DNA from: a virus
Direction: 5' to 3' (one strand)
DNA: 60,722 nt
IMG/VR virus record: IMGVR_UViG_3300025889_017167
Span: 1-60,722 of that record
The notes beneath the pieces are model-generated. The model was not told where the DNA came from and did no database searches. It saw nothing but the letters and a program-made list of their open reading frames with translations. The first letter of the stretch is position 1. Each line of letters opens with the position of its first letter. The position numbers were made by a program, and so were the translations under genes. Of the stretch, positions 1 through 60,722 are shown one piece after another.

Positions 1-364
1 CCAGGTTCGCCCCGTACAGGTTCGCCCCCTCCAGGTCCGCCCCCTCCAGGTTCGCCCCGTACAGGTTGGCCCCCTCCAGGTTGGCCCCCTCCAGGTCCGC
101 CCCCTCCAGGTTGGCCCCGTGCAGGTTCGCCTCCTCCAGGTACGCATCGACCAGGTTGGCCCCCTCCAGGTTCGCCCTCTCCAGGTCCGCCCAGGTCAGG
201 CACGCCCAGGTCAGGTTCGCCCCCTCCAGGTCCGCCCCGGACAGGTTCGCCCCGACCAGGTTCGCCCCCTCCAGGTCCGCCCCGGACAGGTCCGCACGAC
301 ACCCCGCCGGGTCATCAGCAAGCCACAACTGGTGCAGCCCCAAGATCTCAGGAAAGTCGTTCAT
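1..364 (-). CDS. Pentapeptide-repeat protein, 3' part cut by window edge
   Basis: The minus-strand reading frame is open from an ATG at 364 to the left edge, giving 121 visible residues and no stop. After a short header (MNDFPEILGLHQLWLADD) the protein is almost entirely tandem A(D/N)LxG pentapeptides, encoded by a 15-base DNA periodicity. Pentapeptide repeats fold as a right-handed quadrilateral beta helix; some family members mimic DNA and bind gyrase, but nothing here fixes a target. The gene starts five bases after the stop of a paralogue (370-876) that shares the LHQLWLADD header, so the two look like a tandem duplication in one operon. The sequence is clearly more GC-rich than the rest of the window, partly because of the repeat. 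Confidence 0.85.
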   Translation of the reverse strand, partial: MNDFPEILGLHQLWLADDPAGCRADLSGADLEGANLVGANLSGADLEGANLTWACLTWADLERANLEGANLVDAYLEEANLHGANLEGADLEGANLEGANLYGANLEGADLEGANLYGANL

Positions 365-369
365 GTCCG

Positions 370-876
370 TCACTGCTCCCACCCTTCCGGCATTGTGGCC
401 CCGGTCAGGTCGACCCCCTCCAGGTTCGCCCCCTCCAGGTTCGCACCGGACAGGTCAGCACCGTACAGGTTCGCCCAGGACAAGTTCGCCCAAGACAGGC
501 GGGCCCAGGACAGGTCCGCACCGGACAGGTCCGCACCGACCAGGTCGGCCCCGGTCAGGTTCACCCCCTCCAGGTTCGCATCGACCAGGTTGGCCCCGGT
601 CAGGTTCGCCCTCTCCAGGTCCGCCCAGGTCAGGTTCACCCCCTCCAGGTTCGCCCCGGTCAGGTCGCCCTTGTACAGGTTCGCACCGGACAGGTCAGCC
701 CCGTCCAGGGCCGCACCGGTCAGGTTCGCCTCCTCCAGGTCCGCATCGACCAGGTTGGCCCCGGTCAGGACCACCCCGGCCAGGGCCGCTCGACACCCAG
801 TCCGGTCGTCAGCAAGCCACAACTGGTGCAGATTGAGGATTGTGCCAATATAAGTCATTTCGTCAAACTCCTTCAT
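370..876 (-). CDS. Pentapeptide-repeat protein
   Basis: This protein has about 168 residues. A short N-terminal header with LHQLWLADD is followed by some two dozen pentapeptides of the form A(N/D)L(S/T/E)G. Start choice is uncertain. The ATG at 876 gives MKEFDEM, which matches the MNDFPEI start of the downstream paralogue. The ATG at 858 has a better-spaced AAGGAG. A GTG at 906 would place an 8-bp hairpin (881-902) inside the gene and is unlikely. The function is unknown; possible roles include gyrase protection or a structural beta-helix scaffold. It sits five bases upstream of a second copy. Confidence 0.85.
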   Translation of the reverse strand: MKEFDEMTYIGTILNLHQLWLADDRTGCRAALAGVVLTGANLVDADLEEANLTGAALDGADLSGANLYKGDLTGANLEGVNLTWADLERANLTGANLVDANLEGVNLTGADLVGADLSGADLSWARLSWANLSWANLYGADLSGANLEGANLEGVDLTGATMPEGWEQ

Positions 877-880
877 CTCC

Positions 881-902
881 CCCACCCTAGCATGAGGGTG
901 GG
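881..902 (-). terminator. Perfect 8-bp hairpin between two minus-strand genes
   Basis: CCCACCCT and AGGGTGGG flank a 6-base loop. The hairpin lies directly after the stop of the 907-1185 gene and before the pentapeptide gene. No T-run follows, so it may be an attenuator or operator rather than a terminator. The left arm contains GTGTCCCACC, which is also seen in the spacers of nearby promoters. Confidence 0.4.
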
Positions 903-906
903 ACAC

Positions 907-1185
907 TTATGGCCACCTTCTCCATGACCGCCCCCAACGAGGACTCGTAGCCCTCAGATAACACGCCCACATAGGATGTCTCTCTTCTAGAGCAGCAGGC
1001 AACCAGACATGCACAAGCGCATCCACGACTCGCACCGCAGCACACGGAGAACCAAACCAGCATCGGGAGACAGGAGGCTGCTCCCCTATCCGCATAAAGT
1101 GTCGCAGTGCGGATGGCCGAATATCCCAGGGATCAACACCAACGAAGTCAACTAGCAAGCGTAGGCCGATATAGTACGTGTACAT
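907..1185 (-). CDS. Hypothetical protein, 92 aa
   Basis: I do not recognise this protein. It has mixed composition and is Trp/Arg-rich at the C-terminus. The frame is open further upstream to 1230, but that would cover a strong promoter (TTGACA, 18 bp, TATACT). The ATG at 1185 lies six bases after the -10, so a leaderless start is preferred. The stop is followed at once by the 881-902 hairpin. The coding assignment is only moderately secure because no family motif is visible. Confidence 0.5.
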   Translation of the reverse strand: MYTYYIGLRLLVDFVGVDPWDIRPSALRHFMRIGEQPPVSRCWFGSPCAAVRVVDALVHVWLPAALEERHPMWACYLRATSPRWGRSWRRWP

Positions 1186-1191
1186 AAGACC

Positions 1192-1221
1192 AGTATAGCA
1201 GCAGGGTGCGACACTTGTCAA
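1192..1221 (-). promoter_or_regulatory. Sigma70-type promoter, leaderless for the 907-1185 gene
   Basis: On the minus strand, -35 TTGACA (1216-1221) is followed by an 18-bp spacer and -10 TATACT (1192-1197). The ATG at 1185 begins six bases later. The spacer starts AGTGTCGCACC, close to an element in the 1836-1864 promoter. Confidence 0.7.
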
Positions 1222-1242
1222 GCCTCTCAAGGGTAAAGGGGT

Positions 1243-1258
1243 GGGGCCGAAGAGCCCC
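1243..1258 (-). terminator. Possible terminator hairpin after the 53-aa gene
   Basis: GGGGC and GCCCC are separated by a 6-base loop, immediately downstream of the stop codon at 1260-1262 on the minus strand. The downstream T content is low (CACCCCTTTACCC), so efficiency is uncertain. Confidence 0.4.
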
Positions 1259-1259
1259 G

Positions 1260-1421
1260 TTACACTCCAAACTCGTCCTCATATTCGGCCTCGTATTCGG
1301 CTTCGATGGCTTGCATCAACTCATCGGGGTTTTCCAGAGCGGGGCTCGGGTACCCCCCGTCTTGACGGGGAGTGAGGTCTAATCGCTGATTTTCTTCCCA
1401 CCAGCTGTCGTGGTTACTCAT
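1260..1421 (-). CDS. Small acidic protein, 53 aa
   Basis: This small minus-strand gene starts at an ATG at 1421 that overlaps the TGA of the upstream gene (ATGA), so translation is probably coupled. The protein begins MSNHDSWWEENQRLDL and ends in an acidic segment rich in EAEYE, without a recognisable motif. Coupled starts and an acidic tail are common in small phage proteins that bind host proteins, but no function can be assigned. Confidence 0.65.
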   Translation of the reverse strand: MSNHDSWWEENQRLDLTPRQDGGYPSPALENPDELMQAIEAEYEAEYEDEFGV

Positions 1422-1801
1422 GAGAGAACCTCATCCATCTTGACCCAAGCCCTCCACGGCACCAAGGGCCCCGTGAGACCGTATGGGGTCATATACCGAA
1501 TACACGGCTCACTCACGTGGTCAACCCATTCAACACTAGGGCTGTCATACTCAATATCACCCGGGCGGTTCTCATCACCAATGATGATCCCGTACCCTAA
1601 CGTCCCACCTTCACAGGTAGTCAGGGTGTCAAACAGAATACGAGTACAATACTCAGGATCATTCAACCGATGAGCCTCTTCGGCACGGTGGAGAGCATCC
1701 GAAACGACCCTGTCCACAGAGCCACCCTTCCAGTGAGTGTAGAAATGAATAGCAGTGTCACTCCCGGCGTGCTTCACTCGGATTGTTGCTCGGTCTCCCA
1801 C
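1418..1801 (-). CDS. Conserved phage-type protein, GDRATI...YTHW family, 127 aa
   Basis: Translation begins at a GTG at 1801, preceded six bases away by a consensus AGGAGG (1808-1813). The N-terminus (GDRATIRVKH), the FYTHWKGG segment, and the later LGYGIII and acidic DIEYDSP stretches resemble a family of uncharacterised phage and actinobacterial proteins that start MGDRANI and carry YTHWGG. The role is unknown. The frame is open far upstream, but that extension runs antisense through the SNF2 gene and lies beyond the promoter, so it is rejected. The gene is coupled to the 53-aa gene downstream. Confidence 0.75.
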   Translation of the reverse strand: MGDRATIRVKHAGSDTAIHFYTHWKGGSVDRVVSDALHRAEEAHRLNDPEYCTRILFDTLTTCEGGTLGYGIIIGDENRPGDIEYDSPSVEWVDHVSEPCIRYMTPYGLTGPLVPWRAWVKMDEVLS

Positions 1802-1835
1802 GATGGTCCTCCTAGTAGGCGTGTGTGTTCTACCT

Positions 1836-1864
1836 ATTATACCAGAGGGGTGGGACACTGACAA
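1836..1864 (-). promoter_or_regulatory. Sigma70-type promoter for 1418-1801 and 1260-1421
   Basis: TTGTCA (1859-1864), a 17-bp spacer and TATAAT (1836-1841) on the minus strand. The expected start near 1829 leaves a short leader with AGGAGG. The spacer holds GTGTCCCACCCC, an element repeated nearby. Confidence 0.75.
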
Positions 1865-1980
1865 GGGCACCGAACCACACCCACAGGGCCACACAGCTTG
1901 ACAAAACACACCCCCACATGATACACCAACCCCCAAAACTGTGCTCGCCATACCCCGACAGCCCCGCAAACTTTTTAGCG

Positions 1981-2019
1981 CCCCCAGAACCCGGGGGGTA
2001 GCTTTGTGCCCTTTTTTTT
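1981..2019. terminator. GC hairpin with T-run, weak terminator candidate
   Basis: CCCCC pairs with GGGGG (1981-1998), and eight T lie at about 2012-2019 on the plus strand. The neighbouring genes end on the minus strand, where the hairpin is followed by few T. It may therefore stop antisense transcription. The rest of 1865-2064 shows no gene. Confidence 0.3.
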
Positions 2020-2064
2020 GTGGTGTGTGTGGTTTGTGTTTTCTGTGTTGTGTGTGTTGTGTGT

Positions 2065-5022
2065 TTAGGGTTTGGTGTTGAGGATGTTTTGGATTTGGGT
2101 GTGGGTGATGGCTGGTTGGGTTTTTTGGGTTTTGTTTTGTAGTGTGTTGTAGATGTGTTGGTCGATTGTGTTGGGGTTGATGAGGTTGTGGATGGTGGCG
2201 GGTTGGGTTTGTCCTATTCGGTGGATTCGGGCGCAGGTTTGGTGGTATTTGGCGGGGGTCCAGGGGGCTTCTATGAAGAGGAGGTTGTTTGCTGCGGTGA
2301 GGGTGTGGCCGTGTGCTGCTGCGTCTATTGAGATGATGATGTTTTTGGTGTTTGGGTTGTTTTGGAATTGGTGTTTTGCTTGTTCGGTTTGTTTGGGGTG
2401 TTGTCCGCCTATGATGGTTGGGGCGTTTAGTTCGTTGGCTAGGGTTTGTATTATGTGGCGGTGGTGGGCTGCGATGACGATTTTTTGGTTTTGGGTGTTT
2501 GCGTTTTGGGTCCATTCTAGGGCGTGGGGGATTTTGGATTGTGCGACGATTTTTCTGAGTTCGGTGAGTTGGATGAGGGTTTCGTGGTTTTGGGTGGCGT
2601 GGTGTGCTCGGATTCGGGCGGCTGTGGGGTTGGTGCCGTTTTGGATGGCTTGTTGTTCTTGTTGTTGGGTGTACCAGTTTTGGAGGTCGTTGAGGGCGTG
2701 GTTGTACATTGTGCGGTGTTTTTTGTCCATTGTGGTGTGGATGGTGTTGTATGTGATGGGTGGGAGGTCGGGTAGGACGTGTTGTTTTTCTCTGCGGATG
2801 TAGCAGATGGTTTGTAGTTTTTGGAGTAGTTCTTGTTGGTTGGTGGCTCCGTGGGTTTGCCAGTGTCCCCAGTTGTCTCTGTAGGCTCCGCAGTAGCGTT
2901 TGTAGAAGTTCCATTTGCCGCCGAATTGTTCTATGTGGCCGAGGATTTCGAGTTGGGGGGCGTATTCGGCGGGCATGTTGGTGATTGGTGTGCCGGTGAG
3001 GAGGAGGATGTTGCCGGTTTGTGGGATGGTTTTTGCGATTTGTTTGGCGGCTTTTGTTCGTTGTGCGTCTGGGTTTTTGCAGTAGTGTGATTCGTCTAGG
3101 ATGAGGGTGTTGTGGTTTTGGTTGGTGAGGTGTTGTTTGTGGTGGTGGATGTTGGGGTAGCCGATGATGGTGTAGTCGGTTTGGGTTTGTGGTGGGGTTT
3201 TTCGGCCTTCGATGGTTTGGGTGGTGCGGTGGGGTAGTGCTTGTTGGATTTTGGTTTTCCAGTCTTCTGTGAGGCTGGTGGGGCAGATGATGAGGGCGGG
3301 GTATTGGTTTGTGTGTTCTGTGGTGGCGAGGGCTTGTATGCTGTTGTGGGTGACGATGCAGTGTTGGATGACGTAGAGGTGGTTTGGGGCGTCTACGGTG
3401 ATGCAGAGTGTTTTTTGTGGTGGTTGTTCTGTGATGTTTTTGATGCCTCGTGTTGGTGGGTATTTTACGGTTTTTGAGTCGTGTTTGTGGGCTTTGCGGG
3501 GTAGTTTGAATGGGTTTGTGGGGATGTTGATGGTGAGTGTGTAGGCGAGTTGACCTTGACGCTTCTCCCCTTTGTATGTGTATGAGGGTATTTTTGTGGT
3601 GGTTCGGGCTACGCCGCCTAGTGATTGTACGAGGAAGGTTACGTCTTCTGCTAGTTGTTGGCTGATTGTGGTGAATTGTGTTGTTCCGGTTTTTGAGATG
3701 TATCCGTCTGTGTCCATTAAGCCTTGGAGGACGTTTAGGCGGGTTTCGATGTCATTGTGGAGGTATGTGGTTGGTACGAATTTTGTTTCGGCTGTGTGTC
3801 CTTGTATGCCGAGTTGTCGGGTGTGTGGGAGTAGGCCGGTGAATCCGTATGCGTATTTTGATGATAGTTTGTTGATGGTGTAGCCTTTTGTGCGGATGTG
3901 GTCGATCATCCACGTGTCGGCGGTGGTTAGTTGTACGCTGTGGTGTGCTAGTGAGCCGTCTCCGAGGAGGCATCCGAGTAGGTAGGGGTCGATTGGTGTT
4001 GGCTGTGATTCCATTTGTACTGGTTGTACGATTGGGATGTACCAGCGGCAGTCTCCGTTTGGTTTTTGGTAGTAGGTTTCGTACGTGTAACCTCTGGTGG
4101 TCTGGGTGAGATGGCTGAACCCCTCGTTTTTTTGTTGGCCACCTTCGTACATTTGTTGTGTGGTTAGTGTTTTCCAGGGGCCGTTACATTTGCGGGCGTT
4201 TACGTCTTGTACGTTCCATAGGTGTTCAGGGTTTACGTCTACGTGGGTGCCGTCTGTGAATTCGACTCGTAGTACTCGTGTAGTGCCTTGTGGGTGTACG
4301 GCTACTACTTTGGTGGGTTTACCGTCCGATCCGATTACTAGGTCGTTTACTTTGACTTCGCCGTGAGTGGTCCATCCTGTCGGTGTAAGTATCATAGTAC
4401 TTAGTATACACGCCTTGCCTAGTCCCATCTGGTCGGCTATGAAAGTTTTGCGTTTTTCGGCGGCGTATGCTACGCCTGCTTTTTGGTAGGGGTAGAGTTC
4501 TATTTGTAGGGTGGGGATGTGGATGTCGGCGTCGGTGGCTTGGTTGAGGTTTTGTGCGTGTTGTGCTTGTTGGGTTTCGTTTTGGGCTTGTGTGCGTAGG
4601 GTTTGGGGGAAGGGGAGGTTGTGTTGGTCTGCCCATTTGATGATGTCGTGGATGGTGGTGTAGGGGGTTTCCCAGGTGTTTGTGGTTGGGTTCCATTGTA
4701 CGCCGGGGATGGATTTGAGGTGGGCGATTTGGAGTTGGTTGTAGGGGGTGTTGATTTTGAGTTTGTTTTTTTCAAGTGTTATGGTGGTGGTGGCGTGTGG
4801 GTGTTGTGGTAGTTGGAGTTGTTGTAGTTGTTCGTCCACGTTTATGTTCCAGGTGTGGGCGAATTGGATGGCTTGTTGGTGTTGGCGTAGTGGTATGGTC
4901 CAGTGTTTGTTGAGTTTGTCCCATTTGGCTGTGGGGATGGTTGCTTTGAGGGCGTTGACTTCTTCTTGGTTGTAGGGGGTGTGGAGGGTTATTTGGTTTC
5001 CGGTTAGTTTTAGTTCTTTCAT
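2065..5022 (-). CDS. HARP/SNF2-family DNA helicase with intein
   Basis: The 985-residue precursor gives about 628 residues after intein removal. The N-terminus has two related HARP-like repeats (about residues 10-60 and 85-135, each with HTPYNQ or NTPYNQ and a Trp-ending strand), as in SMARCAL1-type annealing helicases. The ATPase core follows: Walker A GLGK (200-203), DESH in motif II, LLTGTP in motif III, and a C-terminal lobe with the HRIGQ motif VI. The intein interrupts Walker A; its removal rebuilds GLGKSIQAL. The role is probably fork or D-loop remodelling during phage replication. The gene is last in an operon and overlaps the upstream stop (ATGA). The flanking host-protein coding sequence is strikingly rich in A/C (His, Thr, Gln, Asn codons), whereas the intein is not. 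Confidence 0.93.
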   Translation of the reverse strand: MKELKLTGNQITLHTPYNQEEVNALKATIPTAKWDKLNKHWTIPLRQHQQAIQFAHTWNINVDEQLQQLQLPQHPHATTTITLEKNKLKINTPYNQLQIAHLKSIPGVQWNPTTNTWETPYTTIHDIIKWADQHNLPFPQTLRTQAQNETQQAQHAQNLNQATDADIHIPTLQIELYPYQKAGVAYAAEKRKTFIADQMGLGKACILSTMILTPTGWTTHGEVKVNDLVIGSDGKPTKVVAVHPQGTTRVLRVEFTDGTHVDVNPEHLWNVQDVNARKCNGPWKTLTTQQMYEGGQQKNEGFSHLTQTTRGYTYETYYQKPNGDCRWYIPIVQPVQMESQPTPIDPYLLGCLLGDGSLAHHSVQLTTADTWMIDHIRTKGYTINKLSSKYAYGFTGLLPHTRQLGIQGHTAETKFVPTTYLHNDIETRLNVLQGLMDTDGYISKTGTTQFTTISQQLAEDVTFLVQSLGGVARTTTKIPSYTYKGEKRQGQLAYTLTINIPTNPFKLPRKAHKHDSKTVKYPPTRGIKNITEQPPQKTLCITVDAPNHLYVIQHCIVTHNSIQALATTEHTNQYPALIICPTSLTEDWKTKIQQALPHRTTQTIEGRKTPPQTQTDYTIIGYPNIHHHKQHLTNQNHNTLILDESHYCKNPDAQRTKAAKQIAKTIPQTGNILLLTGTPITNMPAEYAPQLEILGHIEQFGGKWNFYKRYCGAYRDNWGHWQTHGATNQQELLQKLQTICYIRREKQHVLPDLPPITYNTIHTTMDKKHRTMYNHALNDLQNWYTQQQEQQAIQNGTNPTAARIRAHHATQNHETLIQLTELRKIVAQSKIPHALEWTQNANTQNQKIVIAAHHRHIIQTLANELNAPTIIGGQHPKQTEQAKHQFQNNPNTKNIIISIDAAAHGHTLTAANNLLFIEAPWTPAKYHQTCARIHRIGQTQPATIHNLINPNTIDQHIYNTLQNKTQKTQPAITHTQIQNILNTKP
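3343..4413 (-). other. Class 3-type intein with LAGLIDADG endonuclease in SNF2 helicase
   Basis: The intein spans precursor residues 204-560 (357 aa). It begins with Ala204 (ACILSTMILTPTGW) rather than the next Cys. Only this boundary restores the canonical GLGK/S Walker A, and it aligns the intein start with the three other inteins of the window. Class 3 signature residues are present: Trp269 two after His267 (block B), Cys540 in block F (CITVDAP), and Thr558-His-Asn560 at the end. LAGLIDADG motifs are LLGCLLGDGSL and VLQGLMDTDGYI. The +1 residue is Ser. Base composition differs from the flanking exteins, suggesting independent acquisition. Confidence 0.9.
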
Positions 5023-5312
5023 TGGTAGTTGGGTAGGTCGTTGATGATGATGGGGGTGTTTGGGCCCATGTATGACCCGTGGATGTTGGAGTAGAAGTGG
5101 TCGATGGCGTCTTCATATGATATGTCGTCTTCCATGATGATGTCAAGGATTTTTTGGGTTGAGTAGACGAGTAGGGTTGGGCGGGTGCCGTTGGGGTGCC
5201 ATACGTCGGCGGTGGCGATGACGGCGTTGTCGAAGCCGTCGAGTTTGAGGGCGTCGTTGTTTTCTTGTGCGGCGTGTTGTATGGCTAGTGCGGCTTTTGG
5301 GTTTGTGATCAT
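5019..5312 (-). CDS. Conserved small phage protein, 97 aa
   Basis: The pattern DGFDNAVIA, then VYSTQKILDIIM, then SYEDAIDHFYSNIHGSYMGPNTP matches a widespread but uncharacterised phage family (LDGFDDAIIG...YDxxKCLEILM...FNVxGAWVGxxTP). No enzymatic motif is visible. It overlaps both neighbours by ATGA-type junctions, so it is translated in step with the HDAC-like gene upstream and the helicase downstream. Confidence 0.8.
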   Translation of the reverse strand: MITNPKAALAIQHAAQENNDALKLDGFDNAVIATADVWHPNGTRPTLLVYSTQKILDIIMEDDISYEDAIDHFYSNIHGSYMGPNTPIIINDLPNYQ

Positions 5313-6202
5313 GATACTGGTGTGGGGATGTAGTGTCGGGTCATGGTGTGTGCGTGTTCTGCTGCTTCGATGGTGCTGATGTGGGTTTGTACTAGGTCGG
5401 CCATTGTTTGTTCCCAGGTGTAGCCTCCTGCTAGGACGTAGGCGATTGGGGTGTTTGTGGCTTTGGCGTGCATGAATACCATGCTGTCTCGTTGTTGCAT
5501 TGTTGCGTATGAGATGATGGGGTAGGGGTCTGTGCCTGCGTTGTACAGGATTAGGTCGGTGTTTGGGTTTATGTTTTCTAGGGTTTGGTCTACGTACCGT
5601 AGGTATTGGTTGTCGTTTTTTACGATGTTGATGGTGTGGGTTTCGTCTTCCCGGTAGCTGTCGTATTTGTTGGTGGAGATGTCGTATTGTTCTACTCTGT
5701 GGTCGATGCCGTAGTGTCGTAGTGAGCGGACGGTGCCGCCTCCGCAGTGGGCGTCGAAGTCTAGGATGGTGATGTGGGTGTCGTTGTACCAGTTTGCTGT
5801 GATGGCTAGACCGTTGACGGTGCAGTATCCTGCGCCTGTGTTTTGGTCGGCGTGGTGTAGTCCTGATGATAGGCTTCCTGCTATTCCTTGGTTTAGTGCG
5901 GTTTGGGTGGCGGCGATTACTCCTGCTGTGGAGTTGCGTGCCATTTCCCAGATGCCTGGCTCCCAGTTGAAGCCGTTGCTGTTTGCTAGTTGGCTTGGGA
6001 TGCCGGTTTTGAGGGCACCGTAGTAGTCTATGTCCAGCCCGTGCCTGATGGCTTTGTCTGCGACGTGGATCATGTGGTGGGGGTCGGTGATGTTGTTTGC
6101 ACCGATGGTGTTTACAATGTTCTCACTTTTGCGGGTGGTGTCGAATGCGTCTTCTGCTCCGACGTAGTGGTGGTTCCAGTAGATTTTGTGGGTGTATGTC
6201 AT
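5309..6202 (-). CDS. Histone-deacetylase-fold (acetylpolyamine/AcuC-like) hydrolase
   Basis: This 297-residue protein has the complete HDAC-superfamily active site: the His116-His117 dyad (LHHAD), Zn ligands Asp150 and His152 in LDFDAHCGGGT, Asp225 in NAGTDPY, and the catalytic Tyr261 in LAGGY. The N-terminal YWNHHYVGAED...ENI also fits the family. Members remove acetyl groups from lysines, acetylpolyamines or small amides using Zn or Fe. The substrate cannot be told from sequence. The Cys after AHC replaces the usual second His of AHHG. It lies between ThyX and the SNF2 helicase in the same operon and shares the A/C-rich codon style of the helicase. A deacetylase in a phage replication operon is unusual. 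Confidence 0.9.
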   Translation of the reverse strand: MTYTHKIYWNHHYVGAEDAFDTTRKSENIVNTIGANNITDPHHMIHVADKAIRHGLDIDYYGALKTGIPSQLANSNGFNWEPGIWEMARNSTAGVIAATQTALNQGIAGSLSSGLHHADQNTGAGYCTVNGLAITANWYNDTHITILDFDAHCGGGTVRSLRHYGIDHRVEQYDISTNKYDSYREDETHTINIVKNDNQYLRYVDQTLENINPNTDLILYNAGTDPYPIISYATMQQRDSMVFMHAKATNTPIAYVLAGGYTWEQTMADLVQTHISTIEAAEHAHTMTRHYIPTPVS

Positions 6203-6215
6203 TGTTCTCTTTTTG

Positions 6216-6923
6216 TCAGGGGGCTTGTTGGTTGTTTTCTTGAAATGCTTTCCAGGTGAGCGGCATAGATCGCCGCAGGAAGTAGGATAGGGTCTTGGCG
6301 TATTGTTGAATTTCCCATTGTGCGTTGCTGTCTGCCCGCAGATTTATAAAGTTCATGAGGGCTCTAGCGTTGGTGGTTGCGTAAAATTCGGTGTAGGTGG
6401 CGAGTGGTAGGACCATGCGTGCAACTTCTTTGGCTACTCCTCTGTCGAGTAGGAGTTTGTACGTTCTGAACGCTGCGTTGTATGCAGTGGCCATGTCGTC
6501 TTGTGGTAGTTGTGCGTTTTCAAGTGGCTCAAATGTGTAAGCTCCCGGCTTGCCTACTTGTGTTCGCATTTGCTCTATTTTTGGCAGGTAGGCGTCTGTT
6601 GGCATTTCTGAGTATCTTCCAGAGTACTCGTTGTAGGACCACCCAATGCGATGCCTAAACCATTCTCTTGCAACGAAAATTGGGGCTTTTACGTGAAAGC
6701 GAAAGAAGTTGTGTTCGAATGGTGTTCCGTGTTTTTCTCGTAGGAGAAAGTTTATTAGTTGCTCGTCGCCATCTTCGATGCGGCGGTGGTGACGCCCAAA
6801 TGACACTCGGGCGGCGTTGATTACGCTAAGGTCGGATGCGGTTTTGGCGTCTAGCCGGATGAAACCTTGCTCTAAAACGGGTTGCAGGCTGTCGTCAATC
6901 CTAAGGCTGGAGGTAATTCGCAT
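6216..6923 (-). CDS. thyX: FAD-dependent thymidylate synthase ThyX
   Basis: This 235-residue protein carries the ThyX signature: RHR (90-92) followed by GWSYNEYSGRY, which forms the FAD/dUMP site. It methylates dUMP to dTMP using methylene-tetrahydrofolate, NADPH and FAD, and makes thymidylate for phage replication. The protein has the usual length and ends after a PLTWKAF segment. GAAAGG precedes the ATG at 6923. It lies 21 bp downstream of the HAD-like gene. Together with thymidine kinase, MazG-like and ribonucleotide reductase genes it gives the phage broad control of the dNTP pool. Confidence 0.97.
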   Translation of the reverse strand: MRITSSLRIDDSLQPVLEQGFIRLDAKTASDLSVINAARVSFGRHHRRIEDGDEQLINFLLREKHGTPFEHNFFRFHVKAPIFVAREWFRHRIGWSYNEYSGRYSEMPTDAYLPKIEQMRTQVGKPGAYTFEPLENAQLPQDDMATAYNAAFRTYKLLLDRGVAKEVARMVLPLATYTEFYATTNARALMNFINLRADSNAQWEIQQYAKTLSYFLRRSMPLTWKAFQENNQQAP

Positions 6924-6944
6924 TTTGGGGTCCTTTCTGGGTTA

Positions 6945-7544
6945 TTATACCGCTGAGCTTCCGTGCAAACTAGCGGTATCTGTGGCGGGGTATCTACCAA
7001 GGGTGGGGTTGGGTGGCGAGACATAAGATGGCCCCTCGTATTCCCCTTTATCATATAGGTGTTGCAGCAGTGCTGCGGGCAGGTGCTGGGGCAGTAGAAC
7101 GTCTTCTCTGTTGGCGGATGTATCAACTTGAATCACAAGCCCTTCTAGGCCTTTGTGGGGGTAACCGTTGAAGTCTTCCACCCAGTAAACAGTGTGACCG
7201 TTTTCGGTGGCCTGTCTGGCGGGCTCAATGCAGGCGCTGAACTTCCAGCTAACTGACCGGCTGTTCGTGTTGTCATCAATGACAGGAACGTCACCGGGGA
7301 TTCCGAGAATGGGGGAAATGTGCTTGTTGGCTTGGTGCCGCCAGGTAGTGAGCCAGTGCAGGTCGGTGGACCGGTACATGGCTTGCACTAGGTGGGGCAT
7401 GTACTCGGGTACCCAAACGGTGTAGTGTCCTGCTTCGTGGGGAGGTGTGGGCCACCCGAACTCAACTCGGCCGCCTGTGAACAGGTGGTTGAGGCTGTTG
7501 ATTACGCCGTCAACGTCGAGGAATACTGTTGGCTTGAATTTCAT
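6945..7544 (-). CDS. HAD-like phosphatase (FLDVDGVIN type)
   Basis: The N-terminus reads FLDVDGVINSL, the DxD motif I of the HAD superfamily, with the first Asp as nucleophile. Later, TWRHQAN may supply motif II Thr, and WVEDFNG fits the acidic motif IV. The family includes nucleotidases and polynucleotide-kinase phosphatase domains; the substrate is unknown. The ATG at 7544 is chosen because AAAGGAG sits seven bases upstream (7550-7556); the longer frame to 7577 would include the -10 box. This is the first gene of the HAD-ThyX-HDAC-SNF2 operon. Confidence 0.85.
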   Translation of the reverse strand: MKFKPTVFLDVDGVINSLNHLFTGGRVEFGWPTPPHEAGHYTVWVPEYMPHLVQAMYRSTDLHWLTTWRHQANKHISPILGIPGDVPVIDDNTNSRSVSWKFSACIEPARQATENGHTVYWVEDFNGYPHKGLEGLVIQVDTSANREDVLLPQHLPAALLQHLYDKGEYEGPSYVSPPNPTLGRYPATDTASLHGSSAV

Positions 7545-7567
7545 TTTTGCTCCTTTGTTATGCCTTA

Positions 7568-7596
7568 ATTGTAGCACAGTTTGGGGGATTTGTCAA
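7568..7596 (-). promoter_or_regulatory. Sigma70-type promoter of the HAD-thyX-HDAC-SNF2 operon
   Basis: TTGACA (7591-7596), a 17-bp spacer and TACAAT (7568-7573) on the minus strand. A short leader with AAAGGAG leads to the ATG at 7544. Confidence 0.8.
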
Positions 7597-7611
7597 ATTG
7601 GTAAAATATTA

Positions 7612-7653
7612 CAGCCCCTTCCGCTGGGAGGGGACCAAGCAAAAAAGGGGCTG
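7612..7653 (-). terminator. Inverted repeat CAGCCCCTT / AAGGGGCTG
   Basis: A perfect 9-bp stem (7612-7620 with 7645-7653) encloses a 24-base loop. It lies downstream of the primase-helicase gene and just upstream of the next promoter on the minus strand. The following sequence is T-rich (TAATATTTT). A terminator is the simplest reading; the large loop leaves room for other roles. Confidence 0.45.
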
Positions 7654-7754
7654 CACCCTCAGAAATACCCAAAAGTGCTGATTTGCGTATTGAGAAGGTT
7701 ATATGTATACTAATTGGCCGTTTGGAGGCCGTCAACTGTTACGCCCATTAATTT

Positions 7755-7807
7755 TAAGTTACGCTTGTCGTTTAAGTGTAACTTAAACCGTTCGTAAGTT
7801 ACACTTA
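7755..7807. repeat. Three-copy TAAGTTACnCTT repeat with a perfect 13-bp palindrome
   Basis: TAAGTGTAACTTA (7773-7785) is the exact reverse complement of TAAGTTACACTTA (7795-7807), separated by 9 bases. A third near-copy, TAAGTTACGCTT, starts at 7755. The right arm contains the stop codon of the primase-helicase gene. The AT-rich stem and lack of a T-run make it unlike an intrinsic terminator. Sitting next to replication genes, it could be an iteron-like protein site or origin element (inference). Confidence 0.6.
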
Positions 7808-9601
7808 CCAATCCATTACCTGATCATCAAACTCTTCGTTAGCTAAAGCTTCGTTAAGTTCTTCATCGGTGCGGGTCTGTTGTTGCCCTGAGTCGTACTG
7901 GCTGAACTCTATTACTTCAAACGGCCAAGTTGATCCACGTTTGCACAATGTGGGCCACTCTCTGGCTTCTCGTTGACCACGATAGTGCTTAAAGTCGATT
8001 AGCTCAGGGTCGGTGGGGTCGGGGGAGAGTGCTATTCCGAACTCTGACCATCTGGACCAAACGGCTGAGCCAAAGGGGCGTAGGTCACGCTGACCTCCTG
8101 ATCCCAACGGGGCGTGGTGTTCAATCCAGAGGGCGCAGTTGTATGTGTGTCGGATGTAATCTAGGAATCGGGCAATTTCAATAGATACTGATTCTGCTGT
8201 TCGTCCGCCTGGGTCGATGAACGATTTGTAGAGGGGGCCGAAGAATAGAATGTCAGGGTCGATTGCTGCAACGTGCTCTTCTACTAGTGCCCGGTCTTGC
8301 GGTGTGAGAAGGTTGACCCCGTCTGGCTTCATAAGCAAGTGTGCGTCCATACCTTCGTGCATTTTGTATGCTTTGATGGAATCATAGATGCGCATTGATG
8401 TTCGGCGGATAATCCGTTCGGGGTTCTCCAAGTCAATCATCAGTGTTCTGGCTTTTGGCATTCTGTCTCTGCGGAATGGGTGAATGCCTGCGGCTGACAT
8501 TAGCGCAACTTGTCGGGCAAGGGTGGTTTTCCCGCTGCCCTCACTCGCAACTACGATTACTCGCTCCTGTCTCTCCAGCAGATTTGGAATCACCCAATCG
8601 TAGGATAGATCAAAGTCTGTCTCTAGAAACGGTGACCACTCAACAAGGTTACCGGTGTCACGGTGCTCCCGGTCCCGTGTCGACAAGAAGGTGTCTACTG
8701 AGGAGGCGACTCGGCCTGCGAGCACTCCTTCCGAAAGATCAGTGCCTTGAAGGTTTTGCAAACTTTCAATTAGGGTGTCTAGGGCTGAATGATCTACATC
8801 TGATTCTTGTTCGGGGGTTTCGTCAAATGGGATGAGTTCGTTGGCTAGATCAGCACCCGAAGCGATAAGGTCCGCAACGTCCTTGAACTTCCCAGGCTTG
8901 AAAACCTTTACTTTGCATCCAGCAGCGAGAAGCTCGCTGTTGACGGCCCGAGCGTGAATGTAGCCGGGCTCGTCGTTGTCGCATATAATCGCAACCTTTG
9001 CCCCCGCTAGAGCCTCTGTGTGGTTCGAGGTCCACTTGTTTTGTCCTTCTCCTCCTGCGCCACCAGGGTTGGTGGTTGCAATATACCCAATAGATTCCAG
9101 GGCGTGAACGTCTTTTTCGCCTTCTACAACATAAATTGTGTGACCGTTCATCTTGGCTTCAAGCACTTCAGGCAGACGGTACAAGGGCTTCTCAATACCG
9201 CTTGTGGTCCAGACCCATCCTCCCTGCCCATCGGGGGCACGTTGCTTGAAGGTTTTCTTTCCGTCACTGTCAACGTACCGCATCACTTCCATGACGAGGT
9301 TATCTGTGGCATCATAGTAGGGGTACGACTCTTGAAGAGTTGCCTTCTTTTTTGGTTTTGTTGGAGACTGCTTAGTCTTTGGCCACAATTCTTGAGGGGT
9401 GACATCAATCGACTCACAAATTTCGTTCAGGTCACAACCGCCGCCTCTGAGACACTTCATCAAGACCTGACCCTGCTTGCCCACAGACACTCTCAGAGAA
9501 GGATTTTCATCATCAGCCCGACATGGGCAAGTTGCGTTCCACTGCTGCGGACCAGCCTTAGAATGATTAAGGCGTGCCAGCACGTTATCAATTGGGTCCA
9601 T
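7805..9601 (-). CDS. Primase-helicase (zinc finger, TOPRIM, RepA-like ATPase)
   Basis: From the ATG at 9601 the protein has about 598 residues. A CHC2-like zinc finger uses Cys25, Cys27, Cys50 and Cys56. A TOPRIM domain follows with VVEGEKD (Glu near 160) and CDNDEPG (Asp near 208-210). The C-terminal half is a RepA/RecA-type ATPase with SEGSGKTT near 353-360 and a LFFGPLY Walker B-like strand. It should prime and unwind DNA at the phage fork, like other phage primase-helicase fusions. The ATG at 9601 overlaps the end of the upstream gene by 14 bases and follows AAAGG. The frame is open to 9643, but that start lies deeper inside the upstream gene. Confidence 0.9.
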   Translation of the reverse strand: MDPIDNVLARLNHSKAGPQQWNATCPCRADDENPSLRVSVGKQGQVLMKCLRGGGCDLNEICESIDVTPQELWPKTKQSPTKPKKKATLQESYPYYDATDNLVMEVMRYVDSDGKKTFKQRAPDGQGGWVWTTSGIEKPLYRLPEVLEAKMNGHTIYVVEGEKDVHALESIGYIATTNPGGAGGEGQNKWTSNHTEALAGAKVAIICDNDEPGYIHARAVNSELLAAGCKVKVFKPGKFKDVADLIASGADLANELIPFDETPEQESDVDHSALDTLIESLQNLQGTDLSEGVLAGRVASSVDTFLSTRDREHRDTGNLVEWSPFLETDFDLSYDWVIPNLLERQERVIVVASEGSGKTTLARQVALMSAAGIHPFRRDRMPKARTLMIDLENPERIIRRTSMRIYDSIKAYKMHEGMDAHLLMKPDGVNLLTPQDRALVEEHVAAIDPDILFFGPLYKSFIDPGGRTAESVSIEIARFLDYIRHTYNCALWIEHHAPLGSGGQRDLRPFGSAVWSRWSEFGIALSPDPTDPELIDFKHYRGQREAREWPTLCKRGSTWPFEVIEFSQYDSGQQQTRTDEELNEALANEEFDDQVMDW

Positions 9602-10055
9602 CAGAGAACCTTTCCAAAATCCATGCCTCTCGTGTTTTCTCATAAATGGATGTAAACATTGTTCTGTCTGCGTTCGTGGTCAGCGCTGTTGCTCCAGTCC
9701 CGAGTCTGCGAATGGTCTGCGCCAACACAGGATGAGGTTTTGCATAATCATACGTTCCAGCGTATATTTTCTGACCGATGGATTGCAGGATTGTCCAGGC
9801 TTCTTCAGGCTCAGGCGGAAGCTCCTCATCAGAGTTATGAGAAAGAACTTGTAGGCGCAACTCCCCTGGTCGGGGCATCCACTTGCGGCCTGCCAGACCC
9901 ATTTGCTTCACCGCAGCTTTCGTGGTGGCGTAATCAAGGTCTTGCACGAACTCCCAGTAACCTTGAGCCCTTGCTGTTATGCTGGCTATGTCTAAGGATT
10001 TGTCCCACGTCACACTCATGAATGTCACGAGGTCTTGGCACTCTTGTTTTTCCAT
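9588..10055 (-). CDS. Putative replisome accessory / helicase-loader-like protein
   Basis: This 155-residue protein is mostly helical. It has AVKQMGLAGRKWMPRPGELR in the middle, a layout typical of small proteins encoded just upstream of phage primase-helicases. No ATPase motif is present, so it is not a DnaC-type loader. A role as replisome organiser is inferred from position and the MPRPGEL segment only. The ATG at 10055 lies six bases after a TATCCT -10 box, so the mRNA is probably leaderless. Confidence 0.6.
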   Translation of the reverse strand: MEKQECQDLVTFMSVTWDKSLDIASITARAQGYWEFVQDLDYATTKAAVKQMGLAGRKWMPRPGELRLQVLSHNSDEELPPEPEEAWTILQSIGQKIYAGTYDYAKPHPVLAQTIRRLGTGATALTTNADRTMFTSIYEKTREAWILERFSDGPN

Positions 10056-10061
10056 AGCTAC

Positions 10062-10090
10062 AGGATATCACACTTTCTCATATTTGTCAA
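10062..10090 (-). promoter_or_regulatory. Leaderless promoter for the replication pair
   Basis: TTGACA (10085-10090), a 17-bp spacer and TATCCT (10062-10067) on the minus strand; the ATG at 10055 is six bases downstream. It starts directly after the ssb terminator. Confidence 0.75.
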
Positions 10091-10094
10091 TAAA

Positions 10095-10122
10095 AGGCAA
10101 AAGCCCCCCAAAAGGGGGGGCC
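10095..10122 (-). terminator. Intrinsic terminator of ssb
   Basis: On the minus strand a C7/G6-7 stem with a TTTT loop is followed by CTTTTGCCTTTTATT. It lies 25 bp after the ssb stop. Confidence 0.8.
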
Positions 10123-10146
10123 TCAACCTTCAGACCTTTCCGATCA

Positions 10147-10593
10147 TCAAAAATCATCGAAAGGGTCGGAAGCGGGTACAGTTGCTCGACGCTGCGGAGC
10201 CTGGTTGCTACGTCCCTGAGGGGCCGAGCCTCCCTGCCCGTTGCCTCGACGGCGAGTCATCGTCTCAATCCCGTTGCAGCTAACCGCAATGTGATCTGCC
10301 ACGATTTCAACGGTGGATCGCTTTTGCCCCTCGGAATCCTCCCAGGAGCGCTGTTCCAACCGTCCCTTGACTACGACAGGCATGCCCTTCTCTAGAACGT
10401 TGGCGGCGTTCTCGGCGGTGTACCGCCACGCACAAACGTTGAAGAAAGAGGTTTCTTCCTGCCATTCGCCGTTGGCCTGATATCGACGGTTTGACGCTAC
10501 CGAGAAGCTCAGTCGACCGTTGCCGTTCGGTGTGAACCTCATCTCGGGGTCTGCCGTGATGTTGCCAATTACTGTGATTTCTGCATTGCTCAT
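10147..10593 (-). CDS. ssb: Single-stranded DNA-binding protein
   Basis: From the ATG at 10593 the protein has 148 residues. It has an OB-fold of the bacterial SSB type (ITVIGNITADPEMRF, SVASNRRY, FFNVCAW, VVVKGRLEQRSW) and a Gln/Gly/Arg-rich linker ending in the acidic tip DPFDDF, which normally recruits partner proteins. It coats single-stranded DNA during replication and recombination. A TAGGAG six bases upstream supports this start; the longer frame to 10659 would include the promoter. The gene is transcribed alone. Confidence 0.95.
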   Translation of the reverse strand: MSNAEITVIGNITADPEMRFTPNGNGRLSFSVASNRRYQANGEWQEETSFFNVCAWRYTAENAANVLEKGMPVVVKGRLEQRSWEDSEGQKRSTVEIVADHIAVSCNGIETMTRRRGNGQGGSAPQGRSNQAPQRRATVPASDPFDDF

Positions 10594-10630
10594 ATCGTCT
10601 CCTAACGTTTCTCTATTTGCAGATATGTGT

Positions 10631-10659
10631 ATTATAGCACGGTGTGGGCCGGGTGTCAA
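10631..10659 (-). promoter_or_regulatory. Consensus sigma70 promoter of ssb
   Basis: TTGACA (10654-10659), a 17-bp spacer and a perfect TATAAT (10631-10636) with an upstream TGC (extended -10). The leader is about 30 bases with TAGGAG. It diverges from the plus-strand promoter at 10673-10701. Confidence 0.85.
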
Positions 10660-10672
10660 ATCAAACTATTGC

Positions 10673-10701
10673 TGGACACAGGTGGGCTAATATCGTAAAA
10701 T
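10673..10701 (+). promoter_or_regulatory. Leaderless promoter for the 73-aa gene
   Basis: TGGACA (10673-10678), a 17-bp spacer and TAAAAT (10696-10701); the ATG at 10709 follows seven bases later without a ribosome-binding site. Confidence 0.65.
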
Positions 10702-10708
10702 ACCTGAT

Positions 10709-10930
10709 ATGAACGAAAACCGTGAACAAGCCCGTATGGCTTTATATGATTACTTTGTTGACACTTTGGTAGACTTGGCTGACCCTGAAGAAGGTGAAGA
10801 GCCCCAATGCCGTGATGACATGATGTCTGTTGTGGCCATCCTATTTGAAGGCGCAGGACTTACTGCCATGAATACTGACGATGGGTCAGTCGTGTTTGAG
10901 TGCTCAGGTTTATCCGCCAGCAGCTTGTAA
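10709..10930 (+). CDS. Small acidic protein, 73 aa
   Basis: I do not recognise this protein. It is acidic (DLADPEEGEEPQCRDDMM), with a short hydrophobic MSVVAILFEGAGLTAM stretch. It is the only plus-strand gene in this part and is expressed from its own leaderless promoter. It ends inside the 3' end of the thymidine kinase gene (about 20 bp tail-to-tail overlap). Promoter placement supports a real gene. Confidence 0.65.
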   Translation: MNENREQARMALYDYFVDTLVDLADPEEGEEPQCRDDMMSVVAILFEGAGLTAMNTDDGSVVFECSGLSASSL

Positions 10931-11515
10931 CCGCCTGTGCGCCATGAAGTGGCGTCGACACATGACCTGATACTCGACTAATGTTGAGTTGTCGATAACT
11001 TCATCTCCACCAGATGAAGCAGGCTGCCCCTCAATGAACAGTGCATTATGAGTAGCATGTTCCCCACACCAGCAGCGCATCTGATTGTCTAACTGCACTA
11101 TCTTGTCGCACACCTCTAGAATCCTAGCCGTGGCTGTGAACAGGTTTCCTTTGTACGAAGTTAGCAGCCCGTAAGCGAACACTTCAATGTTCTTAAGGTC
11201 AGCGATTTCTACTAACTCATCAACTTGCTCCAGGCTTAAAAATTGTGCTTCGTCCACGAACAGGAACTTTAGAGAAGTTTGATTTGTGTGATTGTGAGAG
11301 TCGATAAGTTGCACAATTGAATCGTCTGGTTTTACACCAGTAGACAAAGCGACGCCGCCCATCCGACTTGAGCAAACTGATTCGCCCATTCTGTCATGAC
11401 GGTTAATGAGAAGTACTTGGTCTGGGTAAGCACTTTCCAGGTTAAAGTGGGTTTGTAGTAGGTGTGTTGTTTTGCCGGATGACATTGTTCCGGTTAGAAA
11501 AGTGATGGTGGCCAT
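10910..11515 (-). CDS. tdk: Thymidine kinase (type II)
   Basis: This 201-residue protein has Walker A GTMSSGKTT (9-17), Walker B-like FLFVDEAQFL, the lasso-type substrate loop, and a zinc-binding CWC...C arrangement near the C-terminus. It phosphorylates thymidine to dTMP in nucleotide salvage and so complements ThyX. It starts one base after the FmdB-like gene ends and is co-transcribed with it. Confidence 0.95.
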   Translation of the reverse strand: MATITFLTGTMSSGKTTHLLQTHFNLESAYPDQVLLINRHDRMGESVCSSRMGGVALSTGVKPDDSIVQLIDSHNHTNQTSLKFLFVDEAQFLSLEQVDELVEIADLKNIEVFAYGLLTSYKGNLFTATARILEVCDKIVQLDNQMRCWCGEHATHNALFIEGQPASSGGDEVIDNSTLVEYQVMCRRHFMAHRRLQAAGG

Positions 11516-11516
11516 T

Positions 11517-11735
11517 TTATTCCTGTTGTGCTGAGTTCCATAGGGCGGAACGCTCAGGACGGTATGTAGGTGCTACGGTTGCTGGAATAGGGGTTCCCCC
11601 ATTAATTCGGGGAGCGCTTATAATTTTTTTGACCCCAGCACCGCAGTCTGGGCAAGTGGTTAAAGTGTCGTCAAACATGCTTTGGAATACTTCAAAGACT
11701 CCGCAGACGGCACAAGAATAATCATACTTCGGCAT
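11517..11735 (-). CDS. FmdB-like zinc-ribbon protein, 72 aa
   Basis: MPKYDYSCAVCGVFEVFQSM followed by CPDCG is the FmdB/CxxC zinc-ribbon pattern (two CxxC pairs). The C-terminal tail is flexible (PTYRPERSALW). In bacteria this family is a putative regulator; in phages it usually lies near replication genes and its role is unknown. The ATG at 11735 is seven bases after TATACT and is preferred over the upstream in-frame starts. Confidence 0.8.
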   Translation of the reverse strand: MPKYDYSCAVCGVFEVFQSMFDDTLTTCPDCGAGVKKIISAPRINGGTPIPATVAPTYRPERSALWNSAQQE

Positions 11736-11742
11736 GTTCATT

Positions 11743-11771
11743 AGTATATTACCTTTTGGTAGTCTTGGCAA
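11743..11771 (-). promoter_or_regulatory. Leaderless promoter for the FmdB-like and tdk genes
   Basis: TTGCCA (11766-11771), a 17-bp spacer and TATACT (11743-11748) on the minus strand; the ATG at 11735 is seven bases downstream. Confidence 0.7.
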
Positions 11772-11824
11772 GATCTATATTTGGTACCATATTGTTAAGT
11801 GCTGTTTTGCGATTGGGGGGGTTG

Positions 11825-13072
11825 GTGAAGCGAGGGGATTTTCTCAGGCGAGCGTCCAAAGCGACGTTTGTCTGTTTTTTGTTGTTAGCTTGGTTTGCTC
11901 CAGCTCAGGCGTGGGCGAACTCATACGTGGTCACGGCTGAGGCTGACTGGTGGTTCACTGTTTCTGAAGAGTCTCTGGAGGTTGAGATTCTGGGAAATAG
12001 TAATGCGGCGTGCGATGACTCCAATAGGTCCGATCCGTATTTGTGGCTGTACAACGACGATACGGGCGAGCTGGTTGATTTCAATGATGACGGTGCGCAT
12101 AACGAGGATGTTCAGTGCTTTTCTTCTCGGTTGTATGTTGTTTTGGGTGCCGGTAACTACCGGTTGAGGTCAGGGTACTATCCTGTTGAGCAGGGCGTAG
12201 GGTTTGAGGGGCCTGCTCCGTATGATTTAATTTCTTCCGTTGTGTTGCAAGGTGAAGACTTGGACCCCATTTCGCCGCCTGCAACGCAGCCTTTTGAGTC
12301 AGTTCCTAATGAAGAAATTGATGCCCCATCAACTACAACAACGACAACTGTGCCAACGACAACCACCACAACAACTACGACGACTGTGCCGCCAACAACA
12401 ACTGTGCTGCTGACCACAACTACGACAGCCGTGCCCACAACTACCACTACCACTACCACTACCACTACTACAACAACGACGTTGCCGCCGGTAACAACGA
12501 CAACGGAAGTGCCACTATCATCAACAACTACTGCAACAACTACCCTGCCTACAACTACAACAACGGTGACAATTGCGTTGCCGCCAACCACCACGCAACC
12601 ATCAGAAACAAATATTTTAACAGCTATTGGTGTAAGTGATGAAGATGTAGTCTTGGCCGGGATTGATGAGGCGGAGATAAAAGTAATCGAAGTCCTTCAG
12701 GAAGTTGATTCCCATTTAGCAACTGAGTTTGCTCAGGTTGTTGACGGTGACGTTACCGTGGAGGATTTGCGAACGCTGTTAGAAGATGAGGGCTTTGAGG
12801 ATTTACCGCCTGCCGCAAAAGACTCTCTAGCGATAGCTCTGTCTGATGCCCCTGATGAGGTGAAAGAAGAGTTTGAGGAAGCGATAAATATTTTCTATGA
12901 TGGCTATGACCATTACACTCCAACTGGGTCCCGGGTTAACGTCGAGACTCGTCGGACAGTCGTTGCGGTTGTGGCAGGTGCGGGAGCGGTGGCGGCAGCG
13001 GGCCAATCTGGTGGGGTGGGTGGAATTGAAAATCATCTTAAAAGAAAAGCACAACACGGGGGGAACCGATGA
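11825..13072 (+). CDS. Secreted Thr-rich surface-type protein
   Basis: From a GTG at 11825 (a G7 run just upstream) the protein has about 415 residues. A classical signal peptide (VKRGDFLRRASK then TFVCFLLLAWFAPAQAWA) probably ends at AWA. A beta-rich domain follows with DPYLWLYNDDTGELVDFNDDG and LGAGNYRLRSG, resembling pre-peptidase C-type domains. Next is about 95 residues of Thr-rich linker with VP/LPP breaks, then an acidic helical part and a C-terminal hydrophobic VVAVVAGAGAVAAA stretch. It may sit in the envelope. It is next to the holin-like genes, so a lysis, adsorption or superinfection role is possible; no enzymatic motif is visible. Such linkers are common in Acidimicrobiia. Confidence 0.8.
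   Translation: MKRGDFLRRASKATFVCFLLLAWFAPAQAWANSYVVTAEADWWFTVSEESLEVEILGNSNAACDDSNRSDPYLWLYNDDTGELVDFNDDGAHNEDVQCFSSRLYVVLGAGNYRLRSGYYPVEQGVGFEGPAPYDLISSVVLQGEDLDPISPPATQPFESVPNEEIDAPSTTTTTTVPTTTTTTTTTTVPPTTTVLLTTTTTAVPTTTTTTTTTTTTTTTLPPVTTTTEVPLSSTTTATTTLPTTTTTVTIALPPTTTQPSETNILTAIGVSDEDVVLAGIDEAEIKVIEVLQEVDSHLATEFAQVVDGDVTVEDLRTLLEDEGFEDLPPAAKDSLAIALSDAPDEVKEEFEEAINIFYDGYDHYTPTGSRVNVETRRTVVAVVAGAGAVAAAGQSGGVGGIENHLKRKAQHGGNR
12328..12605 (+). repeat. Low-complexity Thr-codon repeat tract
   Basis: About 280 bases of ACN triplets interrupted by GTGCC, GTTGCC and CCG units encode the Thr/Pro linker of the secreted protein. The tract should be length-variable by slippage and yields spurious Val-rich frames on the other strand. 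Confidence 0.9.
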
Positions 13073-13278
13073 AACTTTTAAAGCATATTAAGGGCATTGC
13101 TAAGTCAATGTTTAAGGAAATATTTTATTTGGGGTGGACGCTGGCAGGCACTGGACTTGTCTTAATTACGCTGTCGTCTTCAACCTTGACCTACGGTATT
13201 TGGATTTCGGCCGCAGGGCTAGCGTTGCATTTAGTTAGCATTATGTTTGATTATTTCGATGGAGAACAAAATGGATGA
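13069..13278 (+). CDS. Small two-helix membrane protein, 69 aa
   Basis: A basic N-terminus (KLLKHIKGIAKSMFK) precedes two hydrophobic segments (about 20-38 and 42-60). The start overlaps the stop of the secreted-protein gene (ATGA). It shares the general layout of a 52-aa membrane protein at 33137-33295. A membrane or lysis accessory role is plausible from context only. Confidence 0.7.
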   Translation: MKLLKHIKGIAKSMFKEIFYLGWTLAGTGLVLITLSSSTLTYGIWISAAGLALHLVSIMFDYFDGEQNG

Positions 13279-13525
13279 GATTAACAAACTTATACTTAAT
13301 ACTGTAGGTAGAATTTTTGCTGTTTTTGTGATGAACGCTATGGCAATTATTGGAGGCTCCAGCCTTATTGGGGGAATTGATCCGTGGAAAGCGGCGTTCT
13401 TGGCAGGAGTAACAAGTTGCACAACTGTGCTGCAAAAGCTAGCCGCTGCTTACGCTGATGATGGTAAAATCACTGCGGACGAAATTGATTCTGCTTTTGC
13501 TTTAGGTCAGCATAAAAAGTCCTAG
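13271..13525 (+). CDS. Small membrane protein, holin-like, 84 aa
   Basis: The ATG at 13271 (GGAG seven bases upstream) gives MDEINKLILNTVGRIF, one to two hydrophobic segments (VFVMNAMAIIGGSSLIGG and AAFLAGVTSCTTVLQKLAAAY), and a polar tail DDGKITADEIDSAF. Layout and tail resemble phage holins. With the r1t-type holin next to it this could be a holin/antiholin or pinholin pair (inference). It overlaps the previous gene by 8 bases. Confidence 0.65.
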   Translation: MDEINKLILNTVGRIFAVFVMNAMAIIGGSSLIGGIDPWKAAFLAGVTSCTTVLQKLAAAYADDGKITADEIDSAFALGQHKKS

Positions 13526-13548
13526 TTGGGTTTGCATAGTTGTACTGC

Positions 13549-13576
13549 TGGACGTGCCGGGCATATGTGGTAGACT
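13549..13576 (+). promoter_or_regulatory. Candidate promoter of the r1t-type holin
   Basis: TGGACG (13549-13554), a 16-bp spacer and TAGACT (13571-13576). The leader contains a hairpin at 13588-13612 and AAGGAG before the ATG. Confidence 0.5.
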
Positions 13577-13587
13577 AAATATAGGCG

Positions 13588-13612
13588 ACAGGGCAACCTT
13601 CCTGTTGCCTGT
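13588..13612 (+). promoter_or_regulatory. 5'-leader hairpin upstream of holin
   Basis: ACAGGGCAAC pairs with GTTGCCTGT (one bulged G) around a CTTCCT loop. It lies between the candidate promoter and the ribosome-binding site, where it could tune holin translation or mRNA stability. Confidence 0.5.
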
Positions 13613-13639
13613 ATTTATCCCCTAACAAGGAGAAGAAAT

Positions 13640-13837
13640 ATGGATGTTAACATCTATAAGCAGGTAGCTGAGCGGGCGCTCATGACTTTCGCACAGACAT
13701 TTCTGGCGATGTTCGTTGTGACTGACCTTACTTCAGCAAAGGGTGCCCTTACGGCGGCGGCCGCTGCAGGACTTTCTGTAGTGAAGTCGTTTGCTGCCAC
13801 TAAGATTGGCGATCCTTCTACCGCATCTGTCGTATGA
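13640..13837 (+). CDS. Holin, r1t family
   Basis: This 65-residue protein has the family pattern ERALMTFAQTFLAMFVV...KGALTAAAAAGLSVVKSFAATKIGDPSTAS: a first membrane helix near 14-28, an Ala-rich second helix near 35-52, and the usual IGDPSTAS tail. r1t-type holins are typical of phages of actinobacteria and other Gram-positives. They form membrane holes that release the endolysin. No endolysin was found in the window. AAGGAG lies eight bases upstream. Confidence 0.85.
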   Translation: MDVNIYKQVAERALMTFAQTFLAMFVVTDLTSAKGALTAAAAAGLSVVKSFAATKIGDPSTASVV

Positions 13838-13852
13838 TTTTTTACGCATCCC

Positions 13853-13881
13853 TTGCATGAGGTAGGGAAGTGTGCTATTAT
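13853..13881 (+). promoter_or_regulatory. Promoter of a short non-coding transcript
   Basis: TTGCAT (13853-13858), a 17-bp spacer and TATTAT (13876-13881) with an upstream TGC (extended -10). No gene of normal size follows before a strong terminator. Confidence 0.65.
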
Positions 13882-13887
13882 ATGACT

Positions 13888-13980
13888 GTTAGGGGGTAAG
13901 TCTTTTCCGCTCCGTTGTGGCTTCCCTACTAACGAGGAAGACCCCGGTCACTTAGGTGGCTGGGGTTCTTTCTTTTTCTT
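13888..13980 (+). ncRNA. Candidate small RNA, about 90 nt
   Basis: A good promoter and a terminator about 60 bases apart bracket a segment without a useful ORF. GTTAG at the 5' end can pair with CTAAC at 13928-13932, with further GGG/CCC pairing, leaving a pyrimidine-rich loop. The RNA runs convergently into the 3' end of the 13948-14253 gene, so it could act as an antisense RNA or simply shield the two units. Existence is inferred from signals only. Confidence 0.45.
13941..13980 (+). terminator. Terminator at the end of the candidate small RNA
   Basis: An 11-bp stem (ACCCCGGTCAC with GTGGCTGGGGT, two G-U pairs, TTAG loop) is followed by TCTTTCTTTTTCTT on the plus strand. It also covers the stop of the minus-strand gene and may work in both directions. 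Confidence 0.75.
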
Positions 13981-14253
13981 GCGGCGGGTGGGGATGTGCT
14001 TAAGGCGATCAGGGCGAACGGCTACCCACTGCTCTCGCCCGTATGCGCCGCCCCACAGATCCACCCACTCGTTGTCTTCGGGCAGATTAGTGTTTGTGGT
14101 ATGCCCGTGGAACGTGAAGGTGCCCTGCTGGCCTTTGATACGGCACTTGTCACCCTTATTTAGAATGACTTGGGGTGAGAGTTGGTAGCTGTCGCTTTCT
14201 ACCCACCCTGGCTTACCTTCCCACTTGCTGGGTTTGATGGTTTTGCGTGTCAT
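13948..14253 (-). CDS. Hypothetical protein, 101 aa, basic tail
   Basis: I do not recognise this protein. It has a compact beta-like middle (LNKGDKCRIKGQQGTFTFHGH, then DLWGGAYGREQWVAVRPDRL), resembling a small SH3/KOW-like barrel, and a Lys/Arg/Pro tail (RRKKKKEPQPPK). Nucleic-acid binding is possible but not shown. It has its own TATACT box seven bases before the ATG. Confidence 0.6.
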   Translation of the reverse strand: MTRKTIKPSKWEGKPGWVESDSYQLSPQVILNKGDKCRIKGQQGTFTFHGHTTNTNLPEDNEWVDLWGGAYGREQWVAVRPDRLKHIPTRRKKKKEPQPPK

Positions 14254-14260
14254 GTTTACA

Positions 14261-14266
14261 AGTATA
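14261..14266 (-). promoter_or_regulatory. -10 box of a leaderless promoter
   Basis: TATACT on the minus strand lies seven bases before the ATG at 14253. The -35 is weak (TAACAA at 17 bp). The spacer carries CTGTCCCAC, close to the GTGTCCCAC element of the left-end promoters. Confidence 0.5.
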
Positions 14267-14286
14267 CCACATAAGTGGGACAGTTG

Positions 14287-15261
14287 TTACATTTTTGCGT
14301 AGATCTTATCTGCGATCTCTTCACGGACATTGGGGTTGTCGTCTAGGTACGCTTTGGTGTTTACCCGGCCTTGACCAATGTTTTCGCCGTTGTATGCAAA
14401 CCATGCGCCCTTCTTGTCGATGATTCCCATATCCACGCCGATGTCTACAATGTCACCTGTTCTGGAGATTCCTTCGCCGTAAGCGATTTCAAACTCTGCC
14501 TGGCGGTGAGGGGGAGCGACCTTATTCTTTACAACTTTCACTCGGACTTTGTTGCCCATAGCTTCGCCGTCGGTTTTGAGGGTTTCGATTCTCCTAATGT
14601 CCAACCGCACAGAGGCGTAGAACTTTAGAGCCTTGCCTCCGGTTGTCACCTCAGGGCTGCCGAACATGACACCAATCTTCTCCCTAAGCTGATTGATCAT
14701 AATCAGAATGGTCTTAGAGTGATTTAGGTTGGCAACAATCTTTCGCATCGCCTGAGACATAAGACGGGCGTGTAGTCCGACGTGGCTGTCTCCCATCTCG
14801 CCGTCAATTTCTGCACGAGGAGTTAGAGCCGCAACAGAGTCCACGACTACAACGTCTAGGGCACCTGATTCAATTAGACGGTTTGTGATTGTCAGTGCTT
14901 GTTCTCCGGTGTCCGGTTGCGATACGAGTAGGTTGTCTACGTCGCATCCGATTGCTTTAGCATACACGGGATCTAGGGCGTGCTCTGCGTCAATAAAGGC
15001 ACACTGTCCGCCCATCTTCTGGGCGGCAGCGATGACGTGTAAGGCAATCGTTGTCTTTCCACTAGACTCCGGTCCGTAGATTTCTGTGACCCTGCCTTTG
15101 GGTAGCCCGCCAACGCCGAGGGCTAGGTCTAGGGCGATTGAGCCGGTGGAAATGGTTTCGATCTGCATTGTGGCGTTGTCGCCAAGGCGCATGATGGAGC
15201 CGGTGCCAAACTGTTTTTCAATTTGGCCTATTGCGTCTTCTAGAAGTTTGTCTTTGTTCAT
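14287..15261 (-). CDS. recA: RecA recombinase
   Basis: This 324-residue full-length RecA core has Walker A GPESSGKT (63-70), the Walker B strand [10 protein letters not shown], the L1 region [21 protein letters not shown] and the L2 region [22 protein letters not shown]. It ends soon after the core and lacks the long acidic C-tail of many bacterial RecAs. It drives strand exchange and recombination-dependent replication. Phages usually carry UvsX or a Sak protein; a bacterial-type RecA together with an annealing protein (21327-21986) in one genome is worth noting. It has its own leaderless promoter. Confidence 0.98.
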
Positions 15262-15267
15262 CTTGTT

Positions 15268-15296
15268 AGTGTAGCCTCTATTTTTGTGTAAGTCAA
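15268..15296 (-). promoter_or_regulatory. Leaderless promoter of recA
   Basis: TTGACT (15291-15296), a 17-bp spacer and TACACT (15268-15273) on the minus strand; the ATG at 15261 is six bases downstream. No ribosome-binding site precedes it. No obvious LexA-type palindrome is seen. Confidence 0.75.
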
Positions 15297-15298
15297 TT

Positions 15299-16042
15299 TC
15301 AGGGAGTTTGGTCAGCGTATTTTTTTAATAACGGTGTTAGATCAACGGCCTGTGATCGAAGGGTCTGTTCTTCCACCAGTATGTCCGCTTGCGTTAACCT
15401 TTTTCCGTGATTGTGATGTTGGAATCCAAGCCCATTCTGGATGTCGCCGGGTGGGATTTCATTCTGGATTTGTAAGCGGCGATCTATCATTTTTTGGCTA
15501 ACGTAGCAATTGTTGACTTTGTAGATTAAAAACTTTTCACCTGATGGGGCCTCTTGAAAGTGACGGCCCACGTTATAAGCTATGGGCGCTTGATGCATGG
15601 ATCTGCAACGAAACCCTGGTAGGCGGTTACCTGAGGTATCATCGCCTATGCCTGTTTTAACTTGTGAATGAAAAGAGGCTTCGGGCGTGAATTGTAAATT
15701 GTCGTCAGTGTTGATCAACTTGATTACTGGTATGAAAACTTGCTCTGTGGCGGCTCTTGGCTCACCTAGAAGAAATTCTGTAATGGTTAGAGTCAGACGA
15801 TTCCCAACTAGATTTTTTTCAACGCTACTTACGAGGTTATCTAGTTCCCGTGCCCCAAAGTGTGGTATATTTGATTGCATAATGTTCCAGTGAGGCGCAA
15901 TTTCATTTACTATGCTGTGAGGATCGTCTGAGCTGTTGTAATCTATGATGATTCCGTCGTCAAATAGATTTACGTGGTGTCGGAGCCACATTGGCAGTAG
16001 GTAGCTCTCGTTTTTTATATGCGTGATAACCGTGGACCTCAT
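15299..16042 (-). CDS. Glycosyltransferase, GT2-like (Glyco_tranf_2_4 type)
   Basis: The N-terminus [36 protein letters not shown] is typical of GT-A enzymes that start with KNE and have a W-x-x-H segment followed by an Asp-rich nucleotide-sugar site. It should transfer a sugar from a nucleotide donor; the acceptor is unknown. It is last in a three-gene set (epimerase, C-methyltransferase, glycosyltransferase) with overlapping junctions, suggesting that the modified sugar made upstream is its donor. The start overlaps the upstream stop (ATGA). Confidence 0.8.
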
Positions 16043-17187
16043 GGCGACTCGTATCTGATTGAAGGGAAGTATTGCATAAGCGTGACCCCAGTAGGCTTCC
16101 TCTCCATTACTTTTTGCTTTATTTCATTGTAAAAGTTCCATGATAGCGGCACGACTAGGATGTCGTCGCTTTCTTTTAGTAAGGCATCAGGGTGCTTGAT
16201 AGGTATATTCATTCCAGGGATATACTTGTTTTGCTTAAGTGGATTGTCGTCAACTATGTAGTCTAATGGCTCGTTTGCGGCGTTTAGTACTGTGGTACCT
16301 TTGGCGGCGGCACCATAGCCAATTAACTTAATGCCTGTCGCACGAATAGACTGAAGCTCTGATTTGAAAGCACGTATTGTGTTTCTTGCATTTTGTGCAA
16401 ATTTGTCAACTTCTTGTTTTGTGGGGCCGGGGGTTAGCGCCTGTTTGCTACCTGCTGTTTGCAAATGAAATAAATAACTTTGTCCGTGGATTGGGCGCTT
16501 TGACGTTTCTACAAGAACAAGCCCTGCTCGCTCGGCCAACTCACTTAGTGACTTTTCAGAAAAGAAACTAATGTGTTCATGGTAGATAGTGTCAAACTCA
16601 CCATTTTGTAGCATGTCGGCTTGAGAAGTTTGGATATAGATATGGTCAGATATGTCTTTGCATATTTCTAAAAAGTTTAAAGGGTTGTCTACGTGGGCTA
16701 AAACATTCTGCGCCACGACGACATCCGCCTTGAACTTTCGATGGGTGTCGTTCAAGAATGCACAGTATGTTTCATGGTTTTTAGAACTAATTGGGTGTAA
16801 GTTTTCGGCGGGGTCAATCCCAATAGTTTTCCATCCTGCATCTTTAAATGCGTTCAGTTGAGAACCATCGTTACAGGCGATTTCTAAAACGGTTCCAATC
16901 CCGTGCTTACTTGTTATCATGTCGGCAAAATTGTAAAAGTCTTCCCGTAGCGTATGTGTAGTTCCTGAGACATAATGGTAATCCGTGAATAGTGCTGATC
17001 GGTCTACGCAGTGGGAAAGTTGCATATGAGAGCACTTTGCGCAAAAATTAGCGGCTAGGGGGAAGGTTGGAAGAATAGTATTGTCATCTTCGGGGTAAGT
17101 GTTCGCTAAAGGTTGGCTTCCTAAATCCAAACATAGGTCAAGCTCATTATTTCCGCAACAAAGGCAGTGGTCAAGTGGGGCAAGCAT
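16039..17187 (-). CDS. Sugar C-methyltransferase (NovU/TylC3 type)
   Basis: This 382-residue three-domain protein has an N-terminal zinc-binding domain (CLCCGN and CAKCSH), a class I SAM methyltransferase core (VLEIACNDGSQLNAF) and a C-terminal domain with LIGYGAAAKGTT and DDNPLKQ. The order matches NDP-deoxysugar C-methyltransferases of antibiotic and O-antigen pathways, which add a branch methyl group to a keto-sugar. It overlaps the epimerase gene by 17 bases. In a phage it points to a dedicated unusual sugar for glycosylating the virion, DNA or host surface. Confidence 0.88.
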   Translation of the reverse strand: MLAPLDHCLCCGNNELDLCLDLGSQPLANTYPEDDNTILPTFPLAANFCAKCSHMQLSHCVDRSALFTDYHYVSGTTHTLREDFYNFADMITSKHGIGTVLEIACNDGSQLNAFKDAGWKTIGIDPAENLHPISSKNHETYCAFLNDTHRKFKADVVVAQNVLAHVDNPLNFLEICKDISDHIYIQTSQADMLQNGEFDTIYHEHISFFSEKSLSELAERAGLVLVETSKRPIHGQSYLFHLQTAGSKQALTPGPTKQEVDKFAQNARNTIRAFKSELQSIRATGIKLIGYGAAAKGTTVLNAANEPLDYIVDDNPLKQNKYIPGMNIPIKHPDALLKESDDILVVPLSWNFYNEIKQKVMERKPTGVTLMQYFPSIRYESP

Positions 17188-18031
17188 CTCGCCTCCCGTG
17201 CTTTGTAAATGGTAGAGTGTCTTGAAGCTCTATAACCACTTTTTCTAGACTTGTGTTGCTAAACGATCCGTAGGCGTTTATAAATTTGGTGCAGTCTAAA
17301 TGAAAGTCGTAAAAACTTTCTCCAGTGTGCGTTTTAGCGATATCCGCCCCAGTTAGTGCGGCCACGGTTTCTGCAATTTCTCCGACAGTTGTATTTACTG
17401 ATCCTAAGTTAAAAATACCTGGGACGGGGTTGTCTATTATTTTAGCTATTGCTTTATCTAAGTCGTCAAGAAACAGTAGTGTTCTTCGGGTCGAGGGGTT
17501 AACACAGTTTATTTGGTTATTTGTTGTAGCTGCGAGTGTCATTGCGTTGACGACTGTATCTATTCTTTGTATTGGTGAGTATCCCGCAACAGTACCTAAC
17601 CGTAAACCTACAATATTTTTTCCTTGACCCATATGCATTTGAGCTATGGCGTCACAAACAATTTTAGTACAGTCGTATGGGCGGCTTGAAGATGTGTGGC
17701 TCTCTTCGGTTGCAGCGCCGGTAGTTTTCGAGTAGACCGATGCGGATGACACATAAATTAGCAGCTGGGACTCATGTAAGTTTTCAACTAAACGCTTGAA
17801 TTTATTTACGTTATTCTCCCAGGCTCCGTCAGGGTCAGAAGCCGCCATAGGCTCTGAAGAATGCCCCGCTAAATGAATTATTGTTGAAAAATTTGATAGG
17901 TTAAGGGTGTTGGAAAAGTCTACCGCATTTTGACTTTCACTAAACCAACCAAGGTCGCAACCATTAGCTTCTGGGAAAGACAAAGAAAGCGATGAGCCGA
18001 TATATCCAGCGTTGCCTGTGATGAAAATCAT
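17171..18031 (-). CDS. NAD-dependent NDP-sugar epimerase/dehydratase
   Basis: This 286-residue extended short-chain dehydrogenase starts ITGNAGYIG (Rossmann glycine motif), has IIHLAGHSS, the Ser of YVSSASVY, and YDCTK (the catalytic Tyr-x-x-x-Lys). It oxidises, epimerises or dehydrates a nucleotide sugar. It is first in the sugar cassette, with AAAGG before the ATG and its own promoter. The exact sugar cannot be told. Confidence 0.88.
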   Translation of the reverse strand: MIFITGNAGYIGSSLSLSFPEANGCDLGWFSESQNAVDFSNTLNLSNFSTIIHLAGHSSEPMAASDPDGAWENNVNKFKRLVENLHESQLLIYVSSASVYSKTTGAATEESHTSSSRPYDCTKIVCDAIAQMHMGQGKNIVGLRLGTVAGYSPIQRIDTVVNAMTLAATTNNQINCVNPSTRRTLLFLDDLDKAIAKIIDNPVPGIFNLGSVNTTVGEIAETVAALTGADIAKTHTGESFYDFHLDCTKFINAYGSFSNTSLEKVVIELQDTLPFTKHGRRDACPT

Positions 18032-18055
18032 AAAATCGCCTTTTCTTTCATGTGT

Positions 18056-18084
18056 ATGTTACCTGTTTACTTGCTCGCAGTCAA
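18056..18084 (-). promoter_or_regulatory. Promoter of the sugar cassette
   Basis: TTGACT (18079-18084), a 17-bp spacer and TAACAT (18056-18061) on the minus strand. It interlocks with the plus-strand promoter at 18071-18100, so the two may compete for polymerase. Confidence 0.6.
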
Positions 18085-18100
18085 TTGTAGCAGTTAGAAT
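18071..18100 (+). promoter_or_regulatory. Leaderless promoter for the 18107 gene
   Basis: TTGCTC (18071-18076), an 18-bp spacer and TAGAAT (18095-18100); the ATG at 18107 is six bases downstream. Confidence 0.55.
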
Positions 18101-18106
18101 ATTTTC

Positions 18107-18478
18107 ATGACTAAACGTGGACCGAAAAGAACTGTGTTGGCCTCTATTAGAGTAGGAGCGTGGGGAGATACGGGCTGGCAGCTGGAGTTAGAGTGTGGGC
18201 ATGTTGTGCCGTCAGACCGCCGGGCTGTTGTGGGAGAGACACGGGTATGTTGCAAAATCTGCGCTACGCCAGACACACCGCAGCGATTAGTGGAGGTTTT
18301 GAGCGACTGGGAGAACGGATGGGAACCCTGGGACCCTACTGCCGAGATAAAAGCTAAAGCAAAAGTGGCCTCGCTCGTTGGTGTGCAACTTGACCAAGTC
18401 GAGATAAACAATGGCACTGCCACTATCTTTGTCGATGTACCACAGTTGCAGAATATTTTATCAAATAGGTTTCCCTAA
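18107..18478 (+). CDS. Hypothetical protein, 123 aa, Cys/His-containing N-terminus
   Basis: I do not recognise this protein. The first half has LELECGHVV and CCKICATP, a possible Cys/His metal site. The second half is a small alpha/beta segment ending VDVPQLQNIL. It converges with the LicD-like gene and overlaps its 3' end by 18 bases. The leaderless promoter supports expression. Confidence 0.65.
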   Translation: MTKRGPKRTVLASIRVGAWGDTGWQLELECGHVVPSDRRAVVGETRVCCKICATPDTPQRLVEVLSDWENGWEPWDPTAEIKAKAKVASLVGVQLDQVEINNGTATIFVDVPQLQNILSNRFP

Positions 18479-18964
18479 TAGGGGTTTGGTTGATGCGGGT
18501 ACCAGCCACCCAGGCCCATAAAGTCGTTTTAACTTCTGCTCTGCTAAGTTCGGAATTAGTAAAGTAGTGTTTTTCCATGAAAGGCGGGTAAGGGGGGCGC
18601 AGTTTGTCCACGGGGTACGATCCCATGTATCATCGTATTCAACCCCACTAGTAGGGTCTACTGTGGCAAGGTAGAAGTCGACTGAGGCGTACTCTGCGGT
18701 GGCTGCTGTCTTGTATATGAATGCGTTATCAATGAACGGCGTAAAATTGTTTTCATTAAGGATATCCCGTAGTTGGGTGGCATGCGTTTTATCAATAATA
18801 ATATCGACATCGTCATCGTTGTTGATACAGGAATTGTCCCTAATTATTCCTAGAAGTGTACCATAAGCAACGAACCAGTTTTCTAGTTCTGCCTCGTTTA
18901 GTAGAGAGGCAACCAGGGAGAGTGTGTTGTTTAGTTTTTCTTTGGTTTCGTTGTCACCGGCCAT
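18461..18964 (-). CDS. LicD/fukutin-like nucleotidyl- or phosphocholine transferase
   Basis: This 167-residue protein has the LicD core: WFVAYGTLLGIIRDNSCI, then the acidic NNDDDVDIII metal site, and later SVDFYLATVD. LicD enzymes attach phosphocholine or related groups to glycans and belong to the nucleotidyltransferase fold. At 167 residues it is a minimal version. It directly follows a methyltransferase gene (two bases apart), so the pair may modify a glycan together. Confidence 0.8.
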   Translation of the reverse strand: MAGDNETKEKLNNTLSLVASLLNEAELENWFVAYGTLLGIIRDNSCINNDDDVDIIIDKTHATQLRDILNENNFTPFIDNAFIYKTAATAEYASVDFYLATVDPTSGVEYDDTWDRTPWTNCAPLTRLSWKNTTLLIPNLAEQKLKRLYGPGWLVPASTKPLLGKPI

Positions 18965-18965
18965 T

Positions 18966-19598
18966 TTAAAGAGTAGCTTTCTGTGCTATAACACGAACAC
19001 ATATTGGGTCTTCATTGTGGTAAGGGGCGAGCCCACGCCGCTCAGTAAAGTCTAGGATGTTGTAGTTCTGGCGCAGCAGGCGGCGGATTAGGTCATTGCC
19101 ATCAGCCAAGTTTCTGTAGTGGGTTTCGCCGTAGTGGTAGTGCTCGGCGGGGAGGCCATCATTTAGAGAACTGCGGGCTTCTATACAAAGAAACGTCTCA
19201 GGGTGGATAGACTCAAGAAAGGTTTCCTGCTCTTCGTCAGTAATACTGTGAAAGGTAAACCGGGAGTATACGATATCGAACCCTGTTTTGTCTAGGCTGC
19301 AGAAGTCGCCCTCGTGGAAGCTGACGCTGCCCCCAGCTTTGTATTCCCTGACTGTGGGCAGCCAACCACAGCTGTCTACCCCTGTTACCTGCATACCCCT
19401 CTTTGCGAACTCGTAAGAGTCTCGGCCCGTGCCACACCCTGCGTCTAGCACAGTTGACGCTAACCTTTTTGGAGATCCTAAGGTGAAACTGAACCGCCCA
19501 AGGTAGCGGCAGAACTCCGACGGCATAAGGAGGTCGACGGGCAGCTGCTCCTGGTCGTAGAAAGATCTCCAATACGCCGGTTGGTTGGATTCGCTCAT
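18966..19598 (-). CDS. Class I SAM-dependent methyltransferase
   Basis: From the ATG at 19598 the protein has 210 residues. VLDAGCGTGRDSYEFAKRG is motif I; VTGVDSCG, FHEGDFCSL and FDIVYSRFTFHSI follow in the usual order. The target is unknown; the LicD-like gene just downstream and the sugar cassette suggest a small molecule or glycan rather than DNA. The ATG overlaps the TGA of a nine-codon leaderless frame (19595-19621), so translation may depend on coupling. Confidence 0.85.
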   Translation of the reverse strand: MSESNQPAYWRSFYDQEQLPVDLLMPSEFCRYLGRFSFTLGSPKRLASTVLDAGCGTGRDSYEFAKRGMQVTGVDSCGWLPTVREYKAGGSVSFHEGDFCSLDKTGFDIVYSRFTFHSITDEEQETFLESIHPETFLCIEARSSLNDGLPAEHYHYGETHYRNLADGNDLIRRLLRQNYNILDFTERRGLAPYHNEDPICVRVIAQKATL

Positions 19599-19621
19599 TG
19601 GCACGTCTCTTTTCTACCCAT
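19595..19621 (-). CDS. Possible leader peptide MGRKETCQ, coupled to the methyltransferase
   Basis: An ATG six bases after a good -10 box opens an eight-residue frame whose TGA overlaps the ATG of the methyltransferase (AATGA). No strong ribosome-binding site serves the methyltransferase, so ribosomes loading on the leaderless end could reinitiate there. A GTG at 19604 in the methyltransferase frame is an alternative. Confidence 0.4.
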   Translation of the reverse strand: MGRKETCQ

Positions 19622-19627
19622 GCGATT

Positions 19628-19656
19628 ACTATATACGGTGGTCACAGGTACGTCAA
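19628..19656 (-). promoter_or_regulatory. Promoter of the methyltransferase-LicD pair
   Basis: TTGACG (19651-19656), a 17-bp spacer and TATAGT (19628-19633) on the minus strand. A hairpin at 19666-19701 lies just upstream of the -35 and could be a regulator site. Confidence 0.7.
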
Positions 19657-20134
19657 GCCCTGCCCTTTCGTGTGGTAGTAGTTGACGCTACTTACACGAA
19701 AGCTCAGGCTGTACCCGCTCTAGTATTATTAGATCCCCTGCATCATCGACCCCAAGCATCCCCTATTTTTTCAGGAATGCCCACTCTCCCCAGATATGGC
19801 TCTGGATGCCCGTGTGCCGGAACCGCATGGGCGTTTGCTAGTTCCGAACCTATCTCCTCAAGTCCTAGTGTTCAGCGTGCAGGGACTGGGACCCCGTCAA
19901 GGGTGTTGTTCCAGTGTATCGTGCGATCCATACCGTCACTCTTTGGGTAGGCGTGCCCGTCGTGTCTCTTTCTCACCAGTTGCGTAACGAGTGTGACCCT
20001 CCGGTCCATCAGCAGTTCTTTATGTCATCGGGATTCCCCGGTTGCGTTTCGTTGTGCTGCGCTCCTTTTGTTGGTTTGCTGGGTATTCTAGTGGGTTTAG
20101 GGCGGGGTGTCAATGCCTGTTTTGGGTTGTTTGC
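19657..20134. other. About 480-bp stretch without a convincing gene
   Basis: All longer frames here look non-coding, being Ser/Pro/Cys-rich with no ribosome-binding sites. The left end has a strong hairpin: TTTCGTGT (19666-19673) pairs with ACACGAAA (19694-19701), with an inner GTAG/CTAC. On the minus strand two short frames of about 20 codons (for example MRFRHTGIQSHIWGEWAFLKK) are protein-like but cannot be supported. No tRNA-like T-loop was seen. It separates the divergent sugar and whiB units and may hold regulatory sites. Confidence 0.5.
19666..19701. promoter_or_regulatory. Strong hairpin / palindromic site
   Basis: An 8-bp perfect outer stem TTTCGTGT/ACACGAAA and an inner GTAG/CTAC surround a 9-base loop. 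It lies ten bases upstream of the -35 of the methyltransferase promoter and could bind a dimeric regulator. Confidence 0.5.
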
Positions 20135-20160
20135 TTGACAAATAGTCTTTAGACTATGTG
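20135..20160 (+). promoter_or_regulatory. whiB promoter with 16-bp palindromic operator
   Basis: TTGACA (20135-20140) is followed at once by the perfect palindrome ATAGTCTTTAGACTAT (20142-20157). The likely -10 (TATGTG, 20155-20160) is only 14 bp away, so the core is non-canonical and may need an activator. The palindrome is well placed for autoregulation. Confidence 0.6.
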
Positions 20161-20180
20161 AAGTAACGAAAGGAAGCAAC

Positions 20181-20414
20181 GTGTTTAATGAAATTAAGTC
20201 ACCTGCATGGTATCGTACTGCTCCTTGTCGTGGACAGGATCGTTTGTTTTTCTCGGCTAAGCCGTCAAAGCGTAAGGCGGCTGTCCGCATTTGTGTGTTA
20301 GAGTGTGAACATACTGAGGAGTGTTTGGGTATTGCAGTATCCGCTAAGCTTATTGACGGGGTTTGGGGCGGAAAGACGGGGCCAGAAATTGAACGAATAG
20401 TTGAGATTACGTGA
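20181..20414 (+). CDS. whiB: WhiB-family iron-sulfur transcription factor
   Basis: This 77-residue protein starts at a GTG with AAAGGAAG upstream. It has the WhiB layout: APC (Cys16) RGQDRLFF, then Cys38, Cys42 and Cys48, and the GVWGGKTGPE turn followed by a short basic tail. WhiB proteins bind a [4Fe-4S] cluster and pair with the main sigma factor; they occur only in actinobacteria and their phages. The middle spacing is C-x3-C-x5-C instead of the usual C-x2-C-x5-C. It is first in the rightward early gene string, so it may control it or host genes. Confidence 0.9.
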   Translation: MFNEIKSPAWYRTAPCRGQDRLFFSAKPSKRKAAVRICVLECEHTEECLGIAVSAKLIDGVWGGKTGPEIERIVEIT

Positions 20415-20779
20415 TTGAGTTTGACGATTTGGCAGATGATGTAATTGGTGTACTGCGTCGGGGGTTGATGGAAGTAGTCTTTTTTGTTGTACCTGCTTCC
20501 GCAATTGAGGGAAAAGATTTCGAGCTGCTTGTTTGGACCGACTCCACGGTTAGTATTGGGGTGTCTGCGGATTATTTAGACGGACCACTTAGGGACATGG
20601 TTGCTGAAGCCATTCTCGAAAGAGACCACGGGTCGTCGGCTTCGTGGGAAGAGCATGCAATGGAGTTGTTCGTTATGCATTTGAGTGACATTTTGAATGA
20701 AGTTATGCATAGGAGTTTTGACAAGTGGTCGTATCTAAACCTTGATTCTGGATTAAAGCGGATTTTAGGGGAGCATTGA
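20411..20779 (+). CDS. Hypothetical protein, 122 aa
   Basis: A GTG start overlaps the WhiB stop (GTGA). It is acidic, with VIGVLRRGLMEVVFFVVPASAIEGKDFELLVW near the start and a helical C-terminus. No family is recognised. Tight coupling to whiB suggests a joint regulatory role. Confidence 0.7.
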   Translation: MIEFDDLADDVIGVLRRGLMEVVFFVVPASAIEGKDFELLVWTDSTVSIGVSADYLDGPLRDMVAEAILERDHGSSASWEEHAMELFVMHLSDILNEVMHRSFDKWSYLNLDSGLKRILGEH

Positions 20780-20804
20780 CTTAGATCGGTCAGCATGATA
20801 AACT
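20776..20804 (+). promoter_or_regulatory. Promoter of the recombination gene string
   Basis: TTGACT (20776-20781, overlapping the previous stop), a 17-bp spacer and TAAACT (20799-20804). The leader has TAGGGAG before the ATG at 20836. Confidence 0.7.
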
Positions 20805-20835
20805 ATGGTATTGCTACTATTTACTAGGGAGATAT

Positions 20836-21330
20836 ATGGCTGATCGAACATTGCAGCACATAGATACAGTTACCGATCTTTTACTTGAACTACGGTTACT
20901 GCTTGGCACTCTCCCTTCTAGCTCTACTGATGAGGAGCTTCTTGAAGTTGCAGGAGCCCTTCATCATGTCAAAAGTATTGCGACTCAAACATTCAGTGAG
21001 TTTCAGACGATAGTGGCAGAATCCATTGACGCTTCCGCTCCTGTAGAAATATCTACGGGTACCATTGAAGTTAAGTCTGGGGCACCTCGTAAATCGTGGG
21101 ATCATAGCCGACTTGCCGCTGAGGTTGGGCGTCGTGTTGCAGATAGGAATATGAACATTGACTCTGGGGAAATGAGTTTGTCTCCGCAGGAGCTTATTCA
21201 ACAGGTTCTGGAGTTTGTTGGTCTTTCGTATTGGAAGGTAGGTAAGTTGAAGGAGCTTCACATTGATGCGGATGATTTTTGTGAAGTTGGAGAATCCAAG
21301 AAAAATCTTGTTGTAAGGAGAGATGTATGA
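20836..21330 (+). CDS. Hypothetical protein next to the annealing protein, 164 aa
   Basis: This protein is helical, with no known catalytic motif. The middle RKSWDHSRLAAEVGRRVADRN and the C-terminal SPQELIQQVLEFVGLSYWKVGKL...VRRDV resemble proteins found beside phage single-strand annealing genes. It overlaps the next gene (ATGA). A recombination accessory role is inferred from context. Confidence 0.7.
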   Translation: MADRTLQHIDTVTDLLLELRLLLGTLPSSSTDEELLEVAGALHHVKSIATQTFSEFQTIVAESIDASAPVEISTGTIEVKSGAPRKSWDHSRLAAEVGRRVADRNMNIDSGEMSLSPQELIQQVLEFVGLSYWKVGKLKELHIDADDFCEVGESKKNLVVRRDV

Positions 21331-21986
21331 ATATGTTAGCTGAGTTGTCAGAGCCGTTCCCAGTCGAGGTGGAGCGGCAGTTGCGTAAGGGTAGTGCTAT
21401 GCTTACGTACATTCCAGTATCAGAAGTAATTACCCGGCTTAACAAGGTGCTGGGTGTGGACATGTGGTCCTATGAAGTTATGAAAGTTGAGCGGGATAGT
21501 TTAGATCCCGAGTTTGTGGTCGCACATGTGCGCCTTACTGCCACTTTTATTCCAACAAACGAAGCGCCCAATCTTGTGGTTGTGCGTGAAGGAATTGGTG
21601 GGCAGAAGATTAAGCGCACAAAGAGCGGGGATATTGTTGACCTTGGTGATGAATTTAAAGGCGCTGTATCTGACGCTCTAAAAAAAGCGGCGCAGTCTCT
21701 GGGAGTTGGGCTTTATCTTGCCCGATCAGAAGAGGCCCTGTATCTGGAAGAAGTTGAAGATGTTGAATCAGCCATCAGTGAAGAACATTTTGAAAAACTT
21801 CGCACAGTACTTAACTCGTTGAGCACCGCAGAAATGCATCAGGCCAGGGAGCATTGGGACTCAATTTCTAATGATCTTCCTTTTGAACGGTTGAATATTA
21901 CGAGAGCGCTGTTGGATCAGATGCTCGACTTTGTTCGTAGTGTTCGCCTGCCCACCGAAACAGGCGTTGTGTTTGATGCAGAGTAG
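21327..21986 (+). CDS. Rad52/22-type single-strand annealing protein
   Basis: This 219-residue protein has the Rad52-like core: FPVEVERQLRKGSAMLTYIPVSEVITRLNKVLG, WSYEVMKVE, then the GDEFKGAVSDALKKAAQSLGVGLYL helix. These proteins form rings that anneal complementary single strands. With the nuclease downstream it makes a phage recombination pair, in addition to the RecA at 14287-15261. Confidence 0.88.
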   Translation: MNMLAELSEPFPVEVERQLRKGSAMLTYIPVSEVITRLNKVLGVDMWSYEVMKVERDSLDPEFVVAHVRLTATFIPTNEAPNLVVVREGIGGQKIKRTKSGDIVDLGDEFKGAVSDALKKAAQSLGVGLYLARSEEALYLEEVEDVESAISEEHFEKLRTVLNSLSTAEMHQAREHWDSISNDLPFERLNITRALLDQMLDFVRSVRLPTETGVVFDAE

Positions 21987-21987
21987 T

Positions 21988-22764
21988 ATGGATCTGGGCC
22001 CTATCCCTTATGAGCCTCCACGGTATATGTCGCCGTCGTCTATTGGGACATTCCAACAGTGCCCAATGAAGTTCAAGTTTTCCAGGCTTGACCGGTTACC
22101 GACAGAGTCGACTGAGGCGCAACATCTGGGCTCGTTTGTTCATGAAGTTTTAGAAGACTTGTTTGCGTTGCCCGCAGAGGAGCGTACCGAGTCAGCCGCT
22201 CGTAGTATCGCTCGGTGGCAGTGGAATATGAAGTGGAATGAAAAGTTCAATGAACTTGCCGAGAAGGGGACAGAAAACGAATTCCGATGGAAGGCGTGGT
22301 GGTGCATTGAGAACTACTTCGGCATGGAGGACCCAACATCTTTTGAGGCTGCTGGCATAGAAGCAAAGATGGATGGTGCGATTGACGGAGTGCCTATCTT
22401 TGGAATTATTGACCGATGGACGTTGGAAAATGACAAGCTTGTAATATCCGACTACAAGACCGGCAAGAAACCTCGCCCTCAGTATGAGTGGGAAAAAAAG
22501 ATGCAGATCACTATCTACAGCATTCTTTTGGCAGAGCAGGAGGAGCGAGAAGTTGAGCGGGCCGAATTGTTGTACTTGAAGTCTGGCGAGTTTGCACGAT
22601 ATGAGATAGATGCTGAACTTGAGTCTGCTGTCCGAGTTGAGGTTAGCAACACTTGGGATAAGGTTACTACGAGTTGTGCTTCGGGGGAATTTCAGACGAT
22701 CACGGGGCCGCTATGTAACTGGTGTGATTATAAACCTATTTGCCCGGAGTGGTCCAATGCCTGA
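21988..22764 (+). CDS. Cas4/RecB-like PD-(D/E)XK exonuclease
   Basis: The N-terminus MSPSSIGTFQQCPMKFKFSRL carries the first cluster Cys; GSFVHEVLEDLF, GIIDRW and ISDYKTGKKP give the nuclease residues (His, Asp, Asp-x-Lys); the C-terminus LCNWCDYKPICP carries three more Cys for an Fe-S cluster. It probably resects DNA ends for the annealing protein. The ATG at 21988 sits right after the upstream stop; an in-frame ATG at 21976 is the alternative. Confidence 0.92.
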   Translation: MDLGPIPYEPPRYMSPSSIGTFQQCPMKFKFSRLDRLPTESTEAQHLGSFVHEVLEDLFALPAEERTESAARSIARWQWNMKWNEKFNELAEKGTENEFRWKAWWCIENYFGMEDPTSFEAAGIEAKMDGAIDGVPIFGIIDRWTLENDKLVISDYKTGKKPRPQYEWEKKMQITIYSILLAEQEEREVERAELLYLKSGEFARYEIDAELESAVRVEVSNTWDKVTTSCASGEFQTITGPLCNWCDYKPICPEWSNA

Positions 22765-23215
22765 TGTTACGTTTGCTCAAATTGTTTCTGAGGATATTAA
22801 GGGCACGTTGGATCAGCGGGAGCAAGATATGCTTCGTTTACCTGAGAATGTGCAGCGTTGGCGGGATACGCTGAGTAATATTATTGAGACTGTGGATGAG
22901 CAGATTACTGCAATTAATGAGTCGGTCGCTTCGGTGCAGAAAATGTATCCTGATTTTGAAAGCAATCCGGTTTCTGAGAATTTGGCGGGTAAACTGTCAA
23001 AGACTGCAAGGTTTCGTTTTCATGCTGAGAAGCGTTTAGCGGAAGCTGATCGTATTTTGTCTATGGGTTCGTTGCCTGACCCTTCGTTGTCGTTGGCCGC
23101 TTTTTTGAAGGCGGCAATTGAACAGCACTTGAGCGATAAGGATGATACTGAGATGGGTCTTGATTATCATGATGAGCGTCTGCGTGATGCGTTGTCAGGG
23201 AAATGGAGTTTTTGA
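22757..23215 (+). CDS. Coiled-coil hypothetical protein, 152 aa
   Basis: The ATG at 22757 overlaps the nuclease gene by 8 bases and follows GGAG. The protein is largely helical (LSNIIETVDEQITAINESVASVQ, HAEKRLAEADRIL) with no known motif. Position suggests a recombination or replication accessory role. Confidence 0.75.
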   Translation: MPDVTFAQIVSEDIKGTLDQREQDMLRLPENVQRWRDTLSNIIETVDEQITAINESVASVQKMYPDFESNPVSENLAGKLSKTARFRFHAEKRLAEADRILSMGSLPDPSLSLAAFLKAAIEQHLSDKDDTEMGLDYHDERLRDALSGKWSF

Positions 23216-24312
23216 TGAAGATTGGCTTGGTTGCAGAAGACTTTAATACGCATAGCAGAGATATGTTGGGTCGCCCCGTTTGGAGTGGTCCGACATGGGT
23301 GCGTTTGGCTCAGTACAGTGATCATTTTAAGGAAATGGGTGTAGATCACCGTTGTGGGACGCTGGGAAGCTTTGCAAACTTTGACGTTTTAGGGGTTGTG
23401 GACGCATCAGGTAAAGCGTGGTTTGACTGCGATGTCATTGTACTGCAGCGGTACATGGATGATAAATTGAAAAGAGATATTCCCAGGGGGCAGGCTGCGG
23501 GTCAAATTTTTATTAATGATGTTGACGACTGGTATTGGGGGTTGAGCAAAAAGAACGCCGCTTACAATGCCACCGATCCTAGCCGTAACCGCTCCAAAAA
23601 CAGAAATATTTATGCTGAAATAATTAGCATGAGTGATGGTGTCATTGCTTCAACTCCGTTCTTGCAGGAAAAGTTGCTCCACTGGAATGACCGCACACTT
23701 CTTCATGGTAACTATGTTGATCTAAAGCGATTTAAAAAGTATTTCAAACACGAAGATAAAGAAAAAATTGTTGTTGGATGGGTCGGCTCTATGATTCACC
23801 GGAGTGGTGATCTGGACATTCTTCGGCCGCACGTTAAGGATATTGGCGAGTTCGCTAGTTGGCACCACACCGGCCACATTCCTCATGCAGGTTACCCAAA
23901 GTTTCATTCTGAACTTGGCATTGCAGAAAGTGACGTAACTTACTTTCCTTTCCAAAACCCTCAGTCGCTCATGGCTGGAATTAATTTTGATGTTGGAATT
24001 GTGCCACTTGTCAACATTCCGTTTAATCATGCCAAGTCGTATGTAAAGGGGATTGAATATGCCGCCGCTAATGTTCCTTTCGTTGCTTCGTGGAGCCCGC
24101 AATACCAGCAATTGTCTGAAGAACATGGTATAGGCGTGGTAGTCTCTAAAGCTTCTGAATATGTGAGCGAACTGAAAAAGTTCTGCGATTTCGACTACCG
24201 GCAAGAGGTCGCAGAAGCCAATCGAAACGCCGTGCAAGCGTTTGATACTAAACTTGGCGCCATTCATCTTTATGAGTGCATTCAAGAAATTGTCAGGCAG
24301 GTTCGGCCATGA
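23215..24312 (+). CDS. Glycosyltransferase, GT4-like
   Basis: The ATG at 23215 forms TGATG with the upstream stop and has GGAG before it. The 365-residue GT-B-like protein starts MKIGLVAEDF, contains FINDVDDWYWGL in the N-terminal lobe, and in the C-terminal lobe KIVVGWVGSMIHRSGDLDIL and GIVPLVNIPFNHAKSYVKGIEYAA (the E-x7-E-like donor site). Phage enzymes of this type have been linked to sugar attachment on virion proteins or DNA. It is separated from the sugar cassette but could use its product. Confidence 0.85.
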   Translation: MKIGLVAEDFNTHSRDMLGRPVWSGPTWVRLAQYSDHFKEMGVDHRCGTLGSFANFDVLGVVDASGKAWFDCDVIVLQRYMDDKLKRDIPRGQAAGQIFINDVDDWYWGLSKKNAAYNATDPSRNRSKNRNIYAEIISMSDGVIASTPFLQEKLLHWNDRTLLHGNYVDLKRFKKYFKHEDKEKIVVGWVGSMIHRSGDLDILRPHVKDIGEFASWHHTGHIPHAGYPKFHSELGIAESDVTYFPFQNPQSLMAGINFDVGIVPLVNIPFNHAKSYVKGIEYAAANVPFVASWSPQYQQLSEEHGIGVVVSKASEYVSELKKFCDFDYRQEVAEANRNAVQAFDTKLGAIHLYECIQEIVRQVRP

Positions 24313-24797
24313 AACGAGGTAAACCTTTACGCCGCACTCCATTTAAAAGCAGCAGAACTAGCGGATCTTTAAAAAGATCACCTTTAAATTATAGGTCAGC
24401 CGGTATGCACGATGCTTACGTTAAGAGGCGTGCTTTAGTTAAGCAGATGCTTGCCCAAACACCGTATTGTCAAGCATGCACGGCTATCTACGTGTTCCCA
24501 CGGCTTATTAAAGGTGAGCCTCTTGGAGTGGTGAATACTCGACCTTCAATTGATTTGCATGAGTTGGTAAATCGCTCTCAAGGTGGGGATATTTTAAATA
24601 GCGATGAGATTATTGTAGTCTGCCGTGAATGCCACAGATGGATTACTAAAAATCCTATAGATGCGGAAAGGCTTGGGTTGCATGTTCCAGGGTGGATGAA
24701 CACTGTAGAAGGAATTAAGGAAGCAACAAGAGTTCGTATTTCGTGGGAGAAGGGGATTTCCGCTGTTCCGTTTTGGGTTGAGGATACGGAGGAATAG
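24309..24797 (+). CDS. HNH-type endonuclease 1
   Basis: The start at 24309 overlaps the glycosyltransferase stop (ATGA). A very basic N-terminus (KRGKPLRRTPFKSSR) precedes YCQACTA, then IDLHELVNRSQGGDI, NSDEIIVVCRECHRWI: paired CxxC motifs and the H-N-H core. It may be a packaging-associated nicking enzyme or a free-standing endonuclease. Confidence 0.82.
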   Translation: MKRGKPLRRTPFKSSRTSGSLKRSPLNYRSAGMHDAYVKRRALVKQMLAQTPYCQACTAIYVFPRLIKGEPLGVVNTRPSIDLHELVNRSQGGDILNSDEIIVVCRECHRWITKNPIDAERLGLHVPGWMNTVEGIKEATRVRISWEKGISAVPFWVEDTEE

Positions 24798-25177
24798 TGG
24801 CTACTTCGTACGGTAAGGCCGCCAAAGCTAAGGCGACAAAGTTACATAGTTTGCTGGTGCGCACTAGAGATAACTTCACATGTCGGTGGTGCGGCGCAAC
24901 GAGGGACGAAGGCAAGCAGATTCAGTGTGCTCATATTATTTCTCGGAGCATAGCGGCTACTCGCACAGATGAGAGAAACGCAATTGCTCTTTGTGCTTCT
25001 TGTCATTGGAAGCAATCCAAAAATCCTTTGGTGTGGGCCCGTTGGCTAGAATCACAGTTTAGCCGGGAGTACTTGGACGATCTGCTTGAGCGAGGCGTTC
25101 CTGGGGTTACTGTTAATTGGGATGATGAGTGCGATAGACTGCAACACGCTCTTGACCTCCTTCTGGGGGATTGGTAG
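24797..25177 (+). CDS. HNH-type endonuclease 2
   Basis: GTG start in TAGTG with the previous stop. It has FTCRWCGATRDEGKQIQCAHIISRS, then RNAIALCASCHWKQSKNP: two CxxC pairs and the H-N-H residues. It is compact (126 aa). Two adjacent, unlike HNH proteins are unusual; one may serve packaging and the other homing or recombination. The TAG stop is part of the -10 box of the next gene. Confidence 0.85.
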   Translation: MATSYGKAAKAKATKLHSLLVRTRDNFTCRWCGATRDEGKQIQCAHIISRSIAATRTDERNAIALCASCHWKQSKNPLVWARWLESQFSREYLDDLLERGVPGVTVNWDDECDRLQHALDLLLGDW

Positions 25178-25180
25178 AAT
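25152..25180 (+). promoter_or_regulatory. Leaderless promoter inside the HNH-2 gene
   Basis: TTGACC (25152-25157), a 17-bp spacer and TAGAAT (25175-25180); the ATG at 25187 is six bases on. The first three bases of the -10 are the HNH-2 stop codon. Confidence 0.75.
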
Positions 25181-25186
25181 ACCTAT

Positions 25187-25534
25187 ATGAATAGCCGTAA
25201 CGCCCCTATTAGTATTGTTGAGGTAGAGTCTGAGTTGATTAGACTTACTTCTGATATTGAAGTAGAGACTGAAGCCTTTGAGGTCTTGGCCAAGGACCAC
25301 GCAAAGAAAGAGGCTGAGTATAAGAAAGAGTGGTTTAAGGAGTTTCTTGCTGCTGAGGGGGCCGTTAAGGTTAAGGAGAGCTGGGCGGGGTACAAGACTT
25401 CTGAGCTTTATTATGAGGCGGTGGTCGCTGAGGCTCTAGTAAAAGCGAAGCGGGAGAAACTCCATTCGTTACGGACGGCCTGTGATTCTTTGCGCACCCT
25501 TGCTGCTAATGTTCGGTCACAAGTGAAGTTTTAG
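25187..25534 (+). CDS. Coiled-coil protein, 115 aa
   Basis: This is a highly helical, charged protein (EVLAKDHAKKEAEYKKEWFKEFL, ALVKAKREKLHSLRTAC). Small helical proteins like this are common next to phage recombination genes, but no function is known. The leaderless promoter supports the ATG at 25187. Confidence 0.75.
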   Translation: MNSRNAPISIVEVESELIRLTSDIEVETEAFEVLAKDHAKKEAEYKKEWFKEFLAAEGAVKVKESWAGYKTSELYYEAVVAEALVKAKREKLHSLRTACDSLRTLAANVRSQVKF

Positions 25535-25542
25535 GAGGTCGG

Positions 25543-26343
25543 GTGATTCACAATATTCATTCTAATATTGCTTCGCTGGCAGTAGATATTGACACGCTGA
25601 TCCCGCTGGAGAACAATGCCCGCAGAGGTGACGTGAATGCTATTATGGCGTCCTACAGTAAGTTTGGGCAAGTTAAGCCCATCGTTGCTGTTGAAAACGA
25701 CAGTGGTGGGCTTACTGTTATTGCGGGCAACCACCAGTTAGAAGCCGCTCGGCGCTTGGGTTGGCAGCAGATAGCCGTGTCAGTGGCGGACCTTGACAGT
25801 GACGATGCTTTAGCCTTTGCGTTAGCAGATAATAGAATTTCTGATATGGGCTCCACAGATAACGACTTACTGTACAAAATGCTAACTGATGTCTTACCGG
25901 CTGATGAAGACTTTTTTGATGCGTTGGGTTGGGATGATTTTTCAGTTGCCGCAATAGAAAATTCTGTTATTTCTGCGGGGATGGCTAATGATAGCAATGC
26001 TGGCTGGTCTGCGCCTCAGGTTGTGATAAACGAAAGCGCCCCATTACCACCCACGTATTCGGATAGCACAGAAGAGCCGCCCTCTACACCTCTTGTTGCA
26101 GACCCTACCAAAATCACGCCTGAAGCGTCCACTGAAACAATTGTGACTCAAGGTAGTACTAGCACTGCGTCCTCTGGTGTCTCTAACGCATCAATTCAAT
26201 TTACCCTAGTGTTTGAAAATGCTGCCCAGCAGTCGATGTGGTATTCGTTTCTTAAGTGGTTGAGAGAGTCTCCTGTGTATGAGGGTTCAACCACTACTGA
26301 GCAGCTGCTTGACTTTATCGCTCAGCATTCAGAACGAGGTTAG
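25543..26343 (+). CDS. ParB/sulfiredoxin-fold protein 1
   Basis: GTG start with AGGAGG seven bases upstream. The N-terminal ParB-like domain has LIPLENNARRGD, ASYSKFGQVKPIVA, TVIAGNHQLEAARRLGW and ALADNRISDMG. A Thr/Ser/Pro linker and a C-terminal domain (SIQFTLVFENAAQQSMWYSFLKWL) follow. Phage ParB-like proteins are often DNA-binding or NTP-hydrolysing partners of modification genes. It lies one base upstream of the PAPS-reductase-like gene, recalling the IbrB/IbrA pair. Confidence 0.85.
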   Translation: MIHNIHSNIASLAVDIDTLIPLENNARRGDVNAIMASYSKFGQVKPIVAVENDSGGLTVIAGNHQLEAARRLGWQQIAVSVADLDSDDALAFALADNRISDMGSTDNDLLYKMLTDVLPADEDFFDALGWDDFSVAAIENSVISAGMANDSNAGWSAPQVVINESAPLPPTYSDSTEEPPSTPLVADPTKITPEASTETIVTQGSTSTASSGVSNASIQFTLVFENAAQQSMWYSFLKWLRESPVYEGSTTTEQLLDFIAQHSERG

Positions 26344-26344
26344 C

Positions 26345-27517
26345 GTGCCTCGCCGCCGCATGTTTTTAGATATCAATTGTGTGGACGCTGCACGCCAACG
26401 CATACGCCACGTTTACGACACTTTCGACACTGTCTGCGTTCAGTTTAGTGGCGGTAAGGACTCCACGGCATGTTTGCATTTAGCTAAGGAAGTGCATGAA
26501 GAGCGGGGACTGGGCCCAGTGAAGGTTATTTTCCGAGATGAGGAAATGCTTTCGCCCGCCATTGAAGATTATGTCACACGGGTCAGCCAGTACGACTGGG
26601 TGGACATGGAATGGTATTGTCTTCCGGTGGGGCAGGAGCTTTGGGTTTTGGGCAGACGTGAGTATATTTTGCTTTGGTCTAAGAAGCGTGAGGATGATGG
26701 AAGGTTGTTTAGGCCGGTTCCAGAGGGTGCTATTACTGCTGCTCATTTTGGACTAGACCCATATAAGAGCATTCCCCGTAAAATAGATGAGTATACGATG
26801 CAGGGCAAGAAAGGACGCACTGCATTTATTACTGGGATTCGTGCAAATGAGTCTATGATTCGTTACAGAACGGTTACACAGAAACTACACGAAAATTATA
26901 TCAACCGTCCGTTTCAGTTGTCAAAAGCGATACCTATGCGATTTGCTAAGATCATTTATGATTGGACTGCTGATGATGTTCTGAAGTTTATTACGGAAGA
27001 ACATGGTAGCGAGTACTGCGCTTACTATGACTATGCTGCGATGTCTGGGGCTAATCAGCGGGTAGGTATTCCATTGCACTCAGTTGCCGCCCGCCGGTTG
27101 AATGATGTTTTGCGAACCGAACCAGAGTTCTATGATGGTTTGGTTCGGTGCTTTCCACAGATTGAAGCGCAACGGCAATTGTGGAGCGAGTTCGATATTG
27201 AAGCATTGATTGATGAGTACGCTGTCGAGGGCTGGAAAGGGGTAAAGCGCTGCATAGACGAAAATGTTCTGACTACTGGTTTGCACCGGTTAGCGATGGT
27301 GTTCACAAACGATTTCAAGAAGCATCATGCGAAAGATCCTTGGGGGTACCCGATTGATCACCTTTTGAGAACATTACTTCTTAATTCATTCTTGGGTTCC
27401 CCCACACCAGTTGGCCCTAAGACTAAAGCGCACAACAAGCGTGTCGCCCTGTTGGAGCAGGAGCATCAACAGCTTATGGACGCTGACAGTCTTGACATAC
27501 AGGATGATACCCGGTAG
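26345..27517 (+). CDS. PAPS-reductase-family PP-loop ATPase (IbrA-like)
   Basis: The GTG at 26345 (GAGG upstream) gives 390 residues. VQFSGGKDSTACLHLA is the PP-loop motif of ATP-pyrophosphatases. Later GIRANESMIRYRTV and PMRFAKIIYDWTADDVLKFI fit the phosphoadenosine-phosphosulfate reductase/DndC family. Such enzymes adenylate a substrate and can move sulfur. It sits between two ParB-fold genes, so a sulfur-based or regulatory DNA modification is conceivable (inference); no DndA-like desulfurase is present in the window. Confidence 0.88.
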   Translation: MPRRRMFLDINCVDAARQRIRHVYDTFDTVCVQFSGGKDSTACLHLAKEVHEERGLGPVKVIFRDEEMLSPAIEDYVTRVSQYDWVDMEWYCLPVGQELWVLGRREYILLWSKKREDDGRLFRPVPEGAITAAHFGLDPYKSIPRKIDEYTMQGKKGRTAFITGIRANESMIRYRTVTQKLHENYINRPFQLSKAIPMRFAKIIYDWTADDVLKFITEEHGSEYCAYYDYAAMSGANQRVGIPLHSVAARRLNDVLRTEPEFYDGLVRCFPQIEAQRQLWSEFDIEALIDEYAVEGWKGVKRCIDENVLTTGLHRLAMVFTNDFKKHHAKDPWGYPIDHLLRTLLLNSFLGSPTPVGPKTKAHNKRVALLEQEHQQLMDADSLDIQDDTR

Positions 27518-27520
27518 AGT
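27492..27520 (+). promoter_or_regulatory. Leaderless promoter inside the PAPS-reductase-like gene
   Basis: TTGACA (27492-27497), a 17-bp spacer and TAGAGT (27515-27520); the ATG at 27527 is six bases on. The upstream stop codon forms the first half of the -10. Confidence 0.78.
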
Positions 27521-27526
27521 AATCAA

Positions 27527-28048
27527 ATGAATGTTACAGAAACAAGCTCATTGACACCCGCAAAGTGGATGTCGACGTGCTATATTGTAAGTCCTGACTA
27601 CTCTAAGTTGCAAGGGTCGATTCGGAAGTTTGGTATTCTTAGCCCTATCGTCATTCAACCCAATGGTACAATTATTGATGGGTACCACCGATGGAAGCTG
27701 GCTAACGAGAATAAGATTTTGAAGGTTCCGGTAGTTGTTGTAGATGTAGACGACATTGAAGCGATGCTTCTCCACGTTGACATGAACAGATATCGTGGTA
27801 TTGTTGTTGCTAAGTATTTGTCTCGTATTGTTCAGAGGATTATGCAATCTGGTCGTTACGATGACGAAGCGCTTCGGCTTAAGATGGGTTTGTCTACTGA
27901 TGAGTTTGATGTTTTGGCGGATGGTACTTTGGTGAAGATGCGTAAGATTAAGCAGCACTCGTATTCGCCTGCATGGGTGCCGATTGAGTCTACCACTGGG
28001 GATGATATTACTGTGGAGCGTCCGACGGGTCATTCTGAACAGGTTTAG
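27527..28048 (+). CDS. ParB/sulfiredoxin-fold protein 2
   Basis: This 173-residue protein has a ParB-like core: SPDYSKLQGSIRKFGILSPIVI, GTIIDGYHRWKLANE and VVVDVDDIEAMLLHVDMNRYRG. The DGYHR signature replaces the GNHQ of the first copy. The C-terminal helical region may bind DNA. It is driven by its own leaderless promoter at the end of the PAPS-reductase-like gene. Confidence 0.83.
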   Translation: MNVTETSSLTPAKWMSTCYIVSPDYSKLQGSIRKFGILSPIVIQPNGTIIDGYHRWKLANENKILKVPVVVVDVDDIEAMLLHVDMNRYRGIVVAKYLSRIVQRIMQSGRYDDEALRLKMGLSTDEFDVLADGTLVKMRKIKQHSYSPAWVPIESTTGDDITVERPTGHSEQV

Positions 28049-28061
28049 AAAGGAAGCTACT

Positions 28062-28394
28062 ATGGAAATGAATGCGTATCAGGCTGCTGCTAGGGAAACT
28101 GCAATTTTTCCACCCTCTCAAGGTGTTGTTTACACTACTCTTGGGTTGGCTGGCGAGGCAGGTGAAGTTGCGGATAAGGTGAAGAAGGTTATCCGTGACG
28201 GTGGCGGGGACTTTTTTAAGGACCCTAAGATTGCTGAAGATATTAAGCGGGAGCTTGGTGATGTTCTTTGGTATGTTGCTGTGCTTTCGGCAGAGTTGGG
28301 GCATTCGTTGGATGAGGTAGCTTCTTTGAATATTGAAAAGCTGGCCGCCCGCTCACAGAAGGGTAAGTTGGGTGGTTCCGGCGACTACCGCTAG
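28062..28394 (+). CDS. MazG-like nucleotide pyrophosphohydrolase
   Basis: The ATG at 28062 has AAAGGAAG upstream. This 110-residue all-helical protein has GLAGEAGEVADKVKKVIRD and DIKRELGDVLWYVA, the E-x-x-E...E-x-x-D metal site of the MazG superfamily. It hydrolyses NTPs or dNTPs to monophosphates, and in phages may lower ppGpp or clear unwanted nucleotides. Confidence 0.9.
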   Translation: MEMNAYQAAARETAIFPPSQGVVYTTLGLAGEAGEVADKVKKVIRDGGGDFFKDPKIAEDIKRELGDVLWYVAVLSAELGHSLDEVASLNIEKLAARSQKGKLGGSGDYR

Positions 28395-28404
28395 CTGGAG
28401 ATCA

Positions 28405-29337
28405 GTGGGCACTCCGGTTAAGGGCCGGGATGCTGACACTGTTCTAAAAGCAGCTAAAGCAAATTATAAAGTAATACTTAGCCCTGTAACAGTTCCTCAC
28501 CCGCTTGATTCCAATATTTTGGTTGATGTACCGGGCCGCTTTTGCACAGGGCGTTTGGTGCCTGATGTTACCGTGGCAACTGGGTATCGGTTAGATAACT
28601 GGGAAGTGGTAAAAGACCGCTATGTCGTAGTGTCTAACGCTGAATTTTATGCCAGGACTGAAAAAATTGCTAAGGCGTTTGGAGAAAAAGCATATCTAGA
28701 CAGTTGTGGGGTTTTGGATAATGGTCGAAAGTTTTTTGTTGTAATCGCTACTGGCACTTTAGAGTTTATTCTGGGTGGCGATTATGATTACATTGACAGC
28801 TATGTTGTGGCTATGACCTCTCATGACGGGTCGATACCTATTTGTTATTACAACTTGGACGTTCGTCGGCGCAATCATGCTGTGTATAGGTTTGAGTGTG
28901 GGAATGCTAGCTTTTCCTTAAGGAAAAGGCACACCCCAAATCATGGTGATAACCAAGTTGAAATTTCAGAAGTAGTGGGTTTGCGACGATCGTGGGATGC
29001 GGCACTCAAGAGGGCTATGACACTCTTGATGACACCGCTTTCTACTGATAAGCTTCATCAAGTTTGCAATGCGCAATGGAATCCAGACTCGGTGTCCTCC
29101 AAAGCCCAACGAGAGCATGTTGATCATGTGCATGATACAATTCAAGATTTGTATTTGCGGGATTACAACTCTAAAGTGTATGGCCAAAGCAAGTGGGCTG
29201 CATTTAACGCTATTTGTGAGTACATTGATTTTCACCGAGATATTCCCGTTTTAGAGGCTGCTCAACATTCTTTGGAAGTTGACAACTTCAACCACCGCAC
29301 AAAGATTAAACTATATGAGAAGCTTCTTTCTATCTGA
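28405..29337 (+). CDS. DUF932 family phage protein
   Basis: The GTG at 28405 follows TGGAG. This 310-residue protein has the DUF932 pattern: YVVVSNAEFY, LDSCGVLDNGRKFFVVIATG, DSYVVAMTSHDGSIPICYYNLDVR, SLRKRHTPN. Members occur in many phages and plasmids; their function is not established. The upstream frame overlapping the mazG gene is rejected as a start. Confidence 0.8.
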   Translation: MGTPVKGRDADTVLKAAKANYKVILSPVTVPHPLDSNILVDVPGRFCTGRLVPDVTVATGYRLDNWEVVKDRYVVVSNAEFYARTEKIAKAFGEKAYLDSCGVLDNGRKFFVVIATGTLEFILGGDYDYIDSYVVAMTSHDGSIPICYYNLDVRRRNHAVYRFECGNASFSLRKRHTPNHGDNQVEISEVVGLRRSWDAALKRAMTLLMTPLSTDKLHQVCNAQWNPDSVSSKAQREHVDHVHDTIQDLYLRDYNSKVYGQSKWAAFNAICEYIDFHRDIPVLEAAQHSLEVDNFNHRTKIKLYEKLLSI

Positions 29338-29351
29338 TAGGTGGTGGTGTT

Positions 29352-29621
29352 ATGAAAGTTTGGATTGATCAAGATTTGTGTACCGGCGACGGACTATGCG
29401 CCGAAATTTGCCCAGGGGTGTTTGGTATGGGCGTAGACGGGCTGGCCTACGTTAAGGAAGTTGACTGGCCCACAGTCTACACCACCGACGGTGTGAATGT
29501 TTCAGACGACCCCATTTTGCAAATGGCTAGTGGACTGGCTAATGTTCCAGACGATTTACTTGAAGCGGTTATTGAGTCTGCAGAAGAGTGTCCTGGCGAG
29601 TGCATCTTCATAGAGCCTTGA
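29352..29621 (+). CDS. Ferredoxin (actinobacterial single-cluster type)
   Basis: This 89-residue protein begins MKVWIDQDLCTGDGLCAEICPGVF and ends EECPGECIFIEP, the shape of actinobacterial ferredoxins that serve P450s. Cluster ligands are Cys10, Cys16, Cys20 and Cys80, with Asp13 in the position often held by Cys or His. A [3Fe-4S] or Asp-ligated [4Fe-4S] cluster is expected. It could feed electrons to a host or phage oxidoreductase; no partner is obvious in the window. Confidence 0.9.
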   Translation: MKVWIDQDLCTGDGLCAEICPGVFGMGVDGLAYVKEVDWPTVYTTDGVNVSDDPILQMASGLANVPDDLLEAVIESAEECPGECIFIEP

Positions 29622-32600
29622 TCAGATTATAATTTCTATCTTCTTCCTTAGCCCCATTCCCAATCCGGCGCAAGTGTTAAAAGCGTGGACAGCGGCGTCA
29701 ACTTGGTCATCGTGTACTTGGGCTTCGGGGAACGCCGATAGTTCGTCAATGAAGTCAGTGTTCCATGCACCACGTACTAGTTTTACGTTTCCATTGGCAA
29801 CGGCTGCAGACATTGGCTTTGCTCTAGTAAGTTTATCACCTGTGGCTCGCACACCTTTAAAGTCATAGCCTGGCAATACGTACCTGGCGTATTGGTCAAT
29901 CAAGTTTTTACCGGCGCTTCCTGGTTCTTGTTCCATTTCTATACTTATTTCGACACCATCTTCTTCTGCGGTTTGCCGAATGAACTTTTCAACCTTTTCG
30001 CCTTTTGCCCGAATTCTGCGTACATCAAGAATGTAGAATACCCCATTATCGAAGGCGGCGAGGCACCCAACGGTCCAGTCGGGGTCAGGGTACGATGGGG
30101 ATGGTTCTGTTCCTGCAAGGTCCCAGAATCTGACAATCTTAGTATCTTTGCTAAATGATGGTATTTCTGTGAAGTCAATGACTTCAAAAGATGTGCGGTC
30201 AAACATGGAGCCCAATGCAGTTGACCACCAGTCACCAAACTCTAATCGTTTGCGCTCTACGGGGTCAAGCTCTTGAAGAACTGCCCGGTACGAGTCTGGA
30301 TCAATGCCAGGGTTGTCGGTCAGCATAGATGGGATAAATATGCGACCGGTTTTCTCGCCTTCCACGAGAAAGCGCTGCCTAACCCAGTTTGGTGCCGGGT
30401 TCGTCGCCGCCCTCATACGCAGCGGCACTTGAGACAACGGCCCACTGGCAGGACGCCTGAGACGGGAGAACATGTAGCGGTAGTCTGACTCTCGGATTTC
30501 TGTAACCTCATCCATTCCGATGAATTGAAACTCCGAGTTACCAGTCCATACAACCCTACCATTGTGGCGTGTTAGGAATGTGTGGTATGGTGGTACTGTA
30601 AGACAGTATACTTTTCCCTTGTAAGGAGTGGCAACAAGCGGCTGATTGTCAATGTTTAAGCTGATTCCAGTATCCATTCCAACTTTGTAAAGCAAATAAA
30701 CATGGTATGCTGTTACACGCCGCTTTTTACCGTCTGGTGTTACTGTGGAATCTTGACGTACATCAAGTGTTGCCCTAAATCCGCAGTGTTGGGCAAGTCG
30801 CATCACATCGTCGGCTAGTTCCTTAGACACTGTTACGTAATGAGCACTTTCCGGGGTTCTCCATGTCCCATCACCCTCCACAAGAGATTGCAGTAGCACT
30901 CTTGTTAGATCAGATGTCCATGTAAAAACTTCGTCGGGTATACGTTTGTTGTGCGCTCCTTTACCAGTATTTTCGTCTAACCATTGTGCAAGTTTTTTAT
31001 TACTTGTCTGCAAGTATCTAGGATTGTCGTACACATGCCCGCCTGACCTTTCAATAATTAATTTCAAATTATCTTTCTCTTGACGTGAGCGTTTGTCGTG
31101 TAACGCAATGTGTATTCCTCCACCAGATGTACACCCTTCTGCGATGTACCACCCAATGAACGCCGCCCAATCCTCGGCAGTAAAGACTAAATCTTTACTT
31201 CTTTGATGTCCCCTACTTGATCTAGGAAATAGCGCTGCACCGGGATTTATCCCACCAGAAAACATAGCAGCCTGTGGAAATCTCGCAACTTTAGGTAGGT
31301 CTTCAGTTCTATACTTTTTTAAATCTTTTCGACGTTGTGTGGATACCCACCATGTGTGATCACCCGTAGATGCAAAAGATACGTCTGATCCTGGTCTTGG
31401 AGAATATAGTGGTTCATCAACGTCATACTCCCATACGTGCGTCACACCTTTGTAATCCCATGTTCTAGTTTCAGGGTCCATAGATGCAACTTTTTCACCA
31501 ACTTGAATTTCATCTATTCGTTTCCAGCCATTATCTGTCATAACTTCTGTATCAGGTGCGAGCGGGCCTTTGTACCGTAGATAGTCGTTGACGTTATTTA
31601 GGTAACCGAATGTTATTCTAGCGCCAGATGGGAACGTGGCAGTGTATTGGTTTGCGTTCCAATGCACATCGTCATATTGCATAATCCAGTCCCTGAACCT
31701 GTCCATCAGAGCGCCGGGAAGTGCAAGGTCGGCGTATGTTCTACGGAAGAGAATAGCTGAGTAGCCTGGCACGTCCACGTACTGTAATGCGGCCATAATT
31801 AGTGCGGAGGAGTTGTGTGTTGGGATTAAGTTTTCTGTGCAGAGGAACAGTTCATCTGGTGCGGATACTTTAAAGCAGCGCATATCGGTTGCTTCAACTC
31901 TTTCTGCTTTCTTTATGTAGCGGAAGTTGTTTGTACGACGTGTTGCGATAGATTGTGATTCAGCTTTTCTTGGAAGTTTAAACACTATTCTATTTGCAGC
32001 AAATTTTACCATCCACTTGGGACCACAGTCTTGACCGTAAAGCTTAGCACGACCTTCTCGAACATTAACCTTCATTCCAAGTGAACGAGCAAGATGCGCA
32101 ACGCCATCAACTAAACCCTTATTAGTATTAGTAAACTCCACACTAGACTTTGATACGTTACCGTCAGTATCCATCAGACCTTGCAGTAATTCTAGGCGTT
32201 GCTCTTCCGATGCCCACAAGTAGTCATTAGGGATATGCTTGTTATTTAATAGATTGTTCTCCTTTAATAAATGCGTTAGGTTCTCTAGAGTAACAACTCT
32301 ATAGTTTGGATCACCCTCTCCTGATGATCGTGGTCTGCTGCTTTTAATTGCATATGGTGTGTTTTCCCATATTTCTTTATCTACTCCACAAATTGTGCCG
32401 CTGCGAGAAAACCCATCCCCCAACCATGCTCCTAGTGTGTATGGATCAATGGGTAGGTCAATAGATGCAAGTTCTAGTGGGAGTGTTACAGGAATAGCGT
32501 GGTTTGCTCGACCTCCACGAACTGTAAGTGTGTCAACAATCTCTTGCGTTGTACGCACTGTACCGGTTGGTGGTGGTTTACGGTTTTTAATAGATTCAAC

Positions 32601-33095
32601 TTTGTTACGCTCAGCTACCGCAATTGACTTATATTGGCCTTGTGCGCCCGTAGCTCTTGATGGCCTATTCTGTCTGCGCATAGTCCTAAACGTGTCGTTT
32701 CGTTTTGTTAACGCCTCCAACTCTTTAGCGTCGTATGTTAACCATAGATGTTCGTCATTTGTAACTACTGTTGAACCGTCATCAAATGTAAACTTCCATC
32801 CAGGTACGTTTTGGATTTCAGACATCGCCAAGACAGTGTATGTTTTCCCATTTCTACCAAATACTGTGTTGCCTACTTCTATATCTCTTACTTTTTTAAA
32901 TCCTTCGGGTGTTGGTAAAACTTCATCTAAGCTTATCAGCTTACCTCCACCGGCCGCTCCACCGAATAGTACTTCTTGTGCTTCAGTTTTTAGGAATACT
33001 TTTTGCGTGATGCTTGGTTCCTCGACCCAGTAGTCTGATCGTCGGGGTTCTAAGTATTGTCGTATTTTTTCCCAATCCTGGGTGTCTGTAGACAT
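29622..33095 (-). CDS. terL: Terminase large subunit with two inteins
   Basis: The 1157-residue precursor gives about 438 residues after both inteins are removed. Extein motifs in order: Walker A GGAAGGGK/SSAL (intein 1 sits between K52 and S429), FRRTYADL, YLRYKG/SEFQFIGMDEVTE with the Walker B Asp-Glu (intein 2 before SEF), the SRLRRP arginine segment, and the nuclease residues FWDLAG, EQEPGSAGK and VHDDQVDA. The motor cuts and pumps DNA into the prohead. It faces away from the portal gene, with a weak GGAG before the ATG. No small terminase was identified; the HNH genes upstream may assist. Confidence 0.96.
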   Translation of the reverse strand: MSTDTQDWEKIRQYLEPRRSDYWVEEPSITQKVFLKTEAQEVLFGGAAGGGKLISLDEVLPTPEGFKKVRDIEVGNTVFGRNGKTYTVLAMSEIQNVPGWKFTFDDGSTVVTNDEHLWLTYDAKELEALTKRNDTFRTMRRQNRPSRATGAQGQYKSIAVAERNKVESIKNRKPPPTGTVRTTQEIVDTLTVRGGRANHAIPVTLPLELASIDLPIDPYTLGAWLGDGFSRSGTICGVDKEIWENTPYAIKSSRPRSSGEGDPNYRVVTLENLTHLLKENNLLNNKHIPNDYLWASEEQRLELLQGLMDTDGNVSKSSVEFTNTNKGLVDGVAHLARSLGMKVNVREGRAKLYGQDCGPKWMVKFAANRIVFKLPRKAESQSIATRRTNNFRYIKKAERVEATDMRCFKVSAPDELFLCTENLIPTHNSSALIMAALQYVDVPGYSAILFRRTYADLALPGALMDRFRDWIMQYDDVHWNANQYTATFPSGARITFGYLNNVNDYLRYKGPLAPDTEVMTDNGWKRIDEIQVGEKVASMDPETRTWDYKGVTHVWEYDVDEPLYSPRPGSDVSFASTGDHTWWVSTQRRKDLKKYRTEDLPKVARFPQAAMFSGGINPGAALFPRSSRGHQRSKDLVFTAEDWAAFIGWYIAEGCTSGGGIHIALHDKRSRQEKDNLKLIIERSGGHVYDNPRYLQTSNKKLAQWLDENTGKGAHNKRIPDEVFTWTSDLTRVLLQSLVEGDGTWRTPESAHYVTVSKELADDVMRLAQHCGFRATLDVRQDSTVTPDGKKRRVTAYHVYLLYKVGMDTGISLNIDNQPLVATPYKGKVYCLTVPPYHTFLTRHNGRVVWTGNSEFQFIGMDEVTEIRESDYRYMFSRLRRPASGPLSQVPLRMRAATNPAPNWVRQRFLVEGEKTGRIFIPSMLTDNPGIDPDSYRAVLQELDPVERKRLEFGDWWSTALGSMFDRTSFEVIDFTEIPSFSKDTKIVRFWDLAGTEPSPSYPDPDWTVGCLAAFDNGVFYILDVRRIRAKGEKVEKFIRQTAEEDGVEISIEMEQEPGSAGKNLIDQYARYVLPGYDFKGVRATGDKLTRAKPMSAAVANGNVKLVRGAWNTDFIDELSAFPEAQVHDDQVDAAVHAFNTCAGLGMGLRKKIEIII
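30537..31565 (-). other. Intein 2 of terminase, class 3-type, LAGLIDADG
   Basis: Precursor residues 511-853 (343 aa). It starts with Pro511 (PLAPDTEVMTDNGW) if the extein is to read YKGSEFQFIG, as in other terminases. Trp582 lies two after His580, Cys831 is in block F (CLTVPP), and the end is Thr851-Gly-Asn853 (Gly replaces the usual penultimate His). Endonuclease motifs: IGWYIAEGCTS and LLQSLVEGDGTW. The +1 residue is Ser. Confidence 0.9.
31812..32939 (-). other. Intein 1 of terminase, class 3-type, LAGLIDADG
   Basis: Precursor residues 53-428 (376 aa). It starts with Leu53 (LISLDEVLPTPEGF), which cannot act as an N-terminal nucleophile. Class 3 signature: Trp118 two after His116, Cys407 in block F (CFKVSAP), and Thr426-His-Asn428. 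Removal rebuilds the Walker A GGGKSSAL. Endonuclease motifs: LGAWLGDGFS and LLQGLMDTDGNV. The +1 residue is Ser. Confidence 0.92.
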
Positions 33096-33101
33096 ATGTG
33101 C

Positions 33102-33130
33102 TTGTCTCCGTGGGGATTTGGCGGTAAAGT
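33102..33130 (+). promoter_or_regulatory. Leaderless promoter of the virion module
   Basis: TTGTCT (33102-33107), a 17-bp spacer and TAAAGT (33125-33130); the ATG at 33137 is six bases on. It faces away from terL. A TATACT at 33130-33135 is closer to the ATG and less well placed for plus-strand use. Confidence 0.6.
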
Positions 33131-33136
33131 ATACTT

Positions 33137-33295
33137 ATGAAATATTTTTTCACACGTTCTTCAGCGGCTAATGCCCTTATGGTGATGGCCATTCTTTTGA
33201 TTGGCTCTGGTATTAGTATACTAAGTTTAGGGTGGGGTTTGGCAAGTGCTGGCGCTGCGTGCGGAATTTACGGATATTTGTTAGGGGCTGAATAA
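33137..33295 (+). CDS. Small membrane protein, 52 aa
   Basis: This short plus-strand frame reads MKYFFTRSSAANALMVMAIL... and has two hydrophobic segments (about 13-30 and 34-49) separated by SLGWG. It is coupled to the portal gene (TAATG). It resembles the 69-aa membrane protein at 13069-13278 in layout. The role is unknown. Confidence 0.6.
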   Translation: MKYFFTRSSAANALMVMAILLIGSGISILSLGWGLASAGAACGIYGYLLGAE

Positions 33296-34932
33296 TGGCT
33301 TGGAATTCTGGGGTGAACAAAGCGATAGATTCTCAGTTGGGGGCGGGGGAGAAGGCTGCTAAGATTTCGGTTGGCGCTCCTATTTCTTATAGCCCGTCAG
33401 TGCAAGTGAATAGCCAAATGAATAAAGGCTATTCTGATGGCTGGGATATAACGAAGGCTTATAAGGAAGCTATGGCAAAGGTGACGTGGGTTTACCGTGC
33501 TATTAATGTGATTGCTTCTAATCAAGCCAGTTTGCCTATGATTTTACGTAAGGATAACAGTCCGTTTGGTGAGATTGTTAACGATAATCCTTTGTTGAAG
33601 ATTTTTAATAATACCACAAATCTTGGTGAGAACGCTTGGGCGTTTAGGTCTAGGCTTAGTTCTCAGCTGCTGCTTAGCAGTCGAGGTGTTTTTGTTGAGG
33701 TTGTACGAGATCGTGTCGGTACCCCTGTTGCGCTACATTTATTGCCCCCTCAGAACACTGCACCCATTCCTGATGAAAAGAAGTTTGTGAAAGGGTTTGA
33801 GGTTAAGATTACAGCGTATCAGTCTAAGATTTTGAAGCCAGAGGATGTTATTTGGATTCGTCAGCCGCATCCTTTGGACCCGTATTTGTCTATGACGCCT
33901 ATGGAGTCTGCGGGGATGGCGATTGAAGTTGAGACGTTGGCAAAAATTTATAATCGTAACTTCTTGTTAAACGATGGCCGCCCGGGTGGGTTGTTGGTTC
34001 TTCGTAGCGAGATTGATGAGACGGACAAGGAAGAGTTGCGCAGTAGGTTCCGTGGTGATCTGAGCCGTACCGGCGCTGTGGGTGTGATTTCGTCTGACGA
34101 CGGTGCAGATTTTGTGGACACTGCTGCGAACCCACGGGATGCTGCCTATCAGGCGATGCGTACTATTTCTAAGGAAGAGATTCTTGCTGCGTTTGGTGTG
34201 CCTGAGTCAGTTATTGGTAACGCATCTGGTCGAACGTTTGCTAACGCTGCCGAGGAGGGCAGGGTGTTTTGGATGGAGACTATGGGTCCCCATTTGCAGT
34301 TAATTGCTCGCAGTTTTGATCGTATTGATGATACATATTTTGTGGATTTTGATACTAGTGGCGTGCCTATTATGATTTTGGCGAAGCAGGAGCGTGAGCG
34401 ACATAATTTGACTGAGTTCCAGCAGGGGCTTATCTCTGTTAATGAGTATCGTGAATCGTCTGCTCGTAAGAAAGTTGTTTCAGAGCTTGCTGATTCGCTT
34501 TTGTCTAATCCTAACTTGACTCCGGTTGGTAATACGGAGAAGCCTATGGTTAGCGAAGAACAGGGGGCTGTGCCTCCTGGTGCCCCACCAATGCCTGGGG
34601 CTCCGCCGATGGAAGGTGCCCTACCGGCTGACGGCGCACCCCCGATGACACCTGAGCAAGCGGCTCGTTTTGCGGCAGGCGCAGCAGTGCCTCCCCAGAT
34701 TGAAGCTGGGGTTTCTTTGCAGCAGCAAGCCACAGCAGCGCTGCAAGAGCAGGTTACCGAATTTAGCCCAGAGGAGGGTGCGTTTGTACCATTTGGGTCT
34801 GTTCAAGGGACACAGCAAATTGAGTTGCCTGCATCTGAAGTTCCTAGCGAGCTAGAAGAGTTGGAGGAGGATGAGAAGAGCCTCCCTTTAGATTTGAAGA
34901 TAAAGGAGCTGGAGAAGCTTCTGCTAAAGTAG
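33295..34932 (+). CDS. Portal protein, HK97 type
   Basis: This 545-residue protein has the HK97 portal pattern: VTWVYRAINVIASNQASLPMIL, LLLSSRGVFVEVVRD, EDVIWIRQPHPLDPYLSMTPMESA, NRNFLLNDGRPGGLLVL, EILAAFGVPESVIGNASGRTFANAAE. The C-terminal 110 residues are a Pro/Ala/Gly-rich tail (PPGAPPMPGAPPMEG) and an acidic end. It forms the dodecameric DNA gate. The reading frame of the next gene is open across the last 19 codons of this one. Confidence 0.94.
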   Translation: MAWNSGVNKAIDSQLGAGEKAAKISVGAPISYSPSVQVNSQMNKGYSDGWDITKAYKEAMAKVTWVYRAINVIASNQASLPMILRKDNSPFGEIVNDNPLLKIFNNTTNLGENAWAFRSRLSSQLLLSSRGVFVEVVRDRVGTPVALHLLPPQNTAPIPDEKKFVKGFEVKITAYQSKILKPEDVIWIRQPHPLDPYLSMTPMESAGMAIEVETLAKIYNRNFLLNDGRPGGLLVLRSEIDETDKEELRSRFRGDLSRTGAVGVISSDDGADFVDTAANPRDAAYQAMRTISKEEILAAFGVPESVIGNASGRTFANAAEEGRVFWMETMGPHLQLIARSFDRIDDTYFVDFDTSGVPIMILAKQERERHNLTEFQQGLISVNEYRESSARKKVVSELADSLLSNPNLTPVGNTEKPMVSEEQGAVPPGAPPMPGAPPMEGALPADGAPPMTPEQAARFAAGAAVPPQIEAGVSLQQQATAALQEQVTEFSPEEGAFVPFGSVQGTQQIELPASEVPSELEELEEDEKSLPLDLKIKELEKLLLK

Positions 34933-34967
34933 ACTTTTCTTCTTGGGACGAAAAAACTCTGTATAGA

Positions 34968-35711
34968 GTGAACTCTTTTGAAGATAGGGTGTCTGCTGCA
35001 CTTGATAAAATTTTTGATGAGCAGGAGCGTTTAGCGCTTGCCGCTGTTAACTCGGATGTGTCGAAGTCCATTCTAGCGGCTGGCGTCTCTGCTGGAGTTG
35101 AGAATATTATCACTTCTGCTGATTTGAGACAAGTTTCTGAGAAGCTTCTTCCATTGATGCAAGATATTTATCGCAAAGCTGTTGAGGATACAGTCGAAGA
35201 GGGCTATGGCTCTGAAGTTAGTGAGCCTACCGAAACAGCGGCTGGGTCTCAACAGATTGTGGTTGTAAATAATTTCAATGATACTACGCAAGAAGAAATT
35301 AAGTCGGCGTTGACTACTGCGGCTGTTTTGACCGACGGCGATGGCGGTGATGTGGATGTTGCTTTGAAGTTAGCTTTAGCCTACTCATTGATAAAGTCTA
35401 TTTTCAATAAACTGCGGGCGTCTCGTAAAAATCTTATTTTAGAGACTGCAGTGTATGGTTCCTATAATCAGGGACTTTTCGATGCCGCTGTAGCCAATGA
35501 GGTGGCGACAGCCCGCACCCTAATGAAGCAGTGGGTGTCCATGTTGGACGGTAAGGTTAGGGACAGCCATAGGGCTCTCCACGGGGATAAAGTGCAGGTA
35601 GGTGCTCCTTTTTTTGTAAATGGTGTTGCTATTAGGTTCCCCAAGGACCCCCTTGCCCCTCCCAATTTAACTATTGGCTGCAGGTGCGTGCTTAAGTTTT
35701 CAATAAACTAA
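34968..35711 (+). CDS. MuF-like minor head protein
   Basis: From a GTG at 34968 it has 247 residues. The C-terminus has WVSMLDGKVRDSHRALHGDKVQVGAPFFVNGVAIRFPKDPLAPPNLTIGCRCVL, the Mu gpF/SPP1 gp7 hallmark. It is packaged inside the head and helps assembly. No ribosome-binding site precedes the GTG, while the same frame is open back to 34875 and reads plausibly (VDFSSWDEKTLYR) with no ATG, GTG or TTG. A -1 frameshift from the portal gene is a possible source. Confidence 0.85.
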   Translation: MNSFEDRVSAALDKIFDEQERLALAAVNSDVSKSILAAGVSAGVENIITSADLRQVSEKLLPLMQDIYRKAVEDTVEEGYGSEVSEPTETAAGSQQIVVVNNFNDTTQEEIKSALTTAAVLTDGDGGDVDVALKLALAYSLIKSIFNKLRASRKNLILETAVYGSYNQGLFDAAVANEVATARTLMKQWVSMLDGKVRDSHRALHGDKVQVGAPFFVNGVAIRFPKDPLAPPNLTIGCRCVLKFSIN

Positions 35712-35787
35712 ATTATATAAAGTCATATTTGAAGCCTGCCATTGTAGTGTAAGCTATTTTGGTAGGTCTAGTCTTTTTAGGAGAGTT

Positions 35788-37338
35788 ATGAGCGTCATTG
35801 AAGTTACAGATGTAGCGTCTGACACAAGCTTTAAAGCTATTTCCGGTCAGATTGGCATTGATAAAGCTCAAGGAATTGTTGAGGCTTTTGTTTCTGGTAT
35901 CGGCAACAAAGATTCAGTTGGCGATATTGTAGTTTCTGGGGCGTTTAACGGCTCACTTAAGCGTCGCAAGCCTCGTGTGGTGTGGGGGCATGATTGGAAT
36001 CAGCCTATTGGTAAGGTTTTAGAAATTTATGAAGTCTCAAAGTCTGATCCTCGTCTTCCCGCAAAAATGAAAGATGCTGGAATTGGTGGGTTATACGCTA
36101 AGGTTCAGTTCAATTTGAATACCGAAAGAGGCCGAGAAGCCTTTGCCAATGTGGCCTTTTATGGCAATGATCAAGAGTGGTCGATTGGGTATAAAACGAT
36201 TGTTGCAGATTTTGACGCTGTATGGCAAGCGAACATGTTGAAAGAAGTAGAGCTTTACGAGATTTCACCGGTACTTCATGGCGCAAATCAGCTGACTGGA
36301 ACAATCTCTGTCAAAGACGATGAAAACGGTCGCACATCCAAGGGTTGGCACACTGGAGATGACGATAAGGATGGTCCTATGAATAGTGTGGACGCAATGT
36401 CAGAGCGAGTTGGCCAGGCTCTATCGCAGGCGCTTCGTAAGCCTGTTCAGATCTTGGAAATTGATGGCGATAATGTTGTTTTCCAAACGGGAGAAGATAT
36501 GGTGTGGTCCGCTACCATGTCAATGGAAAACGGACAAATGATGGTTGGCCGTCCCACTAGGGTAAAGCCAACGACGACATATACTCCTATGGGGGATGAC
36601 GCTCCTCCTTCTATGATGATCAAAGACCCTGACGCAAAGGGGATTCTTGAAGACGAGTATGCCTTTGCTACTGCTAAGATTGCTGCGGCGTGGTCGATTA
36701 CTTTAGGCTGCACTGGGTATCACACCCACGGTGGTGGATTTGTTCCTTGCGATACTCATGAACAATATCTTGCCGCAATCAAAAAGTTTGAAGAAAACGG
36801 CGGGGTAAATCGGGGTCCTGCCCATGACGACATTTTAAATGTTGATGTTGATGAAACTAAGGGTGCAGGTACTGGCTGTTCATGTGACACCGAGGAAAAG
36901 GGTTACGGGCACATACCAAAAGAAAAGCCAGAGTACCTTAAAGACCCAATGGCCCTTCTACTCATGGCCTACAACGAGATGTTGAAGCTACGTGGGGCAT
37001 CGGACCTTCGTGACGCAACACTAGCCCTCATCAGCGAAGTTGAGGGGTTTCTCACCGAAGCGCCGATGGCTCGCCCAGGAGAGCAGGGCGAAAAGACTGA
37101 AACTGGTCTGGTCGTCCACGTAAAGTGCGGAGAGGCTGCCACCTTGGATCTTGGTCGTGCTTTGGGTAATCTTCCGGTTGTGGCTCGGAAAAGTGAATCC
37201 GGTGTTGATATTCACTTTACGGATGAGATGAAGGAAGAGTGGTTGATGGAGAAAGTTGCCATCGCCTTGTCGGAGCTTAAGTTCGACGTTGATATTGCAG
37301 TAACTAGACCGATTGACACCGGTTCGGGTGTTCAGTAA
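35788..37338 (+). CDS. Prohead protease (HK97 family) with C-terminal extension
   Basis: The first about 190 residues are an HK97-type S78 protease: GIVEAFVSGIGNKDSVGDIVVSGAF, RKPRVVWGHDWNQPIGKV (catalytic His in GHDW), and EVELYEISPVLHGAN (the YEISPV strand). The catalytic Ser is expected in the region after YGNDQEWSIGY. The remaining 320 residues hold a short Cys/His module (LGCTGYHTHGGGFVPCDTHEQYL, about 305-330), a CSCD segment and a helical C-terminus. It cleaves capsid and scaffold during maturation. Good GGAG before the ATG. Confidence 0.88.
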   Translation: MSVIEVTDVASDTSFKAISGQIGIDKAQGIVEAFVSGIGNKDSVGDIVVSGAFNGSLKRRKPRVVWGHDWNQPIGKVLEIYEVSKSDPRLPAKMKDAGIGGLYAKVQFNLNTERGREAFANVAFYGNDQEWSIGYKTIVADFDAVWQANMLKEVELYEISPVLHGANQLTGTISVKDDENGRTSKGWHTGDDDKDGPMNSVDAMSERVGQALSQALRKPVQILEIDGDNVVFQTGEDMVWSATMSMENGQMMVGRPTRVKPTTTYTPMGDDAPPSMMIKDPDAKGILEDEYAFATAKIAAAWSITLGCTGYHTHGGGFVPCDTHEQYLAAIKKFEENGGVNRGPAHDDILNVDVDETKGAGTGCSCDTEEKGYGHIPKEKPEYLKDPMALLLMAYNEMLKLRGASDLRDATLALISEVEGFLTEAPMARPGEQGEKTETGLVVHVKCGEAATLDLGRALGNLPVVARKSESGVDIHFTDEMKEEWLMEKVAIALSELKFDVDIAVTRPIDTGSGVQ

Positions 37339-37367
37339 GCTATTCCATAGAATATACAGGAGTAACA

Positions 37368-39299
37368 ATGAGTGAAAACTTTGATGAAGATCTTCAGCGG
37401 TTTGAGGAATTGAGCGCTGCAATGGAGCCCTCTGAGGGTGATGAAAAGGGTGTGCATATGGATGAGGTCCGCAAGGGCGCTCCGTCCGTGTTTATGACTG
37501 ATATTCGGTTTAAGGAGTCTTTGGAAACTGGAGACCTTCTTTCGGAAGAAGCGTTTGCTGATCTTGATGAGGATGACCAAAAGAGCTATGAGCTTGTAGA
37601 GATTCTTGATGAGAAGGGCAAAGAGCCGATGGGGTGGGCATACCGCTTTAAGGCTGATGACATCGAAGATGTTGAAGAAGATCTTGAGGTTGAGGAAAAG
37701 ACTGAGCCCGATGAAGATACTGAGGTACCTGAAGAAAAGTCGGATGAACCAGAGGACTTTGAAGAGAAGACTGAAGAGGTAGAAGCTGCTGAGGAAAAGG
37801 TTGATGATACATCTGACCCTGTTGCGGAACAGTTGCTCAGCAAAAGGGCTGCTGACATTTTGGCTCGCATGCGTGCCCCTATGGAGGAAGCCGTTGAGGA
37901 AGAAGAAAAGGCTCCTTCAATTTTCTTGACCGATATTCGGTTCAAGGAGATGGTAGAAGATGGTGAGCTTATTGAAGAGGAAGAATTTGCGTCTTTGGAT
38001 GAAGATGCAAAGGGGGCTTTCCAGCCTGTAGATGTTTTTGAGGAAGGCACGGGTAAGGGTTACGGTATGCGGTATCGTCGCAGGAGTCCTATGGAAATTT
38101 CCGCTATGCGCAAGGGTGGAGATGACACTGGCGAAAAGGCGGCTGACGGCGGTGACGATGCTGAGGACATGTTTGACTCCGCAGAGGGGGCAGAAGCACG
38201 GGCTGCTGAGCTTGGTTGCGCAGGGACGCACCGGGCTGGCGCTATGTGGATGCCTTGCGCTACTCATGATGAGTGGATGGAGTTAAGTGCTGCTGCTAAA
38301 CCAGACGAACCCGAAGCTGCACCTGCTCCCGCTCCCGCTCCCGCTGCTGCCGCCCCACCGGCAGCAGGCGGAATGGCAATGCCAGCCAAGGAAGAATTCC
38401 TTTGTGGCTACCAGCGCAAGTCTGTTTCTGAATCTTGTGGGTTTTGTACAGGCGGTTGCGCATCTCAAGACGGCCTTCCAGGGCTAGCAGACATTGAAGC
38501 CCAGGTTAAGGAAGCGTACCTTAATTCTGAAATTATCGGATCTGGCTACTCATCCAACGACGACGTGTTTGTTGTTGATGTGAAGCGTGAAGATGGTTCG
38601 CTTATTGAAGTATTTTTGACTGGCGACGGCGATGAGTTGGGGTGGCTACGTCTGAATGAGAGTTCGCTGGAAAGCAAGTCGGCTGACCCAGTTGATATTA
38701 TTTCTAAAGCAACGGCTGAAAAGCTTGCTCTGGATGCGGTTGATCAGCTAGGCTTTAAGGCTGAGGCAATGTCTATTACAGTGGATGTGTACGCTGAGCA
38801 AGATGTCTATGTAGTCGAAGCAGACTCTGAAGAGAAGAGCTTTGATGTTTTTGTTTCAGCTGACGGTAAGGTGCTTGGCTATGACGAGTACAGCTATTCT
38901 GAACCGGTGGAGTTGTCCGAAGAAGATGAGATCAAGGCGCTGGAAGCTGAGCTTGCAATTAAGCGTTTGTACTCTCGGGAGCAGCGTGAAGAAATGGCGA
39001 CCTCTGGAGAAGCTTTAGAAGATGGATCATTCCCAATTGCGGATGAAGCCGATTTAGCCAACGCAGTTCAGGCGTTTGGGCGGGCGGCTGATCCTGATTC
39101 CGCAAAAGAGCACATTATGAAGCGGGCCAAGGAACTGAAGCGGGAAGATATGATTCCTGAGGACTGGAAAACACCCACGGAAGAAGTCATGGAGGCTGCG
39201 CCTGCTGATGGGGCAGATGGTGAAGAAAAGGCAGCAGAAGATTTAGAGTTGCTGCGTTCACTTTTGGAGTTTGAAGAACTTGAGGGTGGCATTTCTTAA
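37368..39299 (+). CDS. Acidic modular virion-module protein, 643 aa
   Basis: This is a very acidic protein with several repeats: two copies of a PS(V/I)F(M/L)TDIRFKE...LDED unit (about 40-85 and 183-225); a Cys/His module LGCAGTHRAGAMWMPCATHDEW near 281-303; an Ala/Pro linker; a Cys cluster FLCGYQRK...CGFCTGGC; two PepSY-like alpha/beta units (DVFVVDVKREDGSLIEVFL, DVYVVEADSEEKSFDVFV); and a C-terminal GEALEDGSFPI...HIMKRAKELKREDMIPEDW unit that recurs in the 48883-50388 protein. A scaffold or head-decoration role is inferred from place and charge. Confidence 0.75.
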   Translation: MSENFDEDLQRFEELSAAMEPSEGDEKGVHMDEVRKGAPSVFMTDIRFKESLETGDLLSEEAFADLDEDDQKSYELVEILDEKGKEPMGWAYRFKADDIEDVEEDLEVEEKTEPDEDTEVPEEKSDEPEDFEEKTEEVEAAEEKVDDTSDPVAEQLLSKRAADILARMRAPMEEAVEEEEKAPSIFLTDIRFKEMVEDGELIEEEEFASLDEDAKGAFQPVDVFEEGTGKGYGMRYRRRSPMEISAMRKGGDDTGEKAADGGDDAEDMFDSAEGAEARAAELGCAGTHRAGAMWMPCATHDEWMELSAAAKPDEPEAAPAPAPAPAAAAPPAAGGMAMPAKEEFLCGYQRKSVSESCGFCTGGCASQDGLPGLADIEAQVKEAYLNSEIIGSGYSSNDDVFVVDVKREDGSLIEVFLTGDGDELGWLRLNESSLESKSADPVDIISKATAEKLALDAVDQLGFKAEAMSITVDVYAEQDVYVVEADSEEKSFDVFVSADGKVLGYDEYSYSEPVELSEEDEIKALEAELAIKRLYSREQREEMATSGEALEDGSFPIADEADLANAVQAFGRAADPDSAKEHIMKRAKELKREDMIPEDWKTPTEEVMEAAPADGADGEEKAAEDLELLRSLLEFEELEGGIS

Positions 39300-39311
39300 C
39301 GAGGAGGCGTT

Positions 39312-39485
39312 GTGCGTCCTGTGGAAATTTCAGAAAGGATTGCTGAAGCTAATCAAACTCTAGCAGCACTTAATTCTAGTGCTGTAATTGGCTACCATCG
39401 GGAGCTTGAACCAGTAGAATATGTGTACGAGGGAGATAAAGTTTCGTATTTATCTCTTGATGTTAGCGAGGGCCTTGATGACTGA
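39312..39485 (+). CDS. Small hypothetical protein, 57 aa
   Basis: A consensus AGGAGG (39302-39307) precedes a GTG at 39312 that opens a 57-residue frame (VRPVEISERIAEANQTLAAL ... VYEGDKVSYLSLDVSEGL). The stop overlaps the start of the giant gene. The function is unknown; the ribosome-binding site and coupling make it a convincing gene. Confidence 0.75.
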   Translation: MRPVEISERIAEANQTLAALNSSAVIGYHRELEPVEYVYEGDKVSYLSLDVSEGLDD

Positions 39486-42400
39486 TATGCATGTTAAAGC
39501 TCCAGAAGTGGGTCCTAACGCAGATGCTCTCACTAGTTTAACTCGTGGCCGAGGCCCTCGGCGTGGTAACCTTGAGGCGTTGTTCCGCTATTGGAGACCC
39601 ATCCTCAAGAAGCCAGGTGGGTTTCGGCGGTGTGTTGTTACGCTGATGGATAACCCAGAGTTTGGCGGCAAGCCTCAGCGTATTTGTGCGTGGTTGCATC
39701 ATGAGCTTACTGGCAAGTGGCCTAATGAGGGTAACCATCATGGCCGTGGCGGCCGCTCCGGTGGGGGCCGTCGCCGCCGCCGTGGTCGCCGTAAAAAGTC
39801 GTTTTCTGTCGACACTCTGGTGGGAAACTCCCTAAGGGAGACCGTTCGGGGGTCTAGGTCTTTGGGTGGGGTTATGTCTCAGCCTATTGATGGTCGCCAA
39901 AATGTTGTTGAGATGAAAGCTGCCATGTTTTTGCAGCGTTATGAAAGTCATGTTTTTCCAGAAGTAGTTACAGATGTTAAGCGGGTGGGTATATTTGGTG
40001 GTTCTTCCAGACTTGCTCAGGGGGCTCAAGCTGTAGGTACCGCTATTGCCCCTGGGGATATTTCTGATGTTCGGAGTCCTGTTCGTAGCCAAATTTATGA
40101 AATGCTTACCCCCGGTTTCGGATTTAATATTCCGGGCCGCACCCCTCGCCGCCCTGGGGGTAGAGGTGCTCGTAATAAGTTTAGGTGCCCTCCTGGGTAC
40201 GAGAAGGGCGGAACTTTTACTAATTCTGAGTTTAGTACTTGTGGTGCCCAAATATTAGGCATACCAAAGTTTGGGCCGGGTGCGCCAACTCTTGCTGCTG
40301 CTAGAGAGTTGGCTTCGCTTGCTAGCACTGCGGGCCTTGTTCAGGAAATTGGTAATCTTCGAAATAACTCTAATCCGCTAGATATTATTCGTGCTGCTCA
40401 GATTCCGCAGGCCCCCAAGAAGGGGTCCCCAACTCGTGCTCAGACTTCTATTGATTTTGTTCTTCAGCAATATTCTGAGTTAGATTTTCCGATTAAGGCA
40501 GTTCGTCGGGACGGTGTGATTCTAGAACCGGTTGTACCCGTTCAGCGTTTAGCGCAGATGAATGAGTTTGATGACTTAGCGGACGGTAATCTTATTGATA
40601 AGTATTCTTCAGGTGTTATTGGTGCAGAACTAGTGCCCGCTTTTAGTTCGGGGTTGAGGGCTGTGTATGTATTCATCCCTGGTGTTGGCGCTGTTAAAAT
40701 TAATCGGGTAGGTGGAGAGCTGTCCCCTGAAGAGCGAGCGGGTCTACTACGAAGGTTCTCTGAAGGGATAAGCCGTGCCCCGGACATGCCTGATCCATCT
40801 GAAGATTTGAGGACGTGGGCAGACGCTTCAAATGGCAGGTTTACAGTTGAGTTTGGCGAGGTGACCTCTAATGGGTTTAATGTTTCTGAGCCAAAGAATG
40901 AGCTTTTGCGTGTTGTGGCGTCTGGTGGAATTAAGAAGACCGTTCCACGGTGGGTGTATGAAACCTTTATGTCTCGTTCAGCCCCACGTCGTGCAAAGAA
41001 TGCACCTATTTTTGAGATTGAGTCTGAAGAGAAGTCGTTAAAAGTTTTTGCGTTTGATCTTCCAACTCAGCCATTTGAGGCGGAGTTGCTAATGAGGGGC
41101 GCTCAGGCGTACAACAAAAACATATCTACTAAGGTGGCTACGTTTAGGTCCCTTTCGTTTAAGGCTCCTTCTGCTCGTAGGATTGGCCGCACGATTGGTG
41201 AAACTGCGGGTTCGGTTGGCGGCGGGGTTTCTGCTGTTTTTGACTCGGGTGCTAATAGGTTTAGGTGTCCTCCTGGCACTCGTTATGGGGGTCGATTTTC
41301 TGATCAGTTTGGGCGAAATTGCGGCGGTGTAGCTGGTTCTCAGACTATGATGCGCTTGCAGCGACTTACAGACTTTTTGGATGGGGCTGAGGCTACTGTA
41401 AATCGGTTGAGTCTTCCAGAGGGCAACGGAGATCTTGATAGGGTTACTGGTATGCAAGAGTTGCGAGAAGCGTTACAGGAGGCTAAAGGGCAAATAGCAG
41501 AGTTTGATGATGGTGGTGGGGGCATGCTTGGTCCCGGGCTTTTACAGCGAACGAATCGTCCTCCGTTGATTGGGTTGCGGTATGTTGAAATTCTTGACCA
41601 AATGCAAGCCCCTAAGCGCCGCCGAGAGATTTTGGACAATGTTGATTGGAACAACATTGGAGACGTTAGAGAATTGTTTAATACGCTTGCAACTGTGGAG
41701 GCTGGCAGGTTAGAGCTTAATCCTCCTCAGACTCCTGGGGAGCGTGGTAGGGCTGTTCGGATTGATAACAATATTAGTGTGTTAGGGGCAACTTTACAGG
41801 AGGCGGTTGGAAAAAACTTGGGAACTATTGATGCTCCTGCCCGTCCTCGCCGTGCTAGACGGGTAGACGACCCTGATGCCGTAGATATTACTCCAGAGGT
41901 GCTTGATCGGTTGCGGGAGTACGCCGATCCTGATAGTGAGCTTATGCAGCGATTCAGCGAGCAACGAAGCCGTCAGGAGATCATTGACAATCTTCGCCCC
42001 GGCGATGAGCATCCTGATTTCCCCGGCTATTATCTAGACGACAATGGTGGGTTGAGGGACAGAACTGGGAGGCCACTGCCATTGAGGGCAGGACAAGCCG
42101 ACTTACCTCCACGCCGCCCCCGTGTTAATCCTAACTCTGAAGCCGGATTTGTGGAAGCTGCCCGGGCCGAGGTTCCTGATGGGCCAGACGCAGCGTTTGA
42201 ACGTGACAAGGCTGAGTGGAAGGCACGTAAGCGGTATTGGATGCGCACTCTTGCAGAGATCGACGACTATGATGATCGACGCTGGGTTCAGCGGTTGACA
42301 GACGAAAACTTACAGCGATACGCTGACCATTTGTCGGCGGAAGATCAGCGGGGAGACGAAATAAATAGTTTTCAGGAGAAAATACGGGAGTTTGTTCGGG

Positions 42401-45400
42401 CTGAAATGGAATTTCGTGGTCTCCGACGGCCTGACGCCATTGAGCCAGGGGATCTTCCAGATGAAGCTGATGAGCAGTTTGATGTTGCCGAGTTTCAGGC
42501 AGACCTTGTTCAACGCCTTGAAGAAGGTGGGCTTGACCTGGACAGTTTTTCGCAAGCAGAGTTGGACGACATTCTTAAAAAGCTGGACAGGGTTTTAGAG
42601 GATAATTCTGAGCCTGATGATGGAGTTGTCTGGGCGGGTATTAGAGATGCGCTCAGAGATGAGCAACGACGCCGTGATGCTCTGCGTATTGGTTCAGGCG
42701 TTGGTATTAATGAGCGATTTGATTTGAATGATCCCGATGGGGTTATTGACGCTTTAGAAGAGCTTGATGAGCGTTTGGATGTGGCGGAGGATCTCACGAC
42801 CAGAAACCTTCTTGAAAGAATGTCAAACGAAGACTTAGGTTTCTACTTGCGTGCTGTTGACCGAGCAATAGAAGAGTTTGATGATATTGACTTGGCTCGT
42901 CTTAGAGATGATTTATCTCGTGAAGTCAATCGGCGCAATGGTGAAAAACCTGACACCCCTGATGTTGTGAATAAGCATTTCGATGAACTAGCCAACCGTT
43001 GGGAAGCATACGACGCCGGGGATATGGGGGCTCTACTATTTGCCCAGCTTTCCGATGACGACGTTGTAAAGTTCAGAAACGCCTTAGCACGATATGACGG
43101 TAATGATCCTCGGGCTGAAATGTTCCGCAGAGAGCTTGATAAAGTGTTTGAGGAGCGTTTTGGTGAAGGCGGATCGAAACAGCATTCACATCTCCCAGGT
43201 CAAGAATTAGATGAAAAGTTTGATCTGTTTGTCTCTAAAGATATTGAAGCGGCCTTGCGGGAAATGAACGAACGGATGTTTGCGTTCGATGATTCTGACC
43301 GTCTAGGAGTAACGCAAGAGTTCTGGGCTAGTCTATCAGATAGAGACTTAATGTTTTACGAACAGCTTATATTACGTGCTGGTAGCGTGTTTGGTGAGGA
43401 TAATTCTGAGCTGCGTTTGGTTTTGCGAGACTTCTTCACCGATATCAGGGAGGAAGTAGTTCGCAGAGGACCAAACATGGGTCGTCGCCCTGCGCCTCGT
43501 ACTGACGCCCCAAGCGAAGCAGCTATTCGTAATGTGCGCAATAGGTTCCCACGTCGTGGTTTACCAGGGCGGGCTTACTGGCGGGATGAGGATTATGATA
43601 GGGGGGATGGACCTGAGCTTGATCGTCGTTTTGGTAGGTATTATGATGATGGCAGTGGGGTTCTTAATGAGCGTGGCCGTTTGGTCAATAGGGTAATTAA
43701 GGAGGATCGTGCAGAGGGTGATCTGAGGCCGGTGGATGATGACGCCCAGTTTAATCGGTTTGCTGATCCTGAGTTAGCTATACCAGCCGCCTTGGGGGAC
43801 CGTGTGGGGGAGCTTTCTCAGCAACTGAATGATAATCCTGAAGTGTTTGCTGCGGCTGTGTTGAACGCTTTTCAAGAGGCTGCAAATATGTTCCGAGGTG
43901 GGGTCACCGCTCGTGAGAAACTTAATCTAGACGCTTTGCGTTCCTATGTTGATAGTATTGGTGATCCGCAAGCTAAGCGGCTTGCCACTATGCGGTTAAG
44001 AAATTTCAGGGCCTTGAATGCTGCTTTGGATGCCCTTGATAGGGGTGATAACGATAGGGCACTTCGTGCTTTGGCTATGCTTAATCCTGTAGCTAGGAAT
44101 AACTTGCAGCAATTGGTGGATGGTGCTCCTTCTCCTGAGGCTTTGCGATCTCCACGTCGTGTGTCGCCTGATTCGTTGGATAGGTTTACTCCTGATTTTA
44201 TTGTGGACGCCGACGCTTACGATCTGAGTTTAGCTTTTGAAGAGGTTCGTGAGGCGGCTCGTAATGCACCCCCTGGCCCCCAGCGTGTTCAGGCGTTGCA
44301 GCTTTTGCGAGAGATGCGTCAAGAGTTGGGCCGCCGTCATCGTGCTGCCCGGATTTGGTGGACGGATGAGGAGTATCTGGATAGGGTTATGGACCGTGCT
44401 CTTAATACGCAAATTAACAGCTTCGGTGACGCAGGGGCGTTACCTGCGGAAATGAACCGGTTGACTATTTTGGAATTGCGTGATGCCCTAGCTACCGAGC
44501 GTGGTAGGGTTGCTGACGGCACGGGTTCGATAGAGCGTGTTCAGCGCCTTGAGGCTGCGATTGCTGCTGTTACGGACGTTTATAATGCCCAAATTGGCCG
44601 TGATGGCCGCCGCTATGAGCAGAAACTTGAAGATGCTTGGTCTGCTATTTGGGGGTCGCCTGAGGATGGTATGGTTGTGCCTCATGCTGTAGACGACGCC
44701 TCTGGGGTTGCGGAGATACTTCGCAACGACTTTGGCATTTCGTTGGAGGATTGGCCTGAGCTTCGGCGTGATTTAGCTCGCCGGATTGACGGGTTGTCGG
44801 TTGATGATTATGCCCGTTTGACGGGTGATGATAACTTGGGGCCAGAGTATTTATTGTTTAATATTGATCGTGTCTTTGAAGATGCTCGTAGGTCCGAAAT
44901 TTTCGAGATGAATTTACCGCTAGCGGATCGGAGCCGTGAGGCACTGGAGGAGCGGTTGGCGTATCTTGATAATTTCGAAATTGATGAAATTGCTAGATTG
45001 GCAAGACGCACAGAGGCACCGTCTCCTAATAGGCTCCAGCTAGATGAGCGGTTGCAGAATAATCGCAATAGAGAAATTGGTGAGCTTGAACTTGAGCTTC
45101 GCCGTCGTGGGGCTGAGCAGATGGGCAGCAATATTGAGTTTCCCGTCAACGCTGAAAATATTGGGTACGGCTGGATGAGCCCGGACGACTGGAACAACCT
45201 AAATGCTATGCCGACTAGAGATTTGCTTAATATGCAGCGGCGCATTTTGGCAGACAAAGAAGATACTAGGGCATATGCCGATAAGCTTGGGGAAATTAGT
45301 GAGATTCTCGATAGACGTAACCGGTTTGGGCCAACTGAGTTGCAGCAGCCAATCCATAATCGTAGTGATGCGGCGTTGGAGAATTTGCGGAACGTTTTGT

Positions 45401-48015
45401 CTAGTGAATTTATTAACCGGCGTGGGATGAACCCTGGTGCAGTTTTGAGCATGCAACGTCTTCGTGATGAGGTTGATGCAGAAATTGTGCGACGTGAAGC
45501 CCGCAATCAGGTTGGCCGGGCTGTAGGTAATAATGCTGATTTAGATGGCAGGCTTGGTCAGATTGCCAGGTACGATTGGAAAGAGGCAGCGGAGACTCGC
45601 CGGGCTAAGCGGAGGCAAAAGATTAAGGCTTTGGCCCAGCGCAGGTATGGGGATGATACGCCTTGGGACATTACGGCCAGCGAACTGTCTTTGTTGGGTG
45701 ATCGGGAAGCTGAGTCTAGAGTTCGTGCGATGTATTCTGATGGCGTTGAAATGAATGTGGGCGAGATTGAGATTGATGGTGTAGTTTATCAGAAGATTAT
45801 CCAGCCTGAAATTAATGATGTTTATATCCAGCGTGAGTCTGACACTGGCCGTATTTCGTACATTAATGCTGAGGGGGTTAATAACTTTATTTTGCGTGCT
45901 CCAGATGGCACAGAGTTTAGTGAACGAGGCTCCCCAAGTCACCTTGATGGCGGTATTGCGAGGACACTGAATTTCAAGTACAATGCCGACGGGAGGCTTT
46001 CAGCGGACAGCCACGCCTATCATAGTTATCTTGGTTTCAAAAAAACCATTGATGGGCCTAATGGTCAAAGGGTTGACTTCAGCGGCGGGGGCGCTTCTAA
46101 CGAGTTTAATGACAACGCTGCCTTGTGGTATGGAGGATTGGGCATTCCTAAGTATAAGGTGTCTGCAGCGGCAGATGGTGTTGCAGTGTGGGCTCGGCAC
46201 GGCTATCGAGACTATGACTCCAGTCTAATTATTGGCCTTAATCAAAAAATGGAAACAATGCTTGAGAGGTACAATGACTACAGGCTAGCTAAGATCGAGG
46301 GTAGGGAAATCACCCCCCAGATGCTACAGGCAAAAGCTTTAATCAAAGACGATATTCGTGCGGCCCGCATTGATACGATGCTTAGAGCACACCGTGACCC
46401 TGATACCCGTGCGGCGGATCTTCCGGCCCACCACGATTTCTTGGTGGCGCTTGATGGTCCTAATGGTGAACGTAACGCTGTTGCGTTCCAGGCGTTCAAG
46501 GGCAGAGGGTTCAGAAGCTTTGATATTGGAGGACCCGGACAGGATGGGGTGCCTGCAGAAGAGATAGCCGCTTTAGAAGCTGATGATCCTGACATTTTGG
46601 ACAAAATGCAACAACTTGGCTATGACGACCACGGTGGTTTGTCGGGATCATTGTTTGAGGCGGGTACTTACGATGTTCGTGCCCTTTTCCCACGGGGATG
46701 GTTTGATGAGCCTGATCCAGCTTCTAGGCCAGAAACAATTAATCAGCGGCTGAAAACGGCTGAGCGGTGGAGTGTTAATCCTAATCGTGTTCCTTTAGAT
46801 GCAAATAATGACCCGGCAGGTGCCTTGCCTTCTGTTGCGGTTGGTGCCAATGGGATTGATGATCAGGCAACTGCTGTTCAGCGGCTGCGTGATGGTGGCG
46901 ACATTATGGAGATTCCTGACTTTTTCGTGGCACAGGCAATCTTTGATAATTCAGATCATCCCGGGTCAGGTCATTGGGACCGGTCAGACGTTGTTAACGC
47001 TACGCCTCGTTATGAAGTTATTACGGGCATTCAGCGGGGGATTAACAATGCTGGTGCTGATCTGACCGATCTACCTAGTGGTATGACTTTCTTCCGAGAC
47101 TCTGAGACTGGTCAGCTGTATGGGTTCAAGTTTGCTAATGGGTATTCATTTGGTCATTATGGTGGCGCTGTTGAGGTTACTGCTCGTATGTTGCAGGAGC
47201 GGATGGGTATGCAGGCAGGTCAGATTCGTTGGGACGGCCCGATGGGTGAGGACAATAACCCGAATGTGCCTAATCCGGGTACGACTCGTGGGTTGGTTAT
47301 AGAGATGGCTCATAACTGGGTTCCTGAGGGGCGTGGTTTGGGCGATACTAATACTAATCTAAGGTTGCAGGATGCGGACGGTTTTGGGCGCAATATAAGA
47401 GCGACTTCTGGCAATTCCAGCTATTTTGAGGGGGGAATAGTAACTGAGCCTGACGGTACTGAGGTGGCTGTGGGGCCAGTAAATTTGGAAGATATGTTCC
47501 AGATGACTTTGTTGGATATGCTGTTGGGGAACCCAGACCGGCACGAGGGAAACTTTGGGATTTATGTTGATCCTGAAACAAATGAGCAGCGTTTGGTGCC
47601 TTGGGATAATGAGGCAGGTCTGATAGGTGGTGCCAGATTCGGCCGAGGGGGCCAGGTAGAGATGGGAAGGGTTTTGCGGCAGCAGGCTATGGCAGATGGG
47701 GACCCTGCAGAGCAGATGAAGCTGCTTCAAGCTGGGGGTTATGTGAGTTCTATTCATACGGCGTTGGAGGAGCGTATTCAGAGTGATCGAGAGGGGGCTC
47801 GGGAGGCTCTTAGTGCTGTGATGGAGCGCATGGCGTTTGGTGAAGAAATCGCACGTTTGGGTGATGATATTCAAGATATGGTTTCGGATGTGGGTGACGA
47901 TTTGAGTCGTGACAACCAGTGGGAATTGGCGTCTCAGTTGCTCCAGCAGCGGTATGATTGGTTGTTGGAGCAGTTTGAGTCTAATAATCTAGACTATATT
48001 TTGGATCTAATATAG
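39478..48015 (+). CDS. Giant multidomain virion-associated protein with kinase-like C-terminus
   Basis: From the ATG at 39478 (GAGGG upstream) this is 2845 residues. Near the N-terminus LEALFRYWRPILKKPGGFRRCVVTL...ICAWLHHELTGKWP is followed by an Arg/Gly-rich stretch (GGRRRRRGRRKK). Two RCPPGxxxGGxF...CG motifs lie near 236 and 595. About 1500 residues of charged helical repeats (DALRDEQRRRD, RFDLNDPDGVIDALEELDERL) follow, then a globular part with AYHSYLGF...VAVWARHGYRD near 2180-2250. The last 350 residues resemble a kinase fold: YGFKFANGYSFG (Lys near 2550), GGAVEVTARMLQE, LLGNPDRHEGNFGI (near 2685) and VPWDNEAGL. It is probably packaged in the head and may be injected, like polyvalent proteins. 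Confidence 0.8.
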   Translation: MTDMHVKAPEVGPNADALTSLTRGRGPRRGNLEALFRYWRPILKKPGGFRRCVVTLMDNPEFGGKPQRICAWLHHELTGKWPNEGNHHGRGGRSGGGRRRRRGRRKKSFSVDTLVGNSLRETVRGSRSLGGVMSQPIDGRQNVVEMKAAMFLQRYESHVFPEVVTDVKRVGIFGGSSRLAQGAQAVGTAIAPGDISDVRSPVRSQIYEMLTPGFGFNIPGRTPRRPGGRGARNKFRCPPGYEKGGTFTNSEFSTCGAQILGIPKFGPGAPTLAAARELASLASTAGLVQEIGNLRNNSNPLDIIRAAQIPQAPKKGSPTRAQTSIDFVLQQYSELDFPIKAVRRDGVILEPVVPVQRLAQMNEFDDLADGNLIDKYSSGVIGAELVPAFSSGLRAVYVFIPGVGAVKINRVGGELSPEERAGLLRRFSEGISRAPDMPDPSEDLRTWADASNGRFTVEFGEVTSNGFNVSEPKNELLRVVASGGIKKTVPRWVYETFMSRSAPRRAKNAPIFEIESEEKSLKVFAFDLPTQPFEAELLMRGAQAYNKNISTKVATFRSLSFKAPSARRIGRTIGETAGSVGGGVSAVFDSGANRFRCPPGTRYGGRFSDQFGRNCGGVAGSQTMMRLQRLTDFLDGAEATVNRLSLPEGNGDLDRVTGMQELREALQEAKGQIAEFDDGGGGMLGPGLLQRTNRPPLIGLRYVEILDQMQAPKRRREILDNVDWNNIGDVRELFNTLATVEAGRLELNPPQTPGERGRAVRIDNNISVLGATLQEAVGKNLGTIDAPARPRRARRVDDPDAVDITPEVLDRLREYADPDSELMQRFSEQRSRQEIIDNLRPGDEHPDFPGYYLDDNGGLRDRTGRPLPLRAGQADLPPRRPRVNPNSEAGFVEAARAEVPDGPDAAFERDKAEWKARKRYWMRTLAEIDDYDDRRWVQRLTDENLQRYADHLSAEDQRGDEINSFQEKIREFVRAEMEFRGLRRPDAIEPGDLPDEADEQFDVAEFQADLVQRLEEGGLDLDSFSQAELDDILKKLDRVLEDNSEPDDGVVWAGIRDALRDEQRRRDALRIGSGVGINERFDLNDPDGVIDALEELDERLDVAEDLTTRNLLERMSNEDLGFYLRAVDRAIEEFDDIDLARLRDDLSREVNRRNGEKPDTPDVVNKHFDELANRWEAYDAGDMGALLFAQLSDDDVVKFRNALARYDGNDPRAEMFRRELDKVFEERFGEGGSKQHSHLPGQELDEKFDLFVSKDIEAALREMNERMFAFDDSDRLGVTQEFWASLSDRDLMFYEQLILRAGSVFGEDNSELRLVLRDFFTDIREEVVRRGPNMGRRPAPRTDAPSEAAIRNVRNRFPRRGLPGRAYWRDEDYDRGDGPELDRRFGRYYDDGSGVLNERGRLVNRVIKEDRAEGDLRPVDDDAQFNRFADPELAIPAALGDRVGELSQQLNDNPEVFAAAVLNAFQEAANMFRGGVTAREKLNLDALRSYVDSIGDPQAKRLATMRLRNFRALNAALDALDRGDNDRALRALAMLNPVARNNLQQLVDGAPSPEALRSPRRVSPDSLDRFTPDFIVDADAYDLSLAFEEVREAARNAPPGPQRVQALQLLREMRQELGRRHRAARIWWTDEEYLDRVMDRALNTQINSFGDAGALPAEMNRLTILELRDALATERGRVADGTGSIERVQRLEAAIAAVTDVYNAQIGRDGRRYEQKLEDAWSAIWGSPEDGMVVPHAVDDASGVAEILRNDFGISLEDWPELRRDLARRIDGLSVDDYARLTGDDNLGPEYLLFNIDRVFEDARRSEIFEMNLPLADRSREALEERLAYLDNFEIDEIARLARRTEAPSPNRLQLDERLQNNRNREIGELELELRRRGAEQMGSNIEFPVNAENIGYGWMSPDDWNNLNAMPTRDLLNMQRRILADKEDTRAYADKLGEISEILDRRNRFGPTELQQPIHNRSDAALENLRNVLSSEFINRRGMNPGAVLSMQRLRDEVDAEIVRREARNQVGRAVGNNADLDGRLGQIARYDWKEAAETRRAKRRQKIKALAQRRYGDDTPWDITASELSLLGDREAESRVRAMYSDGVEMNVGEIEIDGVVYQKIIQPEINDVYIQRESDTGRISYINAEGVNNFILRAPDGTEFSERGSPSHLDGGIARTLNFKYNADGRLSADSHAYHSYLGFKKTIDGPNGQRVDFSGGGASNEFNDNAALWYGGLGIPKYKVSAAADGVAVWARHGYRDYDSSLIIGLNQKMETMLERYNDYRLAKIEGREITPQMLQAKALIKDDIRAARIDTMLRAHRDPDTRAADLPAHHDFLVALDGPNGERNAVAFQAFKGRGFRSFDIGGPGQDGVPAEEIAALEADDPDILDKMQQLGYDDHGGLSGSLFEAGTYDVRALFPRGWFDEPDPASRPETINQRLKTAERWSVNPNRVPLDANNDPAGALPSVAVGANGIDDQATAVQRLRDGGDIMEIPDFFVAQAIFDNSDHPGSGHWDRSDVVNATPRYEVITGIQRGINNAGADLTDLPSGMTFFRDSETGQLYGFKFANGYSFGHYGGAVEVTARMLQERMGMQAGQIRWDGPMGEDNNPNVPNPGTTRGLVIEMAHNWVPEGRGLGDTNTNLRLQDADGFGRNIRATSGNSSYFEGGIVTEPDGTEVAVGPVNLEDMFQMTLLDMLLGNPDRHEGNFGIYVDPETNEQRLVPWDNEAGLIGGARFGRGGQVEMGRVLRQQAMADGDPAEQMKLLQAGGYVSSIHTALEERIQSDREGAREALSAVMERMAFGEEIARLGDDIQDMVSDVGDDLSRDNQWELASQLLQQRYDWLLEQFESNNLDYILDLI

Positions 48016-48030
48016 GGGAAGGGTGCAGTC

Positions 48031-48279
48031 ATGAGGCGTTACGTGTTTTTTGATAAGTTTGATAAGACTCAGAGGGGGATTCTAACCTTAGAGGATAACG
48101 GAGATTTTTCTGCTGAGCCAGCGGATATGTTGCCGTATTTTGCTGGTATGGTGCGCTGGCTGGGCCCTGATGATAAGCCAACTTCTATATTTGATTTTGT
48201 TAAAAGTGGGTTGTATAATATGGATGTGGTTCGTCTTGCTGATGACGGAGAAATGTATTACATTGGGGAGGGCGACTGA
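48031..48279 (+). CDS. Hypothetical protein, 82 aa
   Basis: GGGGAAGGG precedes the ATG. This small acidic protein (MRRYVFFDKFDKTQRGILTLEDNGDF ... GEMYYIGEGD) has no recognised family. It follows the giant gene by 15 bases and is coupled to the next gene (TGATG), so it is likely part of the head operon. Confidence 0.75.
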   Translation: MRRYVFFDKFDKTQRGILTLEDNGDFSAEPADMLPYFAGMVRWLGPDDKPTSIFDFVKSGLYNMDVVRLADDGEMYYIGEGD

Positions 48280-48890
48280 TGTACAAGTATTATGCGCTTG
48301 CTGATGGAAACATGATAGTCGCTCGGGTTAGCGATTCGGGGGACTCCGCAGTTTTTTTCGCTAAGCGGGGTTGGCAGGACGATGTGGATGCCTTTGAGGA
48401 AACCGTAGAAGTACGGAAAGCCCGTCAAGAATCGGCTCCGTATGACGAGGCTGTTCTTAAGAATGCCTTTTCTGATTTGGTTGAGATTAGTTCAGCCCTA
48501 TTTGATAGTGCCGTAGGACAAATCAACACTTTCAATCAAGAGTACGATAACAATCAAGCACAGCTTGAGGGTATGACTGATCATGATATGGGGTTTTTTA
48601 TTACTGAGTTTCCTGCACGCCGCCCACGTTTAGCTTCCTATGAGGATATTAACAAGCTGTGGACTGCTATGTTTGTGGTTTCTACGGGAGGGGGCGATGA
48701 TGAAGGTGTTCGCACACCTGAGCAAACTCGTGCCGATCTAAAGGCGTTGTATTCTTTGTTGAAGAACGCTGAGAACACAAACGACGGTTCCACTATTCGT
48801 AATTTGGTTCGTTCTTTGGGTGATTTTGATACAGGTATTGTACCGGACCGTGGTTTGGTTGAGCCTGTTCAAAGGAGGGGTAATGGCTAA
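48279..48890 (+). CDS. Hypothetical protein, 203 aa
   Basis: I do not recognise this protein. The N-terminus (YYALADGNMIVARVSDSGDSAVFFAKRGW) looks like a small beta domain; the rest is helical and acidic. It overlaps the next gene by 8 bases. A head-accessory role is inferred from position. Confidence 0.72.
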   Translation: MYKYYALADGNMIVARVSDSGDSAVFFAKRGWQDDVDAFEETVEVRKARQESAPYDEAVLKNAFSDLVEISSALFDSAVGQINTFNQEYDNNQAQLEGMTDHDMGFFITEFPARRPRLASYEDINKLWTAMFVVSTGGGDDEGVRTPEQTRADLKALYSLLKNAENTNDGSTIRNLVRSLGDFDTGIVPDRGLVEPVQRRGNG

Positions 48891-50388
48891 GGACCCATTG
48901 GAAGATCAGACTGTTCCGACTAAAGAGATGGCAGAAGAGTTATCTCGTATTTTGGGTTGTTCGGGGGCGCATAAAATTGGCGATGATGCGTGGGGCCCGT
49001 GTGAGTCTTCATCAGATTTAAAGAGGCTTATTCGTATGGGCAATCCTGCGTTTCGTGAATGGAAGAAACGTCAGGGTAAAGGTGGGTTTGAGGACTTGTT
49101 GCGCTTGAAGGCCGTTGGTGCCCGCAAAGGAATGTTTGATACGCAGGCTGAAGCTGAAATGGCGGCTGTGCGATTGGGTTGCTTTGGGGCACATCAGGCG
49201 GGGCAGGGGCGGTGGGCTCCTTGTGGTACTCCAGAAGAGCATAATGCTGTTCATGCTTCAGAGCCAAATGGTAGAAGGGTTTTACGGGCAGCTAAGCCTG
49301 CCCGTCGTGTTATTACTAATCCTAAGGTGTGGGAAAACTTACGGGAGCGTGGGCCGCTTCGCATAGAGACGCTACCTGGGGGTGGTTTAGTTTCTGGTAA
49401 GGCTGCCGCATCGGATTCGTTTAAGCCCACGGCTGGTATGGTTGAGGAAGCAAAGCGGGCTTTGGATTGGCGTAAAGAGTTTGGCCGTGGGGGTACTATG
49501 GTTGGTATTGCACGGGCAAGGGACATAGCTAATGGCCGCAATTTGCCGTATGCTACGGTGAAGCGTATGAAGGCGTTTTTTGATAGGCATCAGAGTGATT
49601 CTAAAGCGGAGGGGTATCGGCCGGGGGAGAAGGGTTTTCCTTCTAATGGTCGGATTGCTTGGGCGCTGTGGGGCGGTGATGCTGGGTATACGTGGGCTAA
49701 GGCTATTGTTCGCCGGGTGGAGGGTAAAGAGAAGTCTATTTTTGATTCGATTGAAGAGAAGCGTTTCTATACTCGTAAGCGTAGGGATGAGTACGCTAAG
49801 CGTGGATGGGCGCTTCCTGATGGGTCGTTTCCGATTAGGGATGTGGGGGATTTGCGAAACGCAATTCAGGCTTACGGGTTAGGTAAGAATCGGGCTGCAG
49901 CTAAGCGTCATATTATGAAGCGGGCGAGGGCGTTGGGGCGGACCGATTTGATTCCTGATAATTGGAAGCAGAGAGAGAAAGCTGCCCGTCGAGGCGGTGA
50001 TCCTAAAACTCCAGCTAAGCCGTCTGAGCGTATATCGGGGTCTAGTAGAAATAAGCCAGGGTCAGCGTCCGGGAAACGAAACAATATTGAGTTATCTGCG
50101 GCGGTGAAGAACTCCTTAAAAGATAAGGTTAAGACACACAATGAGAAAATGCGGAGTAGCGATAAGCCCGACCGGACTGTTACGCTGGGGCGTTTAACGG
50201 CTGTTTGGCGTAGGGGTGCTGGCGCTTTTTCGCAAACGCACCGCCCGAACATGTCTAGGCAACAGTGGGCGATGGGCAGGGTGAATGCTTTTCTAAAATT
50301 GGTGTCTAGTGGAAAACCTTCAAACCCGAAGTACACGACCGATAACGATTTGTTGCCCGAGAAGCATCCACGTTATTCTAAGGGTTGA
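48883..50388 (+). CDS. Modular head-associated protein with two Cys/His modules
   Basis: The ATG at 48883 has AAAGGAGGGG upstream, giving 501 residues. Two copies of the LGCxGxH...PC module lie at about 25-47 and 97-120. A conserved phage domain follows (GMVEEAKRALDWRKEFGRGGTMVGIARARDIANG, FFDRHQSD, GFPSNGRIAWALWGGDAGYTWA). After it comes the GWALPDGSFPIRDVGDLRNAIQAYG...HIMKRARALGRTDLIPDNW unit shared with the 37368-39299 protein, and a basic C-terminal domain. The domains are known in phage capsid-operon proteins, but no activity is established. Confidence 0.78.
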   Translation: MAKDPLEDQTVPTKEMAEELSRILGCSGAHKIGDDAWGPCESSSDLKRLIRMGNPAFREWKKRQGKGGFEDLLRLKAVGARKGMFDTQAEAEMAAVRLGCFGAHQAGQGRWAPCGTPEEHNAVHASEPNGRRVLRAAKPARRVITNPKVWENLRERGPLRIETLPGGGLVSGKAAASDSFKPTAGMVEEAKRALDWRKEFGRGGTMVGIARARDIANGRNLPYATVKRMKAFFDRHQSDSKAEGYRPGEKGFPSNGRIAWALWGGDAGYTWAKAIVRRVEGKEKSIFDSIEEKRFYTRKRRDEYAKRGWALPDGSFPIRDVGDLRNAIQAYGLGKNRAAAKRHIMKRARALGRTDLIPDNWKQREKAARRGGDPKTPAKPSERISGSSRNKPGSASGKRNNIELSAAVKNSLKDKVKTHNEKMRSSDKPDRTVTLGRLTAVWRRGAGAFSQTHRPNMSRQQWAMGRVNAFLKLVSSGKPSNPKYTTDNDLLPEKHPRYSKG

Positions 50389-50467
50389 GCGGTTTTGCTA
50401 GTAGTGTGATATACGTTATTTTTGGTTTTTGCGGCGCTGCAAGAGATTATTGTTAAAGTTCCCGTGG

Positions 50468-50496
50468 TTGCCTTTACTTTGGTGCTAGCATAATAG
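50468..50496 (+). promoter_or_regulatory. Candidate capsid promoter in a 187-bp gap
   Basis: TTGCCT (50468-50473), a 17-bp spacer and TAATAG (50491-50496). The gap 50389-50575 also has TTGACT at 50497 and an AT-rich stretch before AGGAGG, so other starts are possible. A dedicated promoter fits the strong terminator after the capsid gene. Confidence 0.4.
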
Positions 50497-50575
50497 TTGA
50501 CTGGTGTCACTGCTTTTTGGGTCGCCTGTCATTAAACAGTAAACATGTTAAACTCAAACCTTAGGAGGAATGAAC

Positions 50576-51973
50576 ATGAGTTTTGATGAGAGTCGTCTCA
50601 ATGAGCTGAAGGGTGCTTTGTCTGAGAAGATGGCAGAGCAGCGTCAGATTGCTGATTCGATGCAGATTGAGGGGACTACCCTTATTGCTGACGCAGAGAA
50701 GAAGGCTGCGTTCCAGAAGAATATGGTTGACATCAAGGAAATTAAGGGTCTCATTGAGGGTCTTGGTGAGCTTGAGGAAGTTCAGAAGTGGGCTTCGGAG
50801 CCGAATCAGAAGAGCGTGGCTGCTGCGGCAGATGCGGCTGCTGATCGTCGTCCGCAGGCTTCGACTGTGGGTGGGGCCTTTGTGGATTCGCCTGAGTTCA
50901 AGGATTTGCAGGGTGGCCGGAATGGTGTCACTATGCGTGCCCCGTTTGAGGTGAAGAGCCTTCACACGAAGGATATTCATCAAGGTACTCCTGGTGGGAC
51001 CGGTTTTTCAGTCCCTGATATGTTTGGTGGAGTTGAGCGTGACGGTATTGTGCAGCTTCCGCAGCGTAGCCGCCGGGTTCGGGATCTTTTCCCTGCCCGC
51101 ACGACTAATGCTGCGGTTGTTGAGTACTTCCGTCAGACCGGCTATGTGCTTAGCACCTACGGTACCGCTCGTGCCATCTCCACCAACGCTGTTGGTGCGC
51201 AGAGCGACGGCTGGCGTACCGGGATGGCGTCTGCGGCTTCGGCTTACATGGTACCTGAGCGTAATGCGAGTAATGAGTTTGGCATGAAGCCACAGTCAAC
51301 CCTTTCCTTTGTTGGCCGTCAGGCTCCGGTGCGCACTATTGCTCACTGGGAAGCTGCTCACCGTAATGTGTTGTCGGATGAGCCTCAGCTTCGTGGGATC
51401 ATTGACAATGAGCTTCTGTATGGCCTTCGCCTTATGGAAGATCAGCAGATCCTTAACGGCGCTGGTTCGGGCGACCAGCTTGACGGTATCCTCAACGACA
51501 CCGACATTCAGGCTTACACTCACCCGAACTTCTCACCGGGCTACAGTGCGACTGCTTCGGCAAACACAAGCACTGACACTAAGGCTGACGCCGTCCGTCG
51601 TGCGCTTACTCTCGCCTACCTGGCCAACTATGAGCCTACTGGCGTGATTGTGAACCCGGTTGACTGGGAAGACATTGAGCTGACGAAGAACAGCCAGGGC
51701 ACCTACCTCCTTGCGATGTCGGTTGCTGGTGGCGCTGAGTCACGGGTGTGGCGGGTTCCCGTCATCGACACCCCTGCGATTGCTCAGGGCACGGCTCTGG
51801 TTGGTGCCTTCGGTACCGGCGCTCAGCTGTACGACCGTGAGGCTGCTTCGATCCGTATTTCGGAGAACCACGAAGACTTCTTCACTCGGAACGCTATTGT
51901 TGTTCTGGCTGAAGAGCGCCTTGCCCTTGCGGTGAAGCGCCCCGAGTCGTTCGTTGCAATTACCTTTAGCTGA
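50576..51973 (+). CDS. Major capsid protein, HK97 fold
   Basis: The ATG at 50576 is preferred, with AGGAGG seven bases upstream; the ATG at 50570 is too close. The 465-residue protein has a helical N-terminal delta-like region (about 1-110) and then the HK97 core: GGTGFSVPDMFGGVERDGIVQLPQRSRRVRDLFPA, QAPVRTIAHWEAAHRNVLSDEPQLRGIIDNELLYGLRLMEDQQILNGAGSGDQLDGIL, VIVNPVDWEDIELTKNSQGTYL, VWRVPVIDTPAI and GAQLYDREAASIRISENHEDFFTRNAIVVLAEERLALAVKRPESF. The second half uses more C-ending codons than its neighbours, as expected for very high expression. Confidence 0.96.
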   Translation: MSFDESRLNELKGALSEKMAEQRQIADSMQIEGTTLIADAEKKAAFQKNMVDIKEIKGLIEGLGELEEVQKWASEPNQKSVAAAADAAADRRPQASTVGGAFVDSPEFKDLQGGRNGVTMRAPFEVKSLHTKDIHQGTPGGTGFSVPDMFGGVERDGIVQLPQRSRRVRDLFPARTTNAAVVEYFRQTGYVLSTYGTARAISTNAVGAQSDGWRTGMASAASAYMVPERNASNEFGMKPQSTLSFVGRQAPVRTIAHWEAAHRNVLSDEPQLRGIIDNELLYGLRLMEDQQILNGAGSGDQLDGILNDTDIQAYTHPNFSPGYSATASANTSTDTKADAVRRALTLAYLANYEPTGVIVNPVDWEDIELTKNSQGTYLLAMSVAGGAESRVWRVPVIDTPAIAQGTALVGAFGTGAQLYDREAASIRISENHEDFFTRNAIVVLAEERLALAVKRPESFVAITFS

Positions 51974-52008
51974 TTCTAGCTAATCGTAGTCTAACGGCTT
52001 AGAGTTTT

Positions 52009-52036
52009 GCCCCCGGGTTTCGGCCCGGGGGCTTTC
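52009..52036 (+). terminator. Strong terminator after the capsid gene
   Basis: A perfect 9-bp stem GCCCCCGGG/CCCGGGGGC with a TTTCGG loop is followed by TTTCTCT. Confidence 0.85.
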
Positions 52037-52053
52037 TCTATTAGTCGTGGCTT

Positions 52054-52062
52054 TGCTATAAT
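52054..52062 (+). promoter_or_regulatory. Extended -10 leaderless promoter
   Basis: TTGCTATAAT has the TGn extension and a perfect TATAAT (52057-52062). The ATG at 52068 follows after AGGGT. The same TATAATAGGGTATG string precedes the gene at 55999. Confidence 0.7.
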
Positions 52063-52067
52063 AGGGT

Positions 52068-52808
52068 ATGCCAATATTTAATTTTGACGATGAAGATTCT
52101 GATGTTCCGATCCCTACGTGGACGCCCGATCAGATACAGAGCTTAGAGTCAATTAATCCTTTCTATGTACCTGGCATCGTTAATCTGTTAAAGTTTCTAG
52201 TTCACGAAAAAGGAACTTTGCTGGACAGCGTGCTTGATTTAACTTTTGTTTTACATTCTGTTGCCAACATGGACAATAGCGACTACACACTTAGCAGGAC
52301 AGACGGTCTTGTTGCTATTGCGAGTGAGTTTTGTTTGATTGACTGTCTGTATGACGGATCGGTTTTAGTAGGAATTGAGATGTTAGATAACGCTGTACTG
52401 TTTTTGGCTTTGAACGATCAAGCAAATTTTGCTTTGGAAGCGGCAGTTTGCTTAAAAGACAACACCTCCTCAATCATGCAAACATCGGCTGTGCTACCGT
52501 CACTTTCGCTGTTTGGGCATTGGGAAGAATTTGCGTCAACGGTACTCGCTTGCCTATTGACAAATGCTTCCACATCTAGTAAAATGTCTACACTGTTTAA
52601 AGTGATCAAACATCTAGACATTGGAGTGAACTCAGAAATAGAGTTTGTTGACCACATAAGAAAGCTGTGTGCGGTTAATCTGCTGTCCTTAAACATATCC
52701 GAAAGTAGTGATGCTGTAGTAAGCATTAATCACCAACCCGCAGGGCTGTTTCTTCTATTTTCGAACCAAGAAAAACTGGCTAGACGTTTAGCGGAGTTGT
52801 CCATCTGA
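52068..52808 (+). CDS. Hypothetical protein, 246 aa
   Basis: I do not recognise this protein. It has an acidic N-terminus (MPIFNFDDEDSDVPIPTW) and then an all-helical body rich in Leu, Ser and Ala (GIVNLLKFLVHEKGTLLDSVLDLTFVL, ALEAAVCLKD, HWEEFASTVLACLL). Its own leaderless promoter after the capsid terminator suggests it is regulated separately from the virion genes. Confidence 0.72.
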   Translation: MPIFNFDDEDSDVPIPTWTPDQIQSLESINPFYVPGIVNLLKFLVHEKGTLLDSVLDLTFVLHSVANMDNSDYTLSRTDGLVAIASEFCLIDCLYDGSVLVGIEMLDNAVLFLALNDQANFALEAAVCLKDNTSSIMQTSAVLPSLSLFGHWEEFASTVLACLLTNASTSSKMSTLFKVIKHLDIGVNSEIEFVDHIRKLCAVNLLSLNISESSDAVVSINHQPAGLFLLFSNQEKLARRLAELSI

Positions 52809-52924
52809 TAACTTTTTTGGACAACTGGTCTTTTCACAATAACTTGACTACTTACCGTTAGCACTGCCCGTTAGAATACAAGAACCATCATTTTTACGAA
52901 GACATATATTTAGGAGGATTCGCC

Positions 52925-55792
52925 GTGTCTTTTCTCATCTCAGACGATCATGCCAACTCTTACGCCGACAAGATGCCACCTTGGGGATTCAACGGTTTAG
53001 GGTACGTTACTTATAAACGGACGTATGCACGCCCGATTTTTTTGAATAACTCCGATGTTATTGAACGGACAGAGGAGTGGCATGAGACTGTGCAGCGGGT
53101 CGTTAACGGGGCCCAAGACATTGGCGCACAACTGTCTGAGGATGAGGCTATTCGTCTTTATGATTATCTTTTCAATTTGAAGGGCAGCGTTGCTGGACGT
53201 ATGCTGTGGCAGCTGGGCACTCCGAACAACAAGCGTTTGGGTGGGGATAGTTTGGTGAATTGCCTTGGGGGTGAAACTGAGGTTGTTACTCGGGAGGGCA
53301 TTAAGCGAATTGATGACTTAGCTGCTATTGGTTATGCTACGGTTATGACTGATTATGGTAAGTGGGTTAATGCTGATATCCGAAGCTTCGGTGAGCAGCG
53401 GCTTGCTGAAATCGTGCTTCGTCGTGGGAAGCAGGTAAAAACTGTTCGTGCTACCGCTGAGCATCGGTGGATTGTTCGTGGTAAGAACGGTCGGGAAGAG
53501 TTCTTTACTGAGTCTTTGCGACCGGGAATGAAGCTTGTTAGCATAAAAGGGCAAGGCACACATACTGCTGATATGAGCAACGATGGTGTTCGTGCTGGTC
53601 TAGTTTACGGTGACGGTACGGTTTATAACACGGGCGCTCGTGCGTTTGTTGCTAATGCTGATCTTGCAGAGCTTGAACATTTTTTCCTTGATTACAAGTC
53701 AAGTGAAAGTGAGCACGGTGCGACTTTCTACGGCCTTCCACGGTCTTATAAAGCTTCCCCTGATTACAATGAGTTCCGTGGTTATTTGTACGGTTGGCTC
53801 GCAGGGTATTTTGCTGCTGACGGGTATGCTCGTGATGGGAAGGGCGCTCAGTTGAATAGCACCAATATTAACTCGTTGCGTGCCGCCAAGGACGTTGCGA
53901 CTATTATTGGTGTTGCTACTGGCCCTATTTACGAACAAAATCGTATCAGCAATCTTACCGGCAAGGAGAGCACCATTTATACGTTGCCGCTCCATATTGA
54001 AGATCCAGAGTTTTTCCTTTTGTCGAAGCATCGTGGAGATTTTGTGGGGCGTGCCAGCGTTGCTGATTGGAAGGTTGAGTCCGTTGGGGAGTATGGCGCT
54101 CCTGAGCCTGTTTTCTGTGCGGTGGTCCCTGAGACACACACGTTCGCTTTGTCCGATAATCTACTAACTGGGAATTGTTGGTTTGTGGATGTGCAGAAGC
54201 CTACCGACTTTTCGTGGGCAGTTGAAAGGCTCATGTTGGGCGGGGGGGTTGGTTTCTCGTGTGATAAACCTGAGCGTCTTGGTGTGGTGCGGTCTGCGTG
54301 GGTGGATCGTGTAGATGCTGATGATTCTGATTTCATTGTGCCTGATACCCGTGAGGGGTGGGGTGAAGTCATTCGTAAGGTGTTTGAGTGCTACTTGGGT
54401 GATGATGACAATCCACGTAAGATGACTTATGCTACTCATTTGATCCGCCCTGCTGGTGTTCCTATTAAGACTTTTGGTGGCACTGCTTCTGGTCCCGATA
54501 TTCTTATTTCTGGTATTGAGAAGATTTGCAAGGTACTTGATGGGGCTATCGGCCGTACGATGACTTCTGTTGAGGTTCTTGACTGTATGAATATTATTGG
54601 GTCAATTGTTGTCGCTGGTAATGTTCGTCGTTCGGCGGAGATTGCTGTTGGTAGTCTGGATGATGAAGAGTATCTGATGGCGAAGCGGTGGGACCTTGGC
54701 AATATTCCAATTGAGCGGGCGATGTCGAATAATACTGTTTTTGTCAATGAGTACCAGATGCAGAATATGCCTCAGCTTGTTTGGGAAGGCTATGAGGGAA
54801 ACGGGGAGCCTTACGGGTTTTTCAATCTTGAGGCTTCACGTAAGTTTGGGCGCATGGGTGAGGTTCGTCCCGATTACAGTATTGTGGGTGTGAATCCTTG
54901 TGCGGAGATTCCGTTGGCTAACCGTGAGTCTTGTAATCTGTCGGAGATTTTTTTGCCGATGATTGATTCTCGGGAGGAACTGGTTGACCTTACGCTGCTG
55001 CTTTATAAGGTTCAGAAGGCAACAGCAGCTTTGTCGTATCTTGATCCTGCGTCGGATAAGATCACTTCTAAGAACATGCGGCTGGGTCTCGGGGTTACCG
55101 GGGTTGCTCAGGCGTTGGATAAGGTTGAGTGGCTGGATCAGGCGTATGTGAAGTTGCGTGAGTTTGATATTGATTGGTCGGCTGAGCGAGGTTGGCCTGA
55201 GTCTATTCGCCTTACCACGATTAAGCCGTCTGGTACGCTCAGCTTGCTGCCTGGTGTGACTCCTGGGGTGCATCCTGGTTTCTCTCAGTATTTTGTGAAG
55301 CGGATGCGTATGGCTGCCACGGATGTGCTTGTTAACTATTGCCGCAGTAAAGGTTTCCACGTTGAGCCTTTGCGTAACTTTGATGGTTCTGAGGATGACC
55401 GTACCGTGGTGGTGGAGTTCCCTTGTGCGTTCCCTGAGGGTACTGTGCTTGCTGAGAATATGTCGGCGGTAGAGCAGATGGATTTGGTGCGGAAGCTGCA
55501 AAGGTTGTGGGCTGATAACTCGATTTCGGTAACCGTGTACTACCGTAAGGAAGAGCTTGAGGAGATTAAGGCGTATCTTGCGGAGTACTGGTCTGAGATG
55601 AAGTCGGTTTCGTTCCTTTTGCACAGCGAGCATGGTTTTGATCAGGCTCCGATGGGCGAGCTTACGCTTGAGGAGTATGTGGCCATGTTGGCGGCTACGA
55701 CTCCTCTGGGGGAGAAGTTGTCAGGGTCAACGATGATGTCGGACGACGAGTTTGACGCTGAATGCTCTACGGGAAGTTGTCCCGTGAGATGA
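52925..55792 (+). CDS. nrdJ: B12-dependent (class II) ribonucleotide reductase with intein
   Basis: GTG start with TTTAGGAGG upstream. The 955-residue precursor gives a 650-residue enzyme. Extein motifs: GRMLWQLGTPNNKRLGGDSLVN/CWFVD (the intein splits before the active-site Cys), GGGVGFSC, NPCAEIPLANRESCNLSE (NPC-x-E radical site), TTIKPSGTLSLLPGVTPGVHP, and the C-terminal ECSTGSCPV redox Cys pair. It best fits the monomeric RTPR-like class II type that uses adenosylcobalamin. It makes dNTPs from NTPs. It sits among structural genes, between capsid and connector. Confidence 0.93.
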   Translation: MSFLISDDHANSYADKMPPWGFNGLGYVTYKRTYARPIFLNNSDVIERTEEWHETVQRVVNGAQDIGAQLSEDEAIRLYDYLFNLKGSVAGRMLWQLGTPNNKRLGGDSLVNCLGGETEVVTREGIKRIDDLAAIGYATVMTDYGKWVNADIRSFGEQRLAEIVLRRGKQVKTVRATAEHRWIVRGKNGREEFFTESLRPGMKLVSIKGQGTHTADMSNDGVRAGLVYGDGTVYNTGARAFVANADLAELEHFFLDYKSSESEHGATFYGLPRSYKASPDYNEFRGYLYGWLAGYFAADGYARDGKGAQLNSTNINSLRAAKDVATIIGVATGPIYEQNRISNLTGKESTIYTLPLHIEDPEFFLLSKHRGDFVGRASVADWKVESVGEYGAPEPVFCAVVPETHTFALSDNLLTGNCWFVDVQKPTDFSWAVERLMLGGGVGFSCDKPERLGVVRSAWVDRVDADDSDFIVPDTREGWGEVIRKVFECYLGDDDNPRKMTYATHLIRPAGVPIKTFGGTASGPDILISGIEKICKVLDGAIGRTMTSVEVLDCMNIIGSIVVAGNVRRSAEIAVGSLDDEEYLMAKRWDLGNIPIERAMSNNTVFVNEYQMQNMPQLVWEGYEGNGEPYGFFNLEASRKFGRMGEVRPDYSIVGVNPCAEIPLANRESCNLSEIFLPMIDSREELVDLTLLLYKVQKATAALSYLDPASDKITSKNMRLGLGVTGVAQALDKVEWLDQAYVKLREFDIDWSAERGWPESIRLTTIKPSGTLSLLPGVTPGVHPGFSQYFVKRMRMAATDVLVNYCRSKGFHVEPLRNFDGSEDDRTVVVEFPCAFPEGTVLAENMSAVEQMDLVRKLQRLWADNSISVTVYYRKEELEEIKAYLAEYWSEMKSVSFLLHSEHGFDQAPMGELTLEEYVAMLAATTPLGEKLSGSTMMSDDEFDAECSTGSCPVR
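53261..54175 (+). other. Intein in ribonucleotide reductase with WCT signature and Cys1
   Basis: Precursor residues 113-417 (305 aa). It starts Cys113 (CLGGETEVVTREGI) and ends LLTGN, with +1 Cys. Like the three other inteins it has Trp182 two after His180, Cys398 in block F (CAVVPE) and Thr415-Gly-Asn417. It therefore carries both a class 1 nucleophile and the class 3 triad. Endonuclease motifs: RAGLVYGDGTVY and GWLAGYFAADGYA. It interrupts the reductase at its active-site cysteine. Confidence 0.93.
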
Positions 55793-55835
55793 CCTAAAGC
55801 TGTTGTATTATAGCCTTAAAAGTTGCGGCGGGTTG

Positions 55836-55875
55836 CACCTTGACGGTATAGAGTATTTTTTGTACCGGCAAGGTG
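55836..55875 (+). promoter_or_regulatory. Long leader hairpin
   Basis: CACCTTG/CAAGGTG and CGGTA/TACCG stack with a single A-G mismatch around a 14-base loop. It is followed by CTAACCCCCTAAGGAGG, a strong ribosome-binding site. A second perfect 9-bp inverted repeat, TATCGGTTA/TAACCGATA, follows at 55905-55931. Confidence 0.6.
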
Positions 55876-55897
55876 ACTAACCCCCTAAGGAGGATGA

Positions 55898-56002
55898 TTG
55901 TGGATATCGGTTAAGCTGCCGGTAACCGATAAGGCGATCAAGTATCTGAGCGGGGTTCGGTCTCTTGCACCGGGCCCCGCTTCTTCCTATAATAGGGTAT
56001 GA
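55898..56002 (+). CDS. Possible 34-aa protein with TTG start
   Basis: AGGAGG ends four bases before a TTG that opens a frame reading (M)WISVKLPVTDKAIKYLSGVR... and ends in a TGA overlapping the ATG of the next gene. The peptide looks protein-like, but the region is also densely hairpinned and a terminator lies inside the frame, so a structured RNA is an alternative. Confidence 0.35.
   Translation: MWISVKLPVTDKAIKYLSGVRSLAPGPASSYNRV
55949..55985 (+). terminator. Terminator-like hairpin overlapping a promoter
   Basis: AGCGGGG/CCCCGCT and an inner CGGT/ACCG with a 7-base loop are followed by TTCTTCC. The -35 and spacer of the next promoter lie inside the stem. Confidence 0.6.
55965..55993 (+). 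promoter_or_regulatory. Leaderless promoter of the 55999 gene
   Basis: TTGCAC (55965-55970), a 17-bp spacer and TATAAT (55988-55993); the ATG at 55999 follows AGGGT. Confidence 0.7.
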
Positions 56003-56364
56003 ACTCTATGCGGGATTTCCATAAGGCTAAGCTGCATGTGGATTTGCAGTATTTGGCGGATATGATTGAAACTGTAGGGCTTTCAGAGACAGCTCCCATT
56101 GCAGATGATGGGGCTGTCTCTTTGTCGTATGGGCTTGCTTTAATCTGTGGTGCTAGGGCTAAGCCGTTCGTAGATGCCTTTCCCTACTGGTTGGAAGAGG
56201 TCCCTGCCGGGTATCGCTCACGGTTCTGCGCTTGCTGGGATGCTTTAGAGTTTGAGTTTGGTGAAGACATTGTGGTGTGGTCTGATAATGCGGGAACGTC
56301 GGAGACTGTGAGGCGTATACGCAGTTTGGCGAAAGAGATTGAACATTTCAAATTGTCCTCTTGA
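55999..56364 (+). CDS. Hypothetical protein, 121 aa
   Basis: I do not recognise this protein. It is helical, with a conserved-looking AFPYWLEEVPAGYRSRFCACWDALEFEFG segment. Expressed from its own perfect TATAAT promoter. The last codons overlap the -35 of the next gene. Confidence 0.68.
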   Translation: MNSMRDFHKAKLHVDLQYLADMIETVGLSETAPIADDGAVSLSYGLALICGARAKPFVDAFPYWLEEVPAGYRSRFCACWDALEFEFGEDIVVWSDNAGTSETVRRIRSLAKEIEHFKLSS

Positions 56365-56389
56365 CATCTTACCGCATATCGACTAAGAT
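56361..56389 (+). promoter_or_regulatory. Leaderless promoter of the HA-HTH protein
   Basis: TTGACA (56361-56366, sharing bases with the previous stop), a 17-bp spacer and TAAGAT (56384-56389); the ATG at 56396 is six bases on. Confidence 0.78.
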
Positions 56390-56395
56390 ACGTGT

Positions 56396-56782
56396 ATGAA
56401 CCACACCGCACGTTGGAATCAGTATTATACAGCTTTGCTGCAGTACAAGAGCAGGTATGGTGACGCTAAAGTCCCAAGTGGGCACGTTGAATTTTTGGAT
56501 TCTGGTGCTCCTTTGAATTTGGGCAATTGGGTTAGCTACATGCGGACACGATACAAGCAGGGTTTGTTGTCGGCTGAGCGTGTTGCTTTGCTGGAAAATA
56601 TTCCATCTTGGAGTTGGGGGCCTGTGCGTCCTGGCCCGAAGTCAAAGGAAGTGGTGATTCAGCGGAATAGCGACATTGTGTGGTTGCGAGAGCATGAGGG
56701 TATGGCGTTGGAACAAATTGCCAAACGGTACAATCTATCTCGTCAACGTGTGTACCAAATAGTAAAGGAGAATAAGTTATGA
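56396..56782 (+). CDS. DNA-binding protein: helicase-associated domain plus HTH
   Basis: Residues about 5-75 match the helicase-associated (HA) domain: WNQYYTALLQYKSRYGDAKVP, LGNWVSYMRTRYKQGLLSAERVALLE, WSW. Residues 95-128 form a helix-turn-helix, MALEQIAKRYNLSRQRVYQIVKE, like sigma-region-4 or resolvase-type HTHs. It is probably a sequence-specific DNA-binding regulator of late genes (inference). Confidence 0.82.
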   Translation: MNHTARWNQYYTALLQYKSRYGDAKVPSGHVEFLDSGAPLNLGNWVSYMRTRYKQGLLSAERVALLENIPSWSWGPVRPGPKSKEVVIQRNSDIVWLREHEGMALEQIAKRYNLSRQRVYQIVKENKL

Positions 56783-57087
56783 GTAATGTTAATCCCGCCG
56801 CTGAAGCAGAATGGGAAAAAGTATTGAATAAGCTTTCGCAGGAAAACAAGCAAGGAAACTTGATTGTCACAACAGCTTCTGCGATTTTTGCGATCTCGCT
56901 TGTGTCTGGCATATTGGCGTTTGCCGCTATGCTGGTGAATGCGGCGGTTCTTAGGGCTTGGCCGACGATTACCGTAGCCAGTCCGGGTATTGGTTACAGC
57001 GACGCTTTTGTTATTTCGTCGGCAACTCTGGTTGCTTCGATGATGTTTTCAGCGACGTTGAGCGCTGTGAAGCGAGGGTCGCTGTGA
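56779..57087 (+). CDS. Membrane protein, 102 aa
   Basis: The start overlaps the HTH gene stop (ATGA). A charged N-terminal helix precedes a hydrophobic segment (about 30-57) and a second one (about 75-95). No family is recognised. Co-transcribed with the regulator upstream and the DUF1599-like gene downstream. Confidence 0.7.
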   Translation: MSNVNPAAEAEWEKVLNKLSQENKQGNLIVTTASAIFAISLVSGILAFAAMLVNAAVLRAWPTITVASPGIGYSDAFVISSATLVASMMFSATLSAVKRGSL

Positions 57088-57593
57088 GTAGTACGACGAC
57101 TGCTTCTGTGGACAGCCGTGTAGGAACCTGGGATGCTGCTGCACTGACGCATATTAATTATGTTTGGTATGGTCATCGCCCCGGGTTTCTCGCAAAGCCT
57201 CTCCTTGTGGATATTCGCATGCATGAGGACTATCTTATTGACACCTATTTCACTTTGGGGAAGGAGTTGACAGACAGCACTGAGTGGATTAGGTTGGCGC
57301 AGCTTGCATTGGAGTGTCGACCCGAACTTGATTCTGATTTTGTTTGGCGAACTTTGTGCAGTAAGCAGAATGATTATGGGCCCGATAACATTGCCCGTTT
57401 TGCCCATAAGGGCCTCATTTTGAGGCTCCACGATAAGGTTGCTCGTTTAGAAAATCTGGTAGCTAATAATCGTGCGGCTACGAATGAGCCGGTGGAGGAC
57501 ACGTATATGGACATTATTGGTTATTCGATTATTGGTTTGATGTTGTTAGATGGGAGTTTCTTTTTGCCTATGGGATACTCCTGGCAGGAGTAA
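57084..57593 (+). CDS. DUF1599-like (nucleotide-modification-associated) protein
   Basis: The GTG at 57084 overlaps the upstream stop. The 169-residue protein has SKQNDYGPDNIARFAHKGLILRLHDKVARLENLV and EDTYMDIIGYSIIGLMLL, the pattern of DUF1599 proteins seen with phage nucleotide-modification genes. The acidic helical core resembles all-alpha NTP pyrophosphatases. Function is unproven. Confidence 0.75.
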   Translation: MSSTTTASVDSRVGTWDAAALTHINYVWYGHRPGFLAKPLLVDIRMHEDYLIDTYFTLGKELTDSTEWIRLAQLALECRPELDSDFVWRTLCSKQNDYGPDNIARFAHKGLILRLHDKVARLENLVANNRAATNEPVEDTYMDIIGYSIIGLMLLDGSFFLPMGYSWQE

Positions 57594-57653
57594 ACGAAAG
57601 CTCGCCTCCTAATGCGGTAATATATTGTAGAAGATAGGTTTAAGGAGGCAAGT

Positions 57654-57803
57654 ATGCCAGAGCCAATTGATATTGATGATACAGAGATAGATGTTTCCGA
57701 TTTGCCGTCTAGACCTCGCCGCCCTCGCCGTCGGCGCCGTGGAGGTGGCCGAGACGCCCTTGCTCGTGCCCTCAACCGCATTCGCCCAGGCCGTCGACGG
57801 TAA
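57654..57803 (+). CDS. Small Arg-rich protein, 49 aa
   Basis: A consensus AAGGAGG precedes the ATG. An acidic N-terminal half (PEPIDIDDTEIDVSDL) is followed by an Arg-rich half (RPRRPRRRRRGGGRDALARAL). The basic half could bind DNA or RNA. It resembles the Arg/Gly stretch near the N-terminus of the giant protein. Confidence 0.7.
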   Translation: MPEPIDIDDTEIDVSDLPSRPRRPRRRRRGGGRDALARALNRIRPGRRR

Positions 57804-57837
57804 TTTTAGTTTGTCTTAGCAAGATTGGTAGTTAGGT

Positions 57838-58485
57838 ATGGCGTTAATTACGGTAAGTGACATTGTTACATACATGGACATTTCGTTCACTAACACTCAA
57901 GAAGATGCAGCCGAAATTGTGATTGAAGGGCTGCAGGCTGAACTTGAGGCATACCTTCGACGCCCTATTGAGCAACAGTCGTTTACTGAGACGTATAGAA
58001 TTCCTGATCAGAGCCGAGGTGTTCCTAGCAACCAGTATCACTTTAACTATTCCACGGTTCCTGAGATTGACTCCCCGATGTCTTCTGGTGTCTACCGGTA
58101 TCCTAGATTTTATACTTTGTATCTAAACAGTAGCCCGGTTATTTCGGTGTCGTCGGTTAGTCGCACAGCGTCTTCTCCTACGGCGTCTGCTGTGGCGTTG
58201 GTTGCAGAGACTGATTATATTGTTAGGGACTTTGGTATTGATTTGTATGATGTGTTTTCAAATGACCGTATAACGGTCACGTATACGGCTGGGCTGGATG
58301 GGGCGAACATTAAGGTGTTTAAGTTGTTAATGTTGCGTGCGGCTACCCGGGAAATGCAGAACATGCATGATGACGTGGTTGGCTTGAAGGACTTAACAAC
58401 CCGTAATGTTGCCCCGATGGAGACAGGTTTTACTGAGCGGGAGCTTATGAGCATAAAGAAGTACCGCCGAGTGAGGGTGTCGTAG
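57838..58485 (+). CDS. Head-tail connector protein (gp6-like)
   Basis: This 215-residue protein has the connector layout: a helical start (ITVSDIVTYMDISFTNTQEDAAEIVIEGLQAELEAYLRRPIE), a beta middle (YLNSSPVISVSSVSR), then ITVTYTAGLDGANIKVFKLLMLRAATREMQ and a C-terminal GFTERELMSIKKYRR. It forms the ring beneath the portal. Start set by spacing to the Arg-rich gene. Confidence 0.85.
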   Translation: MALITVSDIVTYMDISFTNTQEDAAEIVIEGLQAELEAYLRRPIEQQSFTETYRIPDQSRGVPSNQYHFNYSTVPEIDSPMSSGVYRYPRFYTLYLNSSPVISVSSVSRTASSPTASAVALVAETDYIVRDFGIDLYDVFSNDRITVTYTAGLDGANIKVFKLLMLRAATREMQNMHDDVVGLKDLTTRNVAPMETGFTERELMSIKKYRRVRVS

Positions 58486-58486
58486 T

Positions 58487-59002
58487 ATGGCGACAAGCAC
58501 GAAAATAGATGTTGATACGAAGAGGCTGCGAATTTTTTTTGCGCAGATGATACGGCGTAGTAGCAACTTTTCACCAGTTTTTACGAAGGCGCTGCGAGAC
58601 ATTGAGAAGGAAGAAGCTAGACATTTTGCAAGTAGGGGCAGTGGGACGTGGCCTCCCCTTGCTGCTTCCACTAGGGCTCAGAAGCGGCGAGAGGGTTTCC
58701 AAGCGGATCTTCTGCAGCGCACGGGAGCGTTGCGTGATAGTTTGGTATCGGGAGGCCCTGGTGGGGTTCGTAATCTTACCCCAAAGACAATGGAGTTTGG
58801 TACTAGCGTAGAGTACGCTGGGTACCATTTTCATGGGGCACAGAAAGGCAACTGGCGGCTGCCAGTTAGAAATCCTTTGGTCCGGGCTGAAACTTTTGCC
58901 AATAGCGTTGCTCAGGATACTGGTGGGTGGATTGTTTATGGTAAAGGGTGGCAGGAAAAGCGGGCGGCTTCAGCGGTTCGTAATTTGAGCGATATTCTCT
59001 AG
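58487..59002 (+). CDS. Tail completion / virion morphogenesis protein (gp10/gpG-like)
   Basis: This 171-residue protein contains GTWPPLAASTRAQKRREGFQADLLQRTGALRDSLVSGG, MEFGTSVEYAGYHFHGAQKGNWRLPVRNPLV, a signature of phage virion morphogenesis proteins that close the tail-head joint. It starts one base after the connector stop. Confidence 0.88.
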   Translation: MATSTKIDVDTKRLRIFFAQMIRRSSNFSPVFTKALRDIEKEEARHFASRGSGTWPPLAASTRAQKRREGFQADLLQRTGALRDSLVSGGPGGVRNLTPKTMEFGTSVEYAGYHFHGAQKGNWRLPVRNPLVRAETFANSVAQDTGGWIVYGKGWQEKRAASAVRNLSDIL

Positions 59003-59018
59003 GATCGGAGGTTGACAA

Positions 59019-59894
59019 ATGATGTCAGGTCCTCGCCTAGCTAAGGCGTATGTATCTAATTATTTGGCTAATGATCTTCCGTCACGGCTTATCACATATC
59101 GGAATCATTGGGGGTTGAGCAGTTCTCAGCTTCCTTCACCGGTTCGCTATTTTACATACGAGCCGTTTGCTTTGGACAAGTGGCCTACAGTTATTACTGT
59201 GGTTATGAATACGGCCAGTGTTCGGCGGGATGGTTATGAGGTTGATGCTGATCCGTCGTTCAGGGTTACTTACAATATGCGCACTTACATTTGGGCCCGA
59301 GATGGTGGTGCCCAAGTTGTTACTGAACAGCGTGACAATCTGACTACTGTTGTTAGGGAAGCTTTGATGGATGGGCCGTCGTTGTCGGCTTATGATTCTG
59401 GGGTTCCGTGTTACCCGAAGATTGATGAAAGTACGATTAGAGAAGAGTTTTCTGATCTTACTCTGATTAAAGGGGAGCGTCTTTTGGCGGGGGGCTACGT
59501 TTCGTATGACTTAGCTCTTGAAGAAATTGTGGACCATGACGCTTTGGGGTTTGTGCAAACGCATGAGAATACGGTGTCTAAGCTGCCTGTTACACCGAAT
59601 GCACCCACTAATGTTATTGCGGTTGCTGGGGATACTCAGATAACTTTGGGGTGGACAGAGTCTACATGGAATGGGGGGGTCTATGAGATTACTGGGTTTA
59701 ATATTCAACAAAGCACGGATTCTGGTGCGACGTGGAGTACTGTGGTGGCTGATACCGGCAATACTGATCCTGTGTATACCGTTACTGGGTTGACTAATGG
59801 GACTTCGTATTTGTTCCGTCTGGCTTCTGTGAATGCGGCGGGGGTAGGAGCGTATTCTGCATCGTCGCTGGCGAAGGTGCCCACGGCAGGATAG
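59019..59894 (+). CDS. Tail protein with C-terminal fibronectin type III domain
   Basis: Good GGAGG before the ATG. The first 190 residues look like a tail terminator-like protein (FRVTYNMRTYIWARDGG, NLTTVVREALMDGP, GYVSYDLALEEIVDHDALG). The last 95 residues are an Fn3 domain: PNAPTNVIAVAGDTQITLGWTES ... GFNIQQSTDSGATW ... YTVTGLTNGTSYLFRLASVNAAGVGAYS. Fn3 domains on phage tails probably bind cell-surface carbohydrate. Confidence 0.85.
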   Translation: MMSGPRLAKAYVSNYLANDLPSRLITYRNHWGLSSSQLPSPVRYFTYEPFALDKWPTVITVVMNTASVRRDGYEVDADPSFRVTYNMRTYIWARDGGAQVVTEQRDNLTTVVREALMDGPSLSAYDSGVPCYPKIDESTIREEFSDLTLIKGERLLAGGYVSYDLALEEIVDHDALGFVQTHENTVSKLPVTPNAPTNVIAVAGDTQITLGWTESTWNGGVYEITGFNIQQSTDSGATWSTVVADTGNTDPVYTVTGLTNGTSYLFRLASVNAAGVGAYSASSLAKVPTAG

Positions 59895-59903
59895 GATATA
59901 GTT

Positions 59904-60722
59904 ATGGCAGCTATTCCTGGCCGCTGGGGCGGTCTTCGTTCAGAACCTTATAAACCTAATCCGCCTGATGCTGATCTTGATGGCATCATTCAGGAGCAGA
60001 CGTTGTGGGAGCGCCCTAAGGGGTTTGTTTTTGCGATGGTGGATGCTGCTGGCAGGTTGGCTGAGGTTGCGGATGGTGCTGATCACCCGCCTGGGGTTGA
60101 TGTGTTTAGGCAGAATTTTGTGTTGGCGAGGCGTGGCGCTAACGGCGTGTTGGAGCGTGTTGATGATGCTCCGAGGCCGTCGTGGGATCGTGGTGATTTG
60201 TCGCCTCGGGATAGGTTTGGTACGTTGGGTGATAGTTTAGGTACGTTGAATAATCCTAAGTTTCGGTTTCTTGAGGACCGTGTAATATTTGGGTATAATC
60301 CTATGGTTCCTGCGAGTGATACTTGGCTTGAGCGCCGGGGTATGCAGCGTCAGGAGCGTATTGATTTTGATTCGTTGACGTTTAATGGTCGTACGATGGC
60401 GTTGTGGGAGCCGACGAATGATTTGGTTGAGCGTGAGCGGCGGCTGGATTTTATTAGAGATGCTTATGGTGATGATGTTGCTGACCATTTGCGGCAGACT
60501 GATGACGGTGTGCCGTTTGAGGAGCGGGTTCCGGCTGATTTGTCTGAGTTGGCTGATGAGTTGCCTGAGGAGTCTTTTTGGTTTACGCATGTTGGGGAGC
60601 CTTTGCCGGATGGTACTAGATTGGTGGGGGCCGGGGTTGTTCATAGGACTAGGCGAGACGCTTTGAATGCTTGTCCTCTTTTTAAGGCAGCTAATGATCC
60701 GCAGTGCGGCGGGGAAATAGCC
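59904..60722 (+). CDS. Uncharacterised virion-module protein, cut by window edge
   Basis: The frame is open from the ATG at 59904 to the right edge (273 codons, no stop). It starts MAAIPGRWGGLRSEPYKPNPPD and is rich in Asp, Arg and Gly, with LFKAANDPQCGG at the visible end. Its style (charged, DxxGxL-rich) recalls the giant protein. Position after the tail gene suggests a tail component or another large virion protein. Confidence 0.75.
   Translation, partial: MAAIPGRWGGLRSEPYKPNPPDADLDGIIQEQTLWERPKGFVFAMVDAAGRLAEVADGADHPPGVDVFRQNFVLARRGANGVLERVDDAPRPSWDRGDLSPRDRFGTLGDSLGTLNNPKFRFLEDRVIFGYNPMVPASDTWLERRGMQRQERIDFDSLTFNGRTMALWEPTNDLVERERRLDFIRDAYGDDVADHLRQTDDGVPFEERVPADLSELADELPEESFWFTHVGEPLPDGTRLVGAGVVHRTRRDALNACPLFKAANDPQCGGEIA

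Follow-up and report, generated by a model that had tools for sequence, protein, structure and literature searches.

The stretch analysed here, referred to as the window, is a 60,722-base IMG/VR virus record (IMGVR_UViG_3300025889_017167, positions 1 to 60,722) in which three genes are interrupted by four inteins, the host frames being open throughout. An SNF2/HepA-like helicase gene (2065..5022, minus strand; Pfam SNF2-rel_dom, E 3.7e-29, with Helicase_C and HARP) carries one canonical class 3 intein, Hel (3343..4413, minus strand; 357 residues), which begins with Ala1 followed by Cys at position 2, is inserted directly after the Walker A sequence GLGK and ends in THN before a +1 Ser. The terminase large subunit gene (29622..33095, minus strand; Pfam Terminase_6C, E 1.4e-17) is an open frame of 1157 amino acids containing two inteins. 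Ter1 (31812..32939, minus strand; 376 residues), also canonical class 3, starts with Leu1 after the Walker A sequence GGGK and again ends in THN before a +1 Ser. Ter2 (30537..31565, minus strand; 343 residues) starts with Pro1, lies between YLRYKG and SEFQFIGMDE with Ser at +1, and is placed below in a class 1-type family whose members carry Cys1. The fourth intein, RNR (53261..54175, plus strand; 305 residues), starts with Cys1 and ends in LTGN before a +1 Cys. It interrupts a class II (B12-dependent) ribonucleotide reductase gene (52925..55792, plus strand) recognized by Pfam RNR-II_ins_dom and by the RTPR model TIGR02505 (E 2.5e-89; 300 bits, under the curated cut-off of 340). A further gene, for an AAA/Toprim primase-helicase-like protein (7805..9643, minus strand), has an insertion site, between 8528 and 8527, that is unoccupied.

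The boundaries of all four inteins agree exactly with those of the original prediction, as do the first residues (Ala, Leu, Pro and Cys), and we concur with it that Leu1 and Pro1 cannot act as N-terminal nucleophiles. The Trp-Cys-Thr (WCT) set that it had named is present in each intein as Trp B:12, Cys F:4 and Thr G:5, together with the block B His. In Ter2 the relevant minus-strand codons are those of residue 1 (CCG, Pro; 31563..31565), Trp72 at B:12 (31350..31352), Cys321 at F:4 (30603..30605), which is the predicted first nucleophile, and Thr341 at G:5 (30543..30545). Two LAGLIDADG-type motifs with acidic residues, also anticipated in the original prediction, are seen by eye in all four: LLGCLLGDG and LLQGLMDTDG in Hel, TLGAWLGDG and LLQGLMDTDG in Ter1, FIGWYIAEG and LLQSLVEGDG in Ter2, and RAGLVYGDG and WLAGYFAADG in RNR. 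Of the four, only Hel and Ter1 score with Pfam LAGLIDADG_3, the putative endonuclease being backed by fold in Ter2 and by the motif alone in RNR. The alignment claimed for the first 14 residues is weaker than had been supposed, with just 3–6 identities of 14 between the window inteins. Pairwise similarity is strong only for Hel and Ter1 (E 1.5e-28). Significant matches of Ter2 with Ter1 (1e-7) and with Hel (1e-5) are confined to the endonuclease half, RNR and Ter2 match at both ends (E 0.004 each), and the comparison of RNR with Hel and with Ter1 gave no match under E 0.08.

Uninterrupted exteins were found among relatives at all four sites, and it is these intein-free relatives that fix the exact intein ends. 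Among the TerL loci, which are the best 80 of 277 in a list that favours uninterrupted hits, the extein is uninterrupted at site 1 in 76 (two are occupied and two cover one side only) and at site 2 in all 80. The RNR site is uninterrupted in 39 of 44 loci (three occupied, two without coverage), and the helicase site is intein-free in seven of nine related loci, L189 and L191 being occupied. The class 3 profile matches 11 of 44 related records, nine of which truly hold class 3 inteins (the matches in G001 and G002 are weak and lie inside a Ter2-type intein), and the Ter2-site profile also matches 11, seven at full length; these counts are not prevalences, because the records were chosen partly for carrying inteins.

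On the 109.7-kb contig IMGVR 3300018424_007835 the helicase, AAA, terminase and reductase genes are all present and carry the Hel, AAA, Ter1, Ter2 and RNR inteins, the Hel intein being cut by the contig end. Contig 3300017956_005040 has the Hel and AAA inteins, and on the 102.6-kb contig 3300004369_000643 the helicase, terminase and reductase genes are all intein-free. The AAA/Toprim site that is empty in the window is filled in sister phages by a further class 3 intein, the fifth, which starts with Arg1 and is called here the AAA intein. In L191 the DNA flanking this intein is 99.2% identical to the window over 376 bases upstream and 98.8% identical over 726 bases downstream, and the 15 bases directly upstream of the site do not align between the two. 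At the terminase, L207 has a full Ter1-site intein (Ala1) and L208 a Ter1-site intein without an endonuclease domain, each together with a Cys1 Ter2. Contig G008 carries the RNR intein and, showing no terminase, is uninformative on Ter1 and Ter2. Inteins have thus been gained or lost singly, site by site, between close relatives, as expected of homing elements. An assembly chimera, considered because of the odd composition at 2–6 kb, is not supported, since the helicase, terminase and reductase genes lie together both on 3300018424_007835, which also has the AAA gene, and on 3300004369_000643.

We constructed a splicing-domain tree of 69 inteins after removing the columns for residue 1 and for W, C and T; its bootstrap had not converged. 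In this tree Hel, Ter1 and the AAA intein fall in a canonical class 3 clade of 25 rows (support 100/99), and seven RNR inteins including that of the window group together (98/91). Ter2 falls within a 37-row family (99/97), drawn from the best 80 of at least 350 members, within which five Ter2-site inteins, those of the window and of four other terminase loci (L205–L208), are nested (100/99). The same groups are recovered in a quick full-length tree, from which the Cantare intein was omitted as its endonuclease is mostly missing. The profiles give the same division: the canonical class 3 profile scores Hel at 382 bits, Ter1 at 423, Ter2 at 65 and RNR at 12, and the own-family profiles score Ter2 at 288 and RNR at 372 (Hel, Ter1 and RNR were in the training sets of their own profiles; Ter2 was not). 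With all five Ter2-site inteins left out of training, they score 274–288 bits with the family profile versus 50–65 with that of class 3, and 115–127 versus 19–27 when the splicing blocks are taken alone.

Discrete characters separate the families in the same way. A penultimate His is found in 25/25 class 3 inteins versus 0/37 of the Ter2 family, and the Thr of the TxxH motif in 1/25 versus 36/37; class 3 inteins are described as generally without this Thr (PMC6195587). An R-x(1-3)-G loop before the intein end, scored without demanding the final GN/GQ, is present in 37/37 of the Ter2 family, 0/25 of class 3, 0/5 of the RNR family and 0/2 others. This loop, a penultimate Gly, the TxxH Thr and the F:4 Cys each occur in all five Ter2-site inteins. 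Residue 1 of the 25 canonical class 3 inteins is Ala in 13, Leu in five, Met in three, Glu in two, Arg in one and Pro in one; the varied first residues noted in the original prediction are ordinary for this class.

The original prediction took all four inteins to be one class 3 lineage spreading from gene to gene inside the window genome. Such a lineage would explain why all four have WCT and LAGLIDADG-type motifs and why Hel and Ter1 are related, and a single clade of all WCT rows is not rejected (AU p 0.139). The free tree, profiles and discrete characters nevertheless give three families, the RNR intein has Cys1, and the closest relatives of Ter1 are inteins of other phages at this very TerL site (65–66% identity), not inteins elsewhere in the window genome, which indicates between-phage homing or inheritance. 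We consider a single spreading lineage very improbable, and three families with three origins are favoured by the sequence comparisons. Class 3 status is confirmed for Hel and Ter1, and in the free trees the other two inteins, Ter2 and RNR, fall in distant class 1 clades, the outcome that the original prediction had named as refuting it. The clade tests reject no alternative. A different proposal is that the Ter2-site inteins descend from canonical class 3 members and have reacquired Cys1 (in L206–L208) together with their class 1-like features. Holding class 3 and the five Ter2-site inteins together costs 8.5 lnL over 138 splicing columns (AU p 0.313) and 33.4 lnL at full length (AU p 0.116), and with only the two Pro1 rows held with class 3 the AU p is 0.187; the placement of Ter2 is therefore favoured, not proven. 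A class 3 origin would, however, require the joint regain of Cys1, the TxxH Thr, the penultimate Gly and the R-x-G loop, and likelihood, branch support and profile score all speak for the Cys1 family. In our view such a regain is unlikely, and a class 1-type ancestry of Ter2 is the preferred reading.

The four same-site relatives are 68–72% identical to the window Ter2, and His70, Trp72, Cys321 and Thr341 are invariant in all five. Residue 1 differs among them: it is Pro in the window and in L205 (CCG in both) and Cys in L206 and L207 (TGC) and L208 (TGT). From these codons, a change from Cys to Pro takes two base substitutions. Two contigs that are 99% identical to the window likewise start Ter2 with Pro (CCG); an assembly error at this codon is unlikely, as the window, both of these sister contigs and L205 all read CCG. 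The terminase frames are open at all five loci, that of L207 running off its contig. Values of dN in this set are 0.19–0.29, and dS by NG86 could not be computed, which we read as saturation; the protein is thus under constraint and the Pro1 versions are not newly arisen dead alleles. A scan of genome contigs for members of the Ter2-site set yielded none that was confirmed.

We infer the direction of change at residue 1 from outgroups that are at most 39% identical. Two more distant family members, L210 and the GMA6 terminase intein, are 36–39% identical to Ter2 and have Cys1, Ile or Val at B:12 and Ser at G:5. Among the other 32 family members in the tree, Trp B:12 is absent (0/32) and is therefore derived at the Ter2 site, Met is the commonest residue at this position (17/32), and Cys F:4 and Cys1 are found in 30 and 31 members, respectively. 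A wider family set of 72 distinct sequences comprises 68 with Cys1, three with Pro1 and one with Ala and an ambiguous start. On a tree of the five Ter2-site inteins and six Cys1 outgroups, residue 1 needs at least two changes, and a single origin of Pro1 is not rejected (p 0.216). The terminase tree separates the window and L207 from L205, L206 and L208 (100/100). In agreement with it, the latter three also group in one of the intein trees, which included outgroups (84/86), so that both groups would contain a single Pro1 intein alongside one or more with Cys1. The splicing-domain tree pairs them differently, L207 with L208 (91/74) and L205 with L206 (91/75).

Pro1 occurs with Thr G:5 in 3/3 inteins and Cys1 in 9/68 (Fisher p 0.0038, or 0.0007 with AceL NrdHF added, the rows not being independent in either case). 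This comparison used 71 representatives, that is, the 73 obtained at 85% identity less L267 (possible Ala1, excluded for its ambiguous start) and L281 (unmapped end). One of the Pro1 inteins, L283, lies in a portal gene as judged by Pfam and combines Pro1, Cys F:4 and Thr G:5 with Met B:12. The portal-gene intein L212 has Cys1 and Ser G:5, and L254, with similar flanks, has Cys1, its truncated frame giving no match to a portal protein. The association, together with L283, which has Thr without Trp, suggests that Thr G:5 may be the permissive step for the loss of Cys1 and that Trp may be optional. Thr G:5 has been proposed as a member of a Cys-His-Thr triad (PMC7664689).

Splicing of Hel and Ter1 would proceed by attack of the block F Cys on the N-terminal junction, transfer of the N-extein to Ser+1 and cyclization of the Asn. 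For Ter2 the ancestor would have been a Cys1 intein of a family in which nearly all members carry the F:4 Cys; the terminase-site lineage would have acquired Trp B:12 and Thr G:5 with Cys1 still in place, and Cys1 would then have been replaced by Pro, perhaps twice. In the present Ter2, Cys321, helped by His70 and Thr341, may attack the Gly-Pro junction, and the resulting block F branched intermediate would pass to Ser+1. With this order, F:4 Cys followed by Trp and Thr and then by loss of Cys1, no dead intermediate is needed.

In Ter2, with its Pro1, the +1 residue might instead attack directly, as in class 2, or splicing might be poor, as Pro1 cannot itself serve as a nucleophile. According to PMC4031507, however, the class 2 inteins described so far are orthologs of KlbA with Cys+1 and Asp at F:4, and Ter2 has a terminase host, Ser+1, Cys F:4 and an open, constrained frame; this reading seems to us slightly less likely still than a regain of Cys1 from a class 3 ancestor. 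The balance is different for the RNR intein, which might be a plain class 1 intein that splices through Cys1, the WCT set being incidental. Cys1 is kept in all five of the RNR-family inteins with WCT, and two other sampled RNR inteins have Cys F:4 and Thr G:5 with Phe at B:12, which favours this reading. Invariance of Trp, Cys and Thr in the same five, at 23–30% identity to the window member, suggests on the other hand that they are in use, and we regard the two readings as evenly balanced; with both Cys1 and WCT, the RNR intein could start splicing either way. Its relatives interrupt phage reductase genes whose annotation reads ribonucleoside-triphosphate or anaerobic/class III reductase, with one in an unannotated record. 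The five Cys1 WCT inteins do not form one side of a branch in the splicing-domain tree (two changes) and do so in the full-length tree (SH-aLRT 91). Some WCT inteins with Cys1 or Ser1 were reportedly accepted as class 3 by Tori and Perler in 2011. By the definition given in PMC7891396, which specifies no Cys at residue 1 and Cys at F:4, the RNR intein is not class 3 because Cys1 is present.

The AlphaFold2 model of Ter2 (pLDDT 93.4) is an intein with an inserted endonuclease. The solved mini-intein closest to it is AceL NrdHF (PDB entry 6zgq; Z 18.2, r.m.s.d. 2.0, 149 residues), other mini-inteins reaching Z values of at most 15.6 and canonical class 3 inteins at most 13.1. Twelve full-length intein-endonuclease entries (Z 20.4–27.6) outrank AceL for the whole model because of the endonuclease domain that they have in common with it. 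A stretch of 85 residues in the N part of AceL scores 50.3 bits with the Ter2-family profile versus 8.2 with that of canonical class 3, and 41–48 versus 6–11 bits in 12-member subsamples. A 49-row Ter2-family profile finds AceL at E 1.5e-12; with a six-member class 3 profile it is not listed at E 1. Sequence searches of the PDB with Ter2 alone gave just an endonuclease match and weak RecA-intein matches, and with the RNR intein alone nothing convincing. According to PMC7891396, AceL NrdHF has Ala1 and Met-Cys-Thr, is without the two block F/G histidines, uses a class 3 mechanism that has been demonstrated, and is regarded as an unusual class 3 intein. It resembles Ter2 in its non-nucleophilic residue 1, F:4 Cys, G:5 Thr and the absence of a penultimate His, and differs in being split, in having Ala1 and Met at B:12, in its nrdHF host and in the absence of an inserted LAGLIDADG domain. 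Our reading, which is made here and not in PMC7891396, is that AceL NrdHF belongs to the Ter2 family, as judged from the 85-residue stretch and the fold. Its oddities fit, since in that family Met is commonest at B:12 and the penultimate His is absent. An intein that has so far been an oddity would thereby gain a family, and a family member without Cys1 would already be known to splice via Cys F:4.

We conclude, with a probability of about 0.75, that the four endonuclease-bearing inteins, all of them in genes for core packaging and replication functions, have three origins and that the class 1 family of Ter2 assembled WCT with Cys1 kept and gave up Cys1 afterwards, so that the class 3 layout originated a second time. 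As judged from sequence, Ter2 appears to have lost the Cys1 that starts splicing after a backup Cys was already in place. Somewhat less firmly, we think it probable that the class 3 mechanism arose at least twice, and in the Ter2/AceL family repeatedly and stepwise from class 1: an ancestral block F Cys, then Thr G:5 (with or without Trp B:12) completing a second nucleophile beside Cys1, then loss of Cys1 in L283, in AceL (Ala1) and, perhaps in two separate events that each gave Pro, at the terminase site. Published accounts differ from this. Class 3 inteins are described in a review as monophyletic with a single-event origin (PMC4031507); the order proposed in PMC3196547 has Cys1 lost first and repair mutations afterwards; and a structural study argued against a direct change from class 1 to class 3, a WCT graft onto a class 1 intein having failed to splice properly (PMC7664689). 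We found no description of same-site Cys1 and Pro1 intein orthologs in the open-access literature. The Ter2 set provides natural orthologs of this kind with the full WCT set, so that a small number of point mutants can test in which order the steps took place; if the repeated-origin reading is true, the Cys1 orthologs would be living double-nucleophile intermediates.

The Hel, Ter1 and AAA inteins are new but ordinary members of canonical class 3, and what sets this genome apart is Ter2 with its same-site relatives. In 2020, 1,701 class 3 inteins were counted, 82.5% of them with LAGLIDADG motifs (PMC7891396). The mycobacterial DnaB class 3 inteins (PDB entries 6rix and 6bs8) are the best solved match both of Ter1 (E 5.7e-11 with 6rix) and of the six-member profile containing Hel and Ter1; they are mini-inteins in DnaB, whereas Hel and Ter1 carry endonuclease domains and lie in an SNF2 helicase and a terminase. 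The class 3 intein of Deinococcus radiodurans Snf2 (PMC3196547) is like Hel in its class and in lying in an Snf2 protein. Mycobacteriophage TerL1-a to TerL1-e inteins occupy terminase sites such as the P-loop Lys|Thr junction (a) and Walker B (e); TerL1-c, -d and -e have been placed in the class 3 tree, and -b and -c cut intein-free targets (PMC5050341). These five come from other phages, and no terminase with two inteins is named in the passages of PMC5050341 that deal with them. The NrdJ intein of Thermobifida phage P318 (MK240575; 29% identity) resembles the RNR intein in having Cys1 and WCT and in being followed by a reductase Cys-Trp, and differs in its C-terminal Gln in place of Asn. Gordonia phage GMA6 (KR063280) and Brevibacterium phage Cantare (NC_071014) have inteins in the same terminase region as Ter2, with 36% and 27% identity to it, respectively. 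Their insertion site (YKFQ|...|SAEYQFIG) is equivalent to that of Ter2 (RYKG|...|SEFQFIG) within about one to two residues. They share with Ter2 the F:4 Cys, the R-x-G loop and the penultimate Gly, but have Cys1, Val or Met at B:12 and Ser at G:5, which is a class 1 layout.

A fifth class 3 intein, with arginine as its first residue, is found in the AAA/Toprim gene, a primase-helicase-like gene, of two sister phages (L191, 1-2122; L117, 1-1482). The window copy of this gene (7805-9643, minus strand) is the empty counterpart, lacking the Arg1 intein, and its flanks are 98-99% identical to those of the sister phages. At the insertion site, the 15 bases immediately upstream do not align between the window and L191.

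Within the helicase intein (3343-4413, minus strand), Cys2 directly follows Ala1, which places a thiol next to the junction. The surrounding region (2065-6202) has A or C at almost all third codon positions in the helicase and histone-deacetylase-domain genes; the frequencies in the helicase C-extein are 0.36 for A, 0.61 for C, 0.02 for G and 0.00 for T. The intein codons show the same bias as their host gene, as does the helicase of related phages (L184, L185, L188 and L192), and the bias weakens gradually through the genes that follow this pair. The left end of the window (1-853) is open in three plus-strand frames and consists of a short degenerate repeat which, judged by eye, would give pentapeptide repeats if read on the minus strand. 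Region 11756-13072 encodes a protein with a long threonine-rich stretch, perhaps a surface protein, for which a Pfam search gave no match.

In the terminase frame of L208 (around 2498-3526), we note that the class 3 intein at the first terminase site is a mini-intein that has lost its endonuclease. The same terminase also holds a full Cys1 intein of the second-site (Ter2) type. Members of the Ter2 family also occur in portal genes, where the first residue is cysteine in L212 and proline in L283 (988-1992), the latter having Met at B:12, Cys at F:4 and Thr at G:5.
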